Below, piece after piece: positions 1 through 64,000 of a DNA stretch of 64,000 nucleotides (its first letter is position 1; each line of letters starts with the position of its first letter). The notes beneath the pieces are model-generated. The model did no database searches. It saw only the letters and a program-made list of their open reading frames with translations, and had not been told where the DNA came from. Origin of the DNA: Bryum argenteum (lineage: Eukaryota; Streptophyta; Bryopsida; Bryales; Bryaceae); assembly GCA_037043015.1 (NCBI GenBank), contig CM073321.1, positions 32,156,101 through 32,220,100 of the forward strand, written 5' to 3'. Position numbers and translations under genes: made by a program.

Positions 1-331
1 AGATTCTAGTGGTGATATCTCCTCTCCGAGTCTCCGCCACGTCGTGATTGGTAGATAATATAATGCCTACCTGTTGGAGGTCTACAATCACACCAATAAA
101 TTGTATTTGTGCTTTCATATCAATAAAATTTTCTGTTGGAGGAACATATTTCTTAACTTGCATTCTGATTTCCTTTCTGTTATTGTCTTTTATATTGAGA
201 AAATTCATCATTATTAGTAATAACATGATGATTTGGTAAATAATCACGTCAGAATAACCTAAATGGAAGTCTCCCAAATTACCAAAATTAGTATATATTC
301 CCATTATAACAAATTACGTGTTGAAAGAGCA

Positions 332-1717
332 GTTCAACTCGAGTCGAGTTAAATGAAAGACTAGATCATGGAGTTCAACCTGATTCAATAACGTTTGTAT
401 CGAGAGTCTCATCCTGTGTCCTTATCTGCTCTTCCTCATCCACAGCCTTCGTTTCCACATCGACTGGGTCTGAGGGTATGGAGCGACTTGATGGGCCTTC
501 ATCCCTACAAACATCTTGATCAATGTTGCCCGCAGGTGCTGGAGCTACAGTCGACTTCAATGGCATGCCTTGGAGGGAACGTCGAGGAGATGTCTGTCGA
601 GCTGCTCCGATGTCAGAAGACTTAGTGGCCCCGTGGGTCAGAAGCAGAGGTTCTCTATGACTTGGGTTGAACGTAAGGAGCGGCTTTGCATTGAGGTGCA
701 AAAATGGCTTGGACTACTATCCCAGGTATTCTCTCGAAGGCCTGAGACATCATTACGCTCCATCGTTGCTCATCCTCCAATCATTGAATTCTGCGTTCGT
801 CGCGCTCTCGAGCAAGCATTGCTTCAACTTCCATCCTATGTCGTGCCTGCGCCTCCTCTTGCATTGTAACGAGCCTTTCCATTAGAGTGTCAGCGGACGA
901 TGACTCTCTTTGCTTCTTTGAGGCGAAGGGTGGAAGCTGGAAGAGAGTTATTGGAGAAGCCATGCTCCTAGGGATGAGGAAGATGAGAAAATGAGCCTCG
1001 TCTAGTTTGGGGCGTTATCGGAAGTTGGGATCCGTAGGCCTCAACATCTTGGTCAGGATCGTCATCGTCGTCACTTGACAGGATTACTATGGGTCTTTGG
1101 GCATTCACGTCAAGTGGTAACTCTTCTCCCTTGGCCTTCTTCTTTGCCTTTCCCTTTTGGCCTTCATGGAGGCTGGTGGTGGTTCCGGTCTATCCCTGGA
1201 TCCGGAAGCCTCACCGATCGAGTACCCACTTTCAAAATCTCGACGATCCAAGTTGAAGACCTCCATCGAAATTTTGATGACTTTGACGTGCTCGTCGCTG
1301 GAGCTGATCGTGTAATTCATCAGCGAACACATCTACGAGTAGACAGAATAAGAGATGAAATTATCAATAACTTGGAAGTGTAACTCAATTTGAGTTAGAG
1401 CGGAGCTGGTGTTTGAGAGCAGCACTATACTACTCTGATGTGCGCATTCAACTCAACTTTAGTTGAATACCAAATATGAAATACTAAGCGCCAGCAATCA
1501 ATATATTTAACTCGAGTCGAGTTAAATTTAAGACCGCATGAGAAAAATGGACCTGACTAGTCTATAGTTTGTGTTCAAATCGACTCGAGTTAAATATGAA
1601 AACATGGTTCCATAGTAGACATAATAATCCATTCAACTCGAGTCAAGTTGAATGGAGTTCAAGAGTGAAATGATCTCTGCACACTGAAGTGCGCATTAAA
1701 CTCGACTCTAATTAAAT
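332..1717. repeat. E0 palindromes (E1-type, core CTCGANTCGAG)
   Basis: One palindrome lies at 332-354, just after the gene stop. A series lies in the intron-2 equivalent, with centres near 1390, 1457, 1516, about 1586, 1642 and 1706. The copy at 1505-1527 is a perfect palindrome with 11-bp arms; others are worn. The spacing (67, 59, 70, 56, 64) tracks that of E1 intron 2 (68, 59, 70, 68, 60), so the sites are conserved in position as well as in sequence. Confidence 0.8.
375..1332 (-). pseudogene. E0 exon 3 (acidic and charged tail of ParB/methyltransferase-like protein), broken
   Basis: Read on the minus strand, 1332-1105 gives MCSLMNYTISSSDEH..., homologous to the E1 exon 3 start. It is followed by the basic PPASMKAK segment, an aspartate run, and the charged stretch at 963-781 containing ALMERL-like and RMEVEAMLARERDERRIQ sequence. 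The reading continues at 701-375 as a Ser/Pro/Glu-rich tail ending in a stop. At least two frame changes are needed to read through. No enzymatic motif is expected here; the corresponding part of E2 is acidic and then coiled coil. Confidence 0.65.
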
Positions 1718-1949
1718 ACAAAGAACTTAGAACACAATATTCATTAATTTGAGAGTTAATAATCCTCTCAAAATGAAATTGAAAGGTTTTAGATTGATGT
1801 TTTGTTGTATACAAATAACTTAGAAAGTTATGAATCTTAAAGTTTCCATTCAATTTATAGTATAATATGGGGGAAAGTTTGTGCATTGTGGACTTTCCAA
1901 GTCAAAATTCCAATTGATTAATATAAAGGCCGGAGTAATTTTAAAATGG

Positions 1950-2110
1950 ACACCAAGACATGAGCTCAGTGGTTGGATGACAAGGAGTCTCTGTATAACG
2001 AAGGTGGTCCGAGTTCGATTCCGATCGGACTCATTTGAGCAACTAAAATGTACACATGACTTAGTACTGCTAAGTGAGCTTCGGCGGGCATGATAATTTG
2101 TACTACCAAC
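1950..2110 (+). mobile_element. tRNA-derived SINE-like sequence
   Basis: A pol III A box (AGCTCAGTGGT, 1963-1973) and B box (GTTCGATTCCG, 2013-2023) lie about 50 bp apart, as in tRNA genes. The intervening sequence does not fold as an obvious functional tRNA, and the unit continues into non-tRNA sequence. That combination fits a tRNA-related SINE head rather than a tRNA gene. The 3' end and target duplication were not resolved. Confidence 0.6.
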
Positions 2111-2142
2111 CAGCCACGTACCTTTAACTGTGACATGTATGA

Positions 2143-2482
2143 CCAAGGTTGTCATATCGGGCGTGTTGAGGTAATCCGGCGGGCGAAACGGGCGTACGAG
2201 TTGTCCCGGACGGACGGGCGTGCCCGCCCACCTTGATTGTAGGGGGTGTGTAATTTTTTGTGGGTAACAAACTTTGCAATAGATAGCGTGTGTGGCATTC
2301 CACGCGGCCCGTACGCGGCGGCCAAGTGGCTTAGTTTTCACCTAAACCCTTGCCAAGTCGTCGTTTTTTTACCTAAACTAAAAGTCAACAGCCGTTTGAC
2401 CCTATCGTGCGACCTAAACTCAATCGGACAGACAAGGCGTACGGACGGGCAGGCGGCGTGCCCGCCCGGTATGACAACCTCG
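2143..2482. mobile_element. MITE of about 340 bp with 7-bp TSD
   Basis: The left end reads AAGGTTGTCATATCGGGCG and the right end is its near reverse complement (CCCGCCCGGTATGACAACCT). TGTATGA flanks both sides (2136-2142 and 2483-2489). The body is GC-rich relative to its surroundings and has no coding potential. The TSD length and terminal inverted repeats suggest a non-autonomous DNA transposon, possibly hAT-like. Confidence 0.65.
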
Positions 2483-2926
2483 TGTATGATGCACATAAAC
2501 ATCAGTGGTGCTAACTACTACTATCTTTTAGAACAAGTTAAATACATGTTATCATTTTTAATCACAGAAATCAATTGACAAAAGTATTAAATGGAAAGAA
2601 CAAACCTACACTACAATATATTATAGAAATATGATTTCATAAATGCCTACAATGTACTTTTGATTTCGAATGAAACCCAGTACCACGAAAAAGTGTTGCT
2701 CGAAGCAAGCTAAGTAACTTGAAAAACTTCATACCCTATCAATACTACCAACATCCCAAACCACACATCCTTGTAGATCATTTGGTCTAACATATCTTTT
2801 ATACTTTTAAATGCCTATAATCTTTTGAATTTGAAACAAAAGATTATTATTTCTAAGTTGTAAGACAAAGCCATGACTATGTAGTTGTTACAACACACAA
2901 ATACAAATTTTATACATATAAGACCT

Positions 2927-5777
2927 TCAAGCATTTGAAAATTCAACTATAGTATCGTGAATGACTTTAATTTGATCTACCGGGATTTTTAAAGTGCACT
3001 CGGTTGTATCCTTCTTCACCTTTGACTTCCATGAAGTCATCAATGAAGCTGTATTCTCCCACAATGGAGGTTGAGTATCGTCAACCTTCCAACGCAATCC
3101 TTTGTCCGAATTCCATCCATTGTAAGTCTCTTGCACATCTCCAACCCTGGATGTAGGCCGAAAGAATTGAATAAAGATGCAATTTGGCTGCTCGGGGTTT
3201 ATGTTTGGATCCGACAACGCTCGCGAAATCCAAACCGGCCGCGAGACACCATCAGCAATCCGAATAGCAACAAAGCATCCTTTATAAACATCACGAGCTA
3301 CACAAAAAGATGGTTGAGGGCGATCTCGGATCTCTCTAATATAGGCCTCATCCTCTCCAAACTCCTCACGAAGTTCGCCATCTTTACCAAATTGGTCCTC
3401 CAAAGTCGCATATAGTCTTGATTATGGCCAAAATCCGTCCCGAAGAACATTCGATGGTTCAATGGGAACCTCTAATGCTGCCTTCACAGCGCGCCAATAG
3501 AACACAAGATGTTCATAGCGTCTTCTATACTCTCCAATTCTATCTTCATCAGACATTGCCTCCCAGTACTTGATAAATCCAGATATGCCCTTCACAATGT
3601 CCTCCACACCCCTCATTGCACGATGGGTCGTAGGAGTTGGATCACCACGTGGCCACAAACAACAAGCTTCCGAGTCCTCTCTCCACAATTTAATTCGGGT
3701 TGTATCATTTGGCAACCAATCTTCTGCTGTGCACAAAACCTTGCACTTCATCAGGGGACAACCTGTAGAATCCAAAAAAAACTTGAATTGTTGTGCCTTT
3801 GTATGACCAACAAGTGCTTCCCCTCCATCCCTGATAAACCCATCGATAAATCCTTTAAAATCCGGCACCTCTTCAACAAGGTGGACGATGGATGGAATAG
3901 ATTCGACGTCCATGAAAGACTTCATGAGTAACGAAATAGTGGAGAAATTGTCTTTCCTCAACAGCATGCTCCACCTCCCAAACATTGCATCGATGTTATC
4001 ATGGGTATGCCCAACTAACATGAAATTGACGTATACCTCCCAAAAGATCTTCTTTGCAACAAGGAGAGACTAAAAACAGAATACATATCTATTCTTGTTG
4101 TCACCTGCTGCATTGTCCATCTGAACATTGAGAATTGGCGGAAGAGGAATCCCTCGAAGTGGAAGAGCTGGTGCTGGACAGAGTGACGATACGCAAGTCT
4201 CCGCACCTTGGAGAACAGCATCAAAGATAGGTGCCGACCTCGACCGAACAAAAAGCTCCCTCGAAGAATACTTTGGTGGCAACTCTAAATATCGGAGCAG
4301 CTTAGCAAAAGAGCCCACCGTGTAATTTGAATCGTGTGCGAAAATATTTAGACCGTAATGTGCGTAGCGTACATCTCCGTGGCCATGAGCGATCATTCCT
4401 TTGACGGATACTGGTAGCTTCATCAGACCATCGAGCTCCTTACTCTTGTGAGAAAAGAGAGGGGAAGCGGTCTACGCATGATCCATTTTGTCATGCATAA
4501 TCGTCAAACACTCATGTAGGTAGGTTTTTAACCTATACCTGTTTGCATAATATAACTCCCGATAAGCACGAGCTGCAGCCAAGTGTACCTCGAGCTTCTT
4601 TGCCCAAAGTAGTGCTTGTTGCGACCCAGCAATAGAGCCACGACGGAGTGTGTGCAACCGATCACATTTGGAGCACCGAGCGAAGTTATCCCCGGGTTTC
4701 TTCGCATCAAATTCAGGAAAGTGTAACTTCCGAATTCTACTCAGAGAAGATGGTGAGACCATCTTCAAACCGAAGCCTTCGTTTGCGGCGTTGATTTCCG
4801 GGATGGCACTCTTCCATTTCCATGTAGCGGGAAGAATCATGGATACAACCTTCTTTCCAGATTTTAATGTCCTCGTTCGGTGGGGCATGTGATCCGTAGA
4901 GTTCTCTAGGATGCAACGCAGGGTTGCAGTTGCCTGAGACGTGTGCTTACGCGGCTTAAGCAAAGACGAATTTCCATGGGGATGCGCCATGACGCCATCG
5001 GCGACGTACGGTTGAAACCGATGGAAGGTTGCCTTGGACACTCTAGCAATATGTCTCCACGTAGGCAAGCAAACATCGATTCCCTCAACCGTGACCACCC
5101 TCTTCCCGTCAGCATTCCGATGAGCCTGCCTGTGAACGTCAAGCTTCATGTGAAACCTGAATTGGTAGGTCATTCCACTATACATCCGCTCTCGGAAACA
5201 TCGGATCTTCTCCCTCGGGAAGGGCTAAATGCAGTTCCTGGTGCAGCAAACTTTTGCCTGAGACAGAATTGACAAACTCCTGAGTTAATAATCCTTTGGA
5301 TTTGACGGATGTTTCACGAGGCGGGTTCCGAGCTGAATTGTTGTAACGTCCGCTACGAGATGACTGAGGTCTCGCAAGAAGTGCAACACGAGAGTCATTA
5401 TCGTGTCTTATCTCATGGTCTCTGGGACTAGCCCCATTATAGAAGACTTTATCAAACGGCCAGGCCCTGACTGAGTATCTCTACTCATCTGGCACCACTG
5501 TGGCATCAAGGGTCTTCGAGATCTGAACTACGACTCGGGAGTGCCCAAGTGGACCATTGCTACCGAAAACGAGATCGTAACTGATGCTCTGACATAGGCC
5601 CTCCGCTTTAGGCCGATCGTCGTCACCGTGAAGGGTAACGAACTTAGTAGCCCAAAGACGCCTGGAAATACCTTCACAGTTTGGAATGTTCTCTAGCTCC
5701 TCTATTTGCACCACAACATCCTCATCAGAGGAGTAATCACGAAGCATTTGAACATCTTGAGCAGCCATGGTTGACAC
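2927..5777 (-). pseudogene. E1 DUF7869-like transposase-like gene, broken by stops
   Basis: The reading is essentially one frame from 5185 to 2927. It is interrupted by stops at about 4472 (TAG), 4070 (TAG where E2 has a tryptophan) and 3422 (TAA); an N-terminal part (5777-5481) is in another frame. Motifs in order are a central Cys pair (CSKCD), IMHDKMDH, then LNVQMDNAAGDNKNRY and FMLVGHTHDNIDAMFGRWS. The D-N-K-N and GHTHxxID motifs are hallmarks of the DUF7869 family, widespread in eukaryotic mobile elements and plausibly RNase-H-fold transposases. The gene is intronless, convergent with nothing, and transcribed away from a palindrome cluster at 5.8-6.9 kb. The E2 homologue is at 47457-50306. 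Family naming is from memory; a transposase role is inferred. Confidence 0.7.
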
Positions 5778-5825
5778 TGAAAAATCATTACAAACGCTAG
5801 CTTAGAAACAAAAGAATCGGTTGCG

Positions 5826-6883
5826 GTTCAACTCGAGTCGAGTTGAATAATGTAATGACTCAACCTCCCCAGTTTTATATATCCGCTAATTCGATCCAAG
5901 GATCAGAAATAGAAGGAAATCATTATGAAAAAGAAAAGATGTATGAATAGATTCAACGCGAGTCAAGTTGAAATCCTTGGAAAAGCAATCCTACGATATT
6001 CAAAACAGTCATTATCGTAGAATCTGGTACTCAAGATACTTAAGGCGTTTTAAGTGGCACGAGCTTCTCTATGAGTTAAGATGAACCCATAAATTGACAC
6101 CAAGAACATATATATGCGGTATATCGTATAAGAGTTTATTTACACTTAACAGTGTTCTTAAGTTGCTTCTAGGTCGAAATATATTTTTGAATTTAACTCG
6201 AGTCGAGTTGAATATCGACAAATATTTAAGGCGACTTCATTGCACGGTTGAGTATATCTTTACTTATGTGAGATTTCTAATTTAACTTGAATTGAGTTAA
6301 ACATTACTGGGGTTATCAAAATATCACGTGGCGCAGCCGGAAATGTGCTCCGTGAATTTCAACTCGACTCGAGTTGAATACTGGATTTTGGAGAGAGATT
6401 ATCTTCTCACGGATAAACCAAAGGACTCGATGATGTCCAATTCAACTCGACTCGAGTTGAATATTATTACCAAGGGATAGAGCATTCTTGATTTTGTGAA
6501 TAATATTGATACTTAACGAATATATCTCCAATTATGTGATAATTCATATTTAACTCGATTCGAGTTAAGAATTATTGGGCTAATGACAATATCAAGTGTT
6601 CCTAACGAATATCTACACAGTGAATTTTAACTCGAGTCGAGTTGAAATTCCACACCAATACAGGGAGCATCCCCTTCTTAATAATCCAACCGAAACTAGA
6701 GGATTTTATATTTCAACTCGACTCGAGTTGAATATCAACACCCATGGATATATCATTCTCAATTTTGACACCATATCTGATACTTGACGAGATACAATTT
6801 AACTCGAATCGAGTTGAGATCGTACAGTTGAAAGTTTACATCTATACTACGGACATATAATTTCAACTTGACTTGAGTTGAAT
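5826..6883. repeat. E1 palindrome cluster upstream of DUF7869-like gene
   Basis: Eleven recognisable copies of the E1 palindrome have centres at 5837, 5962, 6202, 6291, 6368, 6451, 6559, 6636, 6722, 6808 and 6872. From 6202 onward the spacing is 64-108 bp. The block also repeats at a higher order: three palindromes plus intervening DNA recur every 250-270 bp (6202/6451/6722 and 6291/6559/6808 series share flanking text). The central base varies. The cluster begins 50 bp upstream of the DUF7869-like start at 5777, so it sits in its promoter. Confidence 0.85.
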
Positions 6884-6899
6884 TCGTTTACTAAGGACC

Positions 6900-7560
6900 A
6901 GTATGCTTAAACATTCTCCCGAAAATATCGTTGGTATTTACAGACCTCAAAACCAGCTAACACTCGATATTCTACAGTGACGTATAAGGTGCGGCGTGGA
7001 CCTCATCTAATGAATGAGCACATATTCCAGGACATATTCCGAGGTGCAATTACAAGGATGGCAAAACCTTCTTCAACCCTGGACTCGTGTTAATCACGAC
7101 ATGCTGCGGCTTTTAATGCAGAAGGAGTCCTTAGTGGTCTCCATCAAGGCACATATCTCATTGATTGTAAGTCAACTACAAATCAGGAGTTTTATAGCAA
7201 GTATATCTTTTGTATTGTTCAAAAGCAATCTTACTCATTGCTTTAGCTGACCTCCTTTATAGTAGGAATCAGTTTTTACTTAAAGGCTGATATTTGAGAG
7301 ATATTTAGGTCAGTCACAGAACTTAGCTTAAATTGATTTGCTTAATTAGCTTATGGAGTTAATGTAGCTTTCAGGTTTAGCTACTACGTAGCGCCAATCT
7401 TAACGTCTTAGAGACATTAGTCACAGTTAGTGGCTGCTGGTGAGCTTAGAGCTTACCATAGCCGCGAGGCTTTGTAAAATTGCGATTTTTCGCCTTGTTT
7501 TAATATCCCCGGATTAGGGGTCTTCAGCACATATTCCAGGACATAATCCCCACAGACACA
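6900..7560. other. Unassigned spacer bounded by a 20-bp direct repeat
   Basis: No supported gene. AGCACATATTCCAGGACATA occurs near 7017 and again near 7528, bounding about 510 bp that includes a GTAAGT-like splice donor. The duplicated text could mark an insertion or a leader exon, but neither is proven. Confidence 0.3.
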
Positions 7561-7565
7561 GAAAA

Positions 7566-7588
7566 GTTATCCGCGACCCGCGGATAAC
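7566..7588. repeat. Perfect 10-bp-stem hairpin
   Basis: GTTATCCGCG, a three-base loop ACC, then CGCGGATAAC form a perfect inverted repeat in otherwise AT-rich DNA. No neighbouring gene gives it an obvious role. Confidence 0.6.
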
Positions 7589-7759
7589 GTGCATGCTATT
7601 AATAGTAAGTGTTGAAACACTGAGGAATTGTGCCTTGCACTCAATTTGCGAACGATGCTCACCTGCAATTTGCAGATTTCGAAAGGAAAAGTAGAGCTCG
7701 CAACTGAAGAAACCACGGACAAGAATTAGTAGCTAATACAGAAGTCGAAAAATACATGA

Positions 7760-8340
7760 CGGGTATATATATAGATACGAGTATAGATGTTAAATACATC
7801 ATATCTTAACTCAATTATAATTGTTTATAACATAAATTTAGATACAAATTAAACATTTATTGTGCTATCTTAATATAGAATGAAAAAAGCGCAATTACAT
7901 GCCCATGAGAGTACAATTAAATAGAGGAATAAATGAACAAATAAATAAATATATACGTAAATATAGATATATATATACGAGTACAAATGTAAATGAATAA
8001 ATTAATAAGTACGTATATATACATAGATACTAGTATAGAAGTTAACTTCATAAAATCTTACTTCAATTATATTCCGTAATAATATAAATTTGATTATATA
8101 TTGAGCATTTATTGTGCTATCTCAATATAGAATAAGGAAAGCGCAACTATATGCCCATACGAGTTCAAATATGTATATATGAATAGATAAATAAATAAAC
8201 ATACATATATATAGATATATATATACAAGTACAAATGTATACGAATAAATAAATAAGTACGTATATATGTACATAGATACTTATGTAGAAGATAAATTCA
8301 TAAAATCTTAATTCAACTATATTAATTTTAAGATAAAGTT
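7760..8340. repeat. AT-rich tandem repeat, about 250-bp period
   Basis: The segments beginning near 7760, 8013 and 8260 share GATACNAGTATAGA-like text, TTATTGTGCTATCT and AAAGCGCAA-x-TATGCCCAT landmarks in the same order. This gives two full units and part of a third. It is non-coding. Confidence 0.6.
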
Positions 8341-9410
8341 GAATACAAATTAAGAAACGAGGGTAATTCTCTTTAAATTTACTCCAGTTTGTTTTGTCAT
8401 GTGTTTTTTGTTTTTAGTGAAACACTACAGTATAAAAATATATTAGCTATATTATTAGTATTTTAGTGTTATATTTCTAGTATAGAAGTTATAACAATTG
8501 TGCATGATCAACATTTACATATCATTTGAGTGTTGATAATTAAGTTATATTTCATCGTTATATAGGTTCAATATAACTGAATTGACTCTCATTCTATTTG
8601 AAGTGACTTCTCGAAGACTATCAGAAAAATATTGTGTTAGTGTTTGTAAGGCGGTTTGTAGCCAATAATCTACTTCTATAACATAATATTGTTGGACGAT
8701 CTTTTGATATGTATGATGTATGGCTATGGTATGAATGATACATGGCGATGATATGTGTGATGTATGGCCATGATATGTGTGATGCATGGCCATAGTATAC
8801 ATGATGTTTCTCAAATATATCTTCTATCTATATACTCTCATTGTCTTATTTATATTGTCCAATACGTTCTCTCAAACCATCCTATCCACTTATGTATCTA
8901 TCCAATAATATTATTAATATGTAGCCAATAATATTATCAATAAAATTTTATGTTGTAATAATATTAATATAATACTCATAATTAATGATGATTTAATGTT
9001 ATAGGAATAATATAGTAGTTACAGTAATAGTACAATACAGGCCAAATAAAATTTGCAAAAAAGTTATTTTAACTATAGTACCTAGGTCCAAGGGTTTAGA
9101 ACAAAAATTGGTATCAATAGAACAAAAAAGTGATATTATAGACAGTGGTGGACGTGATATTAGAGTGATTTTCCATCTTCAGGTAATCGATCGATGTAAT
9201 TGATGTTCTCCATAGTGGGAGGCCATGTCTACACGTATCCGTTTTAGCAATGGTGACTTTACTAGTATATATATTGGCACGGACATACATTAGAAACTTC
9301 TAGAAGATGGAGAAGCGTCTCGGAGCGTCTCGGAAGGCGCTTGAGAAGTCTCGGAAGCCACTTGAGAAGTCTCAGAAGAAGCTTCCTACCTGGTAGTATA
9401 TATAGGAGGC
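8340..9410. other. AT-rich spacer with minor tandem repeats
   Basis: No gene is supported. Around 8700-8810 a roughly 27-bp unit (TATGTGTGATG-ATGGCCATGA) repeats about four times. Around 9300-9400 a GTCTCGGAAG/CTTGAGAAG unit repeats several times. Confidence 0.4.
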
Positions 9411-9417
9411 AACATAA

Positions 9418-10480
9418 ATAAATAAAAAGCAACAAGAAAATAAACATGCACACATAAAAATAATAAGCTTCATAATCTTTAAAAAGTTGGTAGATAGGAG
9501 ATACTTTTTTAGCTTCAGCGTCAAGAGGACAACGAGGACCTTACTAGTTTAGGGTTAGTTAAGAAGTAAGTACTAAGATATGAGCATTATCAATGTTGAA
9601 TTAATACTTGAGTGTTGACAATGAAATAATGTTTGTTTATTATTGTTTGTATCTAACTTATATAAATACCTACAGACAATTTCTTTGTAATTATCCATTA
9701 ACCCATAAAGATCTAAGACGACCAAATTAGGCTTTTGCTATTTTGGGTAACGTAGATGAATAGGTTGAAAGTAATAGTTTAGTTTAAATTTTTTGATGGA
9801 TCCTCCCTCTACTCCAAAATTTATATGGTTAATTTTGCGAAGCCAATTTCCAATTCGTGAGTCACCTCTTGTTTTTGAACTACATATACTCGAGTAAAAA
9901 ACAGATACATACATAATTATAATAAACATAGTATTGTTTGAAAGAATTGTAGACACATGATACTTTTTTAGCTTCTACGTCCTGTTGATAGGGACATTTC
10001 TTGTATAAGAGAGTTGGATTATCGGTGATAGATCTGGCGATCCTTCCTATCAACCTACGTACCTTTCTCCTACAAACATTCCTACCTATCTAGCTACCTA
10101 TCTACCAACATACAAACGTACTTACCTACTCACCTACTATTTATGCTTTTTGGATTACATAAAAAAAAATGTCAACGAAGCAAAAGTAACAAAAAAAAAA
10201 AAAAAAAAAAAAAAACCCAACAAGAAAATAAACACGCACGGATAAAAATAATGAGCATGACAATATCTTAGAAATTGGTAGAGAGGGGATATTTTTTTAG
10301 CTTCCTTCTCCAGCAACGATGACCTTATTGGTTTAGAGAACGTTAAGTAATGGGTAGTGGGATATGAGCATTATCAAAGTTGAATTAGTGCTTCGGTGTT
10401 AACAGATAAATAATGTTTTTTTTTTTTCTTGTTTGTATCTTATTACAATATATAACTACACACAACTTTTTAGTAATTAA
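9418..10480. repeat. Pair of divergent direct repeats about 790 bp apart
   Basis: Positions 9418-9690 and 10210-10480 share CAACAAGAAAATAAAC, GATAC/ATTTTTTTAGCTTC, GATATGAGCATTATCAA and GTTTGTATCT in the same order. They could be worn LTRs of a small retroelement or a segmental duplication. The interior has no coding sequence that I recognise, and a 24-base A run lies just before the second copy. Confidence 0.4.
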
Positions 10481-10679
10481 AACATGGTATTTCCGTTAAC
10501 ACGTTTTATCTAATACTACACGTACTATTGTAAAGTGTTGTGGAGCCTAAATTTTTACGATACAATACATATAGTGTTAGAATAGGCATTTACTGAACTA
10601 ATCTTCTTTTCAAAAAAATAAACTAGAAAAAATAGTTAGAAATTAGTGAAAATAGTATGGAATTTAGTGTAGTGTAGAG

Positions 10680-11270
10680 ATTGGCAGACATGAAAAGGGC
10701 AAGAAATTGCTGCTCGGGGCAATATTTGGCAGGGGTAGCGTGTAAGGCGGCCCGGGCAGGCAGGGGCACTGCAAAAGGCGGCCCGGGAAAGATTAGGGGC
10801 AACCCGCTCGAATTCTGGCCGGGAACGGAGAGTAGGGGGGCTAGGGTTTGGCCCCCATTGTATCCCTTGTCTTCCTCGCTTCTGCGCTCCGCATGCTTGT
10901 TTTCGGCTGTCGGCGAATTACGTTGTGTTTTCTTGAATTCTCGCTATTGCTACCTTCTGGCCTCGAAAGTTGCTAGCTCCTAGCCTTGAAAGTAGCTATC
11001 TCCTGGCCTCAAAGGTCGTGTTCGTTCATGTTTATATAGTCATTGTTATCTACTTGCTTGTCTTTGTACATTCTCCTAGACGCTTCTTGCTCTGCTCCCC
11101 GACGCTTCTTGCTTCTCTTAGCTTTGCGCCTCGACTCTGTTAGCTTAGTGTCTGCTTTTCGAGATTTTCGCGGCATCAAGTGGGTGGCTTGTTTCGACGG
11201 CGCTTCTGCAGCTTTGGCAGTGCTCACCGAAGTTCTTGGACTTCACAACCTTCTCTGTAAGTTAATTGCC
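10680..11270 (+). promoter_or_regulatory. Possible promoter and leader of the E1 ParB/methyltransferase-like gene
   Basis: A GC-richer, CT-rich tract lies in an AT-rich setting, with a TTTATATAG box near 11030 and a good splice donor (CTCTGTAAGTTAA) near 11260. It lies on the side expected for the long plus-strand gene at 13.1 kb, and E2 has a comparable GC-rich tract in the matching place (41.7-42.2 kb). No transcript evidence is available from sequence, so this is a positional inference. Confidence 0.25.
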
Positions 11271-11279
11271 ACTGTTTGT

Positions 11280-12060
11280 AACTTTTGGTTTGCAATTTCA
11301 TTCTGTGATGTTTGCTTATTTTGTTCATTTCTGTCAGTTTTCCAAACTTCGAGAGTATAATTTGACTGGCTTTCCTTGAAATTTGAGTGACTACTTTGGA
11401 AAAGATGAGGAGGAACTTTGAGTGTAGATGTCTGATTTAGGAGAAAAAGAGGAAACTGGCTTGTTGGAGCTAGTTCATAAAATTTCCGAACCCTAATTTT
11501 TAAGAGGAGCTCTGGAATTTGAATGTTCAAACAAAATGGCTAGATTTTTTGGAGTTGTTTAGGGTTGATTTGAAGTAGTTCACAAATCCGTTCAATTGCC
11601 AATTGGTGAGAGCTGTCAATGAGGTTGTACTCAGTGATTCTAAATAATTAAAATGCGTATGTTCACTTCCAGATCATCGATTTGTGAATCGATTGCAATT
11701 GAATTGGTCTACTATGTGATTCTTGCATACTTGAATATGCATTACTGTTAAGAATTTCGTTATGAATCAGTCATTGTAAATTTTCTTTTCTAATCATTCA
11801 TTGTTTACAATCATTCATTGTTTGCTTTAGGATTAGGATAAAGCCGAGGCTTGTCCAATTAATTTTGGTATCCACAGTCTAGAAGGGAAGCAGACAAAAT
11901 AACGGGTGAGTAATCACTACTTTTATCTCGCTCAATCTGACTAAATTGTAGCAGAATAGTTTGGCATTGGATTTCTGTGTTCGCGTATTATTCAAAATAC
12001 AAGTTTTGTACATACTTAGCGTAGCCGAGTTGTGTTGATGTTCAAAAGATTCAATAAAGA
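11280..12060. other. Spacer, no gene supported
   Basis: AT-rich sequence between the possible leader and the palindrome cluster. It would be intron or untranslated sequence if the leader at about 11.0-11.26 kb is real. I see no domain or repeat in it. Confidence 0.3.
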
Positions 12061-12065
12061 TCAGC

Positions 12066-13066
12066 AGTTCAACACGACCAGAGTTGAATTGGAAACACAT
12101 TTTATTACCTGTGCATACCAACGCCAGTATAGAATACAATCAGATTCAACTCGAGTCGAGTTGAATTCTCCATTCAATTCTTTTCTGAGAGTTAAAACGC
12201 AAGTTCACAGACCAAAGAGAATTCAACTCGACCCGAGTTGAATCTTTGACCCAGAATCCTCTTAACGGTCAATGTTAAATTAGGCTTGAACAATTCAACT
12301 CGATTCGAGTTGAATTAAGAAAACACGAGATATGAGGGTGCTGCAATGATTCCGCTATGCCATTGAGGTAGTAGATCCAATCACTCTCCTCAACCCGAAC
12401 AATTTATCTCGACTCAAGTTGAATCGATAAATTACTAGCTACAGTCGCAGTGAACATATTCAATTCGATACGAGTTGAATCAGAGATGCGCATGTGAGCA
12501 ACTAGAAAATTATTCAACTCGACTCGAGTTGAATCGATAAATTACTAGCAATGGTATCGTGGTACATATTCAACTCGATTCGAGTTGAATAACGGTAGCG
12601 CATGTGAGCAACTAGAAAAATAATCCAACTCGACTGGAGTTGAAGTAGAAAGATTATGTACGTTTCTTCAAGCAGTTAAAAAAACAATATAATATTCAAC
12701 TCGACTCGAGTTGAATTATTTAAGCATAGGAATCACTAAATGCAGACATGGTATCCATATAGTTGAAACATGACATGAAAAATTCAACTGAAGTATAGCA
12801 CAAATCCTCTGACTAATAAGACAAGAACATGAGTCTATACAATCAACTCGATTTGAGTTAAAATGAAGAAGATTTATCTTCAAGTTTAATTCAACTCGAC
12901 TTGAGTTGAAAGTATTCAAGCACTGTATGTGGAGATCACAATACTCCTCAAAGGATACATTCAACTCGAATCGAGTTGAATTAAACTTCTGTGGACAGTT
13001 GCTAACGATATTCGTAATGTAGTAGAGACGGATAGAATGCTATTTTAACTCGACTCGAGTTGAATA
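12066..13066. repeat. E1 palindrome cluster upstream of ParB/methyltransferase-like gene
   Basis: About fourteen palindromes are present, with centres at 12078, 12155, 12232, 12304, 12413, 12469, 12523, 12579, 12634, 12705, 12852, 12900, 12970 and 13054. Spacing is 48-149 bp. A 110-bp unit carrying two palindromes (with CGATAAATTACTAGC and CATGTGAGCAACTAGAAAA) is tandemly duplicated at 12424-12533 and 12534-12643. The cluster ends about 40 bp before homology to the E2 protein starts. Confidence 0.85.
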
Positions 13067-14550
13067 CTAATCCTTGCAATATGTTTAGATAAATACTCAT
13101 CTGGCCCTTGTGTCTCATCAGGAGAAAACAATCCGAAGGAGAGGCTCTCAACATTCTTCAAGCGCTATGTTCCTGATGGCGACAGCAAAGTCGCAGACCC
13201 AGAAATATTTGGCGACATGTGGGTGCACACAGAGCCTTCGGATGTCGAATGGTGGAGTATGGTCCTTACACAGCACACGGACAAGCTGGCTGTCGTCACC
13301 AAGTACAGGGGAGCAGAGTGCAACCTTATGGTCAGTTTGGAGGAGAACATCATCGATGTTGTCGTCCACAATACGCACTGGATCTGCGTGACGTGCATCG
13401 TGGACGACCCCACTCAAGACACGACTCTGGACCAAGACTACCGGTTCACTTACATGATCGACACTATAAAGATCAATTTCGACATTTGGGCTCATGTCGA
13501 GAGTATAAAAAATTCTCAGTACGATCCCTTGGCAAAAAATGTCGAGCAACACAATTGCGAGTTTCGATTCACAACCGAACTCGGTGACCAGCAGCCACCA
13601 AGTATTCTCGCCCCTCGTCTCCGATCACTAGTCAATGACATGGTGAACTTCATGGCAAAGCTGCAACGCAAGAAGATGCAAATGACACCCCTTTGTCTGA
13701 CGCAGGAAGTAAGCATGCACAGCGGCAGCCACGAGTCGATCCTATATCAGACTCCTGAGGCGACGGGATCAAAGAGGCACAAGGCGAATCCATTCCAACA
13801 CAGCGGGGGCCGACACCAAAGAAGATCAAATCAGTCATGATAAAGAAGTCGACCTCGGCCGATTCCACGGAGATTGATTAGGCAAGCTTAGTGTCGGCCT
13901 TGACAGACGTCCCAATCGACAGTGTAGAGAAAGTTGTCGATTACAAAGAGTCCATGAATGTCTTCAAGAACTACTCGGCTCTTCGCCAGGACTCTTACAT
14001 CTTTGGCTGAGATGTCACTTTCGAGATTCTGATCGAGCGTCTCTTTACCCTCCCTGTGGACCTGAACATCTGGAACCTCGAGCAGGAAAAAGTCAAGCAC
14101 ACAATGCATTTCCTGATTGAGATGTGCCATAAGGAGAAGAAAAACACCCTATGTGTCTTCCTGAAGAATAAGCTCGTAAAACCCCAATCTTGGGAGGAGA
14201 TACAGGACAGAAAGTTCTACATGGTCAGTAATCAACACTGTGTCAAGGCCTCCAAGCAATTGCGAAACAGGCTAAATGTAGATGTGAAGATCAGGGACGC
14301 TTTTAAGGCCTGGGACTGCTTCGTAGTATGGAATGAAGATAAGTCCACCATTCGGAGAATCTCCGCGTTCTACAACAGGGTCAACCACTTCATGAATACA
14401 AATCCAATGTGGGCAACAAATATCATTGGGGCGCAGGAGCTGTGGGAAAGCCTCGGTAGACCGGAGAATCCAAAGGAGGCTACTGAGGTTGGCAGGACCG
14501 TCACACAGAAGGCCTCGAAGGGCAAGAAACCAGCTAAGGACGCTTTCAAT

Positions 14551-14700
14551 GTATGTGCAACTCCATTCAACTCGATTCGAGTTGAATTTTGTCCTATAAT
14601 ACTAACAATGATATTTCAATTCCATTCCAGTTGTAACCTATTTAAACTCGACTCGAGTTAAATTTCTAACTCAATATCGTACTCGGTTGATACATGATTT
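14551..14700. repeat. E1 intron 1 palindromes
   Basis: Two E1-type palindromes, centres 14576 and 14652, lie inside the intron between the ParB-like and methyltransferase-like exons. E2 has one E2-type palindrome in the equivalent intron. Confidence 0.8.
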
Positions 14701-16066
14701 CATGGAAGCTGTCAAGCTTAGATTTGCTCTCATTGACGTTAAGGGTGCCCAGAAAGCAGTGACAGCAAGCAAGGCGGCCAAAGAAAAGCTCAACATCTAG
14801 AATGAGCTTAAAATCATTTGTGCTCCTAATGATGTCAACGAGGTCTAGCTAGAGCTTATTTCAGCCGCATCCCAAGAGGAGCTCATTGACTCCGACACAG
14901 GAAGGAAGATGAAGGAGTTGGAGAAGTGGAAGCCTGAGCATGGAAACATCTCCAGAGAGTTCTTCAAATGGATCGGCAACACAAGCTACCCCCACCTCAA
15001 GCGATTAGCCGAGCATATGCTGAACAAACTGAACCCGAAATCGTCATACACATACCCCAAGGTCACGTTGAAGCAAATGAAGGGTGTGTTTGTGGATTGC
15101 TACAGCTCTTACGATTGGCTGGAGCGCTGCAAGAGGAAGACCATCGTGAAGCACGTGATTCACAACATGCGCCCTGACTTAATGTTGTTCAACACCAGTG
15201 GGGACTTTAGGAAGGAGAGCTGGAAGAAATTCGAGACCGATTTCAAAATAACGCCAGGTACGCTAAACGTTCTGATCACAAATCCCGGGGAGTCCTTCTT
15301 CTCGCTGTCAAAAACCCCCAGCAACAAGAACAAGTCCGTAGAGCAACTCTTGTCGTATGCAACAGAGTTGTTCAGAGTCTTTCTTGCCAACAAGGGGAAG
15401 TTTCAGGTTCCAAAGGGCGAGGCAAACTTCAAGGCCTACAACTTGGAGGACGATGTGCTGGGGGAATGACACGGTGACTCTTGGAACAAATTATCTTCCA
15501 AGAGAATCAAGGTTGGAATAATGGACTTCCGTGAACTCCCTGGAGCACAAGAGGTCTTAGCTTTATCGAGCTTGTCATCAAGCTCGTACTTCTACAACGT
15601 CCTCCAAGTTCTAAAGTCTATCACGGACCCGGTGGTTACTGAAATCCCTGTTTGGATTTGGATGTGCGGAAGTAGGGATGCTGAGGCGAAGATTAAGAAT
15701 TACCTCGATAGTTGCGAGTTCGGAAAGAATTACAAGATTGAGTATGCGGAATATATTCCAGCTCCATATGAGCGACTCAAGGATCAAACCCTGTCAACCA
15801 TGAAGGCCAAGGATCATGTCCAGATCCTCTTCTTGTTTCGTAAATCGCAGAAATTGAAGTTTCCAAACCTCCCGAAGTTCTTCCCGGCCCCCGACACTCC
15901 ATAGTTCAACATCTGCGGGAGATACAACGAACTTGAGTACCGTATTTATGATACAGAATTGAGGTTGAAGCTGCTTGATCTTTTCTGCAAAGAAGGGGAT
16001 GCGATCTTCAGTGTTTTTGGAGGCGGGAAGCTCTATCGTGCGGCCTGCGTAAGGACATCCTTTATA

Positions 16067-16414
16067 TTTCAACTCGATTCGAGTTGAATATTTTGACATG
16101 GCTCTGTTGTTTTTTAAGTTCGTTGTATTTAACTGGAGTCGAGTTCAGTGCGCACTTCAATGTCCAGAAATCATTTCACACTAACTTGGATTCTATTCAA
16201 AGCGACTCAAGTTGAACGGATTATTTAGTCTGCTACGAAACCATGTTTTTTCATGCGTTCTTAAATTTAACTCGACTCGAGTTGAATGTATTGATTGCTG
16301 GCGCTTAGTATTTCATATTTGGTATTCAGCTCGAGTCGAGTTGAATGCGAATATCAAATTAGTATAGTACTGCTCTCACACGCCAGCTCCGTTTCAACTC
16401 GAATCGAGTTAAAC
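16067..16414. repeat. E1 intron 2 palindromes
   Basis: Six E1-type palindromes fill intron 2, with centres at 16078, 16138, 16206, 16276, 16335 and 16403. Spacing is 59-70 bp. None enters exon sequence. The matching intron of E0 carries the same number at nearly the same spacing. Confidence 0.85.
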
Positions 16415-17275
16415 GTACAAGTAATTGACGTGTTCATCTCTTGTTGTGTCTACTTGCAGATGTGTTCGCTGATGAATTACATGATCAGCTGCTGCGACGA
16501 GCACGACGAAGTCGTCAAACGTGCGATGGAGGTCTTTAACTTGGATCGTTGAAATTATGAAAGTGGGTACCCGATCGGTGAGGCTTCCGGATCCAAGGAG
16601 AGACTTGGACCACCGCCACCCTCCATGAAGGCCAAGAAGGGGAAGGCAAAGAGGAAGGGTAGGGGAGTAGAGTTACCACTTGACGTGAATGACCCAAGAC
16701 CGATAGTAATTAGGTCAAGTGACGACGATGACGATCCTGACCAAGATGTTGAGGCCTACGGATCCCAACTTCTCATAACGCCCCAAACTAGACGAGGCTC
16801 ATCTTCTCATCTTCCTCATCCCCAGGAACATGGCTTCTCAGAAAGCTCTCTTCCGGCTTCCACCCCTTCGCCTTAGAAGAAGAAAAGGGAGTGACTATCC
16901 GTTGACGCTCTAATGGAAAGGCTCGTTAGAATGCAAGAAGAGGCGCAGGCGCGACAAAGGATCAAAGTTGAAGCAATGCTTGCTCAAGAGCGCGACGAAC
17001 GCAGAATTCAATGACTAGAGGATGAGCAACGATGGAGCGTAATGATGTCTCAGGCCTTCGAGAGCTTAGTAACGCCGTAGAGGCTTCTAGGAAGCTAGTG
17101 CTTGATTAGGCTAGTTAACCATGATTGGTCTCACCATACATAATTCAAATTTGCCATGTATATTCTGTAGATTATAATAAATGTTTCCTCTCGAACTGAT
17201 TTCATTTCAGAGCGGGCTTGTGTCTGACCTTTTATTTTATCCTAGTATTTGATGGTGCTAGTTCTCTCAGCATTG

Positions 17276-17298
17276 ATTTAACTCGAGTCGAGCTGATT
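17276..17298. repeat. E1 palindrome downstream of ParB/methyltransferase-like gene
   Basis: A single copy (centre 17287; arms TTTAACTCGA and TCGAGCTGA) lies between the long gene and the small Ser/Pro-rich gene. E0 and E2 each have one copy in the same place. Confidence 0.75.
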
Positions 17299-17360
17299 TG
17301 GCTATATCATATTACATATCATCCTTATTGATGATTCCTCTAAAATGAATTTGAATCCAG

Positions 17361-18280
17361 GTGTCCAATTCCGTCTCGGTTTCGGACAATGATTTTGATT
17401 TCCGTTGCGCTGCTTCTGCTCATTCAATTTTGGACTACGGACAACACACAGTTTCGCAGAGTAGAATGGGCCATATAATGTACTCAGCAGCTACTGCACA
17501 ATCAACTATGGACTACTCAACAATGGCAATCAATGATGGTGTTTGTGGATAGTCCCCCTTATGGCGGTAAACGTCCACACTCTGTATGTTCTCCTTCCCC
17601 GCTGAAGAACCGTACCATGATAGACGAACGAAGTCGAGGTGGCGCTCCGCAAAGAAAGCTTTATGATGATTCTGAGTTAGTTGAGGATGCACTTCCGGTA
17701 CAGGTATGTAATAAGGGAAGCAGTTCATCTATGAATTTTCCTGCGGTTGTTAACTTCAATTGTAATTTGATTTACTTACATTTTTCTATCTCTTTTCATG
17801 GACTTCGGCGATTGTTGCAGCAGTCGTGCCCATACCGGTCATCTTTGAGTCCCCGGCTCTTCGTGTATCACCTCATAAGGCATCGTCGCTGAAAATATCT
17901 CGTGGTGCGACAACACATTCTCTCTCTACGCCTTGTCCATTGAAGTCTTTAGAGCCGGCAACAGAACTTGGAGACTGCATGACAGAATTAATGGGGCCAC
18001 CTAAACCGTGTGTTGCCCATGTTGTTGATACCTCGAGTTTGCCCTTCCGTACTATGCGCCCGCCATTACACAAGGGTCACCGCCAAACTCAATCACATGA
18101 TGGATTCTAGCCCAGAGTTACTTGTCCTCCAGTTCTTGATGCATGGGAGCAACGGATTTTAAAGCTTCAAAGACGGGAAAAATCAAGTTCGCGTTCGTCA
18201 CCATATACAGGCTACAGTCGTGGACGAGAAGTGTCGAAGGCACTAGCTGAAATTCGAAGCCGTTCGCACTTGTGATACGG
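17361..18280 (+). CDS. E1 small Ser/Pro-rich protein gene, two exons, probably degraded
   Basis: The conserved block MDYSTMAINDGV (17508 onward) matches MDFSTMAVEDGV in E2 at 25219. It is followed by Ser/Pro-rich sequence with KLYDDSEL, homologous to the E2 RMLYDTDL. An intron of about 110 bp (GTATGTAAT...TTGTTGCAG, about 17705-17820) interrupts it. The second exon is Ser/Pro-rich and ends in a basic segment (LKLQRREKSSSRSSPYTGYSRGR). A stop occurs just after the conserved start block (GGATAG at 17550), so this copy is likely inactive. No known domain is recognised. Same strand and order behind the long gene in both elements. Confidence 0.5.
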
Positions 18281-18289
18281 CAATAGTCT

Positions 18290-18620
18290 TGATATAATTT
18301 GAGGACATTGATCGGCGTAGTACTTCATGGATAGCCCACGTTCAACACGATATTGTATGGTCCTATTGGTATAGAAATATCGTATTTACCATCGTACATT
18401 CAGATCATTCATATGTAACTAGAGCTCACATTTATATCTGGATGAGCATATTTCCTTTGACGGGGTCAATTGGTGTATACAATGTCTATAACTAAACATA
18501 CATTCATGTATATTCCATTCTGGTATACGATTATTCATCCATCTACATTTACTTTATACCATTTTTAACGGCCTATTTGGCTTTTTATCATTACTTTTGG
18601 GACTCAACAATATTCTTATT
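18290..18620. other. Spacer at the presumed right edge of E1
   Basis: AT-rich, no gene. It should contain the outer end of E1, but I found no terminal repeat or target duplication. Confidence 0.3.
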
Positions 18621-18859
18621 ATTGAGGGATACTCTCAAAATAATGAACTTGGTGTTAGTGGAGTTCAAGAGAGATAGGGATGTTTGCACCATCACCATGA
18701 GTCAACACAAATACATTGAGGAGATTCTCAAGAGGTTCAAGATGGAGGATTGCAAGGCCATAGGTACACCACTTGACACTCATGTGAAGTTGCTCTAGCT
18801 CACGGAGGCTAATTTTGAAGGAAGAGGGCTGGAATGAAGTGAAGAGGGTCATGATGTAC

Positions 18860-20574
18860 TGTGAGCCATTTAACCACCATGGAGTGGCCTTTGGTCACAA
18901 GAGGATTGACAAGAACAACACATGAAGAGAGGAACAAGGGAGAAGAGAAGAAGAGAAGAAATGAAGAAGAAACAAGGGGAAGTGAAGAAGAAAACCCCCG
19001 CCGGCCTCCTTTTAACCCTCTTTCGGTTTTTGGCTTGCCATTGCTTCATCTTAGCTTTGATTTGGGCGTGCCATAGCTTTTTGGAAAGCTCAGTCAATTT
19101 CGCACTCACTTCCAAAATCTCAGAAGCATAGGATCAAAACCCGAGGACTGATGGCCGAAATACAGGGGCCTACTTCTTTTAACCGCCGGCGGGAAAACCC
19201 TTCAACACCCCCAATTTTGGTGGGGTGTTTCTCCCTCTCTAAAGATCGGATTGGGGCATGCCATATACTTTTGGAAAGCTCTTCTAGAGCTCTACCTACC
19301 CTAGGAATCTCAATAGCATAGAGAAAAAAATCCGTGACTGATTGCTGTTTGAACACAGCTGATTTGTTCACTGCCGGGGGGAAACCGTTTTCAACACCCC
19401 GACTTTGCGAGCAAATTTCTCCTTCTCTACAACTCGGATTTAAGCATGCTTACTACCGTTGGAAAGCCCTACTAGAGCTCTATCTACCTTAAAAATTGCA
19501 AAGGAGTTGAAGTAGAATTGAGTGAGTTATAGGGGAAACAATCTGGCTGGCTTTCATGGGGCAAGAGCAAGCTCCTATCTTAACAAAGAAACTCAATAAG
19601 GAGGAAGATGAGTGAGGCAAGACAAGCATTTTGAGAAGGGCTCTCCTTCTCTTAACTATTAACACTTCAAAGGCAAGATCATTTTGAGAAGGGCTCTCCT
19701 TCTCCTAACTACTAACAATTCAAAAGATATGATTAAGGTGAACAAAGAGGAGAAGGAGGCCCATAGCCTTCCTCCTCCTAACTAAATAGATGGATAGGTA
19801 GGTGAACAAAATGGAGGAGAAGGAGGCCCAAGGCCTTGCTTCTCCTACTCTAACCTAAACTAAGAGGAGATGGAAGAGGTAGACAAACAAAATATGAGAC
19901 AAACAAGATGGAGGAGAAGGAGGCCCATGGCCTTCCTTCTCCTAGTCTAACTAGATTGAGTGGATCATGATAGCTTGGAAACAAGCTATTAAGTCCAAAA
20001 TCAGAGCCGCCAAAGAGGCGGCTCACCCTAAAGCCTAACTAAGGCCTAAGCCCTAAATAAAGCCTTCATGGATGAATAAACGCCACGCCACGCGCTCCGT
20101 CCTTGAAGCCTCAATTCCATCAACCACTTCATCAATGAATGTAGCCTCACATGCTACCACAAGGTTGGATGGATGAGACTTACAACAATGAAATTTCAAA
20201 CACAGCATGGACATCAAAGACTAGTTGTACAAAGCCCATGGTAAAACGCTCAATTCTAATTTAAGCAACTAATCCTATTTCTAATTTAGGATTCACTAGG
20301 GGAAATTTTTCCTCCTGTAGTTCTTCTCCGTCATCAATTGGATCCACTAGGGGGAATTTTTCCTCCTCTAGTCCTTCCACACCCTAAAGCTTAAATTAGT
20401 CTTAAACGTCCCATCAAAGGCCTTGCAACAACTAACCTCTAATATACAAATTGTATTCAAAACTAAATCATTGTATATTCATCAATTTACCTCAAGATGT
20501 CATGGTTTGCAAACACTTCATTAATAAAAGTCATTATTAACAACATTTAAACAAGAGAGCGCTCTCACGCTCTC
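18860..20574. mobile_element. Insertion within copia, possibly an LTR-type element
   Basis: Copia coding stops at 18859 and resumes near 20575. The insert starts TGTGAGCCATTTAAC and ends GCGCTCTCACA, a TG...CA structure like the 2-kb solo LTR at 20864. About 60 codons of copia are missing at the junction, so a deletion or recombination also took place. Inside, a segment of about 190 bp with TTGGAAAGCTC repeats three times (near 19080, 19275, 19460). Paired CCTCTAG/GGGGAATTTTTCCTCC lines occur near 20310-20370. No protein is supported. Confidence 0.45.
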
Positions 20575-20863
20575 ACAAGTACCTCCAAGGAACACTTAAG
20601 CTAGAGTAGCAACTTGGAAGTGCAAATTTGTTGCTTCGTGGCTATTGTGATGCAGATTAGGCTGGTGATGAAGGCGATAGGAGATCCACAACCGGTTATG
20701 TTTTTATGCTTGGAGTAGGTGCCATTTCATGGAATTCCTAAAGGCAGCCCACCATAGCACTCTCTACAACGGAGGCTAAATACATGGCCATGAGCCAATG
20801 TACCAAGGAAGCCATTTGGTTGAGGCAACTCTTGGTTGATGTTGGCTTTGTTCAACAAGGCGG

Positions 20864-22860
20864 TGTGAGCCATCTAAATGACTCATTAACATAGATTTGC
20901 TTAACTTTACAAATTTTGTATAAATGTTTTATAAAAAACTTCTAAAAACTCTAATTTATTTTACTTATGTTCTTTGATTATTTAAGCAACTCTAAATTCT
21001 ATTCCTAGTTTCCGTTTTAATTTAATTCCCCATACTAATTCCCTAATTTTAGTATTTGGTTATATAACCATTTCATTTTTATAGCCTCTACTAATTTTCT
21101 AACCATATAATTAGTCTAGTAGCCCATTTCCGTTTATTCGCCCATACTAATTTCTACTCGCATTAATTAATTAATAGCCATTTTCCATGTTCCGCCCATA
21201 CTAATTTCTTAACGCAGTAATTAGTTAATAGCCATTTTCTCATAACCTCAACCCATACCAATTTCTGGCTACACTAATTAACTGCCGCCCACACTAATTC
21301 AGCGGAGGCCACACTAATTAAGTGCTGGCCACACTAATTATTAATGGGGGAATCTTGAACTGTTCATCAACTCTCTTATTGAGTTGAAAATTTCTTCTTT
21401 GTAGGTATATATAACAAGAAGAGTATCTCTTCAAAAAACATCTTTTAGTTTCCTTTTGGTTCTTGTGTGTCCTTTCTATTTCTTCATTCTCTCGGTGGTT
21501 GCTACTTGTGTTCCTGACACTCTCTCTTGGTGGTTGCTACTTTGGTTCCTGGCTCTCTCTCGGTGGTTGCTATTTTTTGGTTCGTGGTTGCTACTTCCTG
21601 TTCGGGCTGTTGTTACTGGAGTGTGCCTCGGTGGTTCCTCATAATCGGTGCTGGTGCTGCTGCTGTTGCTGGAGTGTGCTCTCGGTGGTTGTTGTTGATG
21701 CTGGTGTGGTGACAGTCTCGGTGGTTGTTGTTGATGCTCGTGTTGGTGACGGTCTCGGTGATTGTTGTTGCTGCTGTTGTTGGTGACGGTCTCGGTGGGT
21801 CTTGGTGGTTGTTGTTGCTGCTGGTGTTGGTGACGGCGACCTTGTGGACGGCTTCCCCCTTGATGGTTGCGGCGATGGGCTCTCTCGATGGTGCCGTTGT
21901 TGTTGCTTCAGCTCCTTCCCTCCTTCTGGGAAAGAAGCATGATACAAATGATGCAGCTCTTGAAGGGACGGTATTTGCGGTGGCGAGGGTGCAAATCTAA
22001 AGCTCGTGCTCACATCCTGTTGGAGTGGTGTCTCCTTGTTGGTGCTCAAGGTGGCTGTTGATACACTTGTTGGCCGAGGATACGCAGACCGCCTGTACAC
22101 TTGTAGTAGACTACTCCTCTTCAGCTTTACCAATTCACAGGCGTAGTAACTGGTCTCATTCGCGTATATACTTGTTTATGGCGTCCCCTCACCTACAACC
22201 TTCAAAATTAATCTTCTTTTCTTTCTCGTCGTGCACGCTCTGGTGGTAGTAGACTGTGCTGGCCATCATACAAGGAGTGCATTACGCTGGTTGTGATAGA
22301 GTAGTTTCGTTGCACAGTCTGGACGCCATTATTATGTTGTGCCGTCCTGGTTCTTCATCACATCCTTAATTTAGCATTGCTGGTGCTCATCCTCTGCTAC
22401 GAGACCCGTGATCGGTCGATTCTACTCGTTCATCCCAGTTTTATTCCTAGAGCGAATAATTTTCCAGGTCCTCGTTGTGCCCTCACATTGATGCGGTTTC
22501 AGTGCCGACTGCGCATTTTCTATCCGTGGTGTACGTAGTGTAACAGCGGGCTAGCCATAACGTTGTTCATCTGGTAATCCTGTTGCATGCATCCTTCATT
22601 CACACATAATCTTTGTTGGAGGTAGCGGGGTCATTCAATTATCTCCCTCCTCCTCGAGCACGTTGCCCAAGAAATATCGGCTCTGCAAGCTGCTACAGCA
22701 GTAGCCATACCACAAAGCTTCCGTCACGAGTGAGCTACTCGCGCGTGACCAGTGAAAGATTGGAATTTCAGTATGAGAAGATTTCGTCCGTGAGACCCCA
22801 ACATCGTCATTTCATAGACATTCCGAAAAGCCTACAAGAGGTGTAGTTTTTGGGCTCACA
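20864..22860. mobile_element. 2.0-kb solo LTR with GGCGG target duplication
   Basis: The unit begins TGTGAGCC and ends GGCTCACA, and is flanked by GGCGG on both sides (20859-20863 and 22861-22865). Removing it restores an uninterrupted copia RNase H reading (FVQQGG to QVWCDNQG). A TATATATAA box at about 21410 and a CT-rich stretch after it fit an LTR promoter. There is no internal coding region, so it is a solo LTR of an unidentified, probably Ty3-type, family. Confidence 0.75.
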
Positions 22861-23121
22861 GGCGGCACACAAGTTTGGTGTGACAACCAAGGAGCTATTG
22901 CCTTGGCCAAGAATCCTACACATCACTCACGAACCAAACATATTGATGTGCAACATCATTTTGTTCGTGAGCAAGTGGAGGATGAAGTGATTGAGCTCAA
23001 GTATGTGCCTACTCAAGCTATGGTTGTTGATGTGCTAACCAAGGTGCTTGGAAAGTCATAAAACTTGACCTTGATTGAGAAGATGGGCCTTAGTGCCTTT
23101 GCCCACTTACAAAGTGGGAGT

Positions 23122-23411
23122 GTTGAGAAAGATGTATCTAATGGAGTAGATAGTGTACATGGAGCGTTAGGAGTAGAACTACACACTTTGTTAGTTCTTA
23201 GACTCCTTTAAGTGTTGTTTGTAGTAAAAGGCAGCCTATAGTGTTTAGTTATACCACATGGTTAGGTGAGCACTAGGAGAGGCTTCCTCCTACTTATGTT
23301 CAGCCCATACTTGGTTGATGTCATCCTAATACCATCTAAGTAAAGTCTTTCTCTTTAATCTCAATACTTTCTTCTACCCTCGTGATGATCCATCCATTGT
23401 GTATACATGAC
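23122..23411 (+). repeat. Copia 3' LTR
   Basis: It starts TGTTGAGAAAG directly after the purine tract and ends near TGTGTATACATGACA. The 5' partner is not in the window. Confidence 0.6.
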
Positions 23412-23890
23412 AAAGCTAGGGGTTTATAGAAGTTGACATCTCCGAAGACGACAGAGCCAATTAAGAGCATCAAAAAGGTATGTTCAATCTACAACCTCTG
23501 TAGCGGTGTTTCGACTCATGGTGTGTTCAATTTAACATACCACTATCTCGATGATGTGGGTTGTGCACATTAAGAAGAATCCGTGAATTGCCAAACTCTC
23601 ACATTACGGACATCCGAGACCCATGGAAACCGTCTTTCCAAGATGTAGACTCACGCCATTTTCAATAGATCGGAATTTGCTAGCATTCTCCATAGGTAGC
23701 CTTTATGTGTTTCTGTGAACGTTTGAGTGACGTCACTAATACACTTTTTGTTGTGTTCTATTTTATGTAACAGTGTGTTATGCATGATGTTTGACATCCG
23801 TCATGGAACATGTCTTGTAACGTTATGGATGACATTGTCGTTTATGTTTATGATTGTCTACATGTATCATTCAGGACGCTAACTATGCGT
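23412..23890. other. Spacer at the presumed left edge of E2
   Basis: No gene supported. TGACAT and GACATCC words become frequent toward the right, merging into the E2 terminal repeat region. Confidence 0.3.
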
Positions 23891-24320
23891 CAAATTGAAC
23901 AGTGCGTGGTGTCACTTGAGACACAAAGAAGGAAATTGGATGCGTCACTAGTAACGTTGCACACGTCACCATACATGTACAGTTGTTTGCGTAATCACGT
24001 TAGAATCTGTGACACATGTGTTTAACAGTGTCAAAATGAACAAAACATTATGTCACGCTTGACACAAAATCCAGATTTCACGCGATTCCGATGACGTGCA
24101 GAAAATCAGCCGATGTCTACTGATGTTAACTTTCTAAAAAAGCGTCAGAACATGGGACACATACATTAATAAGTGTCTACGTTGACACTTTATTGTGTTT
24201 CTTTTGACACAAATTCCAATGTAGATGCGTCATTAGTGACGCAACGCGCGTCACCATAGGTTCAGATGCGTTTATGTTAACAACCCCATATTCGTTATAT
24301 TGGGAAATATGCAGGACTTT
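23890..24320. repeat. E2 left terminal/subterminal repeat region
   Basis: A unit of about 290 bp is partly repeated (GATGCGTCACTAGTAACG near 23939 and GATGCGTCATTAGTGACG near 24226), rich in TGACACA/TGTGTCA. Positions 24001-24215 resemble 50761-50975 at the other end of E2 in the same orientation. The inner text near 24283-24320 (ACCCCATATTCGTTATATTGG) is the near reverse complement of 50725-50752. Such mixed direct and inverted subterminal repeats are usual for large DNA transposons. Confidence 0.6.
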
Positions 24321-24576
24321 GGGAGATTTAAGAGTAGAGAATCATCTAAAATATTGATCAATGTTAAGCATAAAGTACTAGATCTATATCAAACATGATA
24401 TGAATATATGTAAAAAGAGACATCGCTCTGAACAAACAATAGAAAACGGAGGGGAATAAAAGAATATTCCATTTATTCGCTTGTAAATATCAATCATGAT
24501 TCACACAATATGTCATACAAGAGTGATGATCATCAAATCTGTACATAATTACTTCGGTAACTAATAAATGTAACTA

Positions 24577-25219
24577 CTACGGAGTTCCACCATAAGCGAC
24601 AATACGAGATTGGATGAATGCTCGTTGACGCCGATGAGTCCAGCTAGAATCATTGTCTTGCATCAATGGACTATCAAGAAGGCGTTGCAGTCTTTCGCGA
24701 CACCGGTCCTCAATGCTTGACTTAAGTAGCGAGTGGCGGCGGGTTTCTGACGAAGGCTTGATTGCTCCCCGTTCCATAGACTTCGAAGGACATGCTTTTG
24801 GACTCTCCAAAACACGATCCTCAACAAAATAAAACAACGGCATTTCTTATAAGTGAACGAGCGAATAGATACATACATGCAATAGGTAGCATATGAGTCA
24901 AATGTCTAAGAATTCTCTAACGTATTAGAGTGTATAGCAGTAGATCTACAAATAGTTATTCGTTCTTGCAAACACTCAACTCAAAGCATTAAATGCACAC
25001 TGTGGTACAAACCTTCACGAAAGCTTCTTTAGAAATATCCAGGTCAGTGTCGTATAACATACGCTTCGTAGGCGTAAATGTATTTTGAAGAGGAGAACCA
25101 TTTTGGTTAAATATTGGAGGCGACACAGGGGAGGCGGATTGCAACACCTTTGGAGGTGATGATTTAGTGACAGGGCTGTTAACTACTCCATCTTCTACTG
25201 CCATTGTCGAAAAATCCAT
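24577..25219 (-). CDS. E2 small Ser/Pro-rich protein gene, two exons
   Basis: Exon 1 starts at 25219 (MDFSTMAVEDGVVNSPVTKS...) and runs to about 25015, with SASPVSPPIF and PTKRMLYDTDLDISKEAFVK. A second exon lies within about 24860-24577 and ends in a basic C-terminus (RCRERLQRLLDSP, RRQRAFIQSRIVAYGG). Between them lies an AT-rich intron-like stretch. The E1 homologue is at 17361-18280. No stop interrupts either exon, so this may be the best-kept gene of the element. The product is small, Ser/Pro-rich then basic; no domain is recognised. It could be an accessory DNA- or protein-binding factor, which is only a guess. Confidence 0.5.
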
Positions 25220-25541
25220 GGTAGATTGAGCCGTTCAGCAGACTGCAATGAAACGTCCTCTACTCCGAAGTAAAGGCCCGAAATCCGCAGCATTCATCAA
25301 AGAATCCACAGAAGCACGACAATCACCCTGCGTAATCTATTTCCACAATTTTCCAAACAAATCATCAATTATCTAGAGAATATAAAGTTCATGCAAGAGA
25401 GACTTTGTATTTTGAAACTGAAAATTCTGAAACCTATGAAAAGTCCTACAAATCTAGTACGGGAGCTTCACATTCTAAGATACAAATTCAAATAAAATTA
25501 AAGGGTCAAAAATTATTGACAATAGAATATAAAATAATTCT

Positions 25542-26673
25542 TCATTCTATTAATGCCTTTTGTATATCATTATACAGATCTAATGATGCACGATCATCAT
25601 ATATCATGGCACGTCCTAATGGAAAGGATGACCGAAACTTGCTAAGGGGACCGTCAAACTCATGGAGCTCTAACAGATATGGAAAAACCTCATCTAACAA
25701 AATAGAATCCTCGTGTGCCCTATTGTCCTTATGAGACCAAGATGGTAGTAAAAGAACATTTTCCCGCTGATTAAGCACGTGCTTAACCGGACTATCATCT
25801 ATGATGAGCGTATTAGCCTCTGTATAAAACCCATCAAAGCTATTGAAGAGATGAGCTGACAAGGTCTTAAGGAAGATAGACTTTTGAGTTCTCGGTTCCT
25901 TCATGAACAATGGTCGGCTCCCACCAAATTTCAAGGGAATCATATCACAGTCTTCTTGACCAAGAATTCGTAGTGGCCTTATAGGGTTTATAGGACCGAA
26001 GAGAAAATCACAAATGGCTTCTGTGGTTGTTCTCATCATCGAACTCCAAACCGTAATGGTAGCAAACGATGCCACCCGAGAGAGGAAGTCCTTACAGTTG
26101 GGCCTCACCCATACAAGCTTCTTCCCCACTCCGGTTGGCAACGTGGCCGAGTGAATACGGAAGTCACGATTTCTGTATCCTTGAGCTTCCCAAAATGGGG
26201 TACAACGGCAGAGGATACCATTGAGGTCGAGAACAACATTTAACCAAGTACCGGAGGATTTCCTTGGAACCCGACCTATGTCTTCTCTAGTATTAAATCA
26301 TTGACCGATGCTTCGTTGACCTGAAATGAAAACGGCGCACCACGACAAAATTACTGGGGAGCTTTTGTCACTGGTGCGATGAATTCAAGGTCAGAAACAT
26401 AAAATACATCGCAACGATGGCATGGGTGAGCAGTGTTTGTGGAACAGAAAATACCTGATTATAATAATTTCTCTCCTCTAAGTCAAAATGGACACCCATT
26501 GACCCGAGTGACTGCTCAGTGCAATCTATCTCATCACGGACAGCAACAACATTCTCTGTATGTGAGACATCATGCATTTTAAGTGTGTCTTCCACCGATG
26601 GAACTCGCTCATGGTGATAACATTTAAGCGTGACATCATCCATGACTGGAACATCGATTGCTTCGTCATCCAA
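25542..26673 (-). pseudogene. E2 FCP1/SCP-like (HAD-type) phosphatase gene, probably frameshifted
   Basis: An acidic first exon (26673 to about 26457, MDDEAIDVPVMDD... to NYYNQ) ends in a GTATTT donor. An acceptor (TTTTCATTTCAG) lies near 26322. The main exon to 25542 encodes VVLDLNGILCRC, then LVWVRPNCKDFLSRVASFATITVWSS and TLIIDDSPVKHVLNQRENVLL. This is the order of the FCP1 homology domain. The first motif, usually DLDxT, here reads DLNG, so the second catalytic Asp is Asn and activity is doubtful. The acceptor frame hits a TAG just before the domain, so a one-base shift near 26285 is likely. E1 has no counterpart. Confidence 0.6.
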
Positions 26674-26778
26674 ATTAACATCTAGCAGCGCAATACAAAT
26701 TCATGGAATCAGGAAACAATAAGATGGAAGAAATAGAATATGGGAGCCAACAAGAAGCAGATAGGAAAATGGGCAACA

Positions 26779-26801
26779 GTTTAGCTCGAGTCGAGCTAAA
26801 C
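26779..26801. repeat. E2 palindrome downstream of ParB/methyltransferase-like gene
   Basis: A perfect E2-type palindrome, centre 26790, lies about 115 bp after the stop at 26907. E0 and E1 have theirs in the same place. Confidence 0.85.
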
Positions 26802-27797
26802 TGCAAAATAGTAAAGGCCTGTATTAATTACAAAAAAATGTCTGTTTGATACAAAATTCCACATGTATATGTGTTTTCCGGCATTTACAGCTTAAATACT
26901 ATACACTCAATCCAAAATCTCCGATGAAGGAGGACCTGTAGATTCTTCTGCGCCACCCTTAGGTTGTATTTCAGGCGTAGGAGATGAAGGCGTAGGCACG
27001 GAAGGCTCGGTAGTTGGAGGCGGCAGGGACGTGAGTGGTTGCACAGTAGGATCAACATGTGTAGCAGTAGTGGTTGCCATTGTCCGCACCGAAGTTAATG
27101 CGTTGCCGGCAGTAAAATTATGCATCATCTCCATCATCATGTCATGGCGGTCCTGGTCCCTCTTTTCGCGTTCCTGCTGCGCAATTTGCTGCTGCGCAAG
27201 GAGCTCTTCCAACTTCCTCCGGTGTGTCGTCTCCTCCTCAATCTTGCGCTGTAGTGCTGCCAACTCGTTACTCTCCTCAGCCTTGAACCTACTTGAGGGA
27301 GAGTCCTTCAACAGGGGATTACGTTTCCATTTTGCACTCCCCATGCCGCCTCCTCGCCCACGAGCGGTACGCGACTCCTGCGGTGTCCGAGGGGTCGTGT
27401 CCAACTCCATGTCTTGGTCTTCGCCTGGAGCGGAGTCATCTCCTCCGAAACCAAGGCTGTAAGTGTTGCCTTCGCCGTGAAGTTGCCTTCCGCTTGACCC
27501 AGAGTCCTCCCGGTCGGGGACGTCCGCCTCGTCGTCAAGGGCCTCGTCATCCAAAGACGCAACAGCTTTGCGCTTGCCATTCAAGAGCATGGCCCCGACC
27601 TCCGGAAACTCGACTTTGTCCACGTAATAGCCGTTCACGGAGAAGTCAATGGGATCAAGAGTAAGCCCATCGCTGTACGCTTGGTCGATGTACTCTTTAT
27701 CTTCGAGATCGAATATGGCGTAGGCATCGAGAGACAACATCTACAAAAAAAACAGTGCAGCCTAGCTAAAGCAAACATGGTTTGAGAACAAGCATGA

Positions 27798-27863
27798 CAG
27801 TTTAGCTCGAGTCGAGCTAAACTGCCACACAACCATACAGTTTAGCTCGACTGGAGCTAAACT
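27798..27863. repeat. E2 intron 2 palindromes
   Basis: Two E2-type palindromes, centres 27811 and 27851, lie inside intron 2 (27741-27904). The first is perfect; the second has one changed base in its core. Confidence 0.85.
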
Positions 27864-29347
27864 GTAGGATATCATGTAAGCGTAAATAGAGTAAGTCAGC
27901 TTACCACGCTTGCGCAGACTGCTTTTCCGCCGGCGTAGACAAGAAAAATATTCTCCTGCTCCTGGCAAAAAAGCTGGATGACCTGCAAATAAAAATCCAT
28001 CCTCAACTCGATCGGGTACATGTGATACCGAGACTCGTTGTACTTCCGCGGCTTCTCATAAAGCGCATGCTTAGGAGAGCGGTACTCGGTCTCTGGCAAT
28101 CTCGCAAGTTTTACGTCTTCCCTGATCATGAAGAGAAGCCGCACGGGCTGCGAGGCTTGCTTGGCTTTCGCATTGAATCCACCGATCCGTTCGTGCGGGG
28201 ATGGATAGTACATCGATGTAATCAGCTTATAATTTGTCCCTTGGAAGTAGGCAGGATTTCTCGCAAACGCCTCGACTTGCAGGTAATCATTGTCATCCCC
28301 GCAAATGAAGAACCAACAAGGTACATCTTTGAGAGCTGGCTTGTTCTGAGACGATAAGATCGCCATGAATATTTCAAAGAATGGGTGTTCAGGCGATGAA
28401 TCTGCGGAGGTGCTACCACTACCCGGAATCAATCTGAAGTCGATGATTCCAACGTTCATCTCAGGAGCAACCTCCGGCCATGAGTTCTCAGGCCAGTTTC
28501 CGAGTCTCTGTGGTGTTCTGCGGTGGAAGGAACGGAAAATAATACTACCAACAGGGCCTACGAACTTCTCCCGCTTCTCCAGGAAAACCTCGAAGAATCT
28601 CTTTGCGTAGGGAGAGAGATCCTTGCAGCTGGGATTCATGTGCTAGGTCTGCCTCTGATCCGCATAATATTTGTCAGGGATACCCCATTCCAAAAGTGCG
28701 CGCTTGGAGGCCTTCGTGACATGGTAGTCTTTCTTGAACTTCTTCCACGCATCCACGTCAAACTCATTATTCTTGAAGATCCCAAGTTCGGGGCGGATCT
28801 TGTGGATCTGAAGCTGGGCGGTCGCCTTCCGCTTCAACCGCTCAACGTACTCCTTCACGAAGTAGCAATCATCAGGAAGAGTTACTGGCTGTTTGAGGAT
28901 AACCTTCGGGTATTCCAGTTTCCGCGACGGACCTGACTTATTGAGCATATGGGGACAGAGTTTCCTGTGGTCCGACTCTGAAAGGTTACCGAGGTTTTTG
29001 AAAAATTCCCTCAACAGGGTTTGGTCGTTACCTGGTTTGAACCCTGGCTTGTTACACAGCTGCCTCAAGGAGTAGGGGTTGATAAGGGTCCCTTGCGCGA
29101 CACTTCCGATCAACTTTGCCCATAGGTTCCAGAGATCATCAGGGAAGGTGATGATCTTTAGCTCATTCCTTAGGGACAAGACCTTGTTCTTCACCTCTAC
29201 TTGGGCCTTGGCAACATCAATCATGGCGAACCTATGCCGTATAGAGTCAACGAATTTCTGCAACGGCACAAAGTCATGTCAGACTTCAGAGTATAAGAGA
29301 GCTTAAGTGTGAATCCGAAATTAAGAAGCTTGTTGAAACTGCAGTGA

Positions 29348-29374
29348 CAGTTTTGCTCGAGTCGAGCTAAACTG
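29348..29374. repeat. E2 intron 1 palindrome
   Basis: One E2-type palindrome with centre 29361 lies in the middle of intron 1. The flanking GACAG/CTGTC extends the symmetry to about 13 bases per arm with one mismatch. Confidence 0.85.
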
Positions 29375-30050
29375 TCATTGCAAATTATTGCAGTTAGAGA
29401 AGGTAGAGTTGCGATGCGGCATGAGGTAATACTTACGTCAAAATTTGCGAATTGTGACAAAACTCACTTCGCTTGAACTCGTTTGTCCGCCACCCCAGTT
29501 GCTGCATGTTCGTTGGCTGGGCGCCCATAGTTCTCCCACACGGTGCGGGCGGCAAGGATATTTGATGCCCATGTTGGCTTAAACGGAGTGAAATGGTTCA
29601 CTCTGTTATAAAACGCCGATATTTTGCGTAGCTTGGCTTCATCCTTCGTCCAAACCACGAATGCAGAATACACCCGAAAGTCCTTACGAATTGTTTTTGG
29701 GACTTTGGACCCAAACATCTGCTTGGAGGCGGCAACACTGTGCCGGCCGTTGATTATCCAGAACTCGCAGTCCTGCATATCTTCAATTCCGTTCGGCTTG
29801 ACATCCAATTTTGGCATCACGCAGAGCGTTTGCTTCTGCGACCTGTCGGGCATATTGATGAGGAAATTCATCAAGTCCGTCTTGCCCCTCTTCTCGAATG
29901 CTCGAATTGTCCATTGTGGAGGGGACTCGATCATCTTCATTGTGTCTATCTCCATCTTCGTGTCGGTTTTAGGAAAGACAAAACAGTCTTGACAATCCGT
30001 GAAGAACTTCCGGTAGATGAGGTTGAAGTTCTCGAAGTCAATTTCCTCCA

Positions 30051-30845
30051 TGTTAGCCTGGGTAACGAGGATGGAGTGCTTTACGAGCTCATCCGCTGGA
30101 GGTAGCAGGTTTGGGATGGCAGTGGATAACGAGGGAGGCCGAGCTATGCTCGGTTTAACGAGGACAAAGAGGAGTAGCCAAAAAGGCGGCGTTGACTTGG
30201 CAACATTGGTTGTCTTTGCGGAAGGAGGGGCATTTCGGTCGTCTTCTTCTTTCTTATTTTTACTTTACCCACGAATAGAATCGGTGGGTAGTACGATCTT
30301 GAAGGGAAAAGAGGGGGGTGCCGAGGTTTAACCGTGGCAACAAACCGAGGTCACCAAAGCCCGTAACCTGTCCGTTTGTCTCTGGGACCTTCATTGGTAA
30401 CCTCGGTGATCTTTGTAGCAATGAAGGTACCGTGGGTGTAGAACGTCTAAGACAATGATTAGGGTTCTTCGCCGAAGTCTACCAAGCAAGCCTCGGTGTT
30501 CGGAGTATGCAGGTGAGAGATGAGGAGACACAAGGATGGGAGAGAAAGACTGTGGCTCATGGCCTTTGTATTCAATTGATAACAACGGAGTACATTCAAG
30601 CGTTCTGCCAAGATAAACTGAACATATCCTGCTACGGTGACTACAACGAGTGTCTCTCTCCTATTTTCTACAACCTTTTATACTACGGCTGCCACGGATA
30701 TCCCTAAAACCGAACGGTGCCCTTATCGACTGCCGAGGCATCTGCGATTAATCTATGGTGCCTCCACCGAAAAATCTTTTATCTCCGTTGCCGCTGCTGC
30801 TCCGCTTTGGCCGCGAGGTTACCCGATGACGTCGGTCGGGTAACA
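30051..30845 (-). repeat. Gypsy 3' LTR
   Basis: 795 bp, TG...CA ends, matching 38688-39485. The differences are mainly one- to three-base indels. Confidence 0.9.
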
Positions 30846-31089
30846 TTTTGCCCTCTCGTGAGAGCGCAATCCGTCCCGGATTGCTTAGTGCTCGCACGTC
30901 GCTCGCTCGCCGGTCGCCGGTCGGGGCGAGTCCGCATTCCCGTGGCCATTGTTGTTGTCGGCGTGGTGGAGGCCGATCGTCGTCTGGCGATCGGATAGCC
31001 GCAAAGAATGCCCCCGTCAGGCAAGCATCGATTTCGAATTGTGTTGGCGTGTTCATGGATATCGCGGATCGTTTTGCCCAAAGATTTTG

Positions 31090-33069
31090 TTACAACCGGA
31101 CATCAACGTCGCTAGCCGTGTGATCTGCAAAACGTTGGGCCAAATCCGGGTGGTTGTTGAAGTATTTCTGAACTTCATCGTGCGCATCCTGGTACTCCTC
31201 ATCGGCATCGCTGTCATTCTCAGGTTCCACATGCCAACAGTTATCATCTGATAACTGTATCAATGCCTGTCGGTGAGCTGCAAATGAAATTTTAGGGGTT
31301 ACCGGGGTTGATGGCTGTGCCGTGGATGTCGTTGTGGATGTCGGTGCTGGTGATTGCTCCTTCTCCTCTGCTACCCTTGGCGATGCCTGTGGTGTCTGCT
31401 CGGTGTCGGTAAGGTGTTCCGGGTTGTGCACGCGATCCTGTAACTGCTCTTCCGGTATGTCCATACCTTGACCTTGCTGACGCTCCTGCTCGGTACCTAT
31501 GGTGTCATCCTGGGCCACTATCTCGGGGAAATCTGGTGCCGCGGTAACCTGCTGTGGGGACTGATGGCGCTTGGTGACCACAGTATCCGGTAGATTGGTG
31601 TCTTCGTGACTGGACTCCTGCCATTCTTCCTCGTAATCCGCGTTTAGCTGTAATTTTGTGAGTGTCTCCTCGATGCAGGCTGCCACCATGTTGACCGCGA
31701 TGTCATCCGTCTGCGGAGGCTCTCGCTGGATTGCCCTAAACAATATCTCCCCCAATACTGCTGCGGCATCGTGGACCCAAGCCTGCTTGTTGGCTTCAAA
31801 GTTTTCCTCCTCGATAACCAAAGCCTTGCGCCGTTCCTCCAGACTCTGTGCCTCAGGATTTGAAGGATTTGTATCAATCAAATTCCGGCACTGCTGCCGC
31901 AGTTCCTCGTTTTGTGCTAACAGGGATGTCAGATGCTCCTTTGCACTATCTCTTTCTTTGGTGACTCCTTCAAGCTTGGATGTCACCGCCTGGATGTCAA
32001 TCTGCTTTGCCGCGAGCTGACTCTGTAGCATCTGTGCAGCGCGGTTAGCCTCTTCTATTTTTTGACTTGCGTGACCTAATTCCTCCTCCTTTTTCCGCAA
32101 TTGTGTGTGTAGGTCCTGTGTGGCTTTGGAGTGCCGATCCTTCTCCTCCTGTAGTTGCCGCTGTTGTCCCTCGGTAGCTTGTAAGTGCCGTAGCACTTTA
32201 TCCACACAAGCTACCATGGCTGATGCCTGTGCATCGAGTTGATCTGCGAGTGTGCCGGCGTTTGTAGAAGGGCCCTCGTCATATGTACGCTGTCTCTTGT
32301 TTGGGTTCGGTGCCGCGGTGTCCCCGATGGATTTCATAGGTGATGGTAATTTCCGCCGTTGAATTTCTACAAAAGTCGACATGGGCGGCAATTTGCCATT
32401 CACCTTGTGATACTGAAGATACCGCATGATGTAGGTGGACAGAAATGGTCCAATGGGGCTGGAGTACTCCGGAAACCTCTGATAATTTTGCAACTCCAGT
32501 CGCAGGTGATCCTCGAAAAGCATTCCCTAGTTCACCTTGGCACTTGCATCTGCGAGAAAAAGCAGTTCCAACTGTGCGGGCAAAATGTAATTGCAATTGC
32601 ACCGACAGTAGATCTGACTGATGATACCGCGGATGCGTGAAAACCAGGGCTCCTTGAGCATCGCTCCAACTGCGTAGGTGTCATATCCTTTCTCCCTTGG
32701 CTCCAACCCCGGTATCCTGTGTGCTATGTCGGGCTTCTGAAATCCACAGTCCTCTGTCCACTGTGTGATGCCGGTGCCGTCCCACCCATACTGGTGATAC
32801 AAATATGCCGCGGAAATCTGTACTTCGACGCCATCCACGGTGCCGGTCGGTTAAGGACCTCCGCAGCTCTGCGGCTTCATGTTGTCCACAAATTGCCTGC
32901 AGTGGTTAACATTGAGCTTCCAGGTCTTCATATCCTCCCAAAAGCGGTGAGGTCCGGTGTTTTGTGTCCACACACCGTCGATCCTGCTGCGCCAATCGAG
33001 GAGGTGCCTCGGCATGAAGAAGGGCGCCTCGGGCTTCCCCTTCCGCGGAGTCACATTGCGAGAAGCCAT
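31090..33069 (-). pseudogene. Gypsy extra 3' reading frame with long coiled coil
   Basis: In the same frame as integrase, a protein of about 660 residues can be read from a methionine at 33069 (MASRNVTPRKGKPEAPF...) to 31090. It is interrupted by stops at 32851 and 32527. The first third is globular (WRSRIDGVWTQNTGPHRFWED; YGWDGTGITQWTEDCGF). The middle is a long Glu/Gln/Lys-rich coiled coil (about 32200-31850). The end is Pro/Thr/Glu-rich and closes with an acidic segment. It sits where envelope-like or accessory frames occur in some plant gypsy elements. I see no membrane segment, so an envelope role is not supported. Function unknown. Confidence 0.65.
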
Positions 33070-34740
33070 GGTTACCGAGGAAAAGCTTGGTGTGGCGAAG
33101 CTGTGTAGCTCAATCTGCACAGTGGAAGACAGTAGAGAGCAAAGGCGGCGCTGTAGAGAAGAAGGAACAGTGAGGCACTGCGGCGCCGTGTGTGTTCTCA
33201 AATGAGGACAATGGGTCTGCAACGGCCATTTGCCATCCTCGGTTTCCGCGGTAGTGGGAGTAATTAGTGGCTGAGTGGGATTGATGACTGCCAGTGGCCA
33301 GCGGCCAAAAGCCAATTCGGCGGCTGTGTAAGGCCTTTGATGGCTCCTGTTGGCTAGTCTAGGCCCTCCGAGGGGGTCGCGTCCTTGGACAGTAATTTCC
33401 TCGGTATCCCTGTTATGATTACAGCCAAAATGTCTTTGGTTGTCAACAAAGACCACGCTGACGTGATTTAAGTAAATAAGGGGCAGACTTGCCCCTTGGA
33501 TATTTTTGTTTTCTGCGGCATCCTTGGAATCTACGGGGTCTGAGGAGTTTGTGATGTCCTGCTGCAATTTTTGCCCCTTGGCTTCCGTGGACAACATATT
33601 TTGCAGTTGGCCCAAACTAACAGTTGGCTGTTGGTCTTGGGAGATGGAATGATATTGTTTTAACTTTGCTGTGTTTACTATGGTTGCCTGGTTGTCGTAG
33701 TTATTATTGTTGACCAAAAGAATCAGATTATTTGGCAAAACCAGTTTGCACCGTGTAAGTCCGTGCCAAATTGTCCCTAATTTGGATTTTCTAATCTTTG
33801 GATCTCTTGGACACCATAATACCATATCCCCTTTTTGGAATATTCGAGGGGGCTTAGTGCCTTGGAAATACTTGGCACTAAGTTGTTGTCTCCGTAGAAT
33901 GTTGACTCTTGCGTCTCCACGGAATCCTTCGAGTCTGTGTAGGTCCTGCATGCGAGCTGCTAAGACTCGATGGGGCTGATAGTCCCGAGGTTGTATGGAC
34001 TGAAAGGTAGGCACGATGTATTCTGTTGGTAGCAACGGTTGCGCTTCGTAGACTAACTCGAATGGACTGTACTGGGTGGCTGCTTTGGTGGCCACCCTAT
34101 AGGCCCATAGCGCTGCAGGAAGACAGTCATCCCAGTCACCTTGGTTAGCCAATACGAATTTGCGCAACATGGTTAAGATGGTGTTTTTGGTGGACTCTGC
34201 TTGTCCATTTCCTTGAGGGTAATAAACTGTACTCGTCCTGTGTTTGATGATATGATTGTCCATGAGATCTTTGATGACAGCGTTGACAAAGTGGGTACCT
34301 TGAACTGAAACTATTTCTAAGGGACACCCAAAGCGGGTAATAATGTTTTCGTAAAGGAAAGTGGCGGTTACCATTGCAGTATTGTTGCGTAATGGTTTGG
34401 CTCTACCCATTTGGTAGTATAATCCGTGGCTACCAAAATATACTTGTATCCTTGCTTTGTAGCTGGTTTAATTGGACCGACAAAATCAAGTCCCCATCGT
34501 TGAAAGGGTCCCAACAGTGGTATCGATTGGAGTGGCACTTTCCTTGATCTTTGAAAATTGGTGGTCATTTGTTTGGCATACGTGGCAATTTTTAATGTAT
34601 GCGAGGACATCCTTATGTAGCGTGGGCCACCAATATTTGGCGACCAATATTTTACGAATCATTGTATCGGTCCTTGATGTCCGCCCGGTAGCACGCATGG
34701 AGACTCTCGAGGATTTGTTGTTGTTCCCCACGGCACGCAG
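33070..34740 (-). pseudogene. Gypsy integrase, broken
   Basis: The zinc-binding part ([22 protein letters not shown]) is at about 34680-34600. The core follows with [20 protein letters not shown], then the segment that is usually SDxGTxF but here reads VSVQGTHF, and the Glu motif YPQGNGQAEST. The second catalytic Asp is therefore replaced by Val. A frame change lies near 34400 between the first Asp block and the rest. After the core come a typical LHRL and YFQGTKPPRIFQKGDMVLW C-terminal region. Inactive. Confidence 0.85.
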
Positions 34741-34841
34741 AGCCTAATTTCAAGTCTGCACCTTTTTCTCGTATAGTCTTCCGTCAACCACGGTGTATGG
34801 TAGCGTGGTTCGCACAAAGCGATCTTTTGGGTGCCGTTAGC

Positions 34842-36754
34842 TTATTGGGTATAATCCCTTGTCTCAAGTAAGCCATGATGTCCTCGTCTCGTAGTCGGCC
34901 GGAGTTTCCGCGGTATCCATGGTGGCTGCTGATTTGAAGCGACTTGTATGTACGGCTCATTAAAAGAGTCATCTATGCCTTCTTCGGTGGCATTGGTATC
35001 CCGGGAAAGGTAGTCTGCGACGATGTGTCGTCTTCCTGGTACAAAAACCACCTCGAAATCATATTCCATGAGGATCATGATCCACCGAGCGACTCTGCCG
35101 GTGATTAACGGTTGGTTCACTAAGTAAGATAGACTATGATGATCCACCATGAATCAATCTGTTTTCCCAACAGTAATGTCGAATTTCTTGACGCGTAGAC
35201 CATTGCCAGCGCTTCTCTCTCCGTGGTTGAATAATTTCTTTCGGCTTGATTCAGCAACCTGGTAGCGTATGAAACCGGTTGGTCGTGTTTACCGTTGACA
35301 TTTTGTGCCAGCATTACTCCCACGGCGATCTTGGAGGCATCTGTGTGGACGTGGAAAGGCTTGGCCCAGTTCGGTGCCAATAGTATCGGTGCCTTTGAAT
35401 ATGCTTGTTTTATTTTATCTAACGCTGTCTGTGCTGCCGGGGTCCAATCTCGGGGGTAGGAATACCCGGCATGATTTAAAGCGACTATCGGTGCCGTCGT
35501 CGGTGTGCTTAGCTTTTCGATGTACATTCTGTTGAACTGAGAGATTCCAAGCAATCTTTGGACGCCCTTTTGATCTTTCGGTGGAGTCATGTCTAGGATA
35601 TCTTGGATTTTGAAGGGATCAGGAAGTTTGCCATATTTGCAAACAATATAACCTAAGATGACTCCTGCGAAGAACAGAAACATGCATTTGTCGGCATTTA
35701 GGCTTACCCCGTTTTCTCTGCATGCCTGAAAAATTTGTCTTAATTGGTTAACATGGTCTTGCATTCGCCCATACACCGTGCCATCGTCTAGGTAGATGCG
35801 GAAGAATTTCTTCAAGTAGGGGCGAAAGATCAATTCCATGACACGTTGAAATGTCATGGGTGCGTTTTTCGCTCCAAACGGCATCCTTTCAAATTGGTAT
35901 GGACCCCACTCCGTGGAAAACGCGGTCTTGCTTTTGTCTTGCTCTGCCATGGCGACTTGATAATAGCCAGAAAAACAATCCAGGAATGAGTACATTTCAT
36001 GTCCTGCTACTTCGTCAATGATTTCTTCCATGTATGGTAAAGGATAGTGATCCTTTTTAGTTGCCGCATTAAGTTTACGAAAATCCACACAGATTCGTAA
36101 TGCGCCATTCTTTTTGGGAATGATGACCATCGGAGACAGCCAGGGTGCCGAGTCTACCGGGGATATAAACTTGGCAGAGAGCAGCTTGTCGAGCTCTGCT
36201 TTGACTCTGACAGCATAGTTTGGATTCATGCGGTACCGGCGTTGTTGTACCGGGTGAGCATTCGGTATCAGATCTATAGTGTGTTCGGCTATAGTCCTCG
36301 GTATCCCCTTTAAGTCTTCATGCGTCCAGGCAAAGATATCATGGTATTCTTTGAAGAGAGCTATTGTTGCTTGTTTGATTTCAGGCGGTGCGTCGGCGTT
36401 GATCTTGACATTCTTTGGTTCGTTTTCGGTGCCGAGGTTGACCAACTGTACTTGCTCTGTAGAGCCATGTGTCCACCCAGTGACTACTTGTTTACTTAAA
36501 GCTTCGGCTGCCGGAGTTTTATCAATTATGACTGTTTCGGAAACCTCGGTGGTGAACCTGGGTGGGATATCGAGGTATCCTCCTCTCAAAACCACGGCCG
36601 GCCAAGTGAATCTCCGCCCGGAATCAGTTAAGGTCGGCGTGGAACACCAGGGCTTCTTGCTCGTGCGTGAGACCTTTCCCCAGGCCCGTGCGGCGCGATT
36701 CCCGATCTGTTTGACTTTTTCTCGAGTGATGCAGCTGTCCACGGGAATGATCAT
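34842..36754 (-). pseudogene. Gypsy reverse transcriptase and RNase H, broken
   Basis: Reverse transcriptase motifs are intact in one frame: PWLSPMVIIPKKNGALRICVD, FLDCFSGYYQV, FERMPFGAKNAPMTFQ and the catalytic FRIYLDDGTVYG. RNase H follows with FHVHTDASKIAVGVMLAQ and NYSTTEREALAMVYA. A frame change near 35190 precedes its end (YEFEVVFVPGRRHIVADYLSR-like, 35150-34842). It lies directly downstream of protease in the same frame. Confidence 0.9.
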
Positions 36755-36781
36755 TGTTTTCCCGTATCTTCGAATTCTGAT

Positions 36782-37111
36782 CTAATTTCTGGCCCAGTCA
36801 TGAATTGCATTCATGTCTCTTAACCAAGGTCGGCCCAAAATCATAGGGAAATTGTTCTTTGTCGGCATGTCGATCGCGACGAAGGTTGCCGGTGTAGAGA
36901 TACCGTGAGTTGTGATGGCCACGGTAGAAAGTATTCCCAATGGGGTCACCGGGGCATCTTTCGCCATTCTCAAAACGAACTGTGCTGTTGTAGGTTGTGG
37001 TAGTCCCAACTGTTGTCTTAGGTGATCGCTGATAACGTTGACTCCGGAGCCTCCGTCAACTAATACATTGGCGATTGGTGTTGTCCTGTCGGACATGTAT
37101 GACGGCGGCAT
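36782..37111 (-). pseudogene. Gypsy aspartic protease
   Basis: A retropepsin-like fold with NVLVDGGSGVNVIS at the active-site turn and FPMILGRPWLRD at the flap/closing motif. The active site reads DGGSG rather than the common D-T/S-G-A. A TAG at 36782 separates it from reverse transcriptase in the same frame. Confidence 0.8.
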
Positions 37112-37269
37112 CGGTGTCTATGGTTGTCGCATTAATCTCCACGGTTGTCGTGCCTTTTGTTGGGATAGTGTGCATATTTTGCAGGTATGTCTGCAATTCT
37201 GGGCTAATCTTCAACAGATCGGCTAATGTAATGCGCACATCGGTTTTTTCTAATACTTGTTGCAGTTAT

Positions 37270-38640
37270 GGGACCACCGTTGTTTCCAGGTCGTTTTGAA
37301 TTTGAGTTCGCGATTTGTTCAATCTTTCCCAATCTTTGTTCCGCAAAAAAGGCTTGCGATGTTCTATGACATGTTTATCGGTTTTATCTAAGGTAGCCTT
37401 AGATCTTGTGGTTACAGCGGTACATCTTATATGGTAGCCACGTTGGTGCCGTGGACTTGGTAAGTGTAACTCCCCCTTTTTGCGGCGGTAACCGGTCTTT
37501 GCCGGGATGTCTTGCTTGGTGTCCGTGGTAAGCGGGTGTTGGCCGTGTTTTGTCTTAACACGCGGGGCATTGGCCTCGTCGGTGGTGCGGGGATCCGCAT
37601 TCCCGACCATCGTTTGTTTGGTTGAAACGCGTCTCACCGACTTCCTCCGGGTACATGGATCTTTGCGCTTTGTTCGCGTGGGCGGTATCTTCCGTTCTTT
37701 GCGAGTGTATTGGAAAACCCGACAACGTCACTGCATGTAGTTTGCCGCAAGTAGTGCGTGGTGCCGCTGTCCCCACGATAGGCGCTCTTGGTAGCGGAAG
37801 CAACGGTGTGTGTGTTTTGTCTATGATGCGATTCCTCGCTAATGTCATTGGCGGCCGTGAGTATCTCTCGCAACGTTTTTATACCGCGGATGATAATGCC
37901 TGTTGTATCCACGTTAGCAAGCCCTTTTTGAACCATTCACATAGGTAGTCTTCTTCAGCCGTTGGCCGAAGTTTGTCGGCCGATTGTTTGAATCTTTCGT
38001 AAAACTTGTCGACGAGTTCGTTTCTTTTTCTTGTCAGTATATTGGCTAAAGCTCGGAGTATTTCCGAGCTTGTTTTTAACTTTCGAACTTCGCAAAAAGC
38101 TACGCTCCATTTCTTCCCATGTCGGGCAACAAATGTTCGAAACTTCAAATCAATGTACCAGATTGATGTGGTTGCGAAGGAAGGGTGGTTCGAAGATGTT
38201 CAGTAGGTCTTGGTCTTTGTAACACCGTTGGTTCGAGCTATTACTTTAAACTGCGTATGTGCCAATCGGGATCTCCGGAGTCATCAAAGATTGGGTAAGG
38301 TATCTTTGGTAGCTTGATGAGCCGATCCCTTTCCCGATGCCATAGAAGCGGCTATGTTTGGATCAATCGGTGGTAGCCGTGATGGTCCGGCCGTAGTAGC
38401 GATGGGCGGAACGATCGTTGATGTTCCTACCCTTGGAGATAGTGTGAGTTTAATATTTCGATCTTGGCATTGGTGGCGTCGTTTTTGCCACCAAATCATC
38501 ATCATTTGTTGTTTCATCCATTGGAGAAGTTATCTCGTGGTATCTTGGTCTTCTTGGGGTATAACCTCCTCGGGTTCCGCGGTTCTTTCTTTGCTTTTCG
38601 TGGAGCATTGTGTCGTGTTTGACGTTTTTGTTTCCTCGTT
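37270..38640 (-). pseudogene. Gypsy gag, heavily frameshifted
   Basis: Pieces in different frames show the gag core: GDPDWHIRSLKVIARTNGV, WEEMERSF and LVDKFYERFKQSADKLRP. A basic, Pro-rich C-terminal region follows. No intact zinc knuckle was found, though scattered Cys residues lie near 37.6 kb. Confidence 0.55.
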
Positions 38641-38687
38641 TTCTTTGGATGACTCAACACTCCATCCCCAAAGCGTAGTCGCCAAAA

Positions 38688-39485
38688 TGTTAGCGCAGGT
38701 AACGAGGATGGAGTCTTTCTGAGCTAATCCATTTGGAGTAGCGAGTTTGGGATGGCGATGGATAACGAGGAGGCGAGCTATCTTTCGGTTTAACGAGGAC
38801 GGCGAGGAGTAGCCAAAAAGGCGGCGTTGACTTGACAACATTGGTTGTCTTTGCGGAAGGAGGGGCATTTGATCGTCTTCTTCTTTCTTATTTTTACTTT
38901 ACCCACGAATAGAATCGGTGGGTAGTCGCGATCTTGAAGGGAAAAGAGAGGGGGTACAGGCGTTTAACCGTGGCAATAAATGAGGTCACCGGCCCCGTGA
39001 ACTGTCCGTCCGTTGTCTCTGGGACCTTCATTGTAACCTCCGGTGATCTTTGTATGCGATGAAGGTACCGTGGGTGTAGAACGTCTAAGACAAAGATTAG
39101 GGTTCTTGCCGCGAAGTCTACCAAGAAGCCTCGGTGTTCGGAGATGCGGTGAGAGATGAGGAGACACAGGATGGGAGAGAAGATCGTGGGCTCATGGCTT
39201 TGTATTCAATTGATAACAACGGAAAGATATTCAAGCGTTACGCAAGATAAATCGAACATATCCTCGCTACGGTGACTACAACGAGTGTCTCTCTCCTATT
39301 TTCTACAACCTTTATACTACGGTCGCCACGGATATCCCTAAACCGAACGGTGCCTTTATCGATTGCCGAGGCATCTGCGATTAATCTTTGGTGCTTCCCA
39401 CCGAAAAAGTCTTTGCTATCTCCGTTTCTGCGCGCCTTTCTCGCTTTGGCCGCCGAGGTTACCCGATGACGTCAGTCGGGTAACA
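38688..39485 (-). repeat. Gypsy 5' LTR
   Basis: 798 bp, same termini as the 3' LTR. On the minus strand it is followed by TTT and TGGCGACTACGC, a plausible tRNA primer site. Confidence 0.9.
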
Positions 39486-40387
39486 CTCCACGGTATTAAC
39501 GTTCTTTGGGATGCATTGAATAGCATCGTTGAAAGCCGTTAAAGCATCTTCTTCCGGGATGAGCATGCTCTTCTTCTTTGTCGCCTCGGCCGACTTCTTT
39601 ACGGGAGCTTCTCTCCTCATTACCGGCGAGTCAGCCGTCGTGCTGGTTGGAGGGGCAAGCCTTGTAGCACGTTGCGGGCCTGTTTGGGTCGTGCTCTGTA
39701 CGCCGCTCCCCGTTGCTGTCAGCCCAAATCCCTCGAGTGGAGCTTTCCCTTTGAGGTGTATAGTCTTCGCCATTATATCAGCGTGCGTCAGAGCAGAGAC
39801 TACAGATCGCACTTTGATCGCGAGCTGCTTGGCCTTGAGAGCTCCCCCCTGTTTGGTTTGCCATGCTTTAGTAAGCATATCCTGTTTCAGTGTTGATTTG
39901 ATATCATCGAAACTGGACGCCTCTAAGCTCTCCAACAACTGCCCCAAGTCGAAACGAGTCTGCTTGATATCGATCAGTATGGCGTAGTTGTAGGCACACT
40001 CCTTGTCATTCTCCTTGAAGGTTGTGCACGTCGCTATGACTTCCTTCTCTGTTTCGTGGTCGAAGTCAGTGAGTTCGGAGTCGATGTCAACGCACATGGG
40101 GTCTTCTACATCTCCTTCGTATGTGACGACAAGGGTGAGGAATGCTGTGTATGGGATCCATCTCGCAGACCACGAAACCACTTTCGATGGGTCTTTGAAT
40201 TCCCAGCAGTCCAATTGCTTTGTGTCATCTCCATCGTCTTCTTCAGCGTCCAGCGGCCTGAGTTTGAAGAAGTGTTGGAGCGCCTCTTGAACTCGTGCCT
40301 TCTCTTGATTGTTCATGTAAAGGTTGTGTTAGTTGATAGTATCGGTTTTGATACACATGAAGCGTAGTTCATACATCCTAGAACTTG

Positions 40388-40785
40388 CAGTTTAGCTCGA
40401 CTCGAGCTAAACTGTAGAGGCCTGCTTCATCAACAATTTAGCTCGAGTCGAGCTAAACTGTAGGGACATCTGTCACCTACAGTTTAGCTCGACTCGAGCT
40501 AAATCAAGAATGAAACAGCCTCTGATTTTAGCTTCAGTCGAGCTAAACACTGTTGTTGGCACAAGCCCCTACAGTTTAGCTCGACTTGAGCTAAACTGTA
40601 GAGGCCTATTTTATCAATAGTTTTGCTCGAGTCGAGCTAAACTGCAGGGACATCTGTCACCTACAGTTTAGCTCGACTCGAGCTTAACTGTTATTGAAAC
40701 AGGCCTCTACAGTTTAGCTCGAGTCGAGCTAAACTGTAGTGGACACAAGCCACTACAGAGTTTAGCTCGACTCGAGCTAAACTGT
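40388..40785. repeat. E2 palindrome array upstream of ParB/methyltransferase-like gene, 46-bp phase
   Basis: Nine palindromes have centres at 40401, 40447, 40493, 40537, 40585, 40631, 40677, 40723 and 40771, giving spacing of 46, 46, 44, 48, 46, 46, 46 and 48. The best copies have 13-bp arms (half-site CAGTTTAGCTCGA). Spacers repeat as a set of four (for example GGGACATCTGTCACCTA after the second and sixth palindromes), so the array is a tandem duplication of a four-palindrome unit of about 185 bp. It starts about 70 bp upstream of the start codon at 40316. Confidence 0.95.
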
Positions 40786-40789
40786 GGGG

Positions 40790-41700
40790 TGGACCTATCT
40801 AATTACTGCCTAAATTAACATTAGTATGCCGGTAAGATTATCACTTGTCTGCCATTTTTCTTCTTTTAGTCGATATTCCGATTGTTTGATGCGCTTGGCC
40901 TTTGCTTGACCTGCACAAGAATGTGATTGATCATCATTTTGGAATGATGTGATAAACTTTGTTGGCTTGTTAGAATTCGTGGTGAGTTAGTGATATTGTA
41001 TGAAATGAATTGCTTGTGTAGTTGGATTGGGAGTTTAATGATAGTGTAGCTCAAAGACAAAGTCTAATTTCTCCATGCATAAGACGACCCAATCCAACAG
41101 AAAATGCTGCATCTATTGTTTGTTTGAATGCTTCAACAGGAATGCAGTTAGGAAAGAAGTGCTATTGTGGAGAACAGAAATCAAATATTGCAGAGCACAT
41201 TCGAAGTCAAATGAGCAAACAAAATTGGTACTATAGTGCTGGGCACATTCAAAGATAAAATGAACAAAGAAACTGGTACTGTATGTTACAAAATGAACAT
41301 GACAAACAATGCACAACAATGGAAGCAAGAATCAACCCAAGAATACAAACACTCACCGAAAGTGCGCAAATACTTCACTGTCGAGCTAAATCTCAAACTA
41401 ACAATTGCAAAATTTCGTAAGAGGGAGAAAATTTGAGTTCAAACCCGTTCCTACTTGCGATGAATCAGAAATTGCGTGGATGTATGCTTCTCAAATGGAA
41501 TGCAATCAAAGTAGATTAAAGTTGAGACCAGAAACTTACAAGAAAGAAAATTCCGTCGCTGCAAATCAGGTGTCGCCGCAAATCACTCCGCCGTACTCCG
41601 CAAGCAGCAGTCTCCAGCAACCGTCGCTGCAAACCAAAACGAGCCGGAACACCAAATTTCTCTAACGAACATGAACACCAAATTTCACTAACTCAGAAAC
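40790..41700. other. Spacer between palindrome array and GC-rich leader
   Basis: AT-rich, no supported gene. Near 41180-41320 a roughly 55-bp GTTCATTTTATCTTTGAATGTGC-like phrase occurs twice on the minus strand. It is probably the first intron or untranslated leader of the long gene. Confidence 0.3.
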
Positions 41701-41729
41701 TCAAAATTTATGAAATGAGCAAACTACAA

Positions 41730-42130
41730 TATTTTTCTAATGCAGCAGAAGAATTTGAGTAAACCCTTGTGCAAGCGCAAAGCAGTAAACCCTAGTGAAC
41801 AGGTAGAGAGTGACGACCTAGAGGTACCTGCGTCCTGCGATAACGCGCAGCGGCACCAGCGAAGACACCGAAGACAGCACCTCCGAGCAGGACCGGCGAG
41901 CCGCACCCAGCGAGCAAGCAGCACCGAGCGAGCAGATGTTTCATTTGGCGAAGCGAGGTACCTCCCTCCGCTCCGCCCAAGAAAGGACTTCTGTCGCCCA
42001 AATCGCAGGAGCAAACCCTCCGATGTGCGCTCCTTTTCTGAACTCACTTCTGAACTCCTCCTCGGCCTCCTCCTTGTCGCAAACCAAAAAAACTAAAAAC
42101 CGCAGCTAAACTACAGCGCGTCGAGAGAAA
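41730..42130 (-). promoter_or_regulatory. Possible promoter and leader of the E2 ParB/methyltransferase-like gene
   Basis: A GC-rich, CpG-containing tract lies in AT-rich surroundings, upstream of the minus-strand gene and matched in position by 10.7-11.3 kb in E1. No convincing protein is encoded. The assignment rests on composition and position only. Confidence 0.25.
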
Positions 42131-42380
42131 TGGCGGCAAAACAACCAGGCGCAATACGACAAAAACTCTATCCTCACAAGCCAGCAAAACGACAAGAATC
42201 GATGGCGCGAACTCCAAGTGAAAACTGCAGCCCTCTGCGTGTGCGAGCGTGGAGGAGTTAGGAAAAAAAACGGAGGAAATGCGCCTGCACTGGCCAGTAA
42301 GTGGGGGGATGGGGGGATGGACACTGCCTCGAAATGGCGGCGGTGGTGGGACGTGGGGGTCCCATCACAAAAACTTTTTG

Positions 42381-42480
42381 CATGCCCATGATCATGTGCA
42401 TGGGCATGGTCATGCACATGGTCATACACACATACATGGCCATGTACATGACCATGCCCATGCACATGATCATGGGCATG
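42381..42480. repeat. 100-bp near-perfect CATG-rich palindrome
   Basis: The entire 100 bases match their own reverse complement except for a few central positions. The sequence is built of CATGNN hexamers, beginning CATGCCCATGATCATG and ending with its mirror. It could extrude as a cruciform or give a long RNA hairpin. An open frame through it yields His-rich HGHAHDH repeats, which is a consequence of the hexamer. Confidence 0.9.
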
Positions 42481-42489
42481 GAAATAAAT

Positions 42490-44480
42490 TTTACTTTAGT
42501 GGAAAACTTTTTTACTTATTAGACAAAAGTTTGTTACTAAGTATGTTTACTATTTATTTCACTAATTTTTTGCTACATTTTGACTACGATTTGACTATGT
42601 TTATGTCCAAATTTTGTCTAAATTCTTACTAAGTAAATGTTTAGGTTTTTAATGAAAGTTTGTGACTAAATTTAGTACTCTAAGGTACTCTAAATTCTTA
42701 GTTTTAACTCTTAATTAGAGAGTAAGTTGTTCCCTATTTACTGTAATAAAGAGCTGTCATGTTTTGTTTTTATCTCTATAGTATACATACTAAAAACCAT
42801 TTTAAAATAAAAATAATTCTATATAAGGCTCTTCACTTTGTAATTGATTTGTAATTTTTTAATCATCCAAGTAAAACAAATATACTGTATTTGTAACAAA
42901 AATTGTCTTATACATATTAACTCCTTCTACTTCTAAAGTATGTACCATTTTCAGATGATGGGTATTTACAGGTACAAATAATATTTTGTTAGTATAAATA
43001 AATATAACCATAAGTTTTTAGAAACGTGAATTTTTGTTTTGTACTCTAGTCACATTGAGGTTAACTTAAGTATGAAAAGATATATGCGATTACATCGAAA
43101 TCAAAAGTTTAAAAAAAAAATTTGATGTCATTTTAAAAAAAATTAGGTATCAAAATGATCACTCTCTATCATAATACCTCTATTATATTTCAGAAAAGAA
43201 AATAATTAAATAAATAAATAAGTAAGAATCTAACTCTTTGAAAAATAAGTACTTTTTCGTATTACTCGTTAATAAATAATATCATTAATGAATTATTTTT
43301 TGGATAATATAAGTCTTAATGAAGAGATTTTTTAATACACATTTAATTTGTCAATCAGTAGATACTTTATAGACTTTTCAGAAATATGTTAATGTACAGA
43401 AATAAATAAATATACAATTATATAATAAATTGATCAGCAAAAGATACAATATCTTATAAATATAGTACTTTGAAAAATAACTGTCAATAAACAAATTATT
43501 GAATACACATAGAAATAAGAGATTATTGATTAGACTATTTATTAAACATTTTAATATAACTTAATATATATATAATTTAAGGAACTCATACATAATACAT
43601 GATAAATACATGATCTTAAGAATTTGGTATTTGAAAAGAGTAGGTCAAAAAATATATTCTTTAGAAAGTTCAATTAATAGTTTTATTGACTATTAACCAA
43701 TAAATATAGTATTTTATAGATATGTTATTTAGGTATAAGAAATTAATAAATACACTCTTTCATAGTAGATTATTTGAGAGAAGGTTAGGAATAGATTATT
43801 ACTACATATGAAATACACTTGTTTTTTGGAAATGGGCTGTTATTGCATAAAGTTATTGTTGAATATATTAGTTTATATATAGATAATTAAAAATATAATA
43901 TGATATTTTTTAGATTTTTGGTACTTTTATAAGTAGTGTCTTTGAGAACATTAGTTAATAACTGAATTATTAATTCAAACATTATTTTGAAATTCAAAAT
44001 TTGATGATAAGAGATTCATAAATATAATTAAGTAGGACAGTGAATGTGTGCACAAATGCAAATTTGGATTTTTTTGATGTCCAATGTAGGTTAATGATAT
44101 AAAGTGTTGTGAAACTATAAAAACATGCTATAGCCTAGAGGGTTTCAATAAAATTCATAACTTAGAAGCTATAAATATTGCCTATTATGTAGAATTATGT
44201 AGAATATTGCCTATTACGAGCTATATAAATTAAAAAAGACATATTTTAGATAGTATAATGCCTATGATTACATTCTAAAAATATGAAAACATATATTCGT
44301 GTACATTGTTGGCCACATTGTTATTTACATTGTACAACGATCATTTCTGTACATTTATTCTTATTGCATGTTCATTTAAAACCATTTTTTTTCTTTAGTA
44401 TGCATTTAAATATATTTATAAAGTAGTAGAATAGATTATTAATGAAAAGTCACGTTTAAAACATAAATACGTCGATGAAG
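42490..44480. other. Very AT-rich spacer
   Basis: No gene, domain or clear repeat seen over about 2 kb. Confidence 0.4.
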
Positions 44481-44491
44481 TTCATCACTCT

Positions 44492-44755
44492 CTAAGGTTG
44501 TTCAAACGACCATTTGTTCTCAGGCCAATCTTTTAGCCTCTGTGGTGTTTTGCGCTCGAAGGAACGGAATATAAGACTACCAATAGGGCCAATAAACTTC
44601 TTGTCCTTTTCAAGAAACTCGATACCATTGCTACAGAATTTGAAGAGAATTAGCACCCACTCCACATCAAGCCAATTCGTCGCTGTAGGCAGCTCTGCGT
44701 CTAAAGCGCTGAACATTCTACGTTCTGAAGGCATTGCTAAGGATGGAAGGCTCAC
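44492..44755 (-). pseudogene. E3: fragment of the methyltransferase-like gene exon 2
   Basis: Minus-strand FLEKDKKFIGPIGSLIFRSF and RKTPQRLKDWPENKW match E2 exon 2 (FLEKREKFVGPVGSIIFRSF, TPQRLGNWPENSW). Only about 40 codons remain, flanked by unrelated sequence. It is a relic of another copy of the same family, lying inside the E2 interior. Confidence 0.75.
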
Positions 44756-45240
44756 AATGAGGCTGAGTCTTTTCTACTTTGCAAGCGGCATTCTAAATCA
44801 GGTGGATTAGACAATAGAGTGTTGAGTACATGAGTGTTGAATACATGGGCAATAATGAGTTATCAGTCAGGATATATTATCGAGTACTGTAAGATAGTCT
44901 TATAGAGAAGCTTATTCATTTAAAAGTATAGTTTCTACAAATAATTTCAAAAATATAATTTCAATAAACGTAAATAATTATTACAATCCTTAATTTGAAG
45001 TATGAACATCTTTTTTAAAAAAGAAATGTCCAAGATTAACTACAATACTTAAAATAAATATAAATTATACTATATTGCATGGAATACATCATAATAGGGC
45101 GTGAAGAGTTTCATATGTTTATGACTCATAATAATAATCACAACGAAAGCAATCTAATTATGATGAAATAAACTCGATTCTGTTAAAACACGTAATTTTT
45201 TATAATGATATTCTTCACTGATTTTGAGAAAATTAATGTG

Positions 45241-45360
45241 GGTTTAGCTTGGGTGGAGGTAAATGTACCCACACAGTACATTTGGCTCAACTCAAGCTCA
45301 ATTTTCATCAATTTGATAATCTGAATATTCCCATTATAACGAATTACGTGTTTTAAGCTT
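45241..45360. pseudogene. E3: worn intron-2-like palindrome pair and flank
   Basis: Two decayed E2-type palindromes about 38 bp apart (centres near 45253 and 45291) share spacer text (CCACACA, then ACA) with E2 intron 2. CpG in the core has become CA or TG. The following ATTCCCATTATAACGAATTACGTG also occurs at 295-320 beside E0. Confidence 0.5.
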
Positions 45361-45369
45361 ACGTTTAAG

Positions 45370-47030
45370 CTTAAGAAGGTCATGTACTAAAAAATTTCAT
45401 TTGTTTAATTGGTTTTCATAAATCTTATTCTTATGATTTCACAAGGTCAAATAATTTAAGACATAAGCATAGAATAGGTTCAATTTCTCACACATAGACT
45501 TTCTTAAATACTCAGATGATTATTTAGTTATTTAATCCTCAAGAATGAAAGTATAAATCTAATATAACGTCACACAAAATAAGTAATACTAATGATAAGA
45601 ATAAAATGGCTGCCCTGCTTTCTCCAACATGGACACAGTGAAATTGAACTCTCCGTGAAGATGCGAAGTACTAACGGCTAAACAGTAAGACCCCGTGCAC
45701 CTTTACTATAGCTTTGCAGAGACAACCTTGATTGAATGTGTAAGATAGGTGGGAGTTGGTGATGTGCAACGTCACCACCAATCTTGGAATATCACTCTTT
45801 CGTCTAAGGATGTCTAAGTGCCGAAACAGAGGCGAACCACTGCATGTTGGTTAGTTTATCTGGGGCGGATGCCTTTAAGGAAGGTGCGCTTGGATGGAAA
45901 CATCTCAGGCTAATCAGACTATATGCTGAAATCTCCATTTCTTGGACGATCGGCAGGGATTTAATTAAAAATAATGACTGAAATTTGCAGAATAGAATTT
46001 CAACTTTAAAGATCAATGGATGTATAGATTGTATTTGATAAATATTTATTTCAAACGAAAAGATGTCCATATTTGCAGCTGATTTTGAACATTTGAATAC
46101 AACATCCAATTGTAAGGTTAAGCATCTACAAATGAAATTAAAACGTTCAAATGTAATCTTATTTTGGTAAGCTTTATGTTAAAAAAAATTAAATGACATA
46201 TATACCATTGAGCATCTATACAATGAAATTAAGCTTAAATATAAAATTTTATGTATATTAAAACTTCTTTTATTAAATATTCCAAAGTGTATTTAACAAG
46301 ATTTACAAACTTACTTATGAAATAGTATAAATTTTTCATTGTTGATAACCTTGAAGATTTCATTTAAAATTTAAAGTTAAAATATTTGATTTCATTAGTA
46401 CAGTTTATAGCTGAATCAATTTGATACTCTACATAATATACTAAGATTATATTTACATTTTATGAATTTACAATTTGAAAGATATATTTTTTATTTATAG
46501 ATAAATAGTATATAATATAATATGTAATAAATATCATTTACTATATTAAATTATATATAATTATCAAATCTATGACGTATATATGAAGAAGTAAACAAAA
46601 TTTTATAAAAATTATGTTCACTCGTACAATTTTTAACGAGATATTGCATATGTTAGAATTAATTTGAAATGTATAATAATCAACATTCAATTACGAATTG
46701 TTAGCAAGTGCATATATTCAAAAACGTTAGTAGTATTAAACTTATATATAAGATAATAGCTTAATACTTATTAAGACTTATGTATCATTTAATTAAATAT
46801 GGAGTTTAGGCTTAATATGGACGTTAAAACATGGGGAGATCCCTCCATCCATAACCTTAAAATATACATATTTGAAGAGTATTTTCATGGAATCTATATT
46901 ATAGAAATCATTTTGCAATTATTGTTCTTGATTGGAGATCGTGGACTGTCCATATTTAATTAAATATGTAATACTTCACCTTAAGGTAAATATAGCATCG
47001 AATTTATTGTATGGGAACGTTATTAAGAAA
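45370..47030. other. AT-rich spacer
   Basis: No supported gene. A 101-codon minus-strand frame at 46109-45804 has no recognisable features. Confidence 0.35.
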
Positions 47031-47034
47031 GAAA

Positions 47035-47370
47035 GGCTCGAGCTAAAGTGTCTTGCATGCATGTTCCTGCAGTTTAGCTCGACTCGAGCTAAACTGCTGT
47101 ATGCATCTTTTCGGACAGTTTAGCTTGAGTCGAGCTAAAGTGTAGCATATATCTGGTGAATTTGTCTTGTTGGTGTTGAGCTAATATATAGCGCGGGACA
47201 GTATTCCCAATTCTGCTCGGGTCAGGCTTTACTGCAAGAGCTGTAGGTAAGACAGTTTAACTCGCGTCGAGCTAAAGTGATTGATCGAATACATAATGCA
47301 GTTTACTTCGACTCGAGCTAAATTGTAGTATGTATTCTCTTTATAAGTTTAGCTCGACTCGAGCTAAACT
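47035..47370. repeat. E2 palindrome array upstream of DUF7869-like gene, 46-bp phase
   Basis: Centres are at 47083, 47129, about 47175 (half-site only), 47221 (worn), 47266, 47312 and 47358, again 46 bp apart, with a collapsed copy at 47035-47049. The array ends about 90 bp before the start codon at 47457. Together with 40388-40785 it places the same phased sites beside both divergent genes. Confidence 0.9.
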
Positions 47371-47456
47371 GCACTTGTTCGTTTCTCATACAGTCTTGGA
47401 GTTGTGACCATGTTTTTGTCTAATTAATTTCTAATCTTGCGAAGACATCTTTCAGG

Positions 47457-50306
47457 ATGGATTTCTCTTCAGAAGATGACACTTTTGGCGATGCACCTAT
47501 GAATCCTGGTTTACTTGCTGCTCAAGTTGTTCCTCCACGGCTCTGGACAGGGAGGACTGTGTCAATGCTTGATTCCGATGGACTGAGAATCGCTGAGGGT
47601 TTACTTCGAAACCTACGATCTGGCGCTGTACCTGATTGTAATGGCCTACTCGGTGATTCCCGAGTTGTGGTGCAAGTTTCAACTCTGTTTGTTGAGGTCG
47701 AGGATCCAGACGACTGCATATACTCCTTCAAGTCGTGGCCCATCCAACAAGTCCTCCTAGACGGTGTTACTCTTTTTGACCATAGCCAGCAAGATGTTTA
47801 CAAAAGATGGGTCCGGGAACGTAGTCGACGGTAGGGGTCATCTCGAACTCGATCGTATGATAATTCTTCAAGGAATGAGTCTACTCCAGTTTCGCGCAAA
47901 GCACAGTTCCTGATGACAGCGGAGTCAATCAATGCGTTTGCATGTAATACCTGCTGTAAGCTCAACTGTGTTCAACTATACCCAAGGGAGAAGATCAAGG
48001 TTCTCAGGTGTCGCATGTACGACAAGACAACTGTGCAGTTTAAGAACCACTTCAAACTTGATGTCCATAGGCAGTTCCACAGAAATGCTGAAAGACGAAA
48101 TGTAGTCACTCTAGAGGGTATAGATGTTTGCAAACTTGCGTGGATGAACATCATGGGCGTGAGCAATGGTACGTTTTATCGCAACGCCCAGAGTGCAGCT
48201 GATGGCCGAGGCCCAGTTGCACGGGAACACGGGCCTGCGAAAGCCTAGGAGACATACGATTGTCGCTTCTGCCGTCTTAGGGGCAATACTTGATAGACAT
48301 GTCGATCACATGCCTCACAAGTCCCGAAGCCTTCCATCGGGGGAGAAGGTCGTTGCCAAGGTACTTCCTTTAAGTTTTAAACGGAAGGACGAGATTCCTC
48401 TTCTTGATCATCATCTTGAAGAGTGTGGGCTTCCGCCGGTGTCAACATCAAACTTTAGTAAGATTCGCCGCCTCAGCTATCCAGAATACTATGCCAAAAG
48501 ATCGGGGGACAATTTCGCGCGTTGTTCCAAGTGTGATGAGTTACAATCACTGATGAAGCTCACTCTTCCCGGGACACAATCATCGCTTATATGGTCGAGG
48601 AAGTTGAATGTGCACTTAGATTCCGCATATGCGCACAGAGACTTGTACTACCTCAACCGCTTTAGGTCTAAGGAGTCGCCTCAAGATGTTTTGACCATTA
48701 TGCATGACAAGATGGACCACTCAAAAACAGCATCACCTGCCTTGTCTCATAAGGTGAAGAACTTAGACGGACTCATGAAGTTACCTCTTGCAGTTACGGG
48801 AATTCTTGCTCATGGTCATGTAGACCAACGATACGCTCATTACGGACTAGATGTTTACTCACAAAACTTCTGGGGGATCTCGAAGCTACACCTAAATCCT
48901 CATCTAGACAGCTCTTTACAGAGCCCCCATCGCATCCTCTGTATACTGCTCCTTTACGAGGTTCAGAGGTGTGTATGGATCCATTAGGCCCGATTCCTGA
49001 CATCCTAGTTCCAGCAAAGTCTCTGCCTCCACTTTTGAATGTCCAAATGGATAATGCTGTGAGTGATAACAAGAATAGATTTGTCTTCAGTTTCTGGTCT
49101 CTTTTGGTAGCGAAGCGAGTATTCCGAGAGATATATGTAAATTTTATGCTTGTTGGTCATACTCATGATGACATAGATGCGTTATTTGGGCGTTGGAGCA
49201 TGGCGTTGCGAAAGGAGGATTATCCTACCATCCCTCTTCTCATGAAATCTTTTATAAGGATAGAGAAACTTCCTGTTATTCCACACCTTGTTCAAGAGGT
49301 TCCGGACTTCAAGAAATTCATTGAAGAGTGGATGTTAGTTGGCTATGAAGCATTGGTAGGGCATACGAAAGCGCATCAATTCAAGTTTTACATGGATCCA
49401 AGTGGATGCCCCGTAATGAAGTACAAGATTTTCTGTCACGACGAGGAATGGCTTCCTAGAGGTGATCATGCTGGTATTAAATTGTGGAAGGAGGATTCTG
49501 AAGGCAGATCATTATGGCCACGTGGTGAACCGGATGCAATGTGTCCAAACGAGATGCGCCATTTGCTTGAGGTGGTGAAAGGGATTTCAGGCTTTGTTGA
49601 TCATTGGGAACGATTATCACGTGCGTCAATTGAATCGCAGAGATTGTACGAGCCTCTCTCATATTACTGGAGCGGTGTTAAAGATGCTCTTTGTATACCC
49701 ATGGATGTACTTGCATCGTCGCAAAATGGGATTCCGTCAAGTTTTGAGGAACCATTACTGTTACAACATGGATTTTGGCCATCAACTCGACTTGCACATG
49801 CTATGGAAGATGAGTTTACTTTAGAAGGGAATGTACGCGAAGAGTACGACGACGATGATCATTTTGTTGGCCAGAGACGTGATCGTCCTGCTTCGTCACT
49901 TCGAGTTGGACGTGACCTTTATAAGGGCTATTTTGTTGCACTACGTCCATGCGGCACCGATGGTCGACCTTTCTGGCTCGGGCGAGCAATGTCTGATCCA
50001 AATTCAAACCCAGACCTACCCAATACGGTTGACATCTAGTTCTTCCGTCCAATGTCACGCTCCAAAGAAATTCTGAAGCATTACACAGATTGGGATACAA
50101 ATAGAAAGCTTCGTTGGACTGTTGAGAAAGGTGTAGATGTATGTTCGCAACCTACAGATGCTATTTTCACTGCTTGGAAATCAAGAATTACGCATTTTGA
50201 CGAGGAAAGCAGTGAAGGTATAGACGCAATCGTTACAATACCCAAGAAGCAGGTCGAAATCATCAAGGCTTCTTTACGGGAGCTTGCTTCATCTTCTCAA
50301 GAGTAG
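47457..50306 (+). pseudogene. E2 DUF7869-like transposase-like gene, broken
   Basis: A reading of about 940 codons starts MDFSSEDDTFGD. An acidic N-terminus, a Cys-rich segment (CNTCCKLNC), CSKCDELQS and IMHDKMDH lead to the core LNVQMDNAVSDNKNRF and FMLVGHTHDDIDALFGRWS. The tail has RDRPASSLRVGRDLYKGYFV. Lesions are a stop at 47833, a frameshift near 48210, a deletion of about 40 bases with frame change near 48868, and a TAG at 50037 where E1 reads QFFRP. It is intronless. The family is DUF7869; the D, NKN and HTHxxID residues suggest a nuclease-type transposase, which is inference. Confidence 0.75.
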
Positions 50307-50720
50307 TCTTCTAGTATATAGTATATATTATAGAAGTAGGTGTGATAGTACTTAAAATTGGTATTGACATATATATTACATTGATATTTAGTATATAGAG
50401 TATTATATATTTGTACTATTTACTATCCATATTCAATATATTTATTTTGTATAAGAAGATTGTTTAAGTTGACTCTATTATTATTATTAATTGAAAGAAA
50501 ATTATTTTTTGTTGGTATGTTAATCTTGACATGTACCGTATCAAATATATGTATGGTTGGAAATGTTTTTTAAGATAAACATATTTTCTAAGATGCAAGA
50601 GGTCTCATATCATCTCCAAATATAATGGAAATTAGTAAATTCCGAGTACATATGCATACGGTGAAACCCCTCTAAATGTTGGTTTTTGCTTCATCCGTTG
50701 TCTTGTTTTAATTTGGGAGA
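50307..50720. other. AT-rich 3' flank of E2 DUF7869-like gene
   Basis: No gene or clear repeat; leads into the terminal region. Confidence 0.35.
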
Positions 50721-51030
50721 TAAAAATGTTCCAAATATAACAAATATGGGGTTTAACGCGTTAAGATTTGTAACACATGTGTTAAACAACGTCAAAATTA
50801 ATAAAACATTGTGTCATTTTTGACACAAAATCGAGAATTACTACGTTCACTACAGACGTGTCCAACGTCATCCGACGTCTAAGGACGTTTCAAAAATCGC
50901 GGTAAAACCTAGGACACAAGTGTTAATCAACATCAATGTCGACACTATCTTCTGTTTCTTTTGACACAAACTCCACAATCAAAGGCACGTTCCAGGATGT
51001 GGCCACGTGTCACGATCTTAGCCATCAAAA
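50720..51030. repeat. E2 right terminal/subterminal repeat region
   Basis: TGTGTCA/TGACACA-rich sequence with AACACATGTGTTAAAC, AAAACATTGTGTCA and GTTTCTTTTGACACAAA is shared in the same order with 24001-24215. The inner edge (50725-50752) is inverted relative to 24283-24320. It marks the likely right end of E2. Confidence 0.6.
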
Positions 51031-51348
51031 TTCAAATGCCACGTCAAATTTCCGAGCCACATCAGAACAGATTTCATCCATTACAGCGACGAAAACTTAT
51101 CCCACGTATAATGTACAAAAGCGGGAAAAGCCAACGTGGGAAGGAATTTACTTACCAAGTTATTGACCCTAGGTAATTTCTTCCAACTTGAATGACATCT
51201 TTTAACATAGCACGTTCAATTATGTTAACTTGTTCAACATGTTTTGAGTGGCCACGTTAAACTAAAAAGACGACTCTGACATTTTATATTTATTTGGGTC
51301 AAAAAATGTGTCCTCGTTAAACCACGTTAAACCGAGTTAAAAATTGCG

Positions 51349-51738
51349 TTAAAAACTATCAACGGGGACAACCTTTTCCTCTAGTGGGAGTTGGAACCGT
51401 TTGATTGCTAATAGTCCTCCTGGTAGTAAATCCAAACTGAACGGGGTAGATTGGTGTTGCATTCCAAGGGAGGACCTTGAAGTAACATCCATGGTAGTAT
51501 CTAGTAACTTGCTTTTATTCCTACCGCCTAGGACATTCGTCGGAGTCCAGATTTCTGCCAAAAGTTTGCTGCTATCTAGGAACTTCGTGTCCCCATCTGC
51601 TGAATTAGATTCGCAGAGAGCAGCATCTTTGTTATCGCCCGGAAGTCTTTTCATGCCAAAAACAACCCCTTGTACGTACTTGTGGGTTAATTCTGCTATC
51701 CTCTCTCCTTCTTTTGGCTGAAGACTAGCCTCATACAA
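51349..51738 (-). CDS. Hypothetical protein fragment outside E2
   Basis: A 129-codon minus-strand frame (MYEASLQPKEGERIAELTHKYVQ...). No family recognised. It is flanked by degraded sequence that may be one retroelement running 55.2 to 51.3 kb on the minus strand and broken by the 1.24-kb insertion at 51917-53146. Confidence 0.3.
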   Translation of the reverse strand: MYEASLQPKEGERIAELTHKYVQGVVFGMKRLPGDNKDAALCESNSADGDTKFLDSSKLLAEIWTPTNVLGGRNKSKLLDTTMDVTSRSSLGMQHQSTPFSLDLLPGGLLAIKRFQLPLEEKVVPVDSF

Positions 51739-51916
51739 CTGGGCCTAAACCTGCACTTCTCCGCTTGCTTAGAATAGCTTCTAGAGTAGGTATAGGACTG
51801 TCCGGTTCACTTTCTAGAGCACTTGCACTACCGCATCATGTTCTTGGATCCCTCTTTCTGCTTGCAGTAGTTGTTAAGTTGCCTCATAGCCTTCGCACAT
51901 GAGCATGTGAGGGCCA

Positions 51917-53146
51917 GCCAGGGCCCCCTAAATTAGGGAGGGGCCTAGCACTGCCTCGCGGCCAGCTGCTGCGGCAAGGGTTGGCAATTGGCTGCTAGGC
52001 AGCCACCCTCTATCGCCCTCAACCCCCCCCCCCCCCCATTCTACCCTTCAGCCTCCCCTATTCTACCCCCCAACCCCCATCTTATCCCTTAGCCCCCCTT
52101 ACTCCCACCACTCCCCCAATCTTACGTAAATAAATTAACTAATCAATGTCAATTAGATAGATACCATATTTTTTGACTAAGGTGTTAATAAGAAAATGAT
52201 GGAAAGAAGGTGAATTTAATATTTGAAATAGCTAAACAAGACCATGTAAATGTGGAAGGGAGAGTGATCTTTATTATTTTACTATGTAATTCATGTCATA
52301 CAAAAATTATGGTGGAAATCTTAGGACCACGAAGGGGAGGAAATTATTGTTCCCGAATTACTTAAGATTAATTAGATTCATGAAAGTAAGATGTGTATGT
52401 ATGCAAATGGAATAGAAATTAACTTGGTAGAGGGGGTTTAAAGGTTTGTAATATTCAATTACAATCCTATAAATTTTTTGGAATCATCAAAAAAATTATT
52501 GGAAGATCAGAGATATTTTTCTTGAATCACTTTAGAATGGTTGAAGTCAACGGAACGTTGAATAATAGTGAATATTTAGATAAGAAGGGAGAAAAACATG
52601 TTTTCTATAAATCTTGGAATAGCTAATAAATATCTGATAAAAATGATGAAACCATAAAAAAATCTTAGGAAACTTGCATCTATATGTGATGATCTACTCA
52701 AACTAGAAGGAAAGTGGAAGACGATTTTTGAGTTTTTTAAATATGGTGGATGACGATTAGCAGTCGGTAGGTAAGGGGATGGGGAAAATACAAAAGAATG
52801 GGGAAATACAAATGGATGGGGAAATACAAAGGGATGGGGAAAATACAAAGGAATGGGGAAATACAAAGGGATGGGGAAAATACAAAGGATGAGGAAAAGA
52901 ATGAAGAGAAGAAAAGAGAAGAGGTGGTGTCAAGGGGGCGGGGGAAAATGTAGTTAAGGGATAGTTAAGGGGTCACTTTTGGCTTTTGTGGTTTGGGCAG
53001 GTTGGTGGAGGGTCGGGCAGGTGTTGCTCGACATGGCTTAGGGCTTGCCCTGGCTAGGAGCACATTTTGCCGTCAGCCACAGAGACGGCTCATGACAAGT
53101 TGAGGCTCGCGAAAGAGCTCGCGTTCAGCCCTCGCTCAGCCCCTTG
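51917..53146. mobile_element. 1.2-kb insertion flanked by 11-bp direct repeats
   Basis: TGTGAGGGCCA occurs at 51906-51916 and 53147-53157, as expected for a target duplication of 9-11 bp (Mutator-like elements give 9). The interior is AT-rich with a C run near 52026 and a GGGGAAATACAAAGGAT-type minisatellite at about 52777-52890. Terminal inverted repeats are not obvious, so the class is uncertain. Confidence 0.4.
52777..52890. repeat. Minisatellite, 17-18-bp unit
   Basis: About six copies of a GATGGGGAAATACAAAG unit, with small length variation in the A run. Confidence 0.8.
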
Positions 53147-53199
53147 TGTGAGGGCCATTAATCTTCTTCACCCGAGTCTCATTCACCTCCCTTTAAAGA

Positions 53200-55200
53200 T
53201 CTCCAGTGTGTTCCATAAACCTGACAACATTCTTGAACTGTAAGAGGACGCTCACCTCTTGTAATGATCAGAAAACAACATCGTGGTCCTCTTAAACCAG
53301 CTCTAGAGCCTCTCAACTTTGGTGTAAAACCCCTTCTTCTAGGAGCTGGATTGTGGGCTAAGGAGGGAGTTTGTCTTCCTCTTTCTTGTCTCTTGAGCTT
53401 CCTTATCCGGGTCTCGCCACTCAGCCTACTCCTCTGCGTTTTGAGTCCTCCTCACGTATTGTCGGACTTCTGGTTCCCTCTCTCCTGCTTCTTTTGGATC
53501 CTCCATTGAAATAGGTTCCACGCCCTCATTTTTAGGCTAGATAGGAGATTCTAATTCTTCCCTTGGTTTCACATCTAATGGAGTCTTTCTCCTTTTCTAG
53601 CCCTTCTTGAGATTTGGAATTCGCCCTCCCATCCAAGAAATGTTTTCTGGTGGTGAAGAAGACACCGGTTAATGCCCAACACCCACCAGAGTTGTCTTCA
53701 TTCTCTTTGAGGGTAGGGCCACAGAATGAGATAAAGTCTCCTACCTTGCTTTTGTCTCCTAACCATTTTTTTCTTCCTCCAAGTTTGTCAAAAGTCTTCT
53801 TCTCAGGGCCCGCGTCCTCCCAGACGGTAGTAGTGGTTCTTCCGGTCTTTCGTCATCTCTTCCAATTTCATCTGGACCCTCCTCTACTCTGGTATAGGTC
53901 GGAATCCTTACTAGGCGTATATGTTCTTTTCACTTTTGGTTCATTCCTTAATACTTGGGCCACTTTATACTTGGAGCGGAGTAAGAGCCGGCTCAAATTC
54001 TTCAAATTTCAACCGATAGGATGGCTCCATTCTTTTGAATCGGGCCCAAAGGCTTTATACTAGGGCCCGATCGAAACTTTTATTTATCCTATGTGGCATC
54101 CTACGTGGTACTGTTTTGGCGCCAAAATGTTCAGGCCTTAGTCATGCAATTGAGACAAGGTTTACTCTGGCCCAAACTCCCTAACTTGGGCCCGCGCTCT
54201 AGTGGTTGAATTTGGCCCGCTCTCCAGTCGGCCCCAGCCTGTGTATAGAGTGGGCCTTTTATAGATCCGGTTCTCCATCCAGATCTACCACCTCTCGATT
54301 TGTCTTTTCCTGAGCATTTTTTTCTGGAAAAGACTCGCGATCCATATGGAAAGCTCCTTCACTCAACTTCTGTCTATGCTTCGACTCTTCTTTTTCTTGA
54401 GTGGTCAAGATTCCATACTTGGCATGAAGGTGGTGGATGAAACAAGCCAAAGAGCAACATTTTCTGACCCAATTGTTGCCACCTCTATCTTTACCACATC
54501 GCAAAAATGTGGTGCCATTCGAAGACGCGCTCTCCAGAGTAGGCCCCATACAAAGTCTTCATCAACGTTAAGGTGCACCTTGTGGGCCTATCCGCACTCA
54601 TGATTTGTATAAAAAAATGGAGGATACACCGTTCTTGATCGTTCCTAAATTCATCCACCTGGAACCCATCTTTGTCTAACGGTGGAATCTAGAACTTCTG
54701 TCTAATGCCGTCATCTCCCTTTATGTTGCGCACTTATAGGTGGAAGTCCATGCCTTAGAGCTTGCCTAGATCCGGTTACCCTCGAATTTGCTCACTGCTT
54801 TTCCGGTCAAGATCTACTCCAGGACTACTTTGTTCGTGATGTCCGAGAGAATGTCAAGGAACTCCTCGCACCCCATGCGTCGGAGATATTTCCAAAGTTG
54901 CTATTTGTACTCTAGTGTTCTTGGAAAGTTTGTGCGCACCACCTTCTCCGGGATTGGGAGCCCTGATTGCCACAGCACATGCCTTATCTTTAGCATCCTT
55001 GCTCTCTTCTGCTTCACTATCCTAGCTTTCTCAGAGGATCTCTTCTTCCGCGCGACCTCTACTTGCTTCAAATTTTTGTCTTCTGGTCTATAATCTTTTC
55101 TATACAATGTTACCGTAGAATCAAACTTGGAATGGGTGGAAAACATGAAGGATTCCGTGAAAAGCAAGGACAAACACTGTAGGTCACAAATGGCGGCGGC
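53200..55200 (-). pseudogene. Degraded coding region, possibly retroelement gag-like
   Basis: The minus strand shows broken, highly charged frames: KDYRPEDKNLKQVEVARKKR at about 55090, WRARLRMAPHFCDVVKIEV at about 54520 and DEIGRDDERPEEPLLPSGR at about 53870. Composition and arrangement suggest the gag-side region of an old element, but no diagnostic motif is present. Confidence 0.25.
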
Positions 55201-58200
55201 CTCACTTTAGCGGTGTAGGTCGGGTGCGCCTGGTCGTCACTAGCTCATCGCAACTAGTTCCTGTTCTTTTTGTAGACTGATTTATCACTCCAAGTGTTTG
55301 GACCTGAAACCCTAATCCGAATTTGCAAAAAATCTGAAAACCCTAAGAAAACTTCTAGTTGAGACCGTGCATGTTTTCTAATGATTAATTGTCTTCAACA
55401 AGACAAGGTAATCCTTTATTTATACTGAATGTAACTATCTTAAACCTCAAACAAACACTACCGGGCTAAATTCTAGGAGAACAAGGTTTAGCAATCCGTT
55501 TGTAGAGACATGAGGAAGACACAAAAATGTCTTTGTAGACATCCTTGCGTTTTTGGAGACATCCAATAGACATCTTTCCGAACTATGCCATGTTTGATGC
55601 AAATCCGTAATGTAATGCAAGGAAACTAGTGTGCACATTTTTAAGATGTTTTGTAGTAGCAACATGTGGATGTTAGACAATATTTTATGTTTAGATAATG
55701 GAAGAACTAGGAGGTTGCCAACTAAATCTATGGAATACTTTGTTAGGCCCAATGCTAAGCCAACTATTGAAACAAAGGCTCCATCAAAGACAGCCAATCC
55801 GCTACAAGATTGTCAAAACTAGGAACATTCGTTACACCAAAGGCAATGAGACCATCCCAACCAAAGAAGGTACATATAATAAATCAAGAAAATTGGTTTG
55901 AATCATAGAAGGTGCTTGAGAAGGTAGGAAAGAAATGACTATCACCTTAAAGTCTACTATGTTGACCTTCTATGTAGGTCAAGAAGTAGTATTATTAGTT
56001 TATGGATGTTAGAAAGTAAACCATGTGTAGGTAGGTTGTGCAAGTAAAGGGTACTAAATTAAACTTTTCTGCTTATAAAAACCCTTCTCTACGTGCATTA
56101 GATGTTGGCTTATTGAGCATGTTGGCTTATTGAGCATGCTGGCTTATTGAGCATGCAATTGGACATGCAAATGACTGTTGGAAGGTAGCGACAGCAAGCG
56201 ATGATAGTGAATAAAGGAGCTTCATGTTGTAGGTGTGTAGTGTCTTGATATTTTTTATAGACATATTACTCAACATGCTAATATTGTGGTATAACAGGTC
56301 TCAAACAATATATGTTTTTAATGTTTTGCAATGTGAGTATGTTAGAAGTATATCTTATGGATGTTTGGATGGTCATCTAGATTGGCGAGAAGTATGTTTT
56401 ATTGGAGACAAATGTATGCTTCTGGGACATTTAGGTCAACCAACTAGAAGTTTTGTAAGACACAATACTAAAGATATGGTCATATTGTCTAGGATATCTG
56501 TGACACGACGACGATGTCTATAAAATCATTAAGAAAAATCATCTTGGATGTTGTTAAATATGTCCACAATACATCACTCCAAAGATCTACGCAAACATGA
56601 TCAAAGTACAAAACCTTCAGTATTATGTCCTACAAGATGGCACGACAGACATTTTGGATATTATATAGACATCTACCTAAAATTGTTCTAGACAATATGG
56701 AAATCCGGCAACACACGCAAATGTCTTACATGATATCTATCATAAATTTCATTTGACTAGGAAATTCCCATAATTGTGGTGACGTCGCATGTCACATCAG
56801 ATTTTTTCTAGAATTCACGTCGTATTTTTTCAAGTGCTAGGTCCACCAAAAAGTCTACATCAAGATTAAATTCACATACGTCGCAAGATGTGTCCACGCA
56901 AGATGTGGCGCCACCACATTAGATTATGTGAGACCACCAAAAAGTCCACACCAAGATGAAATTCATTGCTATGAAGCACTGCGCGTCTACATGGCACTAA
57001 TATGTCACTTACGTCGCACTCGTTTTACCCTCTTGAAGTTTCCTTTAGACAACCCAAAAACAAGCATGTCTTTACATTTCTTTAGACATCTTTATAGATC
57101 TGATGATTTCTAAGATATTAAATGGTCAAACTAGATCTTTTTATTATGTCTACACATGTAAACTTAGACAATCAAAAATTATGGTTTCCATGGATTCTCT
57201 TTCATGGTTCAAAGAGGTTACAAATACTTAACGTAGACAAAGTGTTAAGGATGAAGGACAAGCTTTGGCAGCATGTTCTTATAGTATTTACTAACGCGCT
57301 GCAAGAAACTCTCTCGACGCCAATCTCCTTGACAAATAGTGTTGACAATAGGTGTAGGAATATTATGATATTCTTTTGAATTACTCAAGTATCCTTTGTA
57401 TATTCAAGTTCACTCCAAAAAGGTTACGCCACGTCTTCTTAAGTCAAAATTGTGTTCGAATCTGAGCAATTAATACAATTATTAAGCTAGGTAGTATTTG
57501 AAAGTAAATTATTACCCTTTTCAATCATTAACTCAGTTTTCTTTAGTTATGATTTTATCAACATTCTACTCTTATTACTCCCTATTAGGATGATATATCG
57601 TAAGGAATTTTTATTTGGCTCTTTTTCTTGATTTTATAATTTGCTCTTTTCTGATCCAACTTTAATCTTTAATATTCCACTCGGTTTATTCAACAATAAG
57701 ATCTTTTTTATCATTTTTCACCAATTAGGCTGCAATACGACACCAGGCTCTTTGTTCTAGGAATAATCTAATTTGTTTCTTTCTCTTGATAGCTTCTCCT
57801 TACTTTCTTTTGTAATTTCTTTTATCATTGTTTTCTCTTCTGATTTGATCTCTCTTATTACATATTTTCTTTCTACTTCTCGGAATTTTGGTTTCCAACT
57901 TTGCATAGCATAATTAGTTTTTCCACAAAATCTACAATTTGTTTTTATATTTCAATCACGACGTGTATTCTCTACTTGATTTATAGATTATTCTACAATG
58001 GCATTCTCACCAACTAGGCTGTTTGTTTCTATTTCAATATGCATGAAACCTACCTACTCGATATTCATTCATACTTTCCAATTAGGTAGAGCAGTCACTC
58101 TGTTAATATAGTACTTCCTACTCAACAGATCTTATCATTTACACTCCTACTTGGATTTTTACAATTGGGGATTACACTTAGCATACACAATTATAAAAGC

Positions 58201-60200
58201 ATTCCAGTTTGACGTTACTTTCCTGAATTGCAATGTATAATTTTACACAATTCATTATTCAACGAACACACAATTAGGCAATTATAAATTCACTTCGCAT
58301 TCAAATCTCAACTTGTAACACAGTCAACTACCGACTAGAACTACACTCGTCTTATGCAAAATATGCCTAGATTCCATCATTTTCTCTCCTATAACTTCTG
58401 CCTACTCGATAACTGTCTAGTGCCTGCCACTTCGCATCCTTGTTCTCATCTAACTCAGCATTCACTGTTTTTATCTATTTCGGATTTGAGAACCAAAAGG
58501 TCACATTAAACAAATCAATTCTGCTATTATTGCACTATTACAACAAACAATCACTATTTTACTAATTAGACTTTTTAGAGACAACTTTGTTTGAATCGAA
58601 CTAGTCTGCAATAGGATACCTACAAAAAAGAATGCTTTTGCTTCGACGTCAACCAAATTTCACGAGCAATGGCGTCCACGTCTGATCCCAAAGTTGATAG
58701 AATTAACATTTTATAGCTATAGTTGGAAGATTGAAGTTTTGAAATTTCCTTTCATGGATTGGGATTAGTTTGTCAGACAACCAGTAGTAGTGAGTGACAA
58801 ATTGTTGCTGTTTGTGGATATTTTATACTCTCAAGCTGAGTATCTTTTACTCTGAAATTTGAAATCTTGATCCAAACGTGCCATTCTTGTAAAAGATAAG
58901 CTGCATACTTTCTAACCTGTTAATCAATAAAAGGGTATTAAAAAACTGGTTTTTAGTGCTAGTAATAGATGCATAGACTTTATAAAACTCATATTTTCTT
59001 TTATGTGTGTTTATTTCCATGCATGTCGACTATTACAAAAAAAAAAAAAAAAAAAAAAAATAAATTGGATTTCAGGATTTCATAGGTCGCAACATCTATA
59101 GAAGGTGATTGTCCACTATGTACTTGTTCTTTTGGTTCGTATAGCTCCAATCCCATAGACAACAACTCAATCAAAATTTGTGCCAAAAAGTTGCCAATTA
59201 ACCTCCATTCTCCTAGAGCGTAAATCCTTCCATCGTTTCTAGGATGGACGTAAGAAAGTCTCATGATGCCTAGATGGTTAATTGGACAACTTCTTGCCTC
59301 ATTGATGATTAATTGGCACTTTTCCTTTTTCTTCTCAATCCTATAAGCCTTCTTTGCAAAAGTCACTCAAGTAGGGATGGTGACAAGTTTTGTTAGCATC
59401 ACCTTATTTACGGTTCCGAAAGCAGCTTCGGTCGCTTGGTCTGGCATTGAAACCAATTTAACACATGATTCTTGCAACCTCAGTATTCTAGTCGTGCAAT
59501 GAGCCAAAAGCATATCTTTGAGAGTGTATATCTATGGTAATCATTATGAGCCATGACAAGCAGAAAATTGTTGAGCCCAATCATGCATGATTTGTAACTT
59601 TCAAACTAATTCTTTTTCACTGAGGAGAAAATCATCCACGTCCTTCTTCTTACCCGCATCATATTACCAATTCTAAACAATACTGCTGGTCAACACTGTC
59701 ACTAGAATCTCCAACCAGTCACCATGTTTCTATTAATTTGTCGAATTGTTGAAATCCTTAAAGGCTTCCAACTTCTCCACCAATTTGCTGTATAAGTTCT
59801 CATATAATTTGAAGTACCTCTCTTTTATTTGATCTACATAATTTGTGCATAAGCTCTAAGAGAAGCGTTGAGCTTCAAAACAGACCCTAATTATCCTAGC
59901 TTCTATTGTATATAATCAAGGGGGTGTAAGAGAATCCCCCCTTGCTGCTTCTTGCGCTTCTTTAGGCTTGATGAGCAAGGGTTTGAGGACTCTTATGCTA
60001 ATGTGGTTTCCATTGGTTGCTCTTGAGGGTCATGCATTGTTTGTTACCGGGGACCTTCGCAACATCTAAATCCATATAGATTGGCGCTTATCCACTCTGC
60101 CTCGCCAATCAGCTGCCATGCTTGCTTTGTGCAAAACAAATGTAAAAAAATCCTCTACGCGACAGGAATGGTCCTATACAACACTAAAAATTATCACATA
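55200..60200. other. AT-rich region without recognised genes
   Basis: Short frames only. AGACAT/GTCTAC words are dense between 55.5 and 57.3 kb. A 17-bp unit (GTTGGCTTATTGAGCAT) repeats three times at 56104-56154. CCACCAAAAAGTC-CAAGAT-AAATTCA occurs twice near 56850 and 56933. A 25-base A run lies at 59036-59060. 57.4-58.9 kb is T-rich with nothing else seen. Confidence 0.35.
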
Positions 60201-60206
60201 TAAGAG

Positions 60207-62574
60207 GTGGAATATCTAGAGGCAAGCACGACACTTCCAAGTGAGGCAGAAACCGCAATATATATAACATTTTATTTTGATAAGAAAAGGGCGCGGGCGT
60301 GGGGACGGAGCACAAGTATGCGTGCTCTACCAAGCCAAGGCATGAGTGTCCATGCCTCAAACCAAGCTAAGGTGCAAGCATTTTCACCAAAGGAACGAGG
60401 CCTTGATGAGGCTGATTTTGACTATGAAAGGGCATCTTTGCCCATATCTACCACCCTTGCATGCCCCTAGACATTCCAACTGTTAATTGAGCTACTTTTG
60501 GGTCTTCTGTAGGGCTTCTTCTAGCCATGTGGAGGATTTTTTGACACTTTTGCAACATGGCAACATCACGTGCCATAGCTAATGCAATATGAGACAACAA
60601 ACAAAGAAGGTTTGGACATTATCATAAACAGAGGTTGCATGTACAACGAAATGCTAAAGTTGCATGAAGAGGCTCGCTAAATGTGCCTCATCCATGGCCT
60701 TACGATGATTATGCGACTTACATAGAAAAGTGCTATATAAACAAGATAATGCGGGAATGGAGCGATAATCATTAACGACACAGCAAGATGACAAACCTCA
60801 CATTTTGTTCAGACCCAAAATTTGTACACAGATGCATTGAAGTGTATAAGGTGTTTTACGAGATATTTCATAAATGAAGAAATGAGGTCGTCATTTTCAT
60901 TTGCCACGATGTCTGGGCCGAGATGAAGCTTAATAAACGGGTGGAATGGTTACCTATAAAGGCAACTCCTGCATATTGGTTATCTTAGTACCTGCAAATG
61001 GGATGATACCGAGGGAATCAAAATTTCCAAATGGTGGGTTCAGTAAAATTGATCGACCGCATAGGGGGAAGTAGTGGCTCTATAGTAATGCCTTTGAAGA
61101 TGACTCTGATAGGATCTACGCTCCTTCCATTTGACCGCAAGGACGCAACAAGAGGAGGACAGACCAAAGGATTGTTATATATGCTGGTATGTGGCTACAA
61201 GAAGAGGTGCAAGAGGAAGTTGCTCCTGCGGAGCCACATGAAGAAATTCAAGAGAAAGTAGTCGGTGCAGATACAATAAAGGATGAGGAACTACCTGAAA
61301 AAAAACCTGTATTAAGGTGGCGGCCTCATCAATGAAAGAGATGCTCGATTGCAGTCATCGGAAGAAAAGGATGTGATTGTTAAGGATGCGGTAACTGAAA
61401 ATGAAGAACGTTGCATTGAAGAGTTTGAAGGCATGTTGGAGTGTGATAGAGTGTTTGGCATGCCTTTATTCACTAACCAAGTGTTCCAACTAGAGGCCAC
61501 AAATGAGAAGTTGAAGGAAGCAATATGTTTAGTGGAAATTGGCGCACTTGGAGAAACAATATGTTTAGTAGAAGTTGGCGTACATCTTAACCGTTGACAA
61601 AGCTCAACAACTCGCAGCAGAGCTTAAAAAAACTGACAATCACTACTCCGCCAAAAATGAAAAAGAAGGTCTTTGGGCTCACTTTGTCGGCCATTGTAGA
61701 TAATATGTTTAGCATGGATGAAATGACAACCGTCAACATTGGAAATGGACAAACAACCATTGATGGAGTCCTAGAAGATTGGGTTTTCAAGAAAGCACTT
61801 GCCTTTACACCAACCAGCGATACACCATTGTTGTGGCGAGATTCCTCGAAATTTGTAGAAAATGATACCACTTGTCTAATGTGTAAGAATCTATTGAGTT
61901 CCGAAGGAGGAAATTTCTTCAGCAGCTACAAGGACATGTACCATCCACATTACTTGATCACAACCATGGTGATTTATTATAGGTGTGATCTTTGCAAGGC
62001 TCCATTTCACAAGCAGTTGTACAAGATATTTAGATTATTCCGTCACATGCCATGACATTGAAAATTCAATCTAAATAGTGCTCTAGATGATCCAGAATAG
62101 TGGAGAATTGAAAAGGGATGGAGCTAGAAATTTAACTTGGCCATGCATTGCAGAAGATGCAGATAGATAATGGAAGGGTTCAGAAAAGAATTCCAATGAA
62201 ATCCTCATAATTTTCAAGAGATATATTTCTTTCAAGGACGATGAATTAACGCGAGGATAATCAACTTTCTTTCTCCGATGCTTAGACAGCCATTGGGATG
62301 AAACAAGAAAAGAGTTATTATTCGGGCCTCCTCTCAACGATTTGACGTAGACCAACGAAGAATCACCACTCAACAATGTGGCCGACACCTTGCATGCTAC
62401 TCAAAAAGCGCTGCAATGGAACGAATCACAATCAAATGAAACATTCCAATGCAAAGCCGCAGATTTTTTGCTTGAACAGCACAATCTGCAAACGCAACTA
62501 ATTCTTAACCAACTCATGCAATTAAATGCCTTGAAAGTCCTATTGGAAGAAAAAGGACCAACAAGGCAAACTTG
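60207..62574 (+). pseudogene. Broken hypothetical gene with paired-Cys segment
   Basis: Several plus-strand frames in series look coding: 60207-60470, 61031-61261, 61349-61597, 61594-62055 and 62378-62575. The clearest (61594) has two CxxC pairs, TCLMCKNLL and RCDLCKAPFH, spaced like a zinc-binding site. The last is Gln/Leu-rich (HNLQTQLILNQLMQLNALK), probably helical. Stops and frame changes separate the pieces, so this is a pseudogene or a multi-exon gene I cannot resolve. No family recognised. Confidence 0.35.
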
Positions 62575-62700
62575 AGCAGTCTTTCGTAGACTTTGATTAG
62601 ATAGTTGTGAGGAGCTATCTCTCATATGAAACATATGAGACATATAAAACACTTTTCTTTTCCAGTCTGTTTGTTTGACCAATTCTACATGAATGCTATA

Positions 62701-62824
62701 TGGCTCTAGTCAATGAACATGTATTTACACAAGTCTATATGGATGTTCATGGAGCATATTTATGGCTCTAGTCAATGAACATGTATTTACACAAGTCTAT
62801 ATGGATGTTCATGGAGCATATATA
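62701..62824. repeat. Tandem duplication of a 62-bp unit
   Basis: Two near-identical 62-bp copies (TGGCTCTAGTCAATGAACAT...GGAGCATATT) in direct tandem, non-coding. Confidence 0.9.
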
Positions 62825-62829
62825 TTTAT

Positions 62830-63940
62830 TAAGCAAACATCAAATATTCAATGTGTCCTTTGTTGTTCCTATATTAGACCTAGGTTGCATTCACACTACG
62901 TAGGAAACAAACATGGTAGAACAATAAAAAGTAAAAAAATCATAGGTGCGGATCTATATTTTAGATTAAACTTGCAAATTGATGAAAGCATGAAACTTAA
63001 GAAATAAGGACTTAAATAGATAAAAGGTGGGAGGACATGATTTTAACACTTAGAGTAGATAAGAATGAGCCTAAGTATTAAAAGATGGAATCATTCATCA
63101 AACAGATTTAAACGATATGCCTATGTTATACATAACTTCGACCTTCTAAGTTTTTTATTATTTTAGTGATTGATTTAAGTGATTAGATTTCATTCATCCT
63201 ATTATATTCAATCTTATACACCATTAAATGTGAATTTTATCATTTGAAATTATGTCTTAATCAATATTTACATACCCACACATGTATAACATAAATGAAA
63301 TGTTTTGTTGACAACTTTTAGAGCCTTATATTTACTATCTAAGTTTGTTTGGGAAATTAGAGTTCCAGATAATAAGTCAAATTCATATGTTTGTGGCCGT
63401 CCCGCTAACGTTCGCGTCGTAATTGAGTGCGCCCTCCCGCGTCTACGCCCCTCTCGAGTAGGCACGCCGGTGATCGCACCCTTCCAGCGCCCGCGCCCTA
63501 ACGACCATGGCCAACCTTTGCGATGAGTTTTGCCAAGGCCTTCTTCTTCCCGGTCTACCCATGTTTTTCCCAACCCGTAAACGAATGGTCCCCTTTTATT
63601 AGTTCTGACAATTTTAAATAATCCCCTAAGATTTCTGCCCTAATTAACTTCCATGAATTTGGGAAAGAATGTTTTGTACACGAATGGCTAATGTGGGTGT
63701 GTCAGAGTTTGATACTATTTTAAAACCTTTATAGCTAAGAATGCACGAAACTTAAGTTTCATTTTAAGATGCCTCTCTTCAAGCTATCCCCGTGCGACGG
63801 CACCCCAACGTAAGCGCCCTAGCCTCCTCTTCTTCGCGCCCGTCAACTTTTGGGTCTCAATGCGTGTCAACTTTCAGGTCCCGAAGCCCGCGCTTCCTCC
63901 AACTTCCGAAAGCTAACGCACGTGCCTTGGTGCCATGAGC
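62830..63940. other. Spacer
   Basis: AT-rich to 63.37 kb, then a GC-richer stretch. No gene is supported. Confidence 0.35.
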
Positions 63941-63947
63941 TTCCTGG

Positions 63948-63956
63948 TATATAAAA
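63948..63956 (+). promoter_or_regulatory. TATA-box candidate near the right edge
   Basis: TATATAAAA follows a GC-richer stretch and is followed by CT-rich sequence, as at a plant promoter. The gene would start beyond the window. Confidence 0.35.
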
Positions 63957-64000
63957 CGCGATGGGATGTCTGATTCTCCCTACGTTCTGACCTTAGTCTC

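Follow-up and report, generated by a model that had tools for sequence, protein, structure and literature searches.

A moss DNA-transposon family pairing a DUF7869 gene with a ParB/methyltransferase/FCP1-like gene and matching palindrome arrays: a possible self-recognition system

The VANDAL elements of Arabidopsis are Mutator-like elements (MULEs) with, in the excerpted text of the source, a longer target-site duplication (TSD) than the 4 bp of the moss family described here (PMC10741241). Our family resembles them in coupling an element-encoded protein (VANC in VANDAL) with family-specific motif arrays that lie in introns, promoters and intergenic DNA and evolve by tandem repetition (PMC5735166). 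VANC differs in its DUF1985/DUF287 domains, for which no Pfam match was found in the element proteins scanned, and in its short non-palindromic motifs; moreover, the function of the moss protein is one that we infer. The Sola superfamily, as far as the extracts available describe it, has a 4-bp TSD and a DDD transposase, includes elements of more than 15 kb and is known from moss (Physcomitrella Sola1; PMC10741241, PMC9033089). The TSD, large size and moss host are shared with our family, as would be the DDD transposase that we propose for it, a likeness drawn from descriptions of Sola. The mean length of Sola1 in a bivalve library is given as 5.4 kb in the excerpt (PMC10294476), and the Sola descriptions, in the parts available, make no mention of a ParB/MTase/FCP1 gene or of palindrome arrays, unlike the moss elements. 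Fungal TET/JBP-carrying DNA transposons also place an epigenetic protein beside the transposase, but this is a dioxygenase and not a ParB–MTase protein, and its abstract states no cognate palindrome arrays (PMC12730594). Our literature searches found no description of a transposon with this gene and palindrome composition.

The window is a stretch of 64,000 nucleotides of Bryum argenteum (contig CM073321.1, positions 32,156,101 to 32,220,100, forward strand). A preliminary description made from the sequence alone had treated positions 2927–51030 as a single block and missed the true ends; breakpoints, terminal inverted repeats (TIRs) and TSDs replace this block with two elements, E1 (1731–18656) and E2 (24282–50753). 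These are divergent members of one moss TIR DNA-transposon family of the cut-and-paste type, for which each gene search matched at least 150 places and in which an element without nested insertions measures about 17 kb. The limits were set from breakpoints common to other copies together with TIRs and TSDs. At the ParB-gene end of E1, 36 of 43 other copy alignments stop at query 1956–1964 (1957 is window 18656), and at its transposase end the inner-part alignments of other copies begin at about query 532 (window 1731). For E2, all 39 other copy alignments stop at query 754–758 at the transposase end (754 is window 50753), and 39 of 40 begin at query 1278–1283 at the ParB-gene end (1283 is window 24282), the remaining one beginning at 1365. 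The family TIRs are about 25 bp long and begin AACMCCATATTC. The target duplications that the preliminary description had proposed to look for were found as exact 4-bp TSDs in nine of the 11 elements checked (E2, 7/8; E1, 2/3), giving the family the TIR and TSD of class II elements; the window E2 is flanked by TAAC, whereas comparison of both flanks of the window E1 revealed no matching TSD.

1731–18656, no strand: element E1, whole; transposase end 1731, ParB-gene end 18656 (breakpoints, TIRs)
1731–1755, +: E1 TIR, transposase side, AACACAATATTCATTAATTTGAGAG
18632–18656, −: E1 TIR, ParB-gene side, AACACCAAGTTCATTATTTTGAGAG
24282–50753, no strand: element E2, whole, with nested Gypsy; ParB-gene end 24282, transposase end 50753 (breakpoints, TSD TAAC)
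24282–24306, +: E2 TIR, ParB-gene side, AACCCCATATTCGTTATATTGGGAA
50729–50753, −: E2 TIR, transposase side, AACCCCATATTTGTTATATTTGGAA
24278–24281, +: E2 TSD TAAC (second copy 50754–50757)

In each element a gene for a DUF7869 protein diverges from one long multi-exon gene, which is followed by a small Ser/Pro-rich gene. DUF7869 (PF25273) matches above the Pfam cut-off in E1, E2 and the C3 copy (1.1e-41), whose gene reads through about 960 codons in one frame. Searching the E1 gene with an intact E2-type protein (tblastn) gives 51% over 5251–2930 and 33% over 5738–5259. The protein is strongly inferred to be the transposase because its predicted model has an RNase H-like core with conserved Asp residues and because of its position within the TIRs. 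The small gene reported by the preliminary description is real, though its conservation is weak (E1 versus E2, tblastn, 37% over 76 columns, E 7.6e-7).

2927–5741, −: E1 DUF7869 transposase gene, stop-broken in the window copy (PF25273 2.3e-19 and 1.5e-14; tblastn)
47457–50288, +: E2 DUF7869 transposase gene, broken in the window copy (PF25273 8e-37; tblastn 90–94% to the C3 copy)
17424–18272, +: E1 small Ser/Pro-rich gene (tblastn with the C2-copy protein, 71–85% identity, three pieces)
25019–25234, −: E2 small Ser/Pro-rich gene, the part that the E1 protein matches in tblastn

The genes travel together. Among the matches listed, 41 of 85 E1-type ParB matches have an E1-type DUF7869 gene within 15 kb, all 41 divergent, compared with 3.0 pairs expected under random placement on contig C1; 41 of 96 E2-type ParB matches have an E2-type DUF7869 partner within 15 kb, 40 of them divergent. 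Cross-subfamily pairs number 0/85 for E1 and 1/96 for E2 among the same matches. Unlinked genes had been named beforehand as evidence against a single system: these pairings speak for linkage, but for about half of the listed gene matches used no partner lies within 15 kb, and partial copies are common. The copies listed are concentrated on C1, which is perhaps a sex chromosome.

Sequence and fold predict a single protein from the long gene, with putative activities: its N-terminal domain is followed by a distant ParB-like domain and a beta-class amino-methyltransferase fold, after which come a disordered stretch and, last, an FCP1/NIF-like HAD domain. The ParB/methyltransferase-like gene of the preliminary description is real but was seen only in part, its FCP1/NIF-like domain (PF03031, 6.8e-14 at 25542–26297) having been missed. 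The window E1 copy has lost the FCP1-like exon through a deletion at about 17061, and the E2 gene is interrupted by a Gypsy LTR element of about 9.4 kb, the LTRs of which (30050–30845 and 38687–39485) are 88% alike.

13064–15904, +: E1 ParB/MTase-like gene, exons 1–3 as open frames, frameshifted or stopped in the window copy
13064–13840, +: E1 N-terminal domain
within 14011–14661, +: E1 ParB-like domain
14849–15904, +: E1 MTase-like part; homology seems to extend to about 16047
16460–16873, +: E1 exon 4, MTase end and disordered Ser/Pro/Lys-rich stretch
25542–26297, −: E2 FCP1/NIF-like (HAD) exon, fused in Ceratodon homologues
26907–27740, −: E2 exon 4, MTase end and disordered stretch
27896–29278, −: E2 exon 3, carrying the linker and the MTase-like fold, its two frames separated by a stop in the window copy
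29464–30049, −: E2 ParB-like exon
30050–39485, −: nested Gypsy LTR retrotransposon (LTR pair; RVT_1 2.8e-29 in 35120–36781)
39486–40316, −: E2 N-terminal exon

Comparison of the ParB-like region with the ParB N-terminal domain (hhalign) scored 30.4 (probability 27%), with controls reaching 18.2. A genome search with the Pfam ParB model (ParB_N) matched no element copy and gave one sub-threshold match in an unrelated gene, and scans of 26 members found neither ParB nor MTase Pfam families. The model confidence of this region is low (pLDDT under 50), which, like these negative Pfam results, counts against the reading that we prefer below. ParB and KorB-type regulators of bacteria and phages share with the family this distant profile similarity and multiple long palindromic sites; the moss protein differs in falling below the Pfam threshold, in its MTase- and FCP1-like fusion and in belonging to a plant nuclear transposon. 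The Arg residues of the GERRxR nucleotide-binding box are also absent, [ND]G[QR]H[SCH]V.A[SA] standing in its place. A role for a ParB–parS-like nucleoprotein complex in pairing, tethering or segregating circular extrachromosomal forms of the element is very improbable: the profile similarity and the long palindromes in many copies would suit it, but the missing box and the chromosomal, TSD-flanked insertions would not, and no ParA-like gene was noticed among the open frames.

The predicted fold of the MTase-like part matches beta-class DNA MTases and so qualifies as a beta-class amino-MTase fold; the permuted Rossmann arrangement is also shared with METTL14/MTA1-type and beta-class N6-adenine methyltransferases, from which the moss protein differs in being transposon-encoded and joined to a ParB-like domain. 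The [DNS]PP[YFW] (DPPY) motif is absent, its place reading D[FL]R.[LVI]P in E1, E2, the third subfamily E3, Ceratodon and Physcomitrium. A still active DNA amino-methyltransferase that marks the element on its palindromes or close to them, as the fold match might suggest, would therefore be most surprising. METTL14 is a non-catalytic partner with a degenerate catalytic motif, and the motif in the family's fold is degenerate too. Other PF03031 matches above the cut-off reach 2.5e-15, 1.2e-8 and 4.4e-12, and precomputed annotation places the NIF/FCP1-like domain in 10 of 16 Ceratodon homologues; a Pfam scan found no NIF match in the Physcomitrium homologues P0017 and P0018. The DxDGT catalytic motif of FCP1/NIF is absent from E1, E2 and Ceratodon, which have DLNGI. 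Since both motifs are altered, the MTase-like and NIF-like 'enzymes' may both be inactive.

The E1 palindrome is ATTCAACTCGANTCGAGTTGAAT and the E2 palindrome is CAGTTTAGCTCGANTCGAGCTAAACTG. Both lie outside exons in the window elements (no strand assigned):

5827–6882: E1, 11 sites with up to 4 mismatches, upstream of the transposase gene
12068–13064: E1, 14 sites upstream of the ParB-like gene
14566–14662: E1, intron 2, 3 sites
16068–16413: E1, intron 3, 6 sites
17277–17297: E1, before the small gene, one site with 3 mismatches
26780–26800: E2, after exon 4 and before the NIF exon, one site
27801–27861: E2, intron 3, 2 sites
29351–29371: E2, intron 2, one site
40391–40781: E2, array of 9 sites 44–48 bp apart, upstream of the ParB-like gene
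47073–47368: E2, array of 5 sites, upstream of the transposase gene

Genome-wide, the patterns match 1319 E1 and 5878 E2 sites and the reversed patterns none, so that chance does not explain them. The phasing noted in the preliminary description is real in E2 (44–48 bp) and E3 (35 bp), but E1 spacing is irregular; the regularity arises at least partly because larger units have been duplicated in tandem. Of the 46 E1 and E2 loci read, 41 contain palindromes, whose type separates E1 from E2 without exception; palindromes recur in other public sequences, where type tracks the ParB tree. The claimed co-occurrence of genes and cognate palindromes holds to that extent; E3 keeps the E2 core and yet has a very different protein, so the coupling is not one-to-one. 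Little or no paired change among the arm variants of the E1 and E2 palindromes also counts against our preferred reading. Taken with the linkage, the palindrome segregation supports one transposon family in which transposase gene, ParB/MTase-like gene, small gene and cognate palindromes are inherited together, and both elements and their divergent gene order are confirmed.

The En/Spm plan has a second DNA-binding protein beside the transposase, and a similar plan here would make the palindromes internal sites of the transposase, or of the ParB–MTase-like protein as a TnpA-like helper, for synapsis and excision. The two-protein composition and the recurrence of palindromes across the loci read would fit, but the sites hug start codons and introns and are not subterminal, their smallest distances from the two ends being about 2.5 and 3.4 kb in E2 and 4.1 and 1.4 kb in E1; we consider this account somewhat unlikely, although the transposase could be the palindrome binder instead of the ParB/MTase-like protein. 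KorB acts as an operator-binding autoregulator in plasmids. The palindromes might likewise be operators through which the ParB-like protein represses or activates both divergent genes, with no role in silencing. In both elements an array does begin no more than about 0.1 kb from the start of the transposase gene, and arrays also lie just upstream of the ParB-like gene; the extension of the arrays into introns 2–4, in numbers beyond what simple operators require, makes this unlikely.

On balance we favour a Sola-like transposon with a VANC-like self-recognition protein, probably anti-silencing or transcription-controlling. The fusion protein and matching arrays suggest a system of self-recognition through which the element may stay active. 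The ParB/MTase/FCP1-like protein would bind, as a sequence-specific dimer, the element's own palindrome arrays, the proposed target, which occupy both promoters and introns; once bound, by analogy with VANC for VANDAL, it would maintain transcription of the element, either by blocking silencing or by reversing it, and its FCP1-like domain might act on the transcription machinery. As protein and palindrome change together, we propose that each subfamily looks after its own copies. More tentatively, and with real doubt, the transposon may have adopted a ParB–methyltransferase-type protein, its methylase fold turned reader and fused to an FCP1-like domain, with parS-like arrays as a self-tag; it would coat or mark only cognate copies against silencing, a second, independent invention of the VANC type thriving on moss sex chromosomes.

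If the favoured reading is true, an unrelated architecture would join the short list of transposon-encoded systems of sequence-specific anti-silencing or self-recognition, and a protein with a long palindromic site would become usable for sequence-specific chromatin work in plants. DUF7869 would gain a function-bearing context, and there would be a clue to why a single transposon family builds up on possible UV sex chromosomes.

The ends of E1 and E2, the window's two divergent members of one TIR DNA-transposon family, are marked by the points at which similarity to other copies stops. In the genome DNA search, all 39 other copies listed stop at query 754–758 on the right side of E2 (window 50753–50757); on its left side, 39 of the 40 other listed matches begin at query 1278–1283 (up to window 24282) and one at 1365. 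These breakpoints bear the TIRs AACCCCATATTCGTTATATTKGGAA. On the side of the long divergent ParB gene, E1 stops at window 18656, where 36 of 43 other listed matches end at query 1956–1964 and the remaining seven end earlier; on the side of the DUF7869 gene, the proposed transposase, listed matches begin around window 1731. The E1 TIR is AACACCATATTCATTATTTTGAGAG. Ends with target duplications, which the preliminary description had suggested looking for, were indeed found, with an exact 4 bp duplication in nine of the 11 elements for which both flanks were read. The duplications are exact in seven of eight E2-type elements (TATT, CTAT, TTAA, GATT, CAAT, ATAG and TAAC, in the ParB-gene end reading), the eighth having an unequal pair (AGTG/ATTG), and in two of three E1-type elements (CCAA and TTTT); the two flanks of the window's own E1 carry no matching 4 bp duplication.

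Two further transposon sequences adjoin or interrupt these copies:

Window 323–1730: older E1-type element fragment, inverted relative to E1 and adjoining it on the left.
Window 30050–39485: Gypsy LTR retrotransposon nested in the ParB-like gene of E2, with LTRs 88% alike.

The long inverted repeats first seen are explained by the older fragment flanking E1 on the left. A further E1-type end lies about 15–17 kb to the left of the window, and about 340 bp of the window's E1 (2143–2483) are passed over by matches to other copies. E2 is flanked on the outside by 222 bp direct repeats that are 72% alike and not part of it (window 23998–24218 and 50759–50975), and a minisatellite with an 18–19 bp unit occupies window 52755–52919.

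Both element genes are under purifying selection (median pairwise dN/dS 0.15–0.43; 8–10 copies per gene, including broken copies and the window's own). Linkage was measured on listed matches (85 ParB-E1, 72 DUF-E1, 96 ParB-E2 and 91 DUF-E2 places, leaving out lower-identity rows and one 70% row). Among these, an E1 DUF7869 match lies within 15 kb of 41 of the 85 E1 ParB matches, compared with a mean of 3.0 and a maximum of nine for the C1 subset (the contig bearing the 64 kb window) in 200 trials of random placement; the corresponding E2 count is 41/96, and cross-subfamily pairs number 0/85 and 1/96. The proposed co-occurrence of the genes is thus borne out in the arrangement of paired copies, which are divergent in 41/41 (E1) and 40/41 (E2) cases, but a partner within 15 kb is listed for fewer than half of the ParB matches. 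Widening the distance to 50 kb gives a partner to 54/85 (E1) and 57/96 (E2) of those listed. Nested insertions, as in the window, partners outside the matches listed and decay are the likely causes of the partnerless matches.

In the window, the palindromes occupy introns and the DNA upstream of each of the two genes; none of 35 E1-type sites (at most four mismatches) and none of 18 clear E2-type sites (20 rows, two of them weak, at 45.2 kb) falls in the exons as mapped there. The E1 and E2 patterns occur 1319 and 5878 times genome-wide, and the reversed patterns have no site in the whole genome. Each site was typed by whichever of the E1 and E2 consensus sequences lay closer to it (these differ from each other at four of 20 places; at most three mismatches). 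Among the loci read, 24 E1 loci hold 153 E1-type and no E2-type sites (21 loci with sites), and the 22 E2 loci 127 E2-type and no E1-type sites (20 loci with sites), four of the typed loci being the window's own; in these loci, palindrome type separates E1 from E2 without exception. A third subfamily, E3 (six loci, L069–L074), has 44 sites with the E2 core, other flanks and 35 bp spacing, and a divergent ParB-MTase-like gene (about 36% identity to E1 in exon 3).

Named relatives of the element proteins belong to two mosses, Ceratodon purpureus and Physcomitrium patens, which makes a moss the most likely host. One relative, P0115, is filed as 'uncultured Leptolyngbya' and is perhaps moss DNA inside a metagenome bin. 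Beyond this genome, public ParB-exon proteins often extend into the next intron, and 25 of 77 contain a palindrome-encoded peptide (shuffled control 0.03), compared with 1/77 DUF7869 proteins and 1/18 Ceratodon/Physcomitrium gene models, from which introns have been removed. Across a tree built from 73 ParB domains (28 labelled), in which near-copies cluster, the peptide form (E1 versus E2) switches twice, compared with 7.8 times for shuffled labels (0/500 shuffles as low); one of the two switches is unsure because the E3 branch is long.

The length of the palindromes and their unconstrained central base are suggestive of a dimer bound to two equal half-sites. Were they En/Spm-like subterminal sites, they would be expected close to the ends; this reading fits less well because the nearest lie 1.4–4.1 kb from the element ends. 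They more closely resemble the targets of VANC, the anti-silencing protein of Arabidopsis VANDAL elements, which are reported to lie in promoters and introns, multiply as tandem units and change with an element-encoded protein (PMC5735166); the palindromes likewise occupy promoters and introns, multiply as tandem units and change alongside one element-encoded protein. In the proposed reading, the ParB-MTase-FCP1-like protein would bind the palindromes and oppose silencing, and its FCP1-like domain may contact the transcription machinery.

C1 (44.1 Mb, 17% of the 259 Mb genome) bears 71/85, 62/72, 71/96 and 27/40 (68–86%) of the element places among the best matches listed. This concentration, together with the U- or V-chromosome gene names found on 12 of the 16 homologues in Ceratodon, raises the possibility that C1 is a moss sex chromosome.

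The 4 bp target duplication and the presence of the element in a moss agree with Sola as described (PMC10741241, PMC9033089), and the DDD-type core proposed for its transposase would agree as well. As this is a comparison with descriptions of Sola, we call the element Sola-like, not Sola. Our literature search found no paper that mentions DUF7869 and no description of an element with this composition, in keeping with the initial statement that no such plant element was known. What is new is a form of TIR transposon with an accessory system for which that search found no description.
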